Origin: Escarpia spicata
Taxonomy: Eukaryota > Annelida > Polychaeta > Sabellida > Siboglinidae
DNA: 64,000 nucleotides
Assembly: GCA_963995525.1 (NCBI GenBank)
Contig: OZ023208.1
Coordinates: 22,522,120 to 22,586,119, forward strand
Direction: 5' to 3'
Shown: piece by piece, positions 1 to 64,000 of the stretch
Layout of the letters: every line of letters starts with the position of its first letter
Numbering within the stretch: position 1 is the stretch's first letter
Made by a program: the position numbers and the translations under genes
Notes under the pieces: model-generated
The model's database searches: none
Seen by the model: only the letters and a program-made list of their open reading frames with translations
What the model was told of the DNA's origin: nothing

Positions 1-306
1 ATGTACACTTGGAATATACTTTGTGTTGTTGCAGGTGTACACTTGGAATATATATTGTGTTGTTACAGATGTACATTTGGAATATACTTTGTGTTGTTAC
101 AGATGTACACTTGGAATATACTTTGTGTTGTTGCAGATGTACACTTGGAATATACTTTGTGTTGTTGCAGGTGTACACTTGGAATATACTTTGTGTTGTT
201 GCAGGTGTACACTTGGAATATATGTTGTGTTGTTACAGATGTACATTTGGAATATGCTTTGTGTTGTTACAGATGTACACTTGGAATATACTTTGTGTTG
301 TTACAG
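1..306 (+). repeat. 34-bp minisatellite, nine copies of the SPTLC1 acceptor
   Basis: Nine units of exactly 34 bp end at the acceptor of the exon at 307. Each unit starts with a near-copy of the first 13 exon bases (ATGTACAYTTGGA) and ends with TTGTGTTGTTRCAG, the polypyrimidine tract and AG of the real 3' splice site. The array therefore offers nine equivalent acceptors. Because 34 is not a multiple of three and no stop occurs, all three forward frames stay open across it. It may continue upstream of the window. Confidence 0.95.
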
Positions 307-3300
307 ATGTACATTTGGAGGAAGAAGAGAAACTGGCACAGTTTATGGGCACTGAAGAAGCCATTGTTTACTCCTATGGCTTTGCAACTATTGCCAGTGC
401 CATTCCGGCCTACTCCAAAAGGGGTGACGTCATATTCTGGTAGAATGGGTGTTCTAACAAATTACAAACAAAACTGTTGCAGTGATGAGGGTATGTATGG
501 TTGTAGTGATCAAGTTGTGTTCTGGTTGCACTAATCAAGGTGTGTTTAAGTTGCCATCATGAAGGTGTGTTTTGATTGAAGTGATTAGGGTATGTTGGGT
601 TGCTGTGATGACGATGTGTTTTGGTTGCAGTAATGAGAGTGTGTTTGGTTGCAATGACAGGGATGTGTTTTGGTTGCAGTGTCAAGGGTGTGTTTGGTTG
701 CAGTGATAATGGTGTGTTTTGGTTGCAATGACAAGGGTGTGTTTGGTTGTAGTGATGAGGGTGTGGTTGGTAGAAGTGATGAGGGTGTAGTTGGTTGAAG
801 TGATGAGGGTGTGTTTTGGCTGCAGTGATGAGGGTGTTTGGTTGCAGTGATCAGGATGTGTTTGGTTGCAGTGATGAGGGTATATTTGGTTGCAGTGATG
901 AGGCTGTGTTTTGGTTGCAGTGGTGATGACATGTTTGGTTGCAGTGACAGGGGTGTGTTTTGGTTGCAGTGACAAGGTTGTGTTTGGTTGCAGTGATGAG
1001 GTGTGTTGTAATGATGAAGGTATGTTTGGTTGTACTGATAATGCAGTGACGAGAGTATGTTTGGTTGTAGTGATGAGGGTGTGGTTGGTTGAAGTGATGA
1101 GGGTGTGTTTGGTTGCAGTGATTAGGGTGTGTTTGGTTGCAATGATGAGTGTGCGGTTGGTTGAATTATGATGGTGTGTTTGGTTGCAGTGATGAGGGTG
1201 TGTTTGATTGCATTAATGAAGATGCTTTAGTTGCAATAATAATAAGGTAACTTCTTTTACACCTAAATCTTGAGATACCAAGCTCAGATGTGCATCAATA
1301 CAAATCTGTTAGTCAATCTCAGAATCAATAAGCCATATTAAAGACGTCAACAGAAGGATCGATATGCTAGGGAGTTAAGGTGGATACGCAAGTTTATAAA
1401 GTTTTTAAATAATGGCAAAATTATGTAATATTTTCAACTGATCTAACACTAAGAGGGAGCATATTGCAAAGTAGGTGCAGCAACAGAAAATACCCTAGTT
1501 CCAATATTAGTACTGGCTCTAGGAACAAAAAGTAAATCAGAACTAGATGATCGAAGCTGGATAAGCTTTTTTTACAGGGGTAAGCAATTAATATATATGT
1601 TGAAAGTATGTTTTGTTCCTGTGACAAGGTTGTGTTTTGTTGCTGTGACGAGGGTGTGTTTTGTTGCAGTGATGAGGGCGTGTGTTTCGCCATCCAGAAG
1701 GGCATTCAGGCAAGTCGTAGCAAGGTGAAATTATTCCGACACAACGACACAGCGGACCTTGAGAGATTGCTGGCTCTGCATGCCCACGAGGAAAGGAAGG
1801 TTGGTGGTGCTGCTACAGCGGTGTTTATTATTAGAATCTGCTGCAGTGTGGGTACAAACAATCCTTTCAGCGGCTGGTGTCATGAAGCTGTTAAGAACGT
1901 TCTTAACACTAAGATGATGATAAGCAAACAGTAGTTTATGCAAACACATAGCCTAGCTCAGTCAGAACTTGGTGTATAACTTGTGTGTTCTGTCTAGCCT
2001 AGCTTAGTCAGAACTAGGTGTATAACTTGTGTGTTCTGTCTAGCCTAGTTCAGTCAGAACTTGGTGTATAACTTGTGTGTTCTGTCTAGCCTAGCTCAGT
2101 CAGAACTTGGTGTATAACTTGTGTGTTCTGTCTTGCCTAGCTCAGTCAGAACTAGGTGTATAACTTGTGTGTTCTGTCTAGCCTAGTTCAGTCAGAACTA
2201 GGTGTATAACTTGTGTATTCTGTCTAACCTAGCTCAGTCAGAACTAGGTGTATAACTTGTGTGTTCTGTCTAGCCTAGCTCAGTCAGAACTAGGTGTATA
2301 ACCTATGTGTTGTCTGTGACAGGACGTAAAGAAAGCGAGGGTGACCCGTAAGTTCCTCATTGTCGAGGGCCTTTACATAAACTATGGCGACATCTGCCCA
2401 CTTCCCAAACTGGTGAGTATGTTTATCTTCTCTTTATTCACAAAGTAGTTGTTTGTATTTAACTTTGGAATGGGGAGACAAAATGAGCTGGAGATATAAT
2501 TATTGTTGACATTTAGAGTAACAACTATGTCAGTCCCCAATTGTCATAGAGGAGCAGGTGTGTGAGTCATAAAGTGACAGGTGTGTGGGACTTACAGTGA
2601 CAGCCTGACAGGTGTATGGGTGACACAGTGACTAGTCTTTGGGTTATACAGCAACAGGTGTATGGATCATACAGTGACAGGTGTGTGAGTCATACAGTAA
2701 CAATTGTATGTGTCATTCAGTGATAGGTATGTGGGTCATATAATTACATGTGGCATGCGTACACGTATATTCATACATTTGTGCATGAATGCTTTTATTT
2801 GCATGCATCTGTGTACTGCAGATTGTGTAAGTTTATATGCATGCATGTGTGCGTGCTTGTTTAAGTACTCTTTGTTTTTGACTGCAGATGGAACTCAAGT
2901 GGAAGTATAAACTGCGCCTGTTCGTTGATGAGAGTATCTCTTTCGGTACACTCGGCAAAACAGGTAGAGGTGTCACAGAACACTTCAATGTCCCCGTAAG
3001 CTCACTTTCACTATTATTTTGTTATTATTATTACTGGAAATATCATCAATGTTATTTAACTGTAGACCCCACATGACATTTTAAGGAAATTCATTCCAAA
3101 TATGTTTTCAAATGGCATCAACTGAAAGACTTCCGTATAAATGAAAATAAACTCTTATTGTATAACAAACAGACCCATCTTTAAAATTACATATAGCATG
3201 TCACTACCAGTAGATGGCACCACTTATATGAGTAATTAAAGTGCTGTGTAACTGTTTTTGGTTTCAGGCTGTTGGGATAATATGATAATCAGGAAACCTT

Positions 3301-6300
3301 GGCATATGCACCTCATTTCATGGGAAGAGAATTTCCAAATGCTAATATACCCCATTATATGTGTGATTTCTTTATCAAGAATTGTTTTTAATCTGGACAG
3401 ATACATGAAGGACCAGACTGTACGGATTGATTGAGTGCCATTATATGCATATTTTTATTAAATCTCTACCTCACTTGCTTGAACAAAATGCCTTGCCTTT
3501 CCCTTAAGTAATGTCTTATTTTTACATGCTGGCTAATAAAATGGAATGTTTTCTATATTTTCTACATTTCAGATCGATGATGTTGATTTCATATCTGCAT
3601 CATTAGAGAACTCACTCGGATCATTTGGAGGTTTCTGCTGTGGCAAGTCATATGTCATTGACCATCAGGTATGTAACAAGTCATGTCAGCCATCAGTTGT
3701 GTAAGGTGCATCAAGTCATGTCATTGACCATTAGGTATGTAAGATGTAACAAGTCATGTCATTGGCCATCAGTTGTGTAAGATATAACAAGTCATGTCAT
3801 TGCTCATCAGTTGTGTAAGATGTAACAAGTCATGTCATTGACCATCAAGTATGTAACAAGTCATGTCATTAGCCATCAGTTGTGTAAGATGCATCAAGTC
3901 ATGTCATTGACCATCAGGTATATAAGATGTAACAAGTCATGTCATTGGCCATCAGTTGTGTAAGATATAACAAGTCATGTCATTGGCCATCAGTTGTGTA
4001 AGATGTAACAAGTCATGTCACTGACCATCAGGTGTGTAAGATGTAACAAGTCATATCATTGGCCATCAGGTGTGTAAGATGTAACAAGTCATGTCATTGA
4101 CCATCAGGTGTGTAAGATGTAACAGGTCATATCATTGGCCATCAGGTGTGTAATATGTAACAAGTCATGTCATTGGCCATCAGTTGTATAAGATGTAACA
4201 TGTCATTGACCATCAGGTATGTAAGATGTAACAAGTCATGTCATTGGCCATCAGTTGTGTAAGATGTAACAAGTCATGTCATTGGCCATCAGTTGTGTAA
4301 GATGTAGCATGTCACGTCATTGACCATCAGGTATGTAAGATGTAACATTTCATGTCATTGGCCATCAGTTGTGTAAGATGTAACAAGTCATTGACCATCA
4401 GGTGTGTTAGGGATCATCTCAGAACATTGATGTCCGATATGAGACAACATTTCTTTCACTGGCCTGAGCCCCCCACACCCCTCAGATGAAAGTTTGGAAA
4501 CATTGATATGATGATATAAATATAACAGTATCGGTCTCGAAATGTATATATCGATGTCAAATGCCAGACTAAACTACTACTGAACCCCCATCCCCCCAAA
4601 CAAAAGTAATTTTGTCTGATATCGTACATCAACATTCTGAGATGATCCCTAACAAGTCGTGTCACTGACCATCAGAATTGTATACCACTTTACTGTTTAT
4701 TCTACTTGTTTGTATGTATGATTTATACAATTCCAAACTAAACTATCTATCTGCATGTACATAACAAGTTACGTGTCATTGACCACCAGGTGTGTGGCAA
4801 CCCATCATACAAGTAAGAACATTGACTCTGGGGGGATATGTACACATTTAATTGTTTGTGGCAGTGCCATATTGTTGTGACTTGAATGATGCTATGTGCA
4901 ATTGTTGTGATTTGTGCTGCCTGTGTCTGCAGAGGTTGTCGGGCCTGGGATACTGTTTCTCTGCGTCCACGCCACCAATGCTCAGTCAAGCAGCTATTGT
5001 TGCTCTGGACATGCTCAAGAACTCACCAGGTGTGTAAAACAGTAACAGTGTCAGGACGCCTTACAAGACTCCACTTATATCGATCCATCTATTGACAACT
5101 TTAATATGACTTATTGATTCTGAGATTAGCCAACCCTTTTGTATGGAAGCGCCTCTGAGCTTGTTTCCAAGGATTTTGGTGCTAAAGAAGGTATCTCAGT
5201 ATTATTATTGTGGAGGGCTTAGCGCAAAGACTGCCTCTAAGTATGTAATTACTCTGGCCAAAGTCTCTTATGAAAGTTCTTGTCAATGTCATCTATAAAT
5301 TTGTTTCTTTGGCTGTCGGTCTGTTAATGTGATCTGTAAGTATGTTTATTTGGATGTTTATTTGGGCCCATTAGGGTGGTTCGTAAATTTAGACTTTTAA
5401 AAATTTGTCTGGGGGTGAGATCTTAGGGGCTCAGCATTTCAAAAGGTAAGGTAAGATGTAAGTGTTCCACCAACAGCATTTTGTTTTTTTATATCATCGT
5501 AAAGATAATTACGCCAACTACAAATATGTCAATGGATGTATCTAGACATTTTGATTAGTTTTATGTTATTGACGTTTGAAAATCCTGAACACAGGTCTCG
5601 TTAGTATTCAGCAGAGATCAGTATTTTGTTTATATAGAGGCCAAGCTTGTCCTGTAAACTAGACCACTGACCATTTACAATTGATCAATGTGGGCAGGAA
5701 ATTGGGAAGAGTTCAGTTTAAAATGCACTGATTTTGAAAATGGGACGAATTCAACTGATGGGTAGTTGCTGTTGGGTCTATTTTCAATCCCCGTGCAAAG
5801 CTCAACAAGTTAGCTATAATTTCGTATGGAGTGACCTATAAATGCCTGTGTACGTGCAGGAAAGTATGGCACAATAAATGAACATCGCTGGTTTTTCTTT
5901 GTTTGTGGCATGTTATACTTAATTATCTTTGCTAATATTTTATTTTCAGATATGGTTGACCAGCTGCATGAAAACAGTGCATATTTACATGAAAAACTTT
6001 CCAGGTAAGGCTCACAATTGTGTGCTACTTTCCCAAAGCTTTCAACCATGATAACCATCCGTCCAAACCCCATCCATCCATTTATCCAAATCCATTCCTC
6101 CCTATGTCATTAGCATAACATATTTAAGAGAACATCGGAGACCCATTCGCATCAGATATGTCATTAACATAACACATTTAAAGTGGCTTCCTCAGCTTGT
6201 TTGTTCATCGCGAATCCAATTCTTTTATATCCAGATGTGTGAACAGTTTAAGTAATGTGCACAGTCTGTTTTAATAAAAGATATTATAAAAAAATCACTG

Positions 6301-9122
6301 GTTATATCTGGTAGCTGGTAAAAGTCAATTGCTCGTCAGACATTTAGCACCAACTAGTTAAACTTCAACTGTCTTTCCACAAAACTCTTTTCCAGTTCTA
6401 AATTTTTTGATAGTGAAATGCAGTAACTGCCATTGAAATATATTTAAGGCTCAGGCACGTAGTTTCTGCTATTTTCGCCCACATTTTTCTGTAGCATGCA
6501 GAAAAATGTCAATTCAGATTTTACAGAAAAATGTCGATACAGTCTAGTGACAACATCTGGCCAAAAATATTACAAACCTACCTGATAAGTAATTAAATTA
6601 ATTGTATATGTAAGATTTAATAAGTTATACTTTTACGATAGTTTGTATGGCGAGTTCACCAAAACTACATAAAAAGTTGCACGTAAATGTCCTAACATGT
6701 CGCTGTGGATATTAGGTTGGTTTTAGTGTTTGCAAAATTAATTTCAAAAGTGGTGAGCAAAGGTTCGAGTGGAGGAAACAGCTTTAACTCATTAAACCTT
6801 ATGTCATTTTATGACACATGCTCGAAGTACAAGGATAAAATCACCAAAATATCATCTAGTTTTCTGCATTTAACTTTTTGTGTGTTTTGTTTCCTAAAAC
6901 AGCAAGTTGTGCTTGTCTTCAAGATAATTTAATTCCACACAAGATGGCCCTAAATATTTTTGAATCTTTGTCAGTTTATATTTCCAAACAATGCTCATTC
7001 AAAAACTTCCAATACAAAGCCATATCAAAAACTACCCCTAACAGACAGCAGATACACTAAAGAAACCAATGACACAAGTTAGTAAGCGTCAAAGTTAGAA
7101 AAAATGTGTGGCCGCTCAAGGAAATGGGCATCTGGCCACTTTTGGCCATTCAAGGTCTCATGAGTTAACAAAACATTAGAGGCCTGTACACTATAGATAT
7201 GTCACTAGCATAACCAATTTAACATAGCATCTGAGGCCAATTATTTAGTTGTGGTTTGAAGTGACAGCGTTAATGATGGTGCTGTAGGGTGCCGGGTCTC
7301 AGGGTGGTTGCAGACCGCGTCTCACCCGTGCTTCATCTACAACTTGCTGCATCCGACGGAGACCGAGCAGAAGCCACGGCCACACTGAGACGCATTGTGG
7401 AGATGGTGAGTATGGTTAGATTGTGAGTAGGATTAGTTGGCAGGTATGGTTAGATGGTGAGTAGGGTTAGATGGCGAGTATGGTTAGATGGTGAGTAGAG
7501 TTAGATGGGGAGTAGGGTTAGATGGTTAGTAGGGTTAGATGGTGAGTAGGGCTAGATGATGAGTAGGGTTAGATTGTGAGTAAGATTAGATTGCGAGTAC
7601 GGTTAGATGGTGAGTTGGGTTAGATGGCGAGTATGGTTAGATGGTGAGTAGGGTTATGGCGAGTAGGATTAGATGGCGAGTATGGTTAGATGGTGAGTAG
7701 GGTTAGATGGCGAGTATGGTTAGATGGTGAGTAGGGTTATATGGTGAGTAGGATTAGATGGCGAGTATGGTTAGATGGTGAGTGGAGTTAGATGGCGAGT
7801 ATGGTTAGATGGTGTGGAGGGTTAGATGGTGAGTACGGTTAGATGGCGAGTAGAGTTAGATGGCGAGTAGGGTTAGATGGTGAGTAGGGCTAGATGGCGA
7901 GTAGGGTTAGATGTCGAGTATGGTTAGATGGTCAGTAGGGTTAGCCATAAGTCTCACTCTGTTGAAATCAGGAATAAGACAGAACATACAGTTTGAGATA
8001 AGGGTTAGGGTAACCACATAAACGATAACTGTATCAACATTCCAATTTTTATTACAAACCAAGCATTTTTTATTATGGTCCAAGATATTTTGTCAATGAA
8101 GTTGTAAACCTTCTGTGGACTGTCCTTCACCTTTGACCTGCAGGCAGAAGAGGAGGGAGTGGCACTGGTTGTGGCCAGCTACTTGGAGAAAGACGAACGT
8201 CACCTACCACCCCCAAGGTAAGTCACCCGTCTTCCCCAAGGTTGTTCACCTTCACCTGTCTTCTCCAACGTGGTTCACCTGTATCCCCCAAGGTGGCTCA
8301 CCTGTCGCCTATCTCCCCCAAGGTGGTTCACCTGTCTCCCCAAAGTGGTTCACCTGTCACCCGTCTCCCCCAAGGTGGTTCACCGCTCACATGTGTCCCC
8401 CAAGGTGGTTCATCTGTCACCTGTCTCCTCCAAGGTGGCTCATCTGTCACCTGTCTCCTCCAAGGTGGCTCACCTGTCTTCCCCAAGGTGGCTCACCTAT
8501 CACCCATCTTCCCAATGTGTGTCAAATGTTTCAGTATACATGACTACATTACACGTGGTTGTAAGACTTATTTCAGTATACATATGGCTGTAAGAGTAGA
8601 GTTGTTTCAGTATATGTATGGTTGTTGTTTCAGTATACATGTGGTTGTTGTTTCAGTATACATGTGGTTGTTGTTTCAGTGTATGTTTAATTGTTGTTTC
8701 AGTATATATATGGTTGTTGTTTCAGTATGCATGTGGCTGTTTCAATATACATGTGGTTGTTGTTTCAGTATACGTGTGGCTGTTGTTTCAGTATACATGT
8801 GGCTGTTGTTTCAGTATGCATGTTGTTGTTTCAGTATGTGTGGCTGTTGGTTCAGTATGCGTGTGGTTGTTTCAGTATAAGTGTGGCTATTGTTTCAGTA
8901 TAAGTGTGGCTGTTGTTTCAGTACACATGTGGCTGTTGTTTCAGTATGTGTGTGGTTGTTTCAGCATAAGTGTGGCTATTGTTTCAGTATACGTGTGGCT
9001 GTTGTTTCAGTATACGTGTGGCAGTGAACTGTGACTTGGATGAAAAAGAGATGGACAGAGTAGTGGAGGTTATCGACCATGCTTGCCTCGCATCACAAAG
9101 CCGTGCATCATCGAACAATTAG
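307..9122 (+). CDS. SPTLC1: Serine palmitoyltransferase long chain base subunit 1 (partial, 5' missing)
   Basis: LCB1 subunit of the ER enzyme that condenses serine with palmitoyl-CoA, the first step of sphingolipid synthesis. Ten exons join with consistent phase and GT-AG signals: 307-439, 1670-1799, 2323-2412, 2888-2995, 3573-3668, 4933-5029, 5950-6004, 7288-7405, 8144-8217, 9011-9122 (stop TAG 9120-9122). They encode 337 residues, against about 331 for human SPTLC1 from Asp143 on; the N-terminal membrane segment lies outside the window. Diagnostic blocks are [58 protein letters not shown] and GYCFSAS. Where catalytic paralogues (SPTLC2 type) carry the PLP lysine this protein has Asn ([10 protein letters not shown]), as expected for the non-catalytic LCB1 partner. 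Known of the family: it works as a heterodimer with SPTLC2/3. Seven of its introns carry minisatellites. Identification is secure; exon edges are from sequence reading only. Confidence 0.95.
470..1669 (+). repeat. ~24-bp minisatellite copying the acceptor of the SPTLC1 exon at 1670
   Basis: Degenerate 23-24 bp units of the type TTTGGTTGCAGTGATGAGGG fill 470-1235. They are copies of the junction TTTTGTTGCAG|TGATGAGGGCG at 1670. Two or three more units lie directly against the exon (about 1600-1669). The 1236-1600 stretch between them is non-repetitive intron in which I recognise nothing. Confidence 0.9.
1949..2312 (+). repeat. 46-bp minisatellite abutting the SPTLC1 acceptor at 2323
   Basis: About eight units of 46 bp (CCTAGCTCAGTCAGAAC then TTGGTGTATAACTTGTG and TGTTCTGTCTAG). 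The last unit grades into the real acceptor region GTGTATAACCTATGTG followed by TTGTCTGTGACAG. Each unit thus carries a possible branch-point (TATAAC), a T-rich tract and an AG, but no exon bases. Confidence 0.85.
2540..2725 (+). repeat. ~24-bp minisatellite in SPTLC1 intron
   Basis: Degenerate units such as GTGACAGGTGTGTGAGTCAT lie between the exons ending at 2412 and starting at 2888. I see no clear similarity to either flanking splice junction. The unit resembles the acceptor of the previous exon (GTGACAG|GAC) only over seven bases. Confidence 0.7.
3640..4800 (+). repeat. 38-bp minisatellite copying the donor of the SPTLC1 exon ending 3668
   Basis: Roughly two dozen units of about 38 bp begin at the exon edge. 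Each holds the last 17 exon bases and the donor, TGTCATTGACCATCAG|GTAT, followed by GTAAGATGTAACAAG. Many units read GGCCATCAGTTGTG, which destroys the GT-after-AG donor; others keep CAG|GTGTGT. A MITE interrupts the array at 4410-4649 and the repeats resume at about 4650. Confidence 0.92.
4410..4649. mobile_element. MITE with ~40-bp terminal inverted repeats and TA target duplication
   Basis: The ends GGGATCATCTCAGAA and its reverse complement are perfect over 15 bp, and similarity continues to about 40 bp (TGATGTMCGATATSAGACAA). TA flanks both ends (4408-4409 and 4650-4651), the target choice of Tc1/mariner-type elements. There is no coding capacity in 240 bp. A second copy lies at 55679-55912. 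It is inserted inside the minisatellite, so the array is older than this insertion. Confidence 0.88.
5030..7287 (+). other. Two SPTLC1 introns without recognisable features
   Basis: These introns surround the 55-nt exon at 5950-6004. They are AT-rich with no tandem array, no terminal inverted repeats and no credible coding sequence. I see nothing to annotate beyond normal splice signals (GTGTGT/CAG and GTAAGG/TAG). Confidence 0.6.
7406..7960 (+). repeat. 17-bp minisatellite copying the donor of the SPTLC1 exon ending 7405
   Basis: About 30 units of GATGGTGAGTAGGGTTA start at the exon edge, which reads GTGGAGATG|GTGAGTATGG. Every GATG|GTGAGT unit is a consensus-strength 5' splice site, so the intron begins with a ladder of donors spaced 17 bp apart. 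Confidence 0.95.
8218..8520 (+). repeat. ~23-bp minisatellite copying the donor of the SPTLC1 exon ending 8217
   Basis: Units such as CCCCCAAGGTGGTTCACCTG follow the exon end CCACCCCCAAG|GTAAGTCACC. They keep AAG|GT but lose the strong GTAAGT, so they would be weaker donors than the authentic one. Confidence 0.9.
8525..9010 (+). repeat. ~23-bp minisatellite copying the acceptor of the last SPTLC1 exon
   Basis: Some 20 units of TATACATGTGGTTGTTGTTTCAG approach the exon at 9011, whose junction is TTGTTTCAG|TATACGTGTGGC. Each unit has an 11-base match to the exon start behind a usable acceptor. With the donor array at 8218-8520, the intron consists almost wholly of copies of its two borders. 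Confidence 0.94.
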
Positions 9123-9250
9123 GCTATCCACCAGGTGGTTAGATGAGCTCCCATTGTGACATGATAGAAAACGTGTACAGTTAGTAATGTGACTCAATGT
9201 GTCTCACAAAAGAACATTTGTCATGTATTGCAACACCACCCTTTAGTTTG

Positions 9251-9256
9251 ATTAAA
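9251..9256 (+). promoter_or_regulatory. Candidate SPTLC1 polyadenylation signal
   Basis: ATTAAA, the commonest variant of the metazoan poly(A) hexamer, lies about 130 nt after the SPTLC1 stop. No cDNA evidence is available, so this is positional inference. Confidence 0.4.
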
Positions 9257-9663
9257 GTCACAAGTGAGTTTCTGTGTAATCAACCACTGGTCATCTGTAT
9301 AGGCACAGAGATAATGTTTAATGATTTCTTGTGGACGTGTCACAAAATAACGAAACCATTATAATTTTCTGTGAAATGTCTGTATTGGTATTGTGTACAA
9401 TATAGTTTTTAAACGAGATTCTTTATTGTATTTGGATGATACAAGGCATTGGGTATAAGGCAAAACTACAGGTACACATGCGTGAATGTATGGATCATGA
9501 GTGAATCAGGACGGTATTGTATAGAAGCCTTACAGAGCCATTAAAGAATACATCTTGGATGATGATCAAATATCTTTCCTCTGATGAGGGAATTGATAGA
9601 ATGGATTATAAATTATAATAAAACATACTAAATCCTGCTGTTGATCGCACTGTGTACCTGGGT

Positions 9664-9875
9664 TTTATGTTCACGCGTACTAGGGTGCTAATGCGTACTA
9701 CTAGGGTGCTGATGCAAACTACAAGGGTGTTGATGTGTACTACTAGGGTGCTGATGCATACTACTAGGGTGCTGATGCATACTACTAGGGTGCTAATGCG
9801 TACTACTAGGGTGCTGATGCATTCTACTAGGGTGCTGATGCATACTACTAGAGTGCTCATGTGCATTAGGGAGCC
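9664..9875. repeat. 21-bp minisatellite
   Basis: About ten units of TACTACTAGGGTGCTGATGCA. It is intergenic and not derived from a recognisable splice junction. Confidence 0.9.
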
Positions 9876-11189
9876 GATTGTTAGGTTACAATAAGCCGTG
9901 CCTTGCATTAGGGATAGAATACTGATGATAAAAATTGTGAATTTGTTATTGTATAATATACTTTGATACTAAAGAGTTTAACTTGTGTTATTGTGTGGTT
10001 TGTGAATATATTTGCAGTGCATTTATGAATGCATAAACACTGTTTTAATGCAATTTGGTCTTGCCAGTCAACTTTATCAGTGATTTTCTCAGTTTCATAC
10101 ATTTCTCATAAAAAACGCTAAAAATGTAATACTGGAAAAGATATTGCAATGACATTTTGTGTATGTCTTCCTCTCAGTCGCATCTTCAAAATAATGGGAG
10201 GTTTTCTAAGATATTTTCTGAAATATTCACTTTGCTAGAGTTTTGCAAAAAGATGCAGAAAAGTAGGACACAAATACTTAATCTTATTTGTTTCTAAGAA
10301 AGCCCCCATTATTTTATTTATAATGTAATCATCATATTTTGCTTAATTTGATAGGCATAACTATAATATTTACAGACAATAATTTGAAACTGCCTCTTAA
10401 TTTTTTTCTGCAATGGTAAATTCAAGTACCATGACAATCATGTTTATATTTTTGTGAAATTTCACCACATACACTACAATTTGATTGCTGAGTTTGTGAT
10501 CTTTCAAAAAATTTATAGGTTTACATATGTGACACATAACATCATATGTGAATTACTCAACCAATTAAATGTTACAACTACAAATTTTTTAAATGGTATA
10601 TTTTGTGCCACTCTTTATCCTTTACTATTTCATGTCAATGTTATTATTTTGATAATTTGTTGTATTAATGTAAAACATCAGATTATACTGAACAGTTAAT
10701 TTTTATTGAGTGTATTTCTGTTTAAACACATCCTAACAATTGTAATTACATTGTACAGACTTTCACCTCTTTTTGAGTACCGGTAGGCTTTGTCAGTACA
10801 TATAGTGTCCCAGTCAGATGTCATCATATACACATGATACCACTGCCACAGCAATACCAAGTGCGGAATCCAGAGAGAGTAGTACGGGGGGCCCAAACCT
10901 CCAACTGCACTCCGTTGAGGCTCCTCAAAATCCCTGGTGGCTGAACCACCTTCATATTGGGTGGGCTTGGCCGGAGCTTCAGCACGACTCTGCTGTCGTC
11001 AGATTCTGACATTTGAAGACAGGTAGGGGGTGTTGTTGAAAATTGTTTGCGGCAACGTTTACGATTTTGGGGGCCCATTCAACAGGTTATGGGGGGGGCA
11101 CTCTAATGCATGGCCAAATTCTAAAGGTTTAGGCTTGGCCCTCCTGGACTGGCCTATGAATACCATGTACCTCACCAAAGCACCACTAT

Positions 11190-11700
11190 CACAGGCACAT
11201 CACTGTCACAGCCACAACACTGTCACAGCTACAGCAGCCACAATACTGTCACAACCACAACACTGTCACAGCTACAGCAGTCACAGTACTGTCACAACCA
11301 CAACACTGTCACAGCTACAGCAGCCACAGTACTGTCACAACCACAACACTGTCACAGCTACAGCAGTCACAGTACTGTCACAACCACAACACTGTCACAG
11401 CTACAGCAGTCACAGTACTGTCACAACCTCAACACTCACAGCTACAGCAGCCACAGTACTGTCACAACCACAACACTGTCACAGCTACAGCAGTCACAGT
11501 ACTGTCACAACCTCAACACTCACAGCTACAGCAGTCACAGTACTGTCACAACCTCAACACTCACAGCTACAGCAGCCACAGTACTGTCACAACCTCAACA
11601 CTCACAGCTACAGCAGCCACAGTACTGTCACAACCTCAACACTCACAGCTACAGCAGCCACAGTACTGTCAAAGCCACAACACTGTCTCAACACGATCAC
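11190..11700. repeat. 41/43-bp minisatellite 3' of PARS2
   Basis: About twelve units combine CACAGCTACAGCAGYCACAG with TACTGTCACAACCWCAAC. A 41-bp variant (CAACACTCACAGC) replaces the 43-bp form (CAACACTGTCACAGC) in the second half. It lies just downstream of the PARS2 stop on the antisense side. Confidence 0.9.
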
Positions 11701-11852
11701 AGGTCTAGGTTCTTACAATCTGTCCATGACATTACAGGCAATAACAGTTTGTTTCCGTATGTTGGACTTGGCAACACTTGACACCACTAAAACAAGTGGT
11801 GACACCTTCATGTGGTCATCTGTGTCACCGGGTATGTGGTCATCGTATGTAG

Positions 11853-14800
11853 TCACTGAGACAGTCTGTGATGTGTCTTGCTTAGACACTCGTCATCAGA
11901 GTTGCTGTTGACACTGACCACTTGGGTCAGGTGCTGCACCAGTTCGTCCTCTGTGTAGAACTCGCTTGTGTCGTTGTATACGTCGATGTACTCAAAGAGA
12001 GGCTGCTCGTCCAATACCTGCAAACATTGGACGGACATCTACAGTCAGACCTAGGGTACTGGGATCTTCGAAATCAGCGGGATCTAGAGCAGTCGGATCA
12101 AAACAGTCGGATCTATAAAAGTCGACATGCCTCCCACCTAGTGCACAGAACCGTAAGTAACAAGATGTCAGAAGGCAGTCACAATGGTACTACCTCCTTG
12201 CCCAGGGCCACTACATGAACTGTCTTCTTTCTATTAAGCGTACAGTATGATTAAACAATATTTGAGACATAAAAATATGTCAAGTTTTGCCTTCTAATAA
12301 GCGCACACCCATTTTCTTTGGTTACCAAAACGACTTCACCGTCTCATGCTACATGGCAATACTTCCGTTATGATTCACCAAGTGGCGCCACCTACCAAAT
12401 CATGGGGTCCAGGGTTAACTCTAGTGTGGTCCGAGTTCTACAAGATTGAACAAGATTGCCACCCAGGGCTACAAGGTCCAGACGGCATGCGGACAAGGAA
12501 GCCTTTGGCTTATCGAGAGACCATCAATTTTTCAAATACGTAAAGCCCACCCTCCCCAAATAGATGTCTATTTTATTTTTAAACATATTCACACTGCTAG
12601 TATTAACACAATCACCAGCAAATTTGTTCGTCATTTACTGTTCTCTGAGAGAATGAGTATTTTCTCATATCCAACCTACACTGTTCCTTGACTAATGCCA
12701 CATTGTGCCCTCTTGTTCTACCAGGGTACTGCCTTCTTTAACCCTTTATTGGACGTTGTTGCCCTTAGGCATACCAGTTTTATACTTTTTGCTTGGTCTG
12801 TATTGCCATATTTGAAAAAACTACAATCAATGCAAAATCAATGCTGCCATGTCAAGTTAGTGTATATAAATATTTTTTCATAATTTGTTTCTGTATATGG
12901 TCCGTCGGATACATCATAACATAGGTGGTGAAGAATTTTTTATTTGGAAAAGTTGAAATAATTCATCCAATAAAGAATTAAGTTTGAAGAAAATATTTCT
13001 ATCAATATCTTCATAATCATTCAACATTTTAAAAACTTCTATTTGGTCTCCTCTTAGTCTCCTAATCTCTAATGTTGCCAACCTGCATTCTAATAGGCGT
13101 CTTTCATAACTAAGTTCTTTCAGTTCAGGAATCAGCTTAGTTGCGCTCTTCGTTGTACTCTTTCTAGCTTATCTGTCCTTCTTACGGTTTGGCCTCCATG
13201 CTTGTATGCAATATTCCAAATGTGGCCTAACTATTGCTTTGTGCAGTGGTACAATTAGCTGTTTGTCCTTATATGTGATATTTCTTCTAATTAGTACTAG
13301 TATTATTTTGGTTACCCTTTGAAGCAGCAATTCCACATTACTCTGAAACTTTCATGTCAGCACAAACTGTCACTCCTAAATCCTTTTCTTTTACTGTTTT
13401 ACCTAATATGGTATCCCCCATTATGTATTCCTTTGTCCACATTTCCTATTTGAATGCATTTACATTTCCCAAAATTTGCCATATTTTAGACCATTTGACT
13501 ATTACTCTCTATCTTCTGTCTATCAACCATGTTTCTATCCAGCTGACCACACCATCCCCTATACAATGTGCTTTAAATTTAGGCAACAATCTTTGATGTG
13601 GCACTTTATCAAATGCTTTCTGAAAATCCACTGGTGACCCATCGTCTACCCACTTTGTAATTTCTTTAAAAAAAACAAGATTGGTTAGACAAGCCCTAGC
13701 CTGAACCCATGTTGAGATTCATTTATTTATTTGTGTTTTACAAGGAATTCCACAATGTGGTTTCTTATAAGTGTTTCTAGTAATTTGCATGAAACTAATG
13801 TTAAGCTCACTGGTCTGTAAGTCTCTGTCTTGCTCCTCAATACCTTTTTAAATAAAGGCGTAATGTTTGCTTCTTTCCATTCTAGTGGAACGATTCTTTC
13901 TTTAAGTGACAAGTTAAAGAATATAGCAAGTTATGTACTGATCTGCTCAACAATTTCCTTTTATGCAGTTTCGGTGGTATTCCGTCAACTTCAGGTGATT
14001 TGTTTTCTTTCAACTTCTTAATTTCCTTGATATCATTTCAGGATTAACAAACAACTGACCTAATTCATCCCCCTCAAATTTAGTAACTGGTACTGACAGT
14101 GAACTTATATCTTCTGTGGTAAACACTGAGCTGAAATACTCATTCAGGGCCTCTGCCATCTGAAACCCATCAGATATTACATTTCCTGCACTGTTTTCAA
14201 GTGCTCTCACTTTACCTCAAACCTTCTGTTTACTCCTTGCATAAGCGTAGAAACTCTTGTTGTCATTTTTTATATCATTCACCAATTTGTTCTCAAAAGT
14301 TTGTTTAGATTTTCTAATTTCAGCTGTAACTATGTTAAGGGCCTCTTTGTTTGTAGTTGTTGTAGTCTTCAATATTGCCAGTGTCTCTATAAACTCCTCA
14401 CATAATTTGTTTGTAAGCAATCTTACGTACAGCCTCCTTTGAAAGGTGTTTCCCTTGCCTTGGATCGTTTCCCTTGCCTTTTCAGGGAATCAAATCTTTC
14501 AACAATACCCTCAATCTTGCCTCTCAAAACGGTCCAACATTCTGTTGCTGTCTTGTTCTTCATTAAGGTAGTCCAGTCTATGTGTGCTAAATATTTTCTT
14601 ATCTGTTTATATTTGCCTTTGTTGAAGTTTCTCCTCTAGCTTTTTACCATTATTCTTTGATTGTACTTTTATATTAAAATTGATCTGGTTATGATCACTA
14701 AATCCCAGAGGTTCATACTTTCATATTATCAACTAATTCGTTTTGAGAAGAGGACACCAAATCCAACATGTTCCCACCTCTGGTTGGTTCCAAAACATGT

Positions 14801-17800
14801 TGAGTAAGAAAACAGTCCTGTATTACAGGCAGAAACTGTTGCTCATCACCTCCAGCACTCTCTAGTGATATCCACTGAATATGTCCATGATTAAAATCAC
14901 CTATTATAAGACATTCCCCTTTACTCATCTCCTTTATAGCATTGTGCAGTTTTACATCATCCCCGTGCCATATGCTAGGACCGATAAACTAGTCCCATTG
15001 TTAATGTTGACTTTCTGGTTGTCTAACTTCCTGATAACAGAATCCCCCATGACCACTCGCAGTTTCCTCTCTTTCCCATTAACTACTGCATAACTCTTGC
15101 CTTCCTTCGGCTGCAGCTCCTCAACACCGACCTGTTTACCTTTGTTCCTCTGTCATATCACCTGACTTCCCTTCCTTGTTTGTGTTTCCGATCAACACCC
15201 TAACTATATCCTTTAAGAAGTCTACTTCCTTCTTTATACTTCTAACGTAACCACAACCCCGACATTCAAAATCTACCAACTGAGTTCTGTTGGATATCTA
15301 CCAGGCTCAACAGATGTGCCTGGCAAGTGATTTATGCATCCACATATGAGCACAACGATACCAGAACACTGCAAAGTCTGATCAGTTAGGTGGACATTTT
15401 GATCTTTTGTCATCACTGAGATTGGTAGAATTTAACTTAACAAGATTTAACAAGATTGCCACCCAGAGAATTAACTCTAGGTAGCAGGTGGACAAGGAAG
15501 CCCTTGGCTTATCGAGAGTCCGACCCTTTTATCTATGTGTATCCCGCCCGTCTGAGGTATGTGTCGATTTTATTTTTTAAACATATTCACGCTACTAGCA
15601 CCCACACAATCAGCAAGTAATCTGTTCCATTCATTTACAGTCCTTTGTGAAAACTTTCTTATATCCAATCTACTCTGCTCCTTTGCTAATGCAAGATCAT
15701 GTCCTCTAGTCCTTCTATCTTTCTTAACTGAGAAAAACATTTCTATCAATATTTTCATAACCCCTCAATATTTTAAACACTTCTATCTGATCTCCTCTCA
15801 ATCTCCTGGTCTCTAGTGTTGTTAAACCGCATTTTTTTAGGCGTATTTCGTAACTAAGATCCCTCAGATTTTGTATCATTTTAGTTGCTCTCCTCTGCAC
15901 TCTTTCTAGCATATCTATGTCCTTCCTGCGATATGGCCTCCACGCTTGAATACAATATTCTAAATGAGGCCTAACTATTGTTTTATACAGCGGTATTATT
16001 AGCTCTTTTTCCTTATACGTTATGTTTCGCCTAATTAATCCAAGGATTTGATTTCCCTTTGAAGCTGCAATTCCACACTGCTCTGAAATCTTCATATCAG
16101 CACTAACGGTTAACCCTAAGTCCTTTTCTTTTACAGTAGTACTTAGTACAGTACCCCCATTGTATATTCTACTTCTTCGTTCCCATGTCCTATGTGGAGG
16201 CATTTACATTTCCCAAAATTGAACATCATTTGCCACTTTTCAGACCATTTGATCAACCTGTCAAGATCATCTTGTAAATGCTGTCTATCTCCATCACTTT
16301 TAATCCTTCTAAACACTTTTGTATCATCCGCAAATTTCAACACCTTGCTTGTTATTTCATCATCCAAATCGTTGATGTATATTAAGAATAATATAGGACC
16401 TAATACTGATCCCTGTGGTACCCCACTCAATACCGATTTCCAGTTTGAAGCCTCCCCATCAACTACTACACGTTGTCTTCTGTCAATCAGCCATTGTTCT
16501 ATCCAGTTTATTATACAATTTCCTATGCCATGGGCCTTTAGTTTAAGCAGTAATCTTTGATGTGGTACTTTGTCAAAAGCTTTTTGAAAATCTAAGTAGA
16601 CGATATCTACTGGTGATCCCTCATCTACCCACTTAGTGATGTCTTCCAAAAAACATAACATATTTGTTAAGCATGACCTCGCTTTAAAAAAACCATGTTG
16701 AGATGGGTTTATCAAGTTTTGTTTAACAAGAAAATCCACCATGTGATCTTTAATTAGTCTTTCTAATAATTTACAAATCACTGATGTTAAACTCACTGGT
16801 CTATAGTTCTCTGACTTGTTTCTCGAACCTTTTTTGAATAACGGTATAATGTTTGCCTCTTTCCATTCTAAAGGAAACACTCCCTCTTCTAATGACAAGT
16901 TGAAAACAGTTGCAAGTGGTATGCTAATTTGTTCTACAATTTCCAATAGTAGTTTGGGTGGAATACCATCCACTCCAGGTGATTTATTATCCTTCATAGC
17001 CCTTATTTTCTTAGCTACCATTTCCGGGGTTACAATTAATTGTCCTAAATAGTCTGAATCTGCCCCCTTGAACTTAGCCTCTGGTATTGGCAGTGAACTT
17101 ATATCTTCCCTGGTAAACACTGAACTTACAATGATGTATTCAACAGTGAAGGTTGGCCTTGGCCTAGGCCTGGGTCTTGGAGATCGCTGTCACGGTGTCA
17201 GATGCTGCTAAACAGGGGGATGTATGTGCAAGTATGCTACAAAGAACAAATACAGTAAGAAGACAATGGTAGTACCTTCTTGCCAAGGGCCACTACGTGA
17301 GGCAGTCCGAGTGTCTTAGCTTGAGCCAGTCTGCGGCCAATGGTCAGCTGCAGCCTGTCGTCCAGCAAGATGTCCCCTGCCAGACTGGACACAGCGTTGA
17401 GACGTGAGTAAAGCTGCTCAGCTGTGGCCATCGTTACGTCACTCTTGAAACCTTTCTGTTGCACCAAAGTGGAACCAGTCAGTCTGTCTGAGATAAACTG
17501 TCATCAGTGTCATAGCTGGTGGTATTACAGACAGGACACTCAAAGTTGTCAGTGTTACAAACAGGACACACAGAGTTGTCGATATTACAAACATAACACT
17601 AAATGTTGTCATTATTACAGACAGGACACTAAAAGTTGTCAGTGTTACAACAGGATACATAGAGTTGTCGATATTACAAACATAACACTAAATGTTGTCA
17701 TTATTACAGACAGGACACTCAAAGTTGTCAGTGTTACAAACAGGACACATAGAGTTGTCGATATTACAAACATAACACTAAATGTTGTCATTATTACAGA

Positions 17801-20800
17801 CAGGACACTGAAAGTTGTTGGTATTACAGACAGGACACTGAAAGTTGTTGGCATTACAGACAGGATACTCAATGTTGTCTGTATTTAAAGACAGGGCACT
17901 CAAAGTTATTGGTATTACAGACAGGACACTCAAAGTTGTCGATATTACAGACAGGACACTCAATGATGTCTGTATTAAAGACAGGACACTCATTGTTGTT
18001 GGTTTTACAGACAGGACACTCAAAGTTGTCAGTATTAGACAGGACACTCAAAGTTGTTGGTATTACAGACAGGACTCTCAAAGTTGTCTGTATTACAGAT
18101 AGGACACTCAGTGTTGTCGGTATTACAGACAGGACACTCAATGTTGTCTGTATTAAAGACAGAACACTCATTGTTGTTGGTTTTACAGACAGGACACTCA
18201 AAGTTGTCAGTATTAGACAGGACACTCAAAGTTTTTAGTATTACAGACAGGACACTCAATGTTGTCAATATTAGACAGGACACTAAAAGTTGTTGGTATT
18301 ACAGACAGGACACTCAAAGTTGTCTGTACTACAGCCAGGACACTGAATATTGTCGCTATTACAGACAGGGCACTCAAAGTTGTTAGTATTACAGACAGGA
18401 TGCTCAATGTTGTCGGTATTACAAACGGGACAGTCAAAGTTGTTGGCATTACAAAAAGGATATTCAAAGTTTATGTTATTACACATAAACACACAAACAT
18501 TTTGTGTTCGCTCTTGTTTGACCTGGTAAGTTTTGCTTACAAATTTTATGAAACGCTGTATTAGAAGGGGCACGAGAATGCACACACACAAATATGTGTG
18601 AATGCATGCAAGGTGTGTGTATACACACATGCATGCACACATACAACATGTGCACACATGCAGCTTTAGTTGAGAGGACATCTTACTTTCTGTGGAATCA
18701 GACAGATCTGGTAGGGAGCCAGGAGACTTGGCCAGCGAATCTCATCATCCAAGGACAGCACTTCAACAGCTGTAGCCAGTAGGCGAGTCACTCCAATGCC
18801 AAAGCACCCCATGAATAGTAATCTGAAACATCCCAATGCCAAAGTACCCCATGAATGGTAGTCTGAAACATCCCAATGCCAAAGCACCCCATGAATAGTA
18901 ATCTGAAACATCCCAATGCCAAAGCACCTCATGAATGGTAATCTGAAACATCCCAGGCCACAGCATTCCATGTATAGTAATCAGAAACATCCCAATGCCA
19001 TAGCACCCCATGTATAGTAATCTGAATCATCCCAATGCCATAGCACCCCATGTATAGTAATCTGAAACACCCCAATGCCATAGCACCCCATGTATAGTAA
19101 TCTGAAACATCACAATGCCATAGCATTCCATGTATAGTAATCTGAAACACCCCAATGCCACAGCACCCCATGTATAGTAATCTGAAACACCCCAATGCCA
19201 TAGCACCCCATGTATAGTAATCTGAAACACCCCAATGCCATAGCCCCCATGTATAGTAATCTGAAACATCCCAATGCCATAGCACCCCATGTATAGTAAT
19301 CTGAAACACCACAATGCCATAGCACCCCATGTATAGTAATCTGAAACACCCCAATGCCACAGCACCCCATGTACAGTAATCTGAAACACACCAATGCCAC
19401 AGCACCCCATGTATAGTAATCTGAAACACACCACTGCCATAGCACCCCATGTATAGTAATCTGAAACACACCACTGCCATAGCACCCCATGTATAGTAAT
19501 CTGAAACACCCCAATGCCACAGCACCCCATGTATAATAATCTGAAACACCACAATGCCATAGCACCCCATGTATAGTAATCTGAAACACCCCAATGCCAT
19601 AGTATTCCAGGTATAGCAATCTGAAACACCCCAAAGCCATAGCACCCCATATATAGTAATCTTAAATACCCCAATACCATAGCACCCTGTTTATAGTAAT
19701 CTGAAACACCCCAACGCCATAGCACCCCATGTAGAGTAGTCTGAAACACTACAATAATACAGCAATCCAAATACCACGGAATACCTTCTAAAAGTTACAA
19801 TTCACTCACAGCTAGGCAAGTTTGCCATCCAGAGCAATAACTGTTTCTTAACTTTCATTTCTGGAATTACCATTAACTCCTGCCAATAGTGACAAAGTTA
19901 TATATCAGAATGAAGTGTTTGTGTGAAATGTAAACAGTGTGGATACCTTTTCTTCTGTTGATTATCAGTGTACCTTGCTTTAAATACCTCCGTGTACCGA
20001 GTGCCCAATAGGAATGCATGGGCTACCTACAACATCAAACGACACTTAGGACATTTGTGAAGACATGGGCTACCTACATCAAATGACACTTAGGACACTT
20101 GTCAAGGCATGGGCTACTACATCAAATGACACTTAGGACACTTGTCAAGGCATGGGCTACCTACAATGTCAAATGACACTTAGGACACTTGCCATGGCAT
20201 GGGCTACCTACAACATCAAATGACACTTAGGAAACTTGTCAAGACATGAGCTACCTATGTCAAATGACACTTAGGACACTTGTCAAGGCATGGGCTACAT
20301 ACGTCAAATAACATGTATGACACTTGTCAAGGCATGGGCTACTACAACATCAAATGACACTTAAGACATTTGTGAAGGCATGGGCTACGTAGAACGTCAA
20401 ATGACACTTAAGACACTTGTCAAGGCATGGGCTACCTACAATGTCAAATGACACTTAAGACACTTGTCAAGGCATGGGCTACCTACAATGTCAAATGACA
20501 CTTAGAACACTTGTCCTGTGCGGCGGTGTCGAACCTTGGGCAAGTTCGTTTACTCTACTTCAGTTCACTCAGCTGTATGAATGAGTACCTTGTTATAGAC
20601 AGTGGTGGATATTTGTGTACGAAGTCTTAATTTTTTATTAATTGCAGCGTGGCCGAATGTCGAGATGGTGTTTGATTGAACAGGTCTGCCAGGGAGTAAA
20701 GCACTTTGAGCAGTCCTGAAGACTGGATACTGCGCTATATAAGAACTTACCTTTACTTTTTTTTACTTAGGACACTTGTCAAGGCATGGGTTACCTACAA

Positions 20801-23800
20801 CGTCAAATGACACTTGGGACACTTGTCAAGGCATAGGCTACCTACAAGGTCTTCATTCATAGTTTTATTTCTTCACTGATGACTAGAACTATAAGGAGTG
20901 ACTGTGTATGGCCTGGACGACATCGTACAACTTACTTCAACGCCCGACACTTTCTTGAAGTTGCCTTCACAGTCAGGCATATCACAGTTCAACATGTCTA
21001 CGTGTTCCGGATCTACAGCAGAAAAAAAAAAAAAAAATCGCATTGTGCAGGTGCTGCAGATGCACATTGCTGTCTTATTAGTGATTTACAATAAGCTAAA
21101 AAACACTCAATGGGTACCTTTCTGGTAAAGTCTCATTTCATGGCTTATGCCGAAACCAACATGTTGCCGTTCATCCTTATTGCGAGTGATGACACCGTTC
21201 ACCCCTATTTAGGTTAGTTCATTCACCCCTGTTTAGGATGATCCACCAAGATATTTTCTTCATATAAATTTAATGTTGACATACAACATTTGACGCATCC
21301 AACATTTGGCCAGCCTCCGAGATGTGTGAGCACTTGGTAACAGAATGTACCATACTTGACTACGCATTCACTGTCACACAGCACAGATGTTATGGCTAAA
21401 TCTGATTGAAATTTGACTAGCTGTTTTCATGAACAGCTATGAAAGAAAGTAGAGTAAAAACAAATAAAGGAACTGTTACTACTCTAACAATACAAAGGGT
21501 ACATAGCTAACTGCGACTGCTCATTGGGACATTTCCAATCCACTCATCGACCAACTCCTCATTCAACCATTTCCAATCCAGTCACCTACCAACTCCTCAT
21601 TCAACCATTTCCAATCCACTCACCTACCAACTCCTCATTCAACCATTTCCAATCCACTCACCTACCAACTCCTCGTTGAAACCTTTTCCACACCTGCAAA
21701 AAAAGAATGTATTGCATTAGTTAGCTAGCGTGTACAAATTTATTGTAGGTTTTCTATAAATGATAAGTTATATAAAAGTATACTTGACTTGGTTGCTTGT
21801 AAAGATAAAATAAATCCACAAACATTAACTGATTTGTTTCCTAAAGTATTGTACAACTCTTTCTAAGCAATTAAGCACTGAGAAAAACTATGATTATAAC
21901 AATGTGTAATGTCTTTAGTGTTACAATTAAATCCATTGCCAATATTAATTAGTGAATGCCGTGTTCTGTGAGATACAGTAAACCTTGCCCAAGTCCAATT
22001 CAATCGGACCGATAGATTTATTGCTACATTGGAAGATGGCGTCTTCCCCCACCCTGAGACTTACTTCCTATATTGGAATATGGTGTCTTCCCCCACCCTG
22101 AGACTTACTTCCTATATTGGAAGATGGTGTCTTCCCACACCCTGAGACATACTTCCTATATTGGAAGATGGTGTCTTCCCCCACCCTGAGACTTACTTCC
22201 TATATTGGAATATGGTGTCTTCCCCCACCCCGAGACTTACTTCCTATACTGGAATATGGTGTCTTCCCCCACCCTGAGACTTACTTCCTATATTGAAATA
22301 TGGTGTCTTCCCCCACCCTGAGACTTACTTCCTATATTGGAATATGGTGTCTTCCCCCACCCTGAGACTTACTTCCTATATTGGAATATGGTGTCTTCCC
22401 CCACCCTGAGACTTACTTCCTATATTGGAATATGGTGTCTTCCCCCACCGTGAGACTTACTTCCTATACTGGAAGATGGTGTCTTCCCCCACCGTGAGAC
22501 TTACTTCCTACACTGGAAGATGGTGTCTTCCCCAACTCCTGCCATAAGCTGAAACTCGTGTGATTGCTTTCCTCCCATTGCACCAGTGCTTGCTTCAACT
22601 GCATAACAAAGTTACAAGGATCTTTACAACATCGCACTAGAGCTCACTTCAACTGCATAACAAAGTCACAATGGCATTTGCAATGTTGCACCAGTGGTAG
22701 TTTCAATTACATAACAAAGTTACAAGCATCTTTACAACTTTGCACCAGAGCTCACTTCAACTGCATAACAAAGTCACAATGGCATTTGCAATGTTGCACC
22801 AGTGGTAGCTTCAATTACATAACAAAGTTACAAGCATCTTTACAACATTGCACTAGAGCTCACTTCAACTGCATAACACAGTCACAATGGCATTTGCAAT
22901 GTTGCACCAGTGGTAGCTTCAATTACATAACAAAGTTACAAGGATCTTTACAACATTGCACCAGAGCTCACTTCAACTGCATAACAAAGTCACAATGGCA
23001 TTTGCAATGTTGCACCAGTGGCAGCTTCAACTACATAACAAAGTTACAAGGATCTTTACAGGATTGCACCAGAGCTCACTTCAACTGCATAACAAAGTCA
23101 CAATGGCATTTGCAATGTTGCACCAGTGGTAGCTTCAATTACATAACAAAGTTACAAGGATCTTTACAACATTGCACTAGAGCTCACTTCAACTGCATAA
23201 CAAAGTCACAATGGCATTTGCAATGTTGCACCAGTGGTAGCTTCAATTACATAACAAAGTTACAAGGATCTTTACAACATTGCACTAGAGCTCACTTCAA
23301 CTGCATAACAAAATCATAATGGCATTTGCAACATTGCACCAGCGGTAGCTTCAACTACATAACAAAGTTACAAGGATCTTTACAACATTGCACCAGAGCT
23401 CGCTTCAACTGCATAACAAAGTCACAATGGCATTTGCAATGTTGCACCAGTGGTAGCTTCAACTACATAACAAAGTTACACATATCTTTACAGCATTGTA
23501 CCAGAGCTCACTTCAACTGCATAACAAAGTCACAGTGGCATTTGCAATGTTGCACCAGCGGTAGCTTCAACTACATAACAAAATTACAAGGATCTTTACA
23601 ACATTGCACCAGAGCTCACTTCAACTGCATAACAAAGTCACAATGGCATTTACAACGTTGCACCAGTGGTAGCTTCAATTACATAACAAAGTTACACATA
23701 TCTTTACAGCATTGCACCAGAGCTCACTTCAACTGCATAACAAAGTCACAGTGGCATTTGCAATGTTGCACCAGCGGTAGCTTCAACTACATAACAAAGT

Positions 23801-26800
23801 TACAAGGATCTTTACAGCATTGCACCAGAGCTCACTTCAACTGCATAACAAAGTCACAATGGCATTTGCAATGTTGCACCAGTGGTAGCTTCAACTACAT
23901 AACAAAGTTACAAGGATCTTTACAGCATTGCACCAGAGCTCACTTCAACTGCATAACAAAGTCACAATGGCATTTGCAATGTTGCACCAGTGGCAGCTTC
24001 AACTACATAACAAAGTTACATGGATCTTTACAGCATTGCACCAGAGCTCACTTCAACTGCATAACAAAGTCACAATGGCATTTGTAATGTTGCACCAGTG
24101 GTAGCTTCAACTACATAACAAAGTTACAAGTATCTTTACAACATTGCACCAGAGCTCACTTCAACTGCATAACACAGTCACAATGGCATTTGCAATGTTG
24201 CACCAGTGGCAGCTTCAACTACATAACAAAGTTACAAGGATCTTTACAGCATTGCACCAGAGCTCACTTCAACTGCATAACAAAGTCACAATGGCATTTG
24301 CAATGTTGCACCAGTGGTAGCTTCAATTACATAACAAAGTTACAAGGATCTTTACAACATTGCACTAGAGCTCACTTCAACTGCATAACAAAGTCACAAT
24401 GGCATTTGCAATGTTGCACCAGTGGTAGCTTCAATTACATAACAAAGTTACAAGGATCTTTACAACATTGCACTAGAGCTCACTTCAACTGCATAACAAA
24501 ATCATAATGGCATTTGCAACATTGCACCAGCGGTAGCTTCAACTACATAACAAAGTTACAAGGATCTTTACAACATTGCACCAGAGCTCGCTTCAACTGC
24601 ATAACAAAGTCACAATGGCATTTGCAATGTTGCACCAGTGGTAGCTTCAACTACATAACAAAGTTACACATATCTTTACAGCATTGCACCAGAGCTCACT
24701 TCAACTGCATAACAAAGTCACAGTGGCATTTGCAATGTTGCACCAGCGGTAGCTTCAACTACATAACAAAATTACACATATCTTTACAGCATTGCACCAG
24801 AGCTCACTTCAACTGCATAACAAAGTCACAGTGGCATTTGCAATGTTGCACCAGCGGTAGCTTCAACTACATAACAAAATTACAAGGATCTTTACAACAT
24901 TGCACCAGAGCTCACTTCAACTGCATAACAAAGTCACAATGGCATTTACAACGTTGCACCAGTGGTAGCTTCAATTACATAACAAAGTTACACATATCTT
25001 TACAGCATTGCACCAGAGCTCACTTCAACTGCATAACAAAGTCACAGTGGCATTTGCAATGTTGCACCAGCGGTAGCTTCAACTACATAACAAAGTTACA
25101 AGGATCTTTACAGCATTGCACCAGAGCTCACTTCAACTGCATAACAAAGTCACAGTGGCATTTGCAACATTGCACCAGCGGTAGCTTCAACTACATAACA
25201 AAGTTACAAGGATCTTTACAGCATTGCACCAGAGCTCACTTCAACTGCATAACAAAGTCACAATGGCATTTGCAATGTTGCACCAGTGGTAGCTTCAACT
25301 ACATAACAAAGTTACAAGGATCTTTACAGCATTGCACCAGAGCTCACTTCAACTGCATAACAAAGTCACAATGGCATTTGCAATGTTGCACCAGTGGCAG
25401 CTTCAACTACATAACAAAGTTACATGGATCTTTACAGCATTGCACCAGAGCTCACTTCAACTGCATAACAAAGTCACAATGGCATTTGTAATGTTGCACC
25501 AGTGGTAGCTTCAACTACATAACAAAGTTACAAGTATCTTTACAACATTGCACCAGAGCTCACTTCAACTGCATAACAAAGTCACAATTGCATTTGCAAC
25601 GTTGCACCAGTGGTAGCTTCAACTACATAACAAAGTTACAAGGATCTTTACAGCATTGCACCAGAGCTCACTTCAACTGCATAACAAAGTCACAATGGCA
25701 TTTTCAATGTTGCACCAGTGGTAGCTTCAACTACATAACAAAGTTACAAGGATCTTTACAACATTGCACCAGAGCTCACTTCAACTGCATAACAAAGTCA
25801 CAATTGCATTTGCAACGTTGCACCAGTGGTAGCTTCAACTACATAACAAAGTTACAAGGATCTTTACAGCATTGCACCAGAGCTCACTTCAACTGCATAA
25901 CAAAGTCACAATGGCATTTGCAATGTTGCACCAGTGGTAGCTTCAACTACATAACAAAGTTACAAGGATCTTTACAGCATTGCACCAGAGCTCACTTCAA
26001 CTGCATAACAAAGTCACAATGGCATTTGCAATGTTGCACCAGTGGCAGCTTCAACTACATAACAAAGTTACATGGATCTTTACAGCATTGCACCAGAGCT
26101 CACTTCAACTGCATAACAAAGTCACAATGGCATTTGTAATGTTGCACCAGTGGTAGCTTCAACTACATAACAAAGTTACAAGTATCTTTACAACATTGCA
26201 CCAGAGCTCACTTCAACTGCATAACAAAGTCACAATTGCATTTGCAACGTTGCACCAGTGGTAGCTTCAACTACATAACAAAGTTACATGGATATTTCAG
26301 ACCTGCCTACCCCAAAAACTTCCTGTCAGTAATCCATGTTCCCATTTACACTGATTTTCAGAAATATAGGCTTCCAGTAAGTAATATAATTCCTGTCAGT
26401 GTCAGTATTTTGTCACCGGGGGGGGGGGGGGGTAGTGACGGGTCAAAACCATTACATTACACTGTCATCGACATCGCCTAGACTCTAGTGATTGTATGAT
26501 AGGCTGTAAATGATAGACTAAACTCCTCAATAAATACACTAACTTAGTCTTAATACAGTCAGTTGGCCTAACACTACAAGTACAACACTCACAACATTTT
26601 TGCATTACACATTTCTTTTTGGTTGGCGGTGGCGTCGTTTCGCTGTCAGCCATTGTTTCGTGCCGCGTGACTTCGTTTTGTTTGATCGCGGAAATGCGAA
26701 TTTGTCATAACGCTGTTTCCTATTGGTTAGATTACGACCAGACTCAGCGAATGAAAAACCAAGTCACAACATGCTGCATACATATGCTGCCACCTGTTGA

Positions 26801-29800
26801 ATATAGTGGAAGCTAAATTTGAGTGACTGGCGAATTATGAACTAAAAAAGTCAGTGAAATGGTGCCCAGGGTCTACCTGTAGGAATCAGCATACTTTTGG
26901 ACAGACTCAATGTTATTTTGCTTCAACAATTTATGCAATGATCAAGTACTTGTGAAGGTGTGAAATATATGTTAAGAGAACCCAAACTGCACGAAATGCT
27001 TTCTTTGAGATTATTTATCATAAAGTGGAGCAGGACAGTGAGATCATTGCGTTAAATATTTTAGAAAACTGAAGATTATCATTATGTAGGCTCGCCAGAC
27101 CAATACCTTTGCTGACTGACATCGGTTATCAATTAAGACAACCTACCCTTTAAGTATGGAAGTTGGAGTCGATTAAATATGCGACTGTAGGCGTGGCACA
27201 CTTCGTCATACGTCGACTGAGCCGTCGTCTCGTTGGCATCAAAAGTGTACAGGTCTAACAACAGACACAAACACAACTCTTGGTTGACTCATACACAGCC
27301 TTTGTTTGGTTCTTATACAGCCTTTGTTTGGTTCTATGTTCTTACGTAGCCCTTGGTTGATTCATAAACAACATTTGTTTGGTTCTTACAGACCTATCAA
27401 GACATAAACTCATACACAGTATAGACCTGTCTCAATACAGATCTACCTCAGTACAGATCTACCTCAGTACAGATCTACCTCAGTACAGATCTACCTCAGT
27501 ACAGATCTACCTCAGTACAGATCTACCTCAGTACAGATCTACCTCAGTACAGATCTACCTCAGTACAGATCTACCTCAGTACAGATCTACCTCAGTACAG
27601 ATCTACCTCAGTACAGATCTACCTCAGTACAGATCTACCTCAGTACAGATCTACCTCAGTACAGATCTACCTCAGTACAGATCTACCTCAGTACAGATCT
27701 ACCTCAGTACAGATCTACCTCAGTACAGATCTACCTCAGTACAGATCTACCTCAGTACAGATCTACCTCAGTACAGATCTACCTCAGTACAGATCTACCT
27801 CAGTACAGATCTACCTCAGTACAGATCTACCTCAGTACAGATCTACCTCAGTACAGATCTACCTCAGTACAGATCTACCTCAGTACAGATCTACCTCAGT
27901 ACAGATCTACCTCAGTACAGATCTACCTCAGTACAGATCTACCTCAGTACAGATCTACCTCAGTACAGATCTACCTCAGTACAGATCTACCTCAGTACAG
28001 ATCTACCTCAGTACAGATCTACCTCAGTACAGTACAGTGCTGCCTCAGTACAGATCTACCTCAGTACAGATCTACCTCAGTACAGATCTACCTCAGTACA
28101 GATCTACCTCAGTACAGATCTACCTCAGTACAGATCTACCTCAGTACAGACCTGCCTCAGTACAGATCTACCTCAGTACAGTACAGTGCTGCCTCAGTAC
28201 AGAGTACTACAGACCTATATCAGTACAGACCTGTCTCAGTACAGTACAGCCCTACCTCACTACAGACATGTCTCAACAGAGACCTATCTTGAAGGGTAAA
28301 GCCCTCTGTATTTACAATTATTATTTCTGCTGAACATTACCTTGAGCTGTTTCATAACAAGTTTGACATTAGCATAACTTACCTTTCATTTCAAATTCCC
28401 TGCATCGAAGTAAGCCATTCTTTGGTCTCATTTCATCACGGAACTTTCGACCTATCTGCAGTTGACAGAATATGACAGAATAAGACAGAGTCTACTGGTA
28501 CCGAAAGAAAGACTGACAAGGTGAAAGTGTCTATTTCACTGGTTTTAACTGTAAGAGTCAATGTCTTGAATTTAACTTTCCTGTTTGAGAAGTGTATTGA
28601 CAAAGATTGATGGCAAGCATACTATGCTGATTCGTACAATGTGATGACACTATGATTACTCGTAAAATGTGGTGACATTATGCTGACTCGTACTATTTGA
28701 TGATGCTATGCTGACCCATACAATGTTATGACACTATGTTGACTCGTAAAATGTAATGACATCGTGCTGACCCGTACAATGTGATGACACTACACTGACT
28801 CATACTAACTATGTGCTGACACCATGCTGACAAACCTGGTACAGTTTGATGGGTAGTTGTTTGTGTGAAATCTGTGTCTCTGCAGCCACTAGAGATGTCA
28901 CCACTTCCTCATGTGTCTACAAATGTATAGATAACCATACTCAATACTTGGCACACATTAATCCAGAAATTACACAAACCCCTGAAATTGTTATGCCCAA
29001 GATTGATAGCATCTAGGTGGATTATCAAAAAATGCACATACATATGACAGTTAAATTTTAGTTAGATTAGTTAACTAAAAAATGTTACAACTACAATAAA
29101 ATAACGTAATAGTTCATAAAATGTTATTAAAATAGCAAATTGCATTTGCTTCAGCAGAGATCACACAACAAGCCAGAATTAGCTATTGTTTTAGGGGTGG
29201 TTATTTATAGGCAGTGGATGAGAGGGTTAGAATGAGAGTGGGCGGGACAGAGTGAGAAGGGCGAGAGAGGATGAAAGAGAGAAAGAGTGAGGGAGGGAGA
29301 GAGGAAGGGAGAGATGGAGGCAGGAGAGTGGGATGGAATGAAGAGGGATAAAACAAAGGAGGGGGAAAGGGTGAGATGGAGAAGGACAGAGATGGGGAGA
29401 GAGAGAGACAGAGGGGGTGAGATTGAAAGTGAGAGGAAAAGGGGAGATAACGTGAGAAGAATAGGAGACACGGAAGAGAATATAGGGTGTGAGGGAGAAC
29501 AAGAGAGATGGGGAGAATAGGGGTGGAAGTGGAGAATTTAAAAATATACTCATGTGAACATTTTCAATCATGGGGGAAGAATAAGGGGTGGCACACACAC
29601 ATGCAGAGTGGCACACAGTGGCACCATAATGCCGTTTTACAATACCGGTGCTAAGCAGTAGTCAGCATTTCGTCTGTCTTTCAATGTGAACAATTCTGCA
29701 CCCATCTCATCCCATCTGTCTGAAAGATAAACAGAGTTTTTGTTTAATAATCTTAAGAGCTACAATCCATGTTCTACGATTGTAATGCGCCTTTGTTTTG

Positions 29801-32800
29801 GTAATAATTGCCAGATTTATGGCACAGAGAAATGCTATAAAATTTATGTCTAAAAAATTTGTTTAAAAAAAAGCTGTATTATTTCTTAAAAAAGTGACTG
29901 TTCCTTAGACTGACGGTTCAGACATTTGTAACACAAATATACAGATCATGTAAAACAGGAGTTAGGTGACTAAACTTACTGGTTGTTTTCCAAATTTGTC
30001 CAGGTGCAAGATTAGGCATAACAATCTTCTGTGCTCCAATGGCCTGCATCTCCTGGTCAATGAGAGCGGTCAGTTTCTCCACAGCCCGTGTCATGTAAGG
30101 CATGAGGGTGAAGGTTCCCGCACCTGCTCCCGCTCCATGCAGCAGCTTATTGGCCAACATCAGCTGAAACAGACACTCTCATGGTGACACTGGCATGGTG
30201 ACACTTCCATGGTGACACTGACATGGTGACACTCACGTGGTGAAACTTTCTTAGTGACACATTCTTGGCCCACACTAAAAGGATGGGCCGCGAACGGGCG
30301 GACCGGGCGGACCGGGCGGCCCACATTCACAAGGATGCGTGCGATCTTTGTTCCTTCTTTACAAGCATTGTTGTTGTTTGCACATGCATTCGTAAATATG
30401 GGAGTGTCTTTTATTATTGTATTATTACACAATATTAACAATTCTAAACATAATACCTGAATGGTGTAACTTGCATTTAGAAAATCTTAACATAATAATA
30501 AATTAACAGTTTACTTACTATAAAAGAACACTCTGAATATCCCACGCATAGTCAGTTTATTTAAATCGTTTGATGTAACCACTCGTCTAACGGTACATGT
30601 TTTCACGGGACACTATCAGTGTATCACCTGTTATTGAATGCTGACCTTATTAAAACAATTACAATAGACCCAGGTGAGGAATTCTGAGGGTCCAGCAGTC
30701 TTTTGATTTTGCGTGATTTATTGTACAGGGCCAGGCATGTTTTATTTGATTTCAGTTGGATTGCACTGCTAGCTCCATGTGTGTTAGTGAGTGAGTGAGA
30801 AGTTCACGTTATTTGAATGTTCTTATTAACCGAGATCGTGGACAGCATCGTTGTGATTAGCTGTCCCAGACACATTCACAACTTTGTTTTATAGGCCTAA
30901 TTAAAGCATTTATTAAATTCATTTTGTAATTATATATTAAATACCCAATTTAAATTAGCTTAATCTAAATTATAACATAGATATGGCCTACAGTTATATT
31001 AATAATTTAAATATAAATCTTAGCATGTAAATGACTGCATACTTGTTATGTATGGATATCTGTACATGCTGTTTGTAACAGTTGAGATTGACATATGGAA
31101 CAATTATTTGAATATATTTCAGAGTTAATTAGTTCATATACAGTAGGCCTATAATTGGCATATCGCAGTTGTTTTAACTGTTGTTGGAATGTACTATTTA
31201 GGTATTATTAAATTTATTTATGCAACTAGGACAACTTTAACTATAATAAGATGACTGAACACAAAAGTCAAATGAAAAACATTATATACAAAAAAAGAAA
31301 ACAATAGTAAGCCAGCTGTTTTATAGATGATAACAGAATACAAGGACTAACAACAAAGGTGGGGAACAGGCCATGCAACCTATTCATTTGCCATGTTTTT
31401 GTATTATAATTTAGTTGTGTGACTTTGTAACATTAATTTGTTCATTGTTCCATTGTTAGCTGAGCAGTTGAGTAGATCTTACACATGCTTTGATAGCTAC
31501 TCTTGTCTACCTATGTTTTGCAAGTTACTACAAACAATAGCTTTCTAGAAGAGGTATAACTCCAGAGGTGTGCGTTTGGTGCAGCACTTCCGATTCAGTT
31601 TAAAGGAACAAATTGTATTACAATTAACTTTTCTGAGGTGAGCATGTAGGTATTTAAAGGCATAGAAATTGTTTAGTGGACATTCCCTCAATGACCAGTT
31701 TGTGTTGTTAACATCACTGCTGTCATGGCTCTTCAAGTGCACGTGTATTCGGATTCAATTTTAAAATACTTACCACATTTTGTGGACACAAATCTTGGTT
31801 GTGTGGAATTTAGTTATGTATTTAACTTTCTTTGGGTGGCATCAGAATAGTTGTCACTGATTGATACATTCATAGCAGCTGTTTATTATATTATTTGACA
31901 TGTGGTTTGTAGTTAATTGTACACATCATCAGAGCAATCAAGAAAATAAATACAAACAAACAACAAATCCAAGAATTGTTATATTATTAATTGCACTGTT
32001 GTGTTCATTTTGTAAAATCATTAATGTCTTCTCATATTTCCACGCATAGTATTAATGAAAGACATCTCAGTGTTTATAAACGAATGCACAAGAGCGCACC
32101 CGAAGGAACAACACACATAAACATGGAACGTAGAGATCACGCACATCCTTGTGAATGTGGTCCGCCCATACGCGGTCTGCCTTTTAATGTGGGCCCACAT
32201 TCATGGTGAAACTCGACCTTCTTCTCCCAATAGTACTATGTAAACCTCATAAAGTTGAGGATTATAAGCATAAGGTAGGTGCAGTGCAAATAAATAAAAA
32301 GATAACATAAAAAATACGACATTAGATATTGGACATAAAAACAAATAAATGAATTGTAAATTACTTTATGACCTAAGGTAGGTACATTACAAAAAAATTC
32401 AAAATTGTTATATACTCATTTAAACACTTCTGTGTGATAGTGTATGGTATGTAGTTTACAACCCTTTTTGAATTTTTGAAATATCTTTATTATTAACAAA
32501 GTAAATCCACTTTTTAGTGTCGGAAAAAAGGGTCATTGTGTCTATAGGATTCATGTCCATTTCTTGTGATCTGGAACTTGTGCAGGCTGTGCTGCCACCG
32601 TGTGGCACTGAATATAGGCATATATTACATAATTTATTCTAAGGAAGATATTGAGGGGAAATAAAAAGCTATGACCCAAAAAAATTGTCCTAATACTGTG
32701 TGACCTTGACATGACCTAGTTAGTTGACCTTTAATGACCGTTGACCTATTTATGATGATACATGACCTAATTAAATTATTATGTGTGACACAATGGCTTA

Positions 32801-35494
32801 TTAAGTTGATAAATTGTTGGAATGGAACATTTATGTACACATTGACCATAAAATATCATATTAAAGCAAGAATCAATGACCTAATTTGTTTTTAAAATTG
32901 AACTTTGACCTAATTGCATGTTTGAATATCCAATCTATTTTTACTTATTAATTATGATATGTTGTGCTAGCAAATTAAAGGTAACTAAATGTTTAACCTT
33001 GACCATAATAGCATGACCTTGACACGACCTAGATAATTAACCTTGAACACGTATTGATTTATTTATGTTGACAAATGACTTAATTAATTTTTTACTTAAT
33101 GATTATGATGTTGTGTTAGCAAAATGAAAGTTCAACTATTGATTAACTGTTGGCCATTGTGACATTACTTTGACCTGACTGTTTGACCTTTATTGGCTTT
33201 GGCCTACATACGTTTGTATACATTGAAGTGTCCCCTGCAAACTGACGAGTGTTAATCATTGTTGCAAAGAAACACCACTTGGATTTAACACCATTTATTA
33301 TACATTCCAAGATCGTTATAATTTCCAGCTGTTGACTGTGTGATAAAATGTTCACAGCATGATGCAAAGATCTGTACTACAATAATTATGTTTAATTGTT
33401 TTGTTCGATGTCTCGCACTTCAACATGAAGTAATGTTAATATATTGTTCACAGTAAGCAGCCGACAAGTAGACAAAGAAAACAACTGAAACAGAAGAAGT
33501 ACAAGAACTAGTCAGCTTCAATGCACATACAGGGAACTACAGGAGGAACAGAGTACATTGCCGACTCAGTGTAGATATAGTTGGTTCACTGTTATATCGC
33601 AAGTGAAGTGTGCCAATGTTCTCAGGATACTGTTGGCCCAGTACAGATATAATCAGTTCAATGTTTCATATTATCCATGCAAGTGCAGTGTGCCAATGTT
33701 CCCCCGACACTGTTGGTTGAGTGTAGATATAATCCGTTCATTGTTTCATATATCCATACAATTGAAGTTTGTCAGTTTCACAGGACACTGTTCACTGGTG
33801 TAGACGTAGTCAGTTCAGTGTTTCATATTTCCATGTAAGTGATGTGTGCTAGTTTTCACAGAAGTTATCTTCACTGTTCCGTCACTCTTCATATATTTGC
33901 AGCAGAATCCTTCAACATGAATTAAAGGAAAACTGTATTAATGTATGTGTGTGATACAAATGAAATAGTGCAATACCACAAGAATGTATTCCCAAAATAA
34001 AACAATCATGTTGGTGTCCCTGGACTTTGATTTTGTATAATTAATCTTACAGTACAGATTATTAAGAAAGCCATTAAAAACCTGGCATTTAATTGTGTTG
34101 TAGTAGAGGAATAAAAATATCATGGCAACATTTTAGTTATTATTTTTATTATAAACAATAATAAATGTTAAATTAAATGCACATAATTACAAAAGTGCTG
34201 ATGGCACTGGATTTAATGTTAAATGGTTCAATATCAATAATGCAAAACTCGGCCAAAACATGCCAAGGTCATATAGATTTTTTTATTGTGAAACTAATAT
34301 TTTAACAAAAGCTTTTTTTTTTTAATATATAACATCATACATTATTTACATATATATCATTCATTATTCGCACAAAATACATCGTGATTTACGTGCAAAC
34401 AGTGTTGATTATGTGGATTTTAAATTGTAGGAAACAGCGTGACCTACAATGGCTACATTCTGTTCGTATCTCATACGAATCGAACAGTCGGGCACAGAAA
34501 TATTGGATCACTTCAGTCTACGCTCACATTCTCAGACCCAATGCTACATCTGTAAATAATTAAAAACTATGACTAATTTTTAGAATAGCTTAGAAGCATA
34601 CATTTTAATCCGTGTCAGAGCAAGTATTTTGTAATTTGCATAGCGCGCGCCCGTCGAACTTAATTGTGCCAATGCCAACGTGGCGTACATGCTGCGGCAC
34701 AGCTCGTGCGCTTGTCTGTTAACTGCGCTTTCCCATTTTGAACGCCAAACAGCGTGCGACATGCCTATTTTCGACGGGCCGCTGCGTCTTTCCGACAAAG
34801 CTCACAACTATAACATGCATATCATATTAAAGTAGATATACATAAAATAGAGTGCGTAAGATAAATAAAAGGCTGTTTGTAATTTTTACCGTATTTTTAA
34901 ACGATTGTTTAAACGTCAAAGTTAACAACCACTTACCTCAGTCAAAATTGTCGGAAAACTGTCCGCGAACATGGCTATGACGTAGTTCTGCCTTTCATTG
35001 GTTCATGTGATCATCAATATAGGTCGAATATTCATTTGCATAATGTTGCCACGCAATCTTGGGGAAGCCCCGAATCTTAGCGGGAGCGGAGCCACGCGTC
35101 ACAGATTTTGGTCTAGATTCAGAGGACAAATCTACAGTGCTGCCTCTAGCGGTTTGTAATGTACCTACCTAAGGCTAAGCCTAAGCCTAAGGCTAAGGCC
35201 ACATGGGTGGTTCTCCTGATATAGGAGGAAGCTACAATTACCATTTGCCAACAGCGGCACAGTAACTAGGCATGCAAGCTAGCTGTGGACCTGTACTCTA
35301 GTGTAACATGTAACTTGTAAGTCTAACTTTTTAAAAGTTATAACCTTTTGACTCTTGCATTCCGAACCTCCAGATTCGACACTGGCGACATGGCTCGGCA
35401 AAGGGAACATACGAGACATTCGCTGTTGGTAGTGATGCCAGCGTTTCAGTATCCGAGCATGCGACCCGGACCGACAAATATGTTGTCTTAACAT
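11853..35494 (-). CDS. PARS2: Mitochondrial prolyl-tRNA synthetase (complete)
   Basis: Class II synthetase that charges mitochondrial tRNA-Pro. Thirteen minus-strand exons join in phase: 35345-35494, 29980-30163, 29646-29719, 28836-28916, 28383-28455, 27147-27254, 22505-22598, 21662-21693, 20936-21012, 19947-20026, 18687-18822, 17276-17455, 11853-12017. The 1434 nt encode 477 residues (human 475). The start is the ATG at 35494, which opens an Arg-rich, acid-free presequence ([18 protein letters not shown]) typical of mitochondrial import. Order of parts: class II motif 1 around [21 protein letters not shown], the THEE segment, motif 2 ([19 protein letters not shown]), an insert with CRKC and NCDMPDC that resembles a zinc ribbon, motif 3 ([10 protein letters not shown]), then the anticodon-binding domain ([17 protein letters not shown]). 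Exon 8 is only 32 nt; its donor GTGAGT, not the nearer GTAGGT, keeps the phase. Exon 1 ends in a weak donor (GTTATA). Human PARS2 coding sequence is, as I recall, intronless, so the split structure is notable. It diverges from EIF2B2. Confidence 0.95.
12180..12218 (-). repeat. Displaced copy of the PARS2 exon 12 donor junction
   Basis: About 40 bp here (minus strand TAGTGGCCCTGGGCAAGGAG, then GTAGTACCATTG) match the end of exon 12 and its donor at 17264-17300 (TAGTGGCCCTTGGCAAGAAG|GTACTACCATTG) with few differences. The two copies now sit on either side of the LINE insertions, near opposite ends of the intron. It is most simply a two-copy junction duplication that was later split by the LINEs. 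Confidence 0.75.
12439..15436 (-). mobile_element. CR1-like LINE, degraded copy A
   Basis: Non-LTR retrotransposon remnant on the minus strand. From its 5' side it shows a PHD-like cysteine segment (FECRGCG, near 15280), an SGNH/esterase-like start ([12 protein letters not shown], near 15050), part of an APE-type endonuclease ([13 protein letters not shown], 14713-14928), a linker region (14010-14420) and the start of reverse transcriptase (13727-13912). Relative to copy B about 250 bp are missing near 13495, removing the VPQG and FADD motifs, and the frame is broken repeatedly. The 3' tail at 12439 is a short tandem of AATCTTGTT. Family assignment is from protein motifs only. Confidence 0.85.
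15437..17135 (-). mobile_element. CR1-like LINE, 5'-truncated copy B
   Basis: It is inserted directly upstream of copy A, in the same orientation, and ends in the same AATCTTGTT-type tail (15437-15456). It keeps the reverse transcriptase and the C-terminal part and is truncated at about 17135, where similarity to copy A stops. 5' truncation is the normal outcome of target-primed reverse transcription. Copies A and B share a GGCTTATCGAGAG motif in the 3' UTR. Confidence 0.88.
15570..17120 (-). pseudogene. Reverse transcriptase of LINE copy B (frameshifted)
   Basis: One open frame (16143-17120, 325 codons) carries the RT core in order: [47 protein letters not shown] and FADDTKVF. It then shifts near 16150 into a second frame (15724-16203) with the LINE C-terminal signature ([16 protein letters not shown]) and shifts again near 15750. 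The FADD box is intact, but the frameshifts and the missing endonuclease make it non-autonomous. Confidence 0.9.
17470..18475. repeat. 30-bp minisatellite in PARS2 intron 11
   Basis: About 33 units of GTATTACAGACAGGACACTC plus AAAGTTGTTG. It lies between the exons at 18687 and 17455. Unlike most arrays here it does not match either flanking junction. On the plus strand each unit contains TTACAG, but the gene is on the minus strand. Confidence 0.92.
18823..19765 (-). repeat. 40-bp minisatellite copying the acceptor of PARS2 exon 11
   Basis: About 23 units of 40 bp. On the minus strand each reads TTTCAG|ATTACTATACATGGGG then TGCTATGGCATTGGG, a copy of the real junction TTTCAG|ATTACTATTCATGGGG and of the first ~30 exon bases, which encode motif 3 (MGCFGIG). 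It is stop-free in all three minus-strand frames over about 19110-19640. Confidence 0.95.
20027..20850 (-). repeat. ~47-bp minisatellite copying the acceptor of PARS2 exon 10
   Basis: Minus-strand units contain TTTGATGTTGTAG|GTAGCCCATGC, identical to the junction that opens exon 10 at 20026, followed by CTTGACAAGTGTCCTAAGTG. About 14 units; a SINE interrupts the array at 20515-20764. Confidence 0.93.
20515..20764 (+). mobile_element. SINE (5'-truncated) inside the exon 10 acceptor array
   Basis: It carries the 3' tail AGTAAAGCACTTTGAGCAGT..CTGCGCTATATAAGAACTTA and a T-rich end, and is homologous to the fuller copy at 56494-56724. The tRNA-like head is missing from the B box onward. ACTTAGRACACTTGT occurs on both sides and may be the target duplication, but it is also part of the host repeat. 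Confidence 0.8.
21530..21661 (-). repeat. 38-bp minisatellite copying the donor of PARS2 exon 8
   Basis: Three to four units read, on the minus strand, AACGAGGAGTTGGTAG|GTGA (exon) or AATGAGGAGTTGGTAG|GTGA (copies), then GTGGATTGGAAATGG. They repeat about half of the 32-nt micro-exon together with its donor. Confidence 0.9.
22027..22504 (-). repeat. 44-bp minisatellite copying the donor of PARS2 exon 7
   Basis: About eleven units. On the minus strand each contains GGGGAAGACACCATMTTCCA, TATAGGAA and the donor GTAAGTCTCA, reproducing the last ~30 bases of exon 7 and its consensus 5' splice site (AGGAA|GTAAGT). Confidence 0.94.
22599..26288 (-). repeat. 54/108-bp minisatellite copying the acceptor of PARS2 exon 7
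   Basis: This 3.7-kb array is made of two alternating 54-bp half-units. On the minus strand they read TTATGYAG|TTGAAGCTACCA.. and TTATGCAG|TTGAAGTGAGCT.., both derived from the exon 7 junction GTTATGCAG|TTGAAGCAAGCA and the ~25 coding bases after it (to CTGGTGCAAYRTTG). About 68 half-units are present. Rare variants recur at 1188 bp (AAATCATAATGG near 23311 and 24499), which shows higher-order duplication of eleven 108-bp dimers. In-frame TAA triplets in the unit would stop translation if a decoy acceptor were used. Confidence 0.95.
26418..26432 (+). repeat. Poly(G)15
   Basis: Uninterrupted run of 15 G in PARS2 intron 6. It is a potential quadruplex and a likely length-polymorphic or sequencing-error-prone site. 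Confidence 0.9.
26600..26800 (-). promoter_or_regulatory. CpG-rich, CCAAT-containing promoter-like island in PARS2 intron
   Basis: On the minus strand an inverted CCAAT box (26722-26726) precedes an ATG at 26653 that opens [14 protein letters not shown] before running into what looks like intron. GC and CpG content are above the surroundings. It could be an alternative promoter or a transposed first exon; I find no downstream exon for it. Confidence 0.25.
27420..28250 (-). repeat. 16-bp minisatellite related to the acceptor of PARS2 exon 6
   Basis: About 50 nearly perfect units of AGATCTACCTCAGTAC. On the minus strand each holds GGTAGATCTGTAC, which matches the exon 6 junction GTTAG|ACCTGTAC at 10 of 11 positions around the AG. 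Units near 28140-28250 read AGACCTG, closer still. The array begins about 165 bp from the exon. Confidence 0.85.
28620..28830. repeat. Degenerate ~33-bp repeat beside PARS2 exon 4 donor
   Basis: Units such as ATGCTGACTCGTACAATGTG plus ATGACACT start immediately after the donor at 28835. They resemble only the first intronic bases (GTTTGTCAGCATGG on the minus strand). Confidence 0.6.
29215..29530 (+). repeat. Purine-only-like G/A tract
   Basis: About 300 bp of almost pure purine (GAGAGAGG, GGGAGGGAG types) in PARS2 intron 3. In the PARS2 transcript it is a long C/U tract. Such tracts can form triplex DNA and bind polypyrimidine-tract proteins; either role here is inference. Confidence 0.8.
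30170..30260. repeat. ~15-bp repeat at PARS2 exon 2 acceptor
   Basis: Five to six units of CATGGTGACACT. It is adjacent to the acceptor but copies no exon bases. Confidence 0.6.
30264..32213. repeat. Long imperfect inverted repeat (foldback-like) in PARS2 intron 1
   Basis: The left arm (30264-30425) and the reverse complement of the right arm (about 32060-32213) share CCCACAYTAAAAGG, ACCGCG, GGGCGGACC, CACATTCACAAGGATG and TGCATTCGT in the same order. The left arm contains GGGCGGACC in tandem. The 1.6 kb between the arms is AT-rich and non-coding. It may be a foldback or MITE-like transposon; the ends are not sharply defined. Confidence 0.6.
32690..33190. repeat. Decayed repeat rich in TGACCT
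   Basis: Within 500 bp TGACCT occurs about ten times, with further TGACC variants, often followed by TAATTA or TTGAC. It looks like an old tandem repeat. TGACCT is also the nuclear-receptor half-site, so regulatory meaning cannot be excluded. Confidence 0.5.
33560..33850. repeat. Decayed ~83-bp tandem repeat
   Basis: Three to four units share AGATATAATC, GTTTCATAT, AAGTG.AGTGTGCCAATGTT and GACACTGTTG. In PARS2 intron 1, not junction-derived. Confidence 0.65.
34640..34785. repeat. GC-rich short inverted repeat
   Basis: CGCCCGTCGAA near 34649 and TTCGACGGGC near 34768 are inverted copies bounding a GC-rich 100-bp core in otherwise AT-rich intron. It may be a small MITE. No target duplication is evident. 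Confidence 0.4.
34937..35005 (-). promoter_or_regulatory. Possible alternative first exon with CCAAT box
   Basis: On the minus strand an inverted CCAAT (34997-35001) is followed within 25 bp by ATG (34972), twelve codons ([12 protein letters not shown]) and a consensus donor GTAAGTGG. It lies 370 bp inside PARS2 intron 1. It could start an alternative PARS2 transcript or be a relic of another gene; joining it to PARS2 exon 2 keeps the frame. Confidence 0.3.
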
Positions 35495-35620
35495 GTTTAA
35501 ACTTAAATTAAGAAATAAACATTAATAACACATCTGACAGTGACAGCAGCTACCCCTCAAACGCCATAAAACGTGTGTCTATCGACTTCCTCAATCACTT
35601 CCGGTAATGTTAAAACGGAA
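35495..35620. promoter_or_regulatory. Presumed PARS2 proximal promoter (ETS site)
   Basis: About 100 bp upstream of the PARS2 ATG lies ACTTCCGGT (35597-35605), a strong ETS/GABP-type motif typical of promoters of nuclear genes for mitochondrial proteins. The transcription start was not determined. Confidence 0.5.
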
Positions 35621-37372
35621 AAAGCATTGACAGTTAAATCCTATTATATTACCGTGTTCGAGAAAAAAATCTATGCTAGATTTGTTCATATGTTACTGTT
35701 AGTAAGCATAGTGTAATAAATACCAGCGTCACTTTCGAAGAAGCGTTTCCTGCATGTAAGAATGCTGATATGTTTCTTCTTGGATAAACAAAACCATGAT
35801 ATAACGCAAATGATTTTGAATAATTATAAACCCGTTTTAACGATTGCATCACCCGTCAACTTCAATACATGTGCTAGCCGGCGGTAGAGTTTAGCCAGGC
35901 GGGTATTCAGCCAGGCTACCGACTATCGCTTACGTGGGAGAATCTCAATATAAGACATTACTTTGCTGATAACAAGGTAAACTCATGGGTGGTGTCACTT
36001 GCCCTTCTAGTTCTATACATGGTTGGATGATGATGTAAACATGCCCGAGGTAAATAATTAATATTGTTGTCAATGTGAATGTTGTCGATTGGTGTCACGC
36101 TGGCCTATCTTATCTGCCAACATTTTAGTTTTTAAATTCAGGAGAATTTCAAGCTCAGCAGAAACCTCACACAGCATCTTCTTATTGGGACCTCAAACTG
36201 CACACGCCCTTGAGAGTTGAGCCCCACCAAAAACCTACAACTGCACCTAAATTTTGTGGCTAAAAGTCTACAATCTTAGACTTTGAGACTTTCTTCATAT
36301 CGGGGAGGATGGAAGTTTGACAACAAATCTGTGAGACTCCCAGAAAATCTGGCAGAGGTATCTGTTCATGGTTGGAGGTGTCACATCGAAAGAAGTGGGA
36401 GTGCGCTCAAATCCCTGCAGAATGGCCATGTGATTGGGTTTGATTGAATCAATATTTATAATATATGAGTTACTGAATTCTGAAGTACACCGAAGATGGC
36501 AGGTCAACAGCCATCTTGCATGTCTGTGTTTGTGACACACACTTCATTTGATGCAGAGGCCAAAAGCATCCTGATGACACAGCTGAAACCAAAGAAACAG
36601 CTTAATAATAGCACTCCATCCAACCTCGATCAGGGATTCGGGCCTAATGTACTTCTAAATGGTATCCGCAAAACCTTGTCAACATGTTCATTGAGCCATA
36701 CGAAGGCAGCTGTGCAGACATTGTATGGGCCCAGCATTGTGTGTTGTAATGTCATGGCGCTGGGATTTCCACAAAACGCACTGGAATATTGATATGTTCT
36801 GTGCATTTGACCCGACACAACGATGTATAATACTACACGTTCTACATCTGGCAGGCCGCAGCAATGACGACCTCTGACCTGTGTGCCACCTCCTCACTGG
36901 GACACATCTGGTGGTTCGTGTCGGATCTGTCATCTGCACAACCAGTTTGGTTTGAGATGACAATCAGCTTCCAACAAAGCAGCAGTTTATGGCCAGTGCT
37001 GTTTATGTGCTAACTTGCTGCAGCACTGGTTGCTGTGTGACAGCATGCACCTAATTAGGCCTGGCCCACCCATTTTGGCCCTGAGCATACCATTAGAGTG
37101 GAACTGTTCAGGTGATGTGGATTTTGCAGATGATGCAAGGTCAACTAGATGCAGTCCTGATACTGTCACATCCTCTTCTATGCATGGTTAGATGTGTGAC
37201 ACATATGCCCCTCTATTCATTGATGGAGGTGTTGCATGCCTGTCTAATAAAACGTGTGTGCATGGTTGAATGGTTCTTGTCAAGCTTGTGCCAACAAGCA
37301 CAGTGTAATGGAATATTTAATTTTAAAATTGTGATATTTTGAATTTGTTTTCTTATGACTTATGTTTAAGCT
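35621..37372. other. Divergent intergenic spacer PARS2/EIF2B2
   Basis: It should contain the EIF2B2 promoter and a non-coding first exon, because the EIF2B2 ATG exon is preceded by a splice acceptor. Several open frames of 60-98 codons on both strands at 36295-36963 (for example a minus-strand one with MNRYLCQIFWESH) are not recognised and change frame often. They may be a dead repeat. Confidence 0.5.
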
Positions 37373-37496
37373 ACTATGCGTTGTGTTTCAGTCACTCTGC
37401 TTTGTGTTTCAGTCACTCTGCCTGGTGTTTAAGTCATTATGCCTTGTATTTCAGTAACTTTGCCTAGTGTTTCAGTCATTCCGCCTTGTGTTTCAG
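37373..37496 (+). repeat. ~23-bp repeat copying the acceptor of the EIF2B2 start exon
   Basis: Five units of GTGTTTCAGTCACTCTGCCTT lead into TTGTGTTTCAG|TCACCATGCCG. They copy the acceptor plus about ten exon bases, with the ATG position replaced (CTCTG or TTATG). The array implies that the real exon starts at 37497, five bases before the ATG. Confidence 0.88.
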
Positions 37497-37501
37497 TCAC
37501 C

Positions 37502-40500
37502 ATGCCGTGTGGGGACATTGATTTAAATGAGCGGATAGATGCATTTATCAGAGACCTGAAACAAGGGTAAGGCCACAAAATGTTAACAAACCTCAAAACA
37601 GTTGTAATTAAGAAACCCATCAATTTGCATATTGATTAACGTAAGTTGTTAGGCTGTCTACTGAAGATGTTTATACGATCTATGTGTATGAGAAATTAAT
37701 ACAAGATACAATTGGTAATCAGAATATTTATATGTAGTAAGTATACGTTAAGGCTATTTTCAGTAGAACGTGTCTGTTTGCAGGACAATCGTAGGGTCTT
37801 TCAATATCGCCTACAAAACAGTGACGCTGTTGCGTCGACTCATTGCACAGTCTAAATGGCACACTGCAGAGTAAGTGAACTCAATGTTGTGTTTGTGATA
37901 GATAAGAATGGCGTTTTTGTGAGAGATAAGAACATTATGTTTGTAACAGATAAGAATATTGTGTTTGTAAGAGATAAGAATGTTGTGTTTGTGACAGATA
38001 AGAATGTTGTGTTTGTGAGAGATAATACTGTTGTGTTTGTGAAGGATAAGAATGCTGTGTTTGTGGCAGATAGGAACATTGTGTTTGTAAGAGAAAAAAT
38101 ATTGTGTTTGTGTGAGAGAATAACATTGTGTTTGTAAGAGAAAAGAACACTGTGAGAGATAAGAACAATGTGTATTTTTAATGATCTCTCTTTTTTAGTA
38201 ACTATATTTAAGTTAATGTTATATTTTTTACATATTTATTTCTTAATTAGCATTTCTTTTTATGTAATATACTATTATATACGTGTGCATGTATGTAAAG
38301 CGCCCGAGGGCAATTTTAATTGATTGGGCGCTATATAAGTACTTTTATTTATTTATTTATTTATTTTATGCAAGAGATAAAACACTGTTTGTGGGTGATA
38401 ATAATGTTATGTTTATGAGTGATAAGAACGATGTGTTTGTGAGTGATAAGAACACGGTGAGTGATAAGAACGTTATGTCTGTGACAAATAAGAACGTTAT
38501 GTCTGTGACAGATAAGAACATTATGTCTGTGATAGATAAGAACATTATGTCTGTGACAGATAAGAACGTTATGTCTGTGACAGATAAGAACATTGCATTT
38601 GTGAGAGATAAGAGAGTTGTGTTTTTCAGAGATACACTGTTTGTGGGTGATAATAATGTTATGTTTGTGACATATAAGAACGTTATGTCTGTGACAGATA
38701 AGAACATTATGTCTGTGATAGATAAGAACATTATGTCTGTGACAGATAAGAACGTTATATCTGTGACAGATAAGAACATTGCATTTGTGAGAGATAAGAG
38801 CATTGTGATAACAATGCTCTTATCAGAGATACACCGTTTGTGGGTGATAATAATGTTATGTTTGTGACATATAAGAACATTTTGTTTGTGAGAGATAAGA
38901 ACACGGTGAGTGATAAGAACATTATGTCTATGACAAATAAGAACGTTATGTCTGTGACAGATAAGAACATTATGTCTGTGATAGATAAGAACATTATGCC
39001 TGTGACAGATAAGAACGTTATGTCTGTGACAGATAAGAACATCGCATTTGTGAGAGATAAGAGCGTTGTGTTTTTCAGAGATAAGAACGTTGTATTTGTT
39101 AGAGACAAGAACATTGTGTTTGTGAGAGTTAACAATGTTTGTATGTCAAAGATAAGAACATTGCATTTATGACAGATAGCAACATTGTGTTTGCGACAGA
39201 TAAGAACATTGTGTTTATGAGAAATAAGAACACTGTGTATATGAGATAAGAACTTTTGTGAGACAAGAGTGTTGTGTTTGTGTGTGCCAGGGACCTGATG
39301 GTATTGTGTTTGTGTGTGCCAGGGACCTGATGGCATGTTTGTGTGTGCCGGGGACCTGATGGTGTTGTGTTTGTGTGTGCCAGGGACCTGATGGCGTTGG
39401 TCAAGGAGGAGGGGAGGCGTCTGATAGAGGCTGAACCGTCGGAGACTGCAGTTGGCAATATGGTCAGGAGAGGTACGTGGCAAACAGATGGGGGCAAACA
39501 GAATGTATACTCCTGTGATAATTGAATAGAACACTACTTGATTTTGTTACATACACACAAAGTTCACATAATTATTATAGTCAGACATTTCGTCAAATTT
39601 AAATTGCCCTGTAATTCTAAGATCCCCTTAAAACACCTAAAGGCATATATCCAGAGTGGGTCCAACTACCAAAAATCGATTACAATTATCCTGGAACAGA
39701 TTGATGATCTGGTTTCTTTGTTGTTATTATTTTTAGACATATTTCCCTCTCAAAAACTCAGTTTTTTGCTCTGGATATTTGAACCACATCCATCAGTCTT
39801 CTTCAGTAGACTGAAAACTCTAGGTGGGTCACATGACCATGTCATGTGATACCAGCTGGAGAAGGGCTAATGGTTATAAACCTTGGATGTTTAACATCAC
39901 GCAACCGAGAAGAAAGAAGGAGAACAGCAGTACACAGTCGTCCTTCCATGCAGTGCTGTTACTGGTGTAGTTCCCACAGCTGGGCCAGTTTTGGCCTCTC
40001 CCAGCTGCGGCAGGGTTGGCCTCCACAGCCGGGCCAGGGTTGGCACCCACATCCAGGCCAGGGTTGGCGCCTCCCAGTTGGACCATGTGGTTCTTGTAAT
40101 GTGTTGGCCGATCCCAATCGGGCCAGTGTTGGCCCCTCCCAGTCGGGCCAGTGTTGACCCCTCTCAGTCGAGCCACAGTTGGCCCCTACAGCTGGGCCAG
40201 GGTTGGCCCCCACAGCTGGGCCATGGTAGCACTCCAGGAGAATGTGAGAGTTAGTATCGGCTCTCATCTCAATTCACATTGTGTTTGCTTTTCCTTATCT
40301 ACATCACTTCTTTGATGCTTGTTCTTCAGTCTGACTCCCTGTCTACAAATGTCGCTCCCCCCCCCCCCCCCCCCCAGTGTAGTAAGTGATCCGTGCGTGT
40401 GTTTGGGAGTGCACTCTTAGGTAATAATAAATGTCTTGTTTGCTGCAGTTTTGAAGATTGTCAGAGAAGAATATGTCAGGTATGTCGGTGACTGTTTTGT

Positions 40501-43500
40501 CAGGTGTGTCAATGATTGATATGTCAAGTATGCCAATGATTGTTATGTCAGGTGTGTCAGTGATTTAAATGTCAGGTATGTCACTGATTGATATGTCAGG
40601 TGTGTCAGTGATTGTTTTGTCAGGTATGTCGATGATTGATATGTCAGGTATGTCAGTGATTGTTTTGTCAGGTGTGTCGATGATTGATATGTCAGGTGTG
40701 TCAGTGATTGTTATGTCAGGTGTGTCAGTGATTGTTATGTCAGTGATTGTTATGTCAGATGTGTCAGTGATTATTATGTCAGGTATGTCAGTAATTGTTA
40801 TGTCAGGTGTGTCAGTTATTGTTATGTCAGGTGTCAGTGATTGTTATGTCAGGTGTGTCAGTGATTGTTATGTCAGGTATGTCAGTGATTGTTATATCAG
40901 GTATGTCAGTGATTGTTATGTCAGATGTGTCAGTGATTGTTATGTCAGGTGTGTCAGTGATTGTTATGTCAGGTGTCAGTGATTGTTATGTCAGGTGTGT
41001 CAGTGATTGTTATGTCAGGTGTCAGTGATTGTTATATCAGGTGTGTCAGTGATTGTTATGTCAGGTGTCAGTGATTGTTGTGTCAGTGATTGTTATATCA
41101 GGTGTGTCAGTGATTGTTATGTCAGGTGTCAGTGATTGTTATGTCAGGTGTGTGAGTGATTGTTATGTCAGGTATGTCAGTGATTGTTATGTCAGGTGTG
41201 TCAGTGATTGTTATGTCAGGTATGTCAGTGATTGTTATGTCAGGTGTCAGTGATTGTTATGTCAGGTGTCAGTGATTGTTATATCAGGTGTGTCAGTGAT
41301 TGTTATATCAGGTGTGTCAGTGATTGTTATGTCAGGTGTGTGAGTGATTGTTATGTCAGGTGTCAGTGATTGTTATGTCAGGTGTGTCAGTGATTGTTAT
41401 GTCAGGTGTCAGTGATTGTTATATCAGGTGTGTCAGTGATTGTTATGTCAGGTATGTCAGTGATTGTTATATCAGGTGTGTCAGTGATTGTTATGTCAGG
41501 TGTCAGTGATTGTTATATCAGGTATGTCAGTGATTGTTATGTCAGGTGTCAGTGATTGTTATGTCAGGTGTGTCAGTGATTGTTATGTCAGGTGTGTCAG
41601 TGATTGTTATGTCAGGTGTCAGTGATTGTTATATCAGGTGTGTCAGTGATTGTTATGTCAGGTGTCAGTGATTGTTATGTCAGGTGTGTCAGTGATTGTT
41701 ATGTCAGGTATGTCAGTGATTGTTATATCAGGTGTGTCAGTGATTGTTATGTCAGGTGTCAGTGATTGTTATATCAGGTATGTCAGTGATTGTTATGTCA
41801 GGTGTCAGTGATTGTTATGTCAGGTGTGTCAGTGATTGTTATGTCAGGTGTCAGTGATTGTTATATCAGGTGTGTCAGTGATTGTTATGTCAGGTGTCAG
41901 TGATTGTTATGTCAGGTGTGTCAGTGATTGTTATGTCAGGTATGTCAGTGATTGTTATGTCAGATATGTCAGTGATTGTTATATCAGGTGTGTCAGTGAT
42001 TGTTATGTCAGGTGTCAGTGATTGTTATGTCAGGTGTGTCAGTGATTGTTATGTCAGGTGTCAGTGATTGTTATGTCAGGTATGTCAGTGATTGTTATGT
42101 CAGGTGTCAGTGATTGTTATGTCAGGTGTGTCAGTGATTGTTATGTCAGGTGTCAGTGATTGTTATGTCAGGTGTGTCAGTGATTGTTATGTCAGGTGTG
42201 TCAGTGATTGTTATGTCAGGTGTGTCAGTGATTGTTATGTCAGGTGTGTCAGTGATTGTTATGTCAGGTGTCAGTGATTGTTATGTCAGGTGTGTCAGTG
42301 ATTGTTATATCAGGTGTGTCAGTGATTGTTATGTCAGGTGTCAGTGATTGTTATGTCAGGTGTATCAGTGATTGTTATGTCAGATATGTCAGTGATTGTT
42401 ATGTCAGATATGTCAGTGATTGTTATATCAGGTGTGTCAGTGATTGTTATGTCAGGTGTCAGTGATTGTTATGTCAGGTATGTCAGTGATTGTTATGTCA
42501 GATATGTCAGTGATTGTTATATCAGGTGTGTCAGTGATTGTTATGTCAGGTGTGTCAGTGATTGTTATGTCAGGTGTCAGTGATTGTTATGTCAGGTATG
42601 TCAGTGATTGTTATGTCAGGTGTGTCAGTGATTGTTATGTCAGGTGTCAGTGATTGTTATGTCAGGTGTCAGTGATTGTTATGTCAGGTGTGTCAGTGAT
42701 TGTTATGTCAGGTGTGTCAGTGATTGTTATGTCAGGTGTCAGTGATTGTTATGTCAGGTGTGTCAGTGATTGTTATATCAGGTGTGTCAGTGAATGTTAT
42801 GTCAGGTGTCAGTGATTGTTATGTCAGGTGTGTCAGTGATTGTTATGTCAGATATGTCAGTGATTGTTATATCAGGTGTGTCAGTGATTGTTATGTCAGG
42901 TGTCAGTGATTGTTATGTCAGGTGTGTCAGTGATTGTTATGTCAGGTGTGTCAGTGATTGTTATGTCAGATATGTCAGTGATTGTTATATCAGGTGTGTC
43001 AGTGATTGTTATGTCAGGTGTCAGTGATTGTTATGTCAGGTGTGTCAGTGATTGTTATGTCAGGTGTCAGTGATTGTTATGTCAGGTATGTCAGTGATTG
43101 TTAGGTCAGGTGTCAGTGATTGTTATGTCAGGTGTGTCAGTGATTGTTATGTCAGGTGTCAGTGATTGTTATGTCAGGTGTGTCAGTGATTGTTATGTCA
43201 GGTGTGTCAGTGATTGTTATGTCAGGTGTCAGTGATTGTTATATCAGGTGTGTCAGTTATTGTTATGTCAGGTGTCAGTGATTGTTATGTCAGGTGTGTC
43301 AGTGATTGTTATGTCAGGTATGTCAGTGATTGTTATGTCAGATGTGTCAGTGATTGTTATGTCAGGTGTGTCAGTGATTGTTATGTCAGGTGTCAGTGAT
43401 TGTTATGTCAGGTGTGTCAGTGATTGTTATGTCAGGTGTCAGTGATTGTTATATCAGGTGTGTCAGTGAATGTTATGTCAGGTGTCAGTGATTGTTATGT

Positions 43501-46500
43501 CAGGTGTGTGAGTGATTGTTATGTCAGATATGTCAGTGATTGTTATGTCAGGTGTGTGAGTGATTGTTATGTCAGGTATGTCAGTGATTGTTATGTCAGG
43601 TGTGTCAGTGATTGTTATGTCAGGTGTCAGTGATTGTTATGTCAGGTGTCAGTGATTGTTATATCAGGTGTCAGTGATTGTTATATCAGGTGTCAGTGAT
43701 TGTTATGTCAGGTGTGTGAGTGATTGTTATGTCAGGTGTCAGTGATTGTTATGTCAGGTGTGTCAGTGATTGTTATGTCAGGTGTCAGTGATTGTTATAT
43801 CAGGTGTGTCAGTGATTGTTATGTCAGATATGTCAGTGATTGTTATATCAGGTGTGTCAGTGATTGTTATGTCAGGTGTGTGAGTGATTGTTATGTCAGG
43901 TGTCAGTGATTGTTATGTCAGGTGTGTCAGTGATTGTTATGTCAGGTGTCAGTGATTGTTATGTCAGGTATGTCAGTGATTGTTATGTCAGATATGTCAG
44001 TGATTGTTATATCAGGTGTGTCAGTGATTGTTATGTCAGGTGTGTCAGTGATTGTTATGTCAGGTGTCAGTGATTGTTATGTCAGGTATGTCAGTGATTG
44101 TTATGTCAGGTGTCAGTGATTGTTATGTCAGGTGTGTCAGTGATTGTTATGTCAGGTGTCAGTGATTGTTATGTCAGGTGTGTCAGTGATTGTTATGTCA
44201 GGTGTGTCAGTGATTGTTGTGTCAGGTGTGTCAGTGATTGTTGTGTCAGGTGTGTCAGTGATTGTTATGTCAGGTGTCAGTGATTGTTATGTCAGGTGTG
44301 TCAGTGATTGTTGTGTCAGGTGTGTCAGTGATTGTTATGTCAGGTGTGTCAGTTGTATTATGAATGATTTTTGTTTCAATCAGAATTATATCACTCATAA
44401 ATATTTGTTTTACATTTCTTCATTCAAACAATTTCTTTTTAACAAATCCAAAATTGTAATTATCTTGTAGAGATTTTTGCCTGCGCGCCACGCAAGTTCC
44501 ACCAGTACATGCGACATCCTTGTCATATGACATTATCATACACATATGATAGACCGTAGTTGCCCACATCTCGATTGATAATTGTTTTTATTTTCATATG
44601 CACATGACATCTTTTATGCGTCATATTCTTCAATTTACTTCCCTGTCTACTATTTTTGTTCCCTCTGCATCTACGATGTGGTTTTTTCAACACAAAAGAA
44701 TTCATCTGGATATGAAAAACAAAAACACTGATCAATCGAGATGAGGGCAACTACTATCTCACATGTGTATGATAAAATGTGCAGACGAAGCTTATGTGGC
44801 ATCCAGGCGAAAGTCTCTACAAGGTAATTAACATTTTGGATATGTGAAAAAGAAATTGTTTGAATAAAAATTAACTATCCTGAAGAATGTTCAGTAATGT
44901 AATAATTTTATGTTTTCTCATTGAACGATACCAGTGTTTGTGACCTGTTCTAAACCTATGCAGTTTCAATGATGTAACCAGTCATCTACATTCATTTATC
45001 TTCGACAGGGCAGCCTCTGGTAAGGCAGAAGAAGATGATCCAAAGGATTCTCTGCAGGTGATGTTTACAATTTTTGAAAAACAGACAAAATCTAAAAAGC
45101 AACAAGAAATGTCCTCATAAATCATTAGAACGATTCATTTGTTTCTAACACTGTGGAAATATCAATACTTAATATAATCACAAATAAAGGTGTTTTCTTA
45201 TTTGCAGAAACTGCTGATGGCTGAAGGAGAAACATACGATTTCAACAAATTCATGCCTAATTTGAAGGTTTGCTATTGCTTGAACAAGGACTCATTTTTT
45301 ACCTAATTATTCTAAATTGTGTGTATATATTTGGAAGCGCTCTGCAGGAGTGGTAGTTTAATGTGTGTGTCAGTGTTATCTTGTAAGCCGCTGACTGCCC
45401 TTGGTTTCGTTTTAACACTTTATGCTGTGTTTATGCTGTAACACTGTTTATGCAGTGACACTGGTTTATGTTGGACACTGGTTTATGTTGGACACTATTT
45501 TATTTTGTGACACTGGTTTATTCCATAATACTGGTTTGTGTCGTGACACTGGTTTATGTTGTGACACTGGTTTGTGTTGTGACACTGGTTTATGTTGCGC
45601 ACTGGTTTATGTCGTGACACTGGTTTATGTTGGACACTGGTTTATGTTGGACACTATTTTATTTTGTGACACTGGTTTATTCCATAACACTGGTTTATGT
45701 TGTGACACCGGTTTATGTCGTGACACTGGTTTAGTCGTAACACTGGTTTATGTTGTGACACTGGTTTATGTCATGACACTGGTTTATGTCATGACACTGG
45801 TTTTTATCAACTATTCCATCTTTTTGTTACAGGCAACAACAATTGAAGCCGTTAATGAGCTTATCACTGAACTGGAAACGAGGCAAGTCATTTGTTTGAT
45901 TTAATCTATTATAGTAAGTTTAATTAAAACAATTAGTTTCCTTTATCAACCAGGTGAGTACATCAGATCTTTTTCCTTATTACCAGACTCAAAATGTACT
46001 GGATTGGAAGCTTTGATCTGTGTGCTGTGGTTCTTGTAGTGCTCTTGGTGTGTTCTGTGGTTCTTGTAGTGCTCTTGGTGTGTTCTGTGGTTCTTGTAGT
46101 GCTCTTGATGTGTTCTGTGGCTCTTGTAGTGCTTTTGATGTGTTCTGTGGTTCTTGTAGTGCTCTTGATGTGTTCTGTGGTTCTTGTAGTGCTCCTGATG
46201 TGTTCTGTGGTTCTTGTAGTGCTCTTTATGTGTTCTGTGGTTCTTGTAGTGCTCTTGATGTGTTCTGTGGTTCTTGTAATGCTCTTGATGTGTTCTGTGG
46301 TTCTTGTAGTGCTCTTGATGTGTTCTGTGGTTCTTGTAGTGCTCTTGGTGTGTTCTGTGGTTCTTGTAGTGCTCTTGGTGTGTTCTGTGGTTCTTGTAGT
46401 GCTCTTGGTGTGTTCTGTGGTTCTTGTAGTGCTCTTGATGTGTTCTGTGGTTCTTGTAGTGCTCTTGGTGTGTTCTGTGGTTCTTGTAGTGCTCTTGGTG

Positions 46501-49500
46501 TGTTCTGTGGTTCTTGTAGTGCTCTTGGTGTGTTCTGTGGTTCTTGTAGTGCTCTTGATGTGTTCTGTGGTTCTTGTAATGCTCTTGATGTGTTCTGTGG
46601 TTCTTGTAGTGCTCTTGATGTGTTCTGTGGTTCTTGTAGTGCTCTTGGTGTGTTCTGTGGTTCTTGTAGTGCTCTTGGTGTGTTCTGTGGTTCTTGTAGT
46701 GCTCTTGATGTGTTCTGTGGCTCTTGTAGTGCTTTTGATGTGTTCTGTGGTTCTTGTAGTGCTCTTGATGTGTTCTGTGGTTCTTGTAGTGCTCCTGATG
46801 TGTTCTGTGGTTCTTGTAGTGCTCTTTATGTGTTCTGTGGTTCTTGTAGTGCTCTTGATGTGTTCTGTGGTTCTTGTAATGCTCTTGATGTGTTCTGTGG
46901 TTCTTGTAGTGCTCTTGATGTGTTCTGTGGTTCTTGTAGTGCTCTTGATGTGTTCTGTCATTCTTGGAGTGCTCTTGATGTGTTCTGTGGTTCTTGGAGT
47001 GCTCTTGATGTGTTCTGTGGTTTTTGTAGTGCTATTGATGTGTTATGTGGTTCTTGTAGTGCTCTTGATGTGTTCTGTGGTTCTTGTAGAGCTCTTGATG
47101 TGTTCTGTGGTTCTTGTAGTGCTCTTGATGTGTTCTGTGGTTCTTGTAGTGCTCTTGATGTGTTCTGTGGTTCTTGTAGTGCTCTTGATGTGTTCTGTGG
47201 TTCTTGTAGTGCTCTTGATGTGTTCTGTGGTTCTTGTAGTGCTCTTGGTGTGTTCTGTGGTTCTTGTATTGCTCTTGATGTGTTCTGTGGTTCTTGTAGT
47301 GCTCTTGATGTGTTCTGTGGTTCTTGTAATGCTCTTGATGTGTTCTGTGGTTCTTGTAGCGCTCTTGATGTGTTCTGTGGTTCTTGTAATGCTCTTGATG
47401 TGTTCTGTGGTTCTTGTAGTGCTCTTGGTGTGTTCTGTGGTTCTTGTAGTGCTCTTGATGTGTTCTGTGGTTCTTGTAGTGCTCCTGATGTGTTCTGTGG
47501 TTCTTGTAGTGCTCTTGATGTGTTCTGTGGTTCTTGTAGTGCTCTTGATGTGTTCTGTGGTTCTTGGAGTGCTCTTGATGTGTTCTGTGGTTCTTGTAGT
47601 GCTGACAACATCGCCGCCCAAGCTCTGGAGCACATCCACGCCAATGAAGTTGTCCTAACGGGGGGGGACATCTCCAAAACCATTGAAGCTTTTCTCAAGG
47701 TCAGTCTCTTTATTCCAAAGGCATCTAGTCGTTTATTTTACTTCAACCAAGCGTGTCTTCATTCTTGTATTGGTCTCTGACACTGTCAACAGTGCAAAGC
47801 TTTTTGCCAGCGCCAGGTGGTTTGTCACGAGAATAATATCTTCTGCAATAAGGCGCCACCTTTTATGAGATTGCATTTTAGTCCTTCACATAGTGAGTGA
47901 AGTCATCTGTTGTTGAAAAGTGGTCGGTGCGACATATTTTCAAAGACTTCAACAACTGTTCAATCTGTTTTGCCAAATTGTACCAACAGTGTAGATTGTC
48001 GATTACCATGATTAAAATATTGCTCTTTGCCACAAAATTAATTTAATGATCATGTTAGTGAAACACATTTTGAAAATACTCCTTACATTTTCTGTCAGAT
48101 TTTCTTTCAGGATGGATTGTCCTCAGAAGCGTAATATCTTAGTGAAATGGTGCCCTGACTACCGTTTCAGAGAGCAGCCAAGAAACGAAAGTTCCAAGTG
48201 ATCGTAGTTGAATGCGCACCACAATATCATGTAAGCAGATTTTCTGAGATTAGGTTACAAAATAGTCAGAAAAGATTAATTCAGTTATACAAGCAAATAT
48301 GTCAGTTTTCTGGAAAAAATCAATTTGATTTCTGGTATGGAGAGAGCTATATCTTTACACTTTCAAACATGTTCTGTTAAAATCGATTTGAGTATTTTTT
48401 TAACAGAGCAGATTATCTTGTAGATCTTTTGATAATTATTTAAAGATAATAGAATTATAACAATAGTTTGACTTAAAACAGCAATAAAATGCATGTAACT
48501 ATTGTATTCCAGGAACAATCTGAAAGTTTAGATGTGAATCCACGAAAGCAGCTGTTATCAAGGGCATTTATATTGCTATTATTCTCATGGTTATTATAAT
48601 ACAATTGATGCAGCAAGAGTGTGTGTTTTTATAATTTTGTAAGAACACTTTTCTTTCTGTTATATTCATATCAATCAAACGTTAAGAAAATTGTGGAGTA
48701 AAAAATCAAGACAAGATTTTTGGAGTGATTAAAATAATTGTTTACATCAATTATTTCAATGGTTTAAATAGAACAACTCTGGTTGTTTATGATGTAAACA
48801 GTAATTTAGCATCTGAGCAAATACATTGCTGCAGGTGAAAGAAAGGATGTTTTACCTGGCATGTTTCTCTGATTCTAGGGCCAAGAATTGGCTGTCGAGT
48901 TAGCGAAGGCTGAGATTGAGACGATTGTCATTACTGATTCAGCTGTCTTTGCAATGATGTCCCGCGTAAACAAAGTTATCATTGAGACACACACAGTGAT
49001 GGCCAATGGAGGGTAGGTGACCTTAGTCAATGGAGGGTAGGTGGCCTTGGACAATGGAGGGTAGGTGGCCTTGGACAGTGGAGGGTAGGTGGCCTTAGAC
49101 AATGGAGGGCAGGGTTGGCACGTTTTTCCCACCCTGGTAAATACTGGGTGGTAAATACCAGTAAAACCCGCCCTGGGAAAAAAACCAAATATTGGTAAAA
49201 ACCGGGATAACTGGGAAAAACTCTTAAAAGGATTATATTTGAAGCTCCATTGCAATAAAAGTTATTGTACCATCACCAGAATGAATTAATATATATTGTA
49301 TATATTCCACCAAACAGCCCCAGACATGGATGTCACACATGATGGTAACTGACCGGTGCTTCAAGAAAAAAATGCCTGACAGAATGTGTACGTCTAGTCT
49401 GGTCTACTGATACTGGGGTACATGGGTTCCCAGTAGAGGATCCCTGCATACCACTATTTCAAACATTAAGTTGCAGCTGATTTTGTGCTCATAGAGACAA

Positions 49501-52500
49501 TGGCTATAGCTGTTTGTAGGGCCATAGCCAGTTAGCATGGTGTGGCTGGCAATGATACAACTGTTTGTAGGGCCATAGCCAGTTAGCATGGTGTGGCTGG
49601 CAATGATACAGCTGTTTGTAGGGCCATAGCCAGTTAGCATGGTGTGGCTGGCAATGATACAACTGTTGTAGGGCCATAGCCAGTTAGCATGGTGTGGCTG
49701 GCAATGATACAACTGTTTGTAGGGCCATAGCCAGTTAGCATGGTGTGGCTGGCAATGATACAGCTGTTTGTAGGGCCATAGCCAGTTAGCATGGTGTGGC
49801 TGGCAATGATACAACTGTTTGTAGGGCCATAGCCAGTTAGCATGGTGTGGCTGGCAATGATACAACTGTTTGTAGGGCCATAGCCAGTTAGCTGGTGTGG
49901 CTGGCAATGATACAACTAATGTTTGCTGAGAGGGTGCAGTAGAACCTGTCCACAGCTTACCATTTCCTTTGTTCCTTAAACAGATTGCAAATTTGCACCT
50001 GACAATACTGACTTCAGTCACCATACTTGGTACTTGGCACTGTCCGTTGTGAAAGTGACAATGATATTTATTTGCTAACTGATGAATAACTCTTTCATCT
50101 CATTGACTTCATGCTTTAAACAAATACAAGGATACACCTGAACTAGTAACTAGTCAACCTGTTTGCGTTAGATGGATATTAACTATCTTTCTAAATGGAC
50201 TATGTTTAATTACAGGTACTAGTCAATGGTAATCTCAGTTATGAATTTATTCCCGGATAGTACTGGTAAATACCAGATTTACCAGTAAATACCAGATTTT
50301 CCCACTGCCCTGTCTAAAACCGGTTTTTCCTGGAAATGTGCCAACCCTGATGGAGGGTAGGTGACCTTAGTCAATGGAGAGTAGGTGACCTTAGTCAATG
50401 GAGGGTAGGTGACCTTAGTCAATGGATTTAACCAAATAGAGGGTAGGTAACCTAGAGGTGTCATTCATCCTCTTTTCCATTTGGCAACACTTTCTCTCTT
50501 CACATGTGTATACCATGAAATCTCTGTTTTTGTCTCATCTGTTTTATACATCCAAAGATATAAGGAATGTTAGATTAATTTTTGATTAAGTGCCAACATG
50601 TTAGCAAGGACCGCAAGTTATAATAAAGTGTATGTTGTCAGATCGAAGGCATTCTACTGTTATAATCAAGTGTGTGTGTTGTCAGATTGAAGGCATTTAA
50701 CTGTTACAATCAAGTGTATGTTAGACTGAAGACATTCAACAGTTATAATGTAGCGTTTGTTTTCAGACTGAAGACGTTTGATTGTTATAATGAAATGTAT
50801 GTCCTCAGTCTGACTGTTATAATGAAGTGTATGTTGTCAGATTGAAGGCATTCAACGGTAGTTACGCCATTGCCCTCGCAGCCAAACACCATTCAGTACC
50901 GGTGAGTCAACTTCTACAGCTAATATTCACGGCCACTATGTTAATTAGCTATAGTAGATAAAAAGTATTTTTCAAGTAAATAAATAACTATTATTTGTCC
51001 TGTAACAGAAATCCATCACTGGCTTTTTATTACGCTATCTTTAATTTAAAAATGGCTGCCAAAACCATAATACGTTGGACTAAGTCATGAGGAATAATGA
51101 TTTTGGTGGCTAGACCCACATATTTGGGGACATGATATCTGACTGTTGCAAAGTTACCTTGCTTTCTTTGACAGTGGCCTTAGATGTCAAAATGGCTGCC
51201 ACAGTACTACCTTCTTGTGTTTGCTGTGCAGCATGATCTGTAATGGTGGGTTACAACATCGTGCCATTGATTGTGTTTCTGATAATAAATGCTTTCTCTG
51301 TTGCAACAGATGGTTGTGTGTGCTGCCATGTTCAAGCTGTCCCCACAATATCTCTGCTCGTCAGACCAGGTGAATAATCTCATGTAATATTGATTTAACA
51401 TGCAAGTGTTGAGACGTGGGTGTTATTGTAGCTGAGTGGAACACCTGGTCACATCAGTGGCCCTACCATCACATCAGTGGCCCTACCATTACACCAGTGG
51501 TCCTACCATCACATCAGTGGCCCTACCATCACATCAGTGGCCCTACCAACACTTCAGTGGCCCTACCATCACATCAGTGGCCCTACCATTACACCAGTGG
51601 CCCTGCCATCACATAAGTGGCCCTACTATCACACCAGTGGCCTTACCATTACACCAGTGGTCCTACCATCACACCAGGCGCCCTACCATAACATATGTAG
51701 CCGTACCATCACACCAGTGGCCTTACCATTACACCATTGGTCCTACCATCACACCAGGCGCCCTACCATAACATATGTAGCCGTACCATCACACCAGTGG
51801 CCTTACCATTACACCATTGGTCCTACCATCACACCAGGCGCCCTACCATAACATGTAGCCGTACCATCACACCAGTGGCCTTACCATTACACCAGTGGTC
51901 CTACCATCACACCAGGCGCCCTACCCTAACATCAGTGGCCCTACCATCACATAAGTGGCCCTACTATCACACCAGTGGCCTTACCATTACACCAGTGGTC
52001 CTACCATCAAACCAGGCGCCCTACCATAACATATGTAGCCGTACCATTACACCAGTGGCCTTACCATTACACCAGTGGTCCTACCATCACACCAGGTGCC
52101 CTACCATAACATATGTAGCCGTACCATCACACCAGTGGCCTTACCATTACACCAGTGGCCCTACCATCACACCAGTGGCCCTACCCTAACATCAGTGGCC
52201 CTACCATCACACCAATGGCCCTACCATCACATCAGTAATTCATTTAATCAAAAACATTCACACAATTTTTGAATAAATTGATGATCCAGTTTCTCTGTTA
52301 TTAATAGTATGCATAATTACCTGCAAAAAAATTGCTGTGTGATCTGGATATTTTGCGGTCTTCTTCAACAGACTAATATTTCGGGTGTTTCGAAATTACT
52401 GCTGACCCGGAGGCCCGAGACCATCAAATATTTCACCGGGCCGGTAATGGAAAAGCGCCGGCCCGCAAGACTGGCAAATTTTTTTAAAGAAAATTTTTGT

Positions 52501-55500
52501 AGTATCCCGGCCAACCTCGATTCAATTTCATCATTATAACTATGTTCACCTGAATTTAATACCTAAGTGACATGGTTCTGTCATTCAACGTCATTCCAGA
52601 CATATTTATATTATGAAAATATTGCGTCTTAGCACACTTTTGAGGCCCAAAATGCGACCCGCTGCGGCCACGGGTTACCGCAATGAGCAATATCGCATCG
52701 TATGTTGTTGCAAACTGGGTCGCTCTTTGGGCTTCAAAAGTGTGCTAAGACGTGATATTTTTGTAACGTAGATATGCATGAGATGATGTTGATGTAACAA
52801 CAAAGTCGAGGTGAGCCCGGACACTAGACAAGTGCCAATAATGGTAACATTTGTGTACTTCCGAACGGGAAATTTGTTACGTTTACAAGCGTGGTACAAA
52901 AACAGTTGGAAAATTTTGAGCTGATCAATGCTGATAGATCGATTGAGTTTAGTTTCGTAGTGCTGGCACTTGCAGCGAGTTCTGCTGAATGTGAAAGAGG
53001 CTTCACAGCACAGTGAAACGAGTGAAGAGTTCAAGACTGAGTTTTGAAACCGCATGAAGCCATCCACAGTGTCAGCTGTCATCACCATCTAGCTGCATTC
53101 ACACGGCATGGCTGACTTCAAACCCACATCAGCTATCCACCTATGGAATAGATCCGGCGCGAGGATGCCCAACTTCATGTCCGAGTTGGACTCGGACAGT
53201 GAGTCACTGTTGGAGTCCAGCTCGGATTCAGCTGGAGTCACTGTCAGTGACTCGAGCGAGTGTTCCACGGACAGTCCTGGTGCTCCTGCAGATGATGGCA
53301 ACAGTTCTGGGTAGTCTCCTGCTGACAATCGTGTAGTGGTGTTTGTTGTAATTTGCAACATTTATGTTTTCCTGTCAACAATCAACTGTTGCCTATGTTG
53401 TCATTTTATATTCGCTGATTCTTTAATCTAAATATCGTAAATTAATATGTAGGACAGACTTGGCCTGAACTAGTATATCAATATTTGCCATGCATTACAG
53501 CTGCAAATGTATATTACTAGCGTTTGTTAATATTTGGACCACCAACTTTTGTGTGGGACCACCAACTTTTGAAAGTTGAAGGTCCAACTGACCACCAACT
53601 TTTCAGCTAAGGTGTAGAACACTGCATGTGACACAAGCTGGAGAAGGATGATTGTTTATTCTTACAGAATGCATTCAACAAGTTTGCCAGTGCTCAGGAT
53701 GTGTATTTTATTACAGAACGCATCCAACAAGTTTGCCAGACCTTGGGATGTGTTTGTTCTCACGGAATGCATTCAACAAGTTTCTCAGACCTCAAGATGT
53801 GTTTGTTCTCACAGAATGCATTCAACAAGTTTGTCAAACCTCAAGATATGTTTGGTCTCACATAATGCATTCAACAAGTTTGCCAGTCTTCAGGATGTGT
53901 TTGTTCTTACAGAATGCATTCAACAAGTTTGCCAGTCTTCAGGATGTGTTTGTTCTTACAGAATGCATTCAACAAGATTGCCATTCCTCAGGATGTGTTT
54001 CTTCTTACAGAATGCATTCAACAAGTTTGCCAGTTTTCAGGATGTGTTTCTTCTTACAGAATGCATTCAACAAGTTTGACAATCGTGTAGTGGTGTTTGT
54101 TGTAATTTGCAACATTTATGTTTTCCTGTCAACAATCAACTGTTGCCTATGTTGTCATTTTATATTAGCTGATTCTTTAATCTAAATATCGTAAATTAAT
54201 ATGTAGGACAGACTTGGCCTGAACTAGTATATCAATATTTGCCATGCATTACAGCTGCAAATGTATATTACTAGCGTTTGTTAATATTTGGACCACCAAC
54301 TTTTGAAAGTTGAAGGTCCAACTGACCACCAACTTTTCAGCTAAGGTGTAGAACACTGCATGTGACACAAGCTGGAGAAGGATGATTGGACCATGAAATC
54401 TGGCACAGAAGAAAGGCCAAGGAGATGATCAGTATCCACAAAGGGAAACCTACATTGAACCGTGATGTTGGCTAGGAGCTCCCACCAGTACTTTACCAGT
54501 TTGAGTCACATCATATTGGTCATGTTTATTCTTACAGAATGCATTCAACAAGTTTGCCAGTGCTCAGGATGTGTATTTTATTACAGAACGCATCCAACAA
54601 GTTTGCAAGACCTTGGGATGTGTTTGTTCTCACGGAATGCATTCAACAAGTTTGCCAGACCTTGGGATGTGTTTGTTCTCACAGAATGCATCCAACAAGT
54701 TTGCCAGACCTTGGGATGTGTTTGTTCACATAGAATGCATTCAACAAGTTTGTCAGACCTCAAGATGTGTTTGTTCTCACAGAATGTATTCAACAAGTTT
54801 GTCAGACCTCAAGATATGTTTGGTCTCACATAATGCATTCAACAAGTTTGCCAGACCTGAGGATGTGTTTGTTCTCACAGAATGCATTCAACAAGTTTGC
54901 CAGTCTTCAGGATGTGTTTGTTCTTACAGAATGCATTCAACAAGTTTGCCAGTCTTCAGGATGTGTTTGTTCTTACAGAATGCATTCAACAAGTTTGCCA
55001 GTCCTCAGGATGTGCTGAAGTATTCGACTGGGGAGATTCTGTCCAAGGTTCACATTCATAATCCAGTCTTTGATTATGTGCCACCAGAACTTGTCACACT
55101 GTTCATCTCAAACATGTAAGTTATTTCTTATTAACAACAGTGTACCCCATTATAAGCAGAAAGTAGCCCTATGGTCTGAGGTTATTTTTTTAAGAATCGA
55201 ATGCTTTCACCAGAAATAAATGTAGCAGCTCAAAAATGACAACTGATAAAACAATGCATGTTAAAATCTACAAAAATTCAGTGGATGACGTTTTCCACTT
55301 TTTTATGAACATATTTCCGCTTTTACAACTTATGTTGACAGCTATGGCAAGGATTCATGTAAATGATTTATAAGAAACTCTTGATAGCTGCACGTATAAT
55401 GCTGTTATCTTACTTACTAACTAAATGTTGTTTGATATTTTCAGTGGTGGGAATGCACCTTCCTATATCTACAGACTGCTAAGTGAACTGTATCATTCCG

Positions 55501-55517
55501 ATGACTACAATCTTTAA
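37502..55517 (+). CDS. EIF2B2: Translation initiation factor eIF2B subunit beta (complete)
   Basis: Regulatory subunit of the decameric guanine-nucleotide exchange factor for eIF2. Fourteen coding exons join in phase: 37502-37566, 37784-37870, 39384-39472, 40449-40479, 45009-45057, 45208-45267, 45833-45882, 47600-47699, 48171-48230, 48879-49012, 50841-50901, 51310-51369, 54979-55115, 55445-55517. The 1056 nt encode 351 residues, the same length as human EIF2B2. Hallmarks: [73 protein letters not shown], and the C-terminus [25 protein letters not shown]. It belongs to the IF-2B alpha/beta/delta family with a Rossmann-like C-terminal domain. Intron 7 has a GC donor (AG|GCAAGT), confirmed by phase. 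Exon 4 is 31 nt. The ATG exon starts five bases upstream at a splice acceptor, so a non-coding exon lies upstream. AATAAA occurs at 55574. Most introns carry junction-derived minisatellites. Confidence 0.96.
37871..39260 (+). repeat. 24-bp minisatellite after EIF2B2 exon 2
   Basis: About 45 units of GTGTTTGTGAGAGATAAGAA plus CATT, in two blocks separated by a SINE/LINE tail (38170-38372). The first unit grows out of the donor GCAGA|GTAAGTGAAC..TTGTGTTT, so the array is probably donor-derived with the GT changed to AT in most copies. A 250-bp block (38366-38600) recurs twice more at 38640-38810 and 38840-39080. Confidence 0.85.
38283..38372 (+). mobile_element. Retroposon 3' tail fragment
   Basis: TGTAAAGCGCCCGAGGGC..GGGCGCTATATAAGTAC followed by a TTTA microsatellite is the conserved 3' end of many animal SINEs and their partner LINEs. 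Only the tail is present. Confidence 0.65.
39275..39383 (+). repeat. ~30-bp repeat copying the acceptor of EIF2B2 exon 3
   Basis: Three copies of GTGTGTGCCAGGGACCTGAT precede the authentic junction GTGTGTGCCAG|GGACCTGATGGCG at 39384. Each copies about 14 exon bases. Confidence 0.93.
39690..39890 (+). repeat. Dispersed repeat shared with 52260-52390
   Basis: GATTGATGATCTGGTTTCTTTG.. and CTCTGGATATT..TCTTCTTCAGTAGACT recur near 52275-52385, and TGTGATACCAGCTGGAGAAGG recurs near 53630. It appears to be an internally deleted relative of the transposon at 52260-53650. Confidence 0.5.
39990..40235. repeat. ~27-bp GC-rich minisatellite
   Basis: About nine units of AGCTGGGCCAGGGTTGGCCC with variable spacers, in EIF2B2 intron 3. 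Not related to the flanking junctions. Confidence 0.85.
40357..40375 (+). repeat. Poly(C)19
   Basis: Uninterrupted run of 19 C about 70 bp upstream of EIF2B2 exon 4. It could act within the polypyrimidine region and is likely to be length-variable. Confidence 0.9.
40480..44352 (+). repeat. 22/24-bp minisatellite copying the donor of EIF2B2 exon 4
   Basis: A 3.9-kb array of roughly 165 units, GTCAGGTGTGTCAGTGATTG plus TTAT, with a 22-bp form lacking one GT pair. It grows out of the exon end GAATATGTCAG|GTATGTCGGTG. Nearly every unit contains TATGTCAG|GTRTGT, a full copy of the donor, so a 31-nt micro-exon is followed by well over 100 equivalent 5' splice sites. Confidence 0.95.
44464..44822. 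mobile_element. Penelope-like element fragments in inverted orientation
   Basis: Two arms face each other. The plus-strand arm (44700-44822) reads [19 protein letters not shown] and the minus-strand arm (44464-44620) reads [20 protein letters not shown], both like the C-terminus of Penelope-like GIY-YIG proteins (IRKTKP..NRDEG). The outer ends CTTGTAGAGA and TCTCTACAAG are inverted copies. Both arms have stops. Confidence 0.5.
45420..45800. repeat. ~18-bp minisatellite in EIF2B2 intron 6
   Basis: About 20 units of TTATGTTGTGACACTGGT with some TTGGACACTGG variants. A 120-bp block at 45460-45560 recurs at 45610-45700. No match to the flanking junctions. Confidence 0.9.
46014..47599 (+). repeat. 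30-bp minisatellite copying the acceptor of EIF2B2 exon 8, open in coding frame
   Basis: About 53 units of TGTTCTGTGGTTCTTGTAG|T plus GCTCTTGATG end at the real junction GGTTCTTGTAG|TGCTGACAAC (47600). Every unit has the acceptor. Since 30 is divisible by three and the array has no stop in the exon's frame from 46020 onward, each decoy acceptor would add a multiple of ten residues ([10 protein letters not shown]) without breaking EIF2B2. A variant unit pair (GGCTCTTGTAGTGCTTTTG) recurs at 46119 and 46719, showing a 600-bp internal duplication. The preceding donor is the weak GC type. Confidence 0.95.
49110..50349. mobile_element. Non-autonomous hAT-like element with 8-bp target duplication
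   Basis: Terminal inverted repeats CAGGGTTGGCACGTTTTTCC and GGAAATGTGCCAACCCTG (inverse) bound 1240 bp. The 8-bp ATGGAGGG lies immediately outside both ends (49102-49109 and 50350-50357), the hAT signature. Sub-terminal sequence is rich in GGTAAATACCAG-type motifs in both orientations. No transposase reading frame; an internal 51-bp minisatellite occupies 49490-49915. Confidence 0.88.
49490..49915. repeat. 51-bp minisatellite inside the hAT-like element
   Basis: Eight units combine GCTGTTTGTAGGGCCATAGC and CAGTTAGCATGGTGTGGCTG. One unit lacks a T (49661) and the last lacks CA (near 49892). Confidence 0.92.
50640..50840 (+). repeat. ~45-bp repeat copying the acceptor of EIF2B2 exon 11
   Basis: Four degenerate copies of TGTATGTTGTCAGATTGAAG and CATTCAACTGTTATAAT lead to the authentic junction ATGTTGTCAG|ATTGAAGGCATTC. 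They extend about 18 bases into the exon sequence. Confidence 0.9.
51430..52240. repeat. 20-bp minisatellite in EIF2B2 intron 12
   Basis: About 40 units of CCTACCATCACACCAGTGGC. The exon 12 donor reads CAGACCAG|GTGAATA, so the shared ACCAGTG is suggestive but too short to prove derivation. The unit 100 bp blocks with CACCAGGCGCC recur three or four times. Confidence 0.9.
52300..53320 (+). pseudogene. hAT-family transposase remnant
   Basis: Near 52950-53010 the plus strand reads [16 protein letters not shown], the hAT C-terminal dimerisation signature. After a frameshift it continues with [19 protein letters not shown] (53108-53164) and a Ser/Asp-rich tail ending at 53314. Upstream, 52400-52480 reads [12 protein letters not shown], similar to the start of such proteins. 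Stops and the lack of most of the catalytic region mark it as dead. It resembles ZNF862/KIAA1586-type domesticated hAT proteins; it sits in EIF2B2 intron 12. Confidence 0.6.
53323..54388 (+). repeat. Direct duplication of a ~320-bp block (53323-53654 and 54078-54388)
   Basis: Both copies begin GACAATCGTGTAGTGG and end GAGAAGGATGATTG. The second lacks about 20 bp (a TGTGGGACCACCAACTTT unit). The minisatellite of exon 13 follows each copy and starts identically, so block and array were duplicated together. Confidence 0.9.
53655..54978 (+). repeat. ~49-bp minisatellite copying the acceptor of EIF2B2 exon 13
   Basis: Two arrays (53655-54077, about nine units; 54530-54978, about nine units). Each unit reads TTCTTACAG|AATGCATTCA then ACAAGTTTGCCAGTCYTCAG and GATGTG, reproducing the real junction at 54979 and about 37 coding bases ([12 protein letters not shown]). 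This is the deepest exon capture in the window. The second array is open in the coding frame from 54571. Confidence 0.95.
54389..54526 (+). mobile_element. Penelope-like element C-terminal fragment
   Basis: It reads [20 protein letters not shown] with one internal stop, the C-terminal signature of Penelope-like proteins. It is absent from the first copy of the surrounding duplication. Either it inserted after duplication or the other copy lost it. Confidence 0.4.
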
Positions 55518-55678
55518 TAGTGTACATGATGAGGGTCCGAGGTCACCTTCAACCACATCAAAGACATGACAGGAATAAATACGTCGCTGCTATCTCCTAG
55601 TCGTTATACTTCAAACCTGATGTTCATCGGAAACAATAAATGTCTTCAACGCAATGCTGCTTATCATCTAGTGCTTTA

Positions 55679-55912
55679 GTGACCATCTCAGAAGTCCAAT
55701 ATGAAATATTACTTACATTTGGCCTCGGCCCCACCCGACTCCTCAGATGAAACTGTATAAACATTGATATGATGATACCAATGTATTAACAGTATCACAA
55801 TCAGTCAGAAACGAAAAATATCAGTGTCGGATGTCAGACGAAACTGTCTCAAACCCTCCTTCCTCCAAACGAAAGTAATTTTCTCGGATATCGACTTTCT
55901 GAGATGATCCCT
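55679..55912. mobile_element. MITE, second copy of the 4410-4649 family
   Basis: The ends ACCATCTCAGAA and TTCTGAGATGATCCC are inverted. The interior shares AAACATTGATATGATGATA, CAGTATC and AACGAAAGTAATTTT with the copy at 4410, in the same orientation. Flanked by TA/TTA. Confidence 0.85.
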
Positions 55913-56493
55913 TACAGTTCTTTGTTTTGCTAATTATTTATGGAAAATGCACTTATACTAAAAAAGATACTAGTGTAATTGTTGCATTGTTATTGTAGCA
56001 GAAATAGTCGTTTTATAATACTTGGGCACATAAAACAAAATCATCTTTGTTAGAAAAGGTGGTAGATGTCTATTCCTGAAGGACGTACAATTGTATCGGC
56101 TAACATACTTTGTAACTAACTCAAGTTATTTTTGATGATTTTTGCCTCCTTATTACGAGTACCAAACATGCAAAAGTGGTGGCCCCACTACTGTTTTTTG
56201 TAGTGCTTTATAAACATTAGTATTATGTGCGAGAACAAAATATTAATGTTCAACTTTGTTCAGATTGAAATTCTATTTCAAAAGCGTACTCGGAATTAGC
56301 CTTTTTATGCATTTTGCAGTGAATTAACTTTTTTCTTGAAGTTTTGGTCACTTTCAGTGTACTTCTTCAGACTACAGAATGACTACTGTGTCAACATCTA
56401 GCGGTAGTTGTCTGGAGAAGTTTTCTGAGAGCAAACAAAACATTACAAGAGAGGTAAATTTAACTGCACCATCAAGGGGGATCACAGAATATA

Positions 56494-56724
56494 GGTAAGT
56501 TCTTATATAACGCAGTATCCAGTCCTCAGGACTGCTCAAAGCACTTTACTCCCCGGAAGACCTTTTCAATCGATCACCATCTCAACTTCTCAACGAATGT
56601 GTGAAGACTGGCTGAACTGAGCAACATAAGTGAACGGACTTTCCCAAGTCCGAAACGGCAGCACAGGATTCAAACCTGGGTTCTCTCGTTTGAGAGTCCG
56701 GCCCTCAAGCCACTGCGCTCCCCA
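56494..56724 (-). mobile_element. tRNA-derived SINE
   Basis: On the minus strand a tRNA-like head starts GGGGAGCGCAGTGGCTTGAG with an A-box-like AGCGCAGTGG. The B box is GGTTTGAATCC. The body leads to the tail AGTAAAGTGCTTTGAGCAGT..CTGCGTTATATAAG. It shares body and tail with the SINE at 20515-20764. Some 230 bp, no coding capacity. Confidence 0.88.
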
Positions 56725-57350
56725 GAATGGTATCCAGTAACACGTCTCCCACTGCGCTCCCCATAACGGTATCCAGTAACACGTCTCCCACTGCGCTCCC
56801 CAGAATGGTATCCAGTAACACGTCTCCCACTGCGCTCCCCAGAATGGTATCCAGTAACACGTCTCCCACTGCGCTCCCCAGAATGGTATCCAGTAACATG
56901 TCTCCCAATGCGCTCCACAGAATGGTATCCAGTAACATGTCTCCCACTGCGCTCCCCAGAATGGTATCCAGTAACACATCTCCCACTGCGCTCCCCAGAA
57001 TGGTATCCAGTAACACGTCTCCCACTGCGCTCCCCAGAATGGTATCCAGTAACATGTCTCCCACTGCGCTCCCCAGAATGGTATCCAGTAACACATCTCC
57101 CACTGCGCTCCACAGAATGGTATCCAGTAACATGTCTCCCACTGCGCTCCCCAGAATGATATCCAGTAACATGTCTCCCACTGCGCTCCCCAGAATGGTA
57201 TCCAGTAACACGTCTCCCACTGCGCTCCACAGAATGGTATCCAGTAACATGTCTCCCACTGCGCTCCCCAGAATGGTATCCAGTAACACGTCTCCCACTG
57301 CGCTCCACAGAATGGTATCCAGTAACATGTCTCCCACTGCGCCGTTAGTC
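56711..57350. repeat. 39-bp minisatellite seeded at the SINE 5' end
   Basis: About 16 units of CCACTGCGCTCCCCAGAATG and GTATCCAGTAACACGTCTC. The first 14 bases are the reverse complement of the SINE's own 5' end (GGGGAGCGCAGTGG), and the rest is flanking DNA. The repeat unit therefore spans the SINE-host junction. Confidence 0.92.
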
Positions 57351-58583
57351 CACTGAGATTAACAGCCAACGTGTGAATTTACATTTTAATTACAGAAAGA
57401 AACAACACGCACACAAGACATGACAAGTTCTCAACAAGAACAAAAGCTGAGCAATATTTGTACTTTGCCACCACTCAAGAATACAAGCATTTAACAAAGG
57501 CCGAGTCCAGTGCATAACGTAGATCAAGGAAACTATGCAACACATTTTACTGTTAAAGATATGATTTATATATATATATTAAGGTCATATGCAATTGAAT
57601 ATTTGCATAGCAACATGAATGTTTATAAAACAAAATTGCCAGACATATCAGGTTACAGTGCATGTAGATGCGTACGTGTTGCACTCTCGATAAGTTGATG
57701 GCTTCCACGTCATTCAGGGTCCACACTGCAGGTGGCAATCTTGTTAAGTCTTATTAAAGGACTTAGACCAGAAACTATTGTATTTCACTGAACATACAGA
57801 AATAAACAAACATGCACAGTGCATGTATTTCTATTGTACTATATACTCTAACAACGAATTTGTTTCATTAACTAAGAAAGTCCAAATGTGTGACCAAATG
57901 GTAATGCATAATTTCAAATTTACTGTGAACTCTTAATAAACTTCCCCTCAAAACACCCCTATTATCTGTTTGTCCTCTGCACAATCCTAGTTGATTTACC
58001 ACTGGTGTGCCCCCCCCCCTAATTCTCACACCCCCCACCCCAACCTGGATTAAGATTTAGTTATGACCTTTCAATGATGTCAAAGTATTCGCAGCATGAT
58101 GATCAAATGGTCGTGTTCAACTTGAAGAAAATATACTTATTAACTTCATTAAAAACATAATATATTACTAAATACTTTGCGTATGTACAAGAAAGCACCA
58201 TTTGGCAATAAATATGATTTGCAAACAAGTATTGTCTGACACGAGCATCTGTATAAACACAGGTTAAAACTTATAAATAAATTAATGTTGACCGGCACAG
58301 CAATATCAATTTACACTATGATTGTGCACCTATTTGCTACTACGGTCTATATACAACTCACACTGGCGTCTATACGTAATTAATATGATCTATAAAACTA
58401 CAGTATACATGCAGAACACATGAATATCATGTGCCACTCCGAGTTCTCCAAGAACATGAGACCATCTCTAAACTGCCATCAAAACACAACAAGAATAAGA
58501 TTATCAATGAATAAACAGTGTATACAAGAATGGTATAATAATGATTGATGCTTCCTTGGTTTTCGCCTTCAAGCCATACAATC

Positions 58584-60993
<2,410 letters not shown>

Positions 60994-61383
60994 CTTTCGC
61001 AGAAAAAATATCGACCGTATTTTGTTGTTGCACACAAACCGTAGATTTCGCGTTCCCTCCAAATGAAATTTCGCGCGTTATTTTGAAGAGGATCATGGGT
61101 AATATAATATTGTGCAAGGACATTTAAAATATATTTATTTTGCAAATGTAATAGAAAGCAATATATGTTTGAACATTTAATGACACAAACGAATAATACG
61201 TGTGGTTACAAGTCAAAGTACAGTTTTCTTCCCGCCAGTTAACTATATATGGATTTTTATGACGTCATGATCCAGGGAAGCCCGTCATACTTTTGGTGGT
61301 CAGTGAGAACACGCCATTTTAGTGGAGCAGGTACGAGGTAATATTACCGATTGGTAACAATCCATTGCCATCCTCCAGCAGCA
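60994..61383. promoter_or_regulatory. Bidirectional promoter ZNF367/HABP4-like
   Basis: Only 390 bp separate the two start codons. It contains the perfect CRE palindrome TGACGTCA (61260-61267), an E2F-like TTCCCGCC (61229-61236) and a YY1-like GCCATTTT (61313-61320). No TATA box at a convincing distance. Binding is inferred from motifs only. Confidence 0.65.
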
Positions 61384-61633
61384 ATGGAGAGCCAATACGG
61401 TATAGCGGTGAAGAATAAATATGAACTGTTTTTGAACGAGGATGAGGATCCTCTTGAAATTTTACGGTTACAAGAGGAGGCAAAACTGAAAAAGAAAGAC
61501 GACAAACCAACGAAGAAAGACGGCAAACACGACAAGGCTGCGAAGTCTGCAAAAACAAAACAGAACAAGAAAGTCCTGACCCCTGTACAAGATCAGAAGA
61601 ATGTACTGGATCAAAATATAATCAAAAAAGACG
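61384..61633 (+). CDS. HABP4: SERBP1/HABP4-family RNA-binding protein, first coding exon (partial)
   Basis: The ATG at 61384 opens 83 codons ending at a donor (GAC G|GTACGT, phase 1). The start MESQYGIAVKNKYELFLNED and DPLEILRLQEEAKLK matches the conserved N-terminus of the family (in SERBP1 FGCVVTNRFDQLF followed by DDESDPFEVL). A lysine-rich low-complexity stretch follows (KKKDDKPTKKDGKHDK). Members bind RNA and idle 80S ribosomes through their central and C-terminal RGG regions, which would lie in later exons outside the window. Invertebrates usually have one gene for both vertebrate paralogues; the symbol is chosen from its position beside ZNF367. Confidence 0.82.
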
Positions 61634-64000
61634 GTACGTTATGCAATACAAGTAAAAACCGAGCGCGATTCCGTAAAACATGTACGGTCTCGTATCGAGA
61701 GCTTACGTCCCTACTCCCTCGGCCTTGTTTATGGACTATTTATTGTTGTTCTCGCTGGCATCCTGCATTTGTTTTTATCGCTAGTACGTTTATGAATGTG
61801 CAGTACCAAATGCAATTTTTATACCTACACAGTTTTGTTGTTATCCATGCATAAAGTATTCTCGGAACAGGTTTATTGTTGACCTTTTAAACATGGCCGT
61901 TTCCCACGTGCGTTGCCGCATGGCCCATACTTTTGTTAATGTTGGAAACACTTGTCTTCGGTTGGTTTACACGAAACAACCCCTTCAGGGTCTAACATAG
62001 TCGTTTTGGTGAGGTGGTGGGATGTGTATGAACATGAAAGTAAATAAAATAATTGTTTAAACCAAACTAATGTAATTATATGTGAAGACTGATGTATCGG
62101 GTAGACCTACCACATTTGACATTTGTATATTGAAACATTATATATCATTTGTGCATCAAAAATGAACATCTTTAATTGCAAGGGGTATATTTCTACTTCT
62201 AATAACTAATGAATAAAGCTGATTTGGCAACTCCAGTGTTTCCCATTGAAAAAAACCCGAAGGCAAAGCATTTACTTGTAAATTATGTGTAATGCTCCAT
62301 TCTATGTTGAAAAATCGTTCAACATACAGAATCAAGAACCAAACCTGAATGTTGAAACAATGTCAGGATTAATGTGTATATTGTACCACTTTGCAGGCAT
62401 GGTTCAATTTTTATGGGAAATTGGTGGGAGTCCAGCGGATTCCTACCCTGTTCATATTTGGGAGTCCGCACGTTTTCAACAAATCAAATTATAGCTTAAA
62501 CAAATTAAGTATAAATATGCTTTACTAGTGTGCTTCATAATACTACATATGTACTTAGTGTTAGTAACACTTACATATTTCAGTAGTAATACTGCACATG
62601 TATTATCTTAGTAATACTGTGATTTAATACTGTCTATAGAGAGTTCAAAGCGCTTCGCGTCTTCGATTTGTGTAGCCTTTACTAGTAAATGGAGATTTGT
62701 TCTAGTCTGCGAGCTGTGGAAAGTTCTGCAAACTGCACATAATTATTGCCTCTGCTTTGGAGTCCTATTCCAACCAAAGGTACGCATCCTGCCATGATGT
62801 TTGAAACGATCAGTTTCTTCTACTGTTATCATACTCTTTGTCTGAGCCCTTTTGAAGCAACATATTGTTGTTGCTTTTCTTCAGCCAGCCATTTCCTTAA
62901 CTTTTTCCCCACCTTTCAAGTACCTTCGCATGTTTGCCATATTTTAATCATGCGTCTCGTTTATCTACCGCGCACGAGGCAAAAACCTGCAAGTACCGCG
63001 TGAAGGCCGTTACCCATGATGACGGCATACACGCGCGTTGAAGGGTCGTTAACATCAACCACATTTAACATTGGATTTATCATCTTTTAAACCTAGGGAG
63101 TCACACCGACTCCTACCAAGGGACATATAAGGAGTCCGTAGACCAAACAGGGAGTCTCGGACTTCCGTAAAAATCAAAGCCTGCTTTGAGAAAATGTCAA
63201 TTCACTGCAGAGTTGCCAACATGATCAACTGTGTACTATCATTAAGGTGTATTATTTACATTTTTTGTTACTAAAAGTTCATACTTTGGACTCCTGTTAC
63301 ACAGTGAAAAAATTGTGTGGTTGACAGGTGGATATATATGTTACACACTGGGTTGCATGATTTATGTCGCATGGCAATAAGTAGTACTGGTAAAAAGCAC
63401 CTCAATGGAAACACCTGAAAAAGAGCTTTTGTAATCAAGAAATCATTATTAGGATTAATTGCATATTCAACTGTATCAATCGGACACAGCACCTTGTCTT
63501 CAGTTGTCTGTTTCTCCCAAAACTGAGACTTGAAATTTTGCACACATCTATTATACAACAGAATTGATTTTTCATTGTAATCTGAGATGGGAACCACTGT
63601 GTGGTTAGTGTGACCCAGTAGATCTTGATGTGGACATTGTCACTGTCACATGTTCTCGAGATGATCAAAATTATTGAGTGCATTAGGGGTGTTTGAAAGT
63701 ATCTAAATCAGTTCCTCGTGACTAAAAAACATTTTGTTGGCTGCAGTCTGGGCACAAATCATAAGCAGCATATAATTTTGAAGATGTCACACCACACAAA
63801 AGTTCAACTTTACAGATTGGTATGACTTGTGAAGGAAGGCAGATATGTTGACAATGTGGCATGTGTCCCCCGCCCCATCATGTACACATCTACATCCAAG
63901 TCGTTTTGTCAAGCACAAGCAATGTTTGTAGTTTCGTTAGTAGAAGTGTATGTGTACATTCCTGAACGATTATTTGCACCTAATTTTATTAGCACAGGGC
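61634..64000 (+). other. First intron of the HABP4-like gene, to window end
   Basis: No further exon of the family and no tandem array is seen. GGAGTCC and GGAGTC recur around 62425-62470 and 63098-63160 in both orientations, perhaps a decayed dispersed repeat. Otherwise unremarkable AT-rich DNA. Confidence 0.55.

What the first reader, a model, noticed from the sequence alone, without database searches (positions are those of the whole stretch)
1..54978. A whole class of minisatellites whose unit is an exon-intron junction
About 18 arrays, roughly 18 kb, have units that contain the adjacent splice site plus neighbouring exon bases. Acceptor type: exons at 307, 1670, 9011 (SPTLC1), 22598, 20026, 18822 and probably 27254 (PARS2), 37497, 39384, 47600, 50841, 54979 (EIF2B2). 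Donor type: exons ending 3668, 7405, 8217, 22505, 21662, 40479, 49012 and probably 37870. Three different genes on both strands show it and unit lengths differ (16-54 bp), so each array arose independently. The arrays always lie on the intron side with the intact exon at one end. This suggests a mechanism that copies splice junctions (slippage or repair focused on exon borders) or selection that tolerates growth only there. I recall a report of such repeats in amphioxus, which I cannot verify here.
Basis: partly seen in the sequence, partly recalled or inferred. Interest (0 to 1): 0.92.

Follow-up and report, generated by a model that had tools for sequence, protein, structure and literature searches.

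The report
Annelid minisatellites built from splice junctions
In one region of an annelid worm genome, many introns carry long tandem repeats whose unit is a copy of the neighbouring exon-intron border, and two sister gene copies suggest how they begin: likely as small duplications that splicing would hide from the protein.

Summary
The 1.06 Gb genome has an annelid mitochondrial contig (nearest named COX1: Siboglinidae, 86%). Genes 24-177 kb beyond the window (SLC4A11-like, two LMBRD1 paralogues) show the same, as do single borders on C15 and C2. Over 13 gene loci, 46 of 103 intronic arrays match their own intron's junction, against 0 of 17,444 comparisons with other genes' junctions. Outside the window 12 of 40 arrays overlap an exon, 4.4 expected by random placement. 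The LMBRD1 paralogues point to recent births: one border is single in one copy and repeated 8 times in the other; another is single in one and doubled in the other with 5 bp microhomology (ATTGA) between intron and exon. Such repeats are known from amphioxus as 'mirages', so this is a new member of a known kind, in another phylum and at high regional density (only 2 of 48 borders at seven loci elsewhere, biased to short introns). Splicing itself is untested.

The parts
1..319 (+). SPTLC1 acceptor array, 34 bp unit (13 exon + 21 intron bases), exon starts 307; cut by window start
476..1219 (+). Detached part of the array of acceptor 1670 (24 bp, same unit), separated by about 390 bp of other sequence
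   Evidence: own-junction score 26, best foreign 10.5
1609..1683 (+). SPTLC1 acceptor array, exon starts 1670
3671..4391 (+). SPTLC1 donor array, 38 bp unit, exon ends 3668
   Evidence: exon-edge 14-mer recurs 21 times
7401..7944 (+). SPTLC1 donor array, 17 bp unit, exon ends 7405
8199..8505 (+). SPTLC1 donor array, 23-30 bp unit, exon ends 8217; same intron as the next row, different unit
8601..9022 (+). SPTLC1 acceptor array, 23 bp unit, exon starts 9011
18789..19749 (-). PARS2 acceptor array, 40 bp unit of which 34 are exon bases coding the conserved MGCFGIGVT stretch, exon starts 18822
20016..20515 (-). PARS2 acceptor array, 47 bp unit, exon starts 20026; further unit copies seen by eye beyond other sequence at about 20516-20790
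21530..21690 (-). PARS2 donor array, 38 bp unit, exon ends 21662
22024..22541 (-). PARS2 donor array, 44 bp unit with 37 exon bases, exon ends 22505
22578..26297 (-). PARS2 acceptor array, 54/108 bp unit, about 68 half-units, exon starts 22598
37354..37511 (+). EIF2B2 acceptor array, 21 bp unit, before the exon that holds the start codon (37497)
39272..39415 (+). EIF2B2 acceptor array, 32 bp unit, exon starts 39384
40471..44354 (+). EIF2B2 donor array, 24 bp unit, 154-167 copies, exon ends 40479
46019..47603 (+). EIF2B2 acceptor array, 30 bp unit, about 52 copies, exon starts 47600
49004..49113 (+). EIF2B2 donor array, 24 bp unit, exon ends 49012
50350..50426 (+). Other part of the 49012 donor array beyond an inserted stretch (49114-50349)
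   Evidence: own-junction score 25
50617..50860 (+). EIF2B2 acceptor array, about 42 bp unit, exon starts 50841
53653..54078 (+). Separated block of the 54979 acceptor array
   Evidence: own-junction score 38; 259 bp stretch 95% identical to the main block
54523..55014 (+). EIF2B2 acceptor array, 49 bp unit with 36 exon bases, exon starts 54979

Best explanation
The arrays are 'mirages': tandem copies of an exon-intron border lying on the intron side of the intact exon, which likely start as short microhomology-mediated tandem duplications with one end in the intron and one in the exon and then likely grow by slippage or unequal exchange. Shown: units contain the splice site plus exon bases; arrays match their own border and not those of other genes; donors and acceptors both do it; arrays overlap exons more than random placement predicts in the genes tested; in two LMBRD1 paralogues one border is single in one copy and 8 x 70 bp in the other, where the array abuts a mobile element that is cut short there and runs on in the sister copy; a second border is single in one copy and 2 x 62 bp in the other, with ATTGA at both ends of the duplicated stretch. 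Inferred: the exon is the source of the copies (units hold conserved coding stretches); both paralogue differences are gains after the gene duplication; splicing uses only the copy next to the exon body, so the mRNA is unchanged and the duplication is close to neutral; and the excess at borders reflects more frequent birth there rather than longer survival.
For: Borders and units. Specificity: 20 of 20 border-overlapping arrays rank their own border first among 72 windows, and 12 of 35 other intronic arrays do, about 1 expected; 7 of those 12 score 15 or more; 46 of 103 arrays score 15 or more with their own border; 0 of 17,444 comparisons with other genes' borders, LMBRD1 copies not compared with each other. 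Exon-edge recurrence 15 of 78 against 0 of 443 interior-exon controls. Replication outside the window: SLC4A11-like plus LMBRD1 copy a, 12 of 40 arrays overlap an exon, expected 4.41, tail 1.2e-4; LMBRD1 copy b, not independent, 6 of 18, expected 2.14. Elsewhere: a myosin P-loop exon on C15 and a CCT exon on C2. Birth: (paralogue exon bodies 1285 of 1329 identical); the element next to the 8-copy array matches window 4409-4660 over query bases 18-169 in copy a and 18-252 in copy b. Unit lengths ignore the reading frame: 6 of 18 are multiples of 3.
Against: No RNA data: that only the outermost copy is spliced is inferred from reading frame and homology. Only one duplication shows clean microhomology; the ends of the 8 x 70 bp array show none that convinces. 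That doubled border has no marker to tell gain from loss. 57 of 103 intronic arrays do not match their own border, and random intronic 14-mers recur in 621 of 1560 trials, so ordinary intron minisatellites are at least as common. Prevalence is regional: seven loci elsewhere gave 2 of 48 borders and 2 of 11 arrays. Strict neutrality is not clear: the splice dinucleotide is less conserved than both other parts of the unit in 8 of 18 arrays (5 of 7 donor arrays), more in 8, between in 2, so donor copies may decay faster. The hot-spot step rests on an excess of about 3-4 fold and on three single-versus-array differences, two of them at borders.
Confidence: 0.72

Rival explanations
1. No bias at borders: short tandem duplications fall anywhere in introns or up to one unit into exons, purifying selection removes those that change the mRNA, and border arrays are simply the ones that happened to straddle.
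For: The border falls at varied places inside the unit (4 to 37 exon bases in units of 17-54); 57 of 103 arrays do not match their border.
Against: Placement test gives 14 of 32 against 3.2 in the window and 12 of 40 against 4.41 outside it. The test uses the smallest strong period of each array; larger units would raise the expectation.
Confidence: 0.2
2. Transcription- or splicing-coupled breakage (for example R-loops at borders) makes the duplications; the arrays are a scar of co-transcriptional damage.
For: Intronic arrays are T-rich on the coding strand in all six gene copies (TA skew 0.11-0.30 against -0.04 to 0.11 for other intron DNA) and G-rich in the three window genes; array coverage 50% inside four gene spans against 24% outside.
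Against: GC skew is near zero in SLC4A11 and LMBRD1 arrays; splice-site composition alone (T-rich tract, GT) could give the skew; the 'outside' part includes genes, the LMBRD1 pair among them.
Confidence: 0.25
3. The arrays are relics of intron birth by tandem duplication of exonic AGGT sites (Rogers model).
For: Tandem duplication carrying splice sites is the proposed route (discussed in PMC3087553 section 16).
Against: Units contain intronic bases, one intron can hold different donor and acceptor arrays (8199-8505 and 8601-9022), and LMBRD1 introns 5 and 7 exist with a single border in the sister copy.
Confidence: 0.04
4. The arrays are selected: banks of decoy splice sites that tune splicing or intron retention.
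For: 360 of 465 unit copies (true border included) keep AG or GT/GC.
Against: The dinucleotide is not better kept than the rest of the unit overall (less in 8 of 18 arrays, more in 8), unit lengths ignore the reading frame (6 of 18), and copy number differs freely between LMBRD1 paralogues.
Confidence: 0.06
5. Assembly or gene-model artefact.
For: Tandem repeats are hard to assemble; exons are inferred from homology, not RNA; reads were not available.
Against: Conserved protein reading runs across most joins; the same structure at many loci, with diverged, not identical, units.
Confidence: 0.03

Closest known systems
'Mirages' of amphioxus (Branchiostoma Adh3, TnC, globin BflGb6/BflGb9, PGBD5)
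   Same: [quoted passage not shown] units 10-72 bp in Adh3, 150-160 bp in globins (PMC3087553 section 16; PMC3902484 one passage).
   Different: Here in an annelid, in all six gene copies modelled in one 264 kb region, arrays up to 3.9 kb and over 150 copies, and with a paralogue pair that shows border arrays present in one copy and single in the other. Splicing and somatic instability, studied in amphioxus, are untested here.
Intron gain by tandem genomic duplication (Rogers model; potato RdRp case PMC4974935, search listing only)
   Same: Tandem duplication that carries splice signals and leaves the protein unchanged.
   Different: No new intron is seen; the two LMBRD1 introns tested exist with a single border in a sister gene.
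Introners (PMC9860276, search listing only)
   Same: Repeated DNA tied to splice sites.
   Different: Introners are dispersed copies in many genes; the three arrays searched here match only their own locus.
Ordinary intronic minisatellites, including earthworm metallothionein intron 1 repeats (PMC12783039, passages only)
   Same: Tandem arrays in annelid introns.
   Different: Those passages do not describe units containing the splice border.

Membership tests
Mirages | Tandem repeat unit spans an exon-intron border | tested here: met
   18 window borders; 41 of 176 borders in 13 loci
Mirages | Both 5' and 3' borders of introns affected | tested here: met
   Window genes: 11 acceptors and 7 donors
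Mirages | Many, not all, copies keep AG or GT | tested here: met
   360 of 465 copies in 18 arrays (summed by hand)
Mirages | Regular splicing undisturbed | not testable with these tools
   No RNA data held
Mirages | Length instability between alleles or in soma | tested here: inconclusive
   Copy numbers of six shared border arrays differ between paralogues (43/59, 5/3, 16/26, 19/48, 9/18, 18/45); alleles not examined
Introners | Dispersed family of near-identical intron sequences | tested here: not met
   Three arrays searched against the genome match only their own locus (the tool scores best candidates only)
Intron gain by tandem duplication | Intron absent before the duplication | tested here: not met
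   LMBRD1 introns 5 and 7 present with a single border in the sister copy; other introns not tested

The most novel reading that the evidence does not exclude
Exon-intron borders are themselves hot spots at which short tandem duplications are born, because splicing hides them and because transcription or break repair is error-prone there; in some animal lineages this makes splice junctions a major seed of intron growth, so that nearly half of the intronic repeat arrays in a gene-dense stretch are expanded splice sites.
Probability: 0.33. Interest if true: 0.86.

Novelty: new member of a known kind. Interest (0 to 1): 0.7.

Why it matters
It takes a structure that the papers found here report only for a few amphioxus genes to a different phylum and to dozens of borders, and supplies a before-and-after pair: sister gene copies with the border single in one and repeated in the other, one of them with microhomology. 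It also sets a clean natural test of how a spliceosome finds one true site beside many close copies (101 of 167 copies keep GT/GC in the largest donor array), and of whether tandem duplication at borders is a steady source of intron length.

Tried and rejected
Amphioxus origin: rejected by mitochondrial gene order and COX1. Codon-usage exon finding: too weak, 4 of 28 known exons hit at first, 29 of 39 at a lower cut-off, used only to spot genes. Annotation-free test of splice-like sites in array units: outside the window donors at score 8 or more in 0.15 of 86 units against 0.08 in shuffles, acceptors 0.21 against 0.10; suggestive only, the matrices were trained partly on border arrays. Residual unit length as a general measure of microhomology: considered and dropped, not computed. 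A concatenated exon-identity figure (1007 of 1413) was an offset error; one search replaces it. The seven loci elsewhere were picked for several myosin or CCT exons lying close together, which favours short introns, and their borders were set by splice-site score: three acceptors there lack AG and a few donors are off by a base, so 2 of 48 is a rough, probably low figure. EIF2B2 lacks one short exon between 40479 and 45833 in my model, SLC4A11 about 80 residues, SPTLC1 its 5' exons; the SERBP1-like and zinc-finger genes were not modelled.
Full report
What was checked. Tandem Repeats Finder gives 90 rows. The joined exons align in one block to solved human SPT1, in two blocks to bacterial ProRS and in two to human eIF2B-beta (the gap in the last is a short exon I did not place between 40479 and 45833).

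The arrays. The two 'probable' ones, 27254 and 37870, have arrays nearby whose units do not match the border well enough. Fifteen TRF intervals run 4-37 bp into the exon, at most one unit. The unit at 18822 has 34 exon and 6 intron bases and codes part of a conserved synthetase stretch; the unit at 54979 has 36 exon bases. I infer that the exon is the source of the copies. The border falls at varied places within the unit.

Controls. Exon-terminal 14-mers recur twice or more in the adjacent intron at 15 of 78 borders of four genes; 14-mers from the interior of the same exons do so in 0 of 443 trials, while random intronic 14-mers recur in 621 of 1560, since these introns are full of repeats (the test misses units with fewer than 14 exon bases). 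In the own-junction test every array unit is aligned to the two border windows of its own intron and to those of other introns. Of 55 intronic arrays in four genes, all 20 that overlap an exon rank their own border first, and 12 of the 35 others do too, against about 1 expected; 7 of the 12 score 15 or more, the others 8.5-14. Over 13 gene loci, 46 of 103 intronic arrays score 15 or more with their own border and none of 17,444 comparisons with borders of another gene does; 41 of 176 borders are hit. Placing arrays at random in their introns, with almost one unit of exon overlap allowed, predicts 3.2 overlaps of 32 in the window, observed 14. Because the window was picked for this feature I repeated it outside: SLC4A11-like alone 6 of 23 against 2.41, LMBRD1 copy a alone 6 of 17 against 2.00, together 12 of 40 against 4.41 (tail 1.2e-4); LMBRD1 copy b, a relative of copy a, 6 of 18 against 2.14.

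How general it is. In 264 kb of C4 around the window TRF arrays cover 29%, and each of the six gene copies modelled there has border arrays (SPTLC1 6 of 20, PARS2 5 of 14, EIF2B2 7 of 22, SLC4A11 7 of 24, LMBRD1 7 of 24 and 7 of 24 borders; 44 of 92 arrays). At seven loci elsewhere (C2, C4 at 68.6 Mb, C6, C8, C13 twice, C15), taken because several myosin-head or CCT exons lie close together, 2 of 48 borders and 2 of 11 arrays qualify: the P-loop exon of a myosin on C15 and an exon of a CCT subunit on C2. That choice favours short introns and some of those borders are wrong, so the figure is rough. The class is not confined to the window's region, but its density there is not typical of those loci.

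Paralogue pair. A LMBRD1-like gene lies in two direct copies, C4:22661239-22684120 and C4:22734480-22763086, exon bodies 1285 of 1329 identical. At the acceptor of intron 5, copy b has one border; copy a has eight 70 bp units, each with 36 exon and 34 intron bases. Upstream, a mobile element related to window 4409-4660 matches over query bases 18-252 in copy b but only 18-169 in copy a, where it stops a few bases before the array. The longer element is most simply the older state, so the array in copy a likely arose after the gene duplication and took the element's end with it. At the acceptor of intron 7, copy a has one border and copy b two 62 bp units; ATTGA stands at the intron end of the unit and at exon bases 2-6, and the doubled stretch is exactly 2 x 62 + 5 bp. 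This is what a tandem duplication between two short matching sequences would leave; here no marker tells gain from loss. Six border arrays shared by both copies differ in copy number; units are about as alike between copies as within them. Interior arrays differ too: intron 4 of copy b has about 50 units of a 36 bp stretch that is single in copy a.

Mechanism. Shown: repeated border segments, private units for the three arrays searched genome-wide, arrays interrupted by other sequence (for example 49114-50349). Inferred: splicing uses the copy next to the exon body, so the mRNA stays the same; in support, unit lengths ignore the reading frame (6 of 18 multiples of 3). The splice dinucleotide is kept in 360 of 465 copies; it is less conserved than both other parts of the unit in 8 of 18 arrays, 5 of them donor arrays, more in 8 and between in 2, so some counter-selection of donor copies is possible. 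The excess at borders is real in this sample but its cause is open: more births there (my choice; two of the three single-versus-array differences between the paralogues are at borders) or longer survival. The arrays are T-rich on the coding strand in all six gene copies and G-rich in three, which fits either a transcription-linked process or plain splice-site composition.

What organism. C1097 (15,939 bp) carries nad4L-nad4-...-nad1-nad3-nad2-cox1-cox2-...-cox3-nad6-cob-atp6-...-nad5 on one strand (genes named by eye); that this is the annelid order is recalled. Of 7,999 COX1 candidates the best 120 are listed: the first looks like the same sequence read with another code, the next is Siboglinidae at 86%, then mostly annelids at 80% and below with molluscs from 76% down.

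Known or new. [quoted passage not shown] PMC3902484, one passage; the original Adh3 paper not seen). Searches for the same elsewhere listed no such report outside amphioxus; several listings were capped (for example 20 of 80, 20 of 54, 12 of 55), only three of the papers were opened, and subscription papers are mostly not held. An earthworm paper with intronic minisatellites (PMC12783039, passages) does not describe border-spanning units in those passages. I therefore file this as a new member of a known kind, in a second phylum. For short tandem duplications at breaks I saw only the start of one abstract (PMC8355091).

Noticed in passing
C4:22661239-22684120 and C4:22734480-22763086 (L021-L023, L028-L031): LMBRD1-like gene in two direct copies about 73-80 kb apart, exon bodies 1285 of 1329 identical, with many intron arrays; a good natural experiment on array turnover.
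   Followed up: yes
window 4409-4660: Short element with inverted ends next to the donor array of 3668; relatives in both LMBRD1 copies and elsewhere in the 264 kb.
   Followed up: partly
window 49114-50349: Stretch with CAGGGTTGGCAC-like inverted ends (by eye) that splits the 49012 donor array in two; it holds its own 51 bp array.
   Followed up: no
L023-L025, about C4:22692000-22703500: Polinton-like element (ORFs resembling DNA polymerase B, packaging ATPase, integrase, by eye) between the LMBRD1 copies; only noted.
   Followed up: no
window 16146-17189 (-): Open frame with reverse transcriptase domain (PF00078, 122.7 bits), nearest solved relatives R2 and LINE-1 proteins.
   Followed up: partly
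window 61342-61851 (+) and 59372-61077 (-): Start of a SERBP1/HABP4-like gene (PF16174) and C2H2 zinc-finger exons on the other strand.
   Followed up: partly
L010/L011 (C1097), about 1950-3030 and 12890-13960: Mitochondrial contig with two long low-complexity stretches of alternating purine-pyrimidine type, one between nad4 and nad1 and one between atp6 and nad5.
   Followed up: no
G000:C238:74858-82661 and C3:47720007-47727817: Myosin exon matches with identical scores on a small contig and on C3, which suggests alternative-haplotype contigs in the assembly; useful for allele comparison.
   Followed up: no
L033:724-925: Myosin P-loop exon (GESGAGKT) with 85 bp upstream copies of its acceptor border.
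   Followed up: yes
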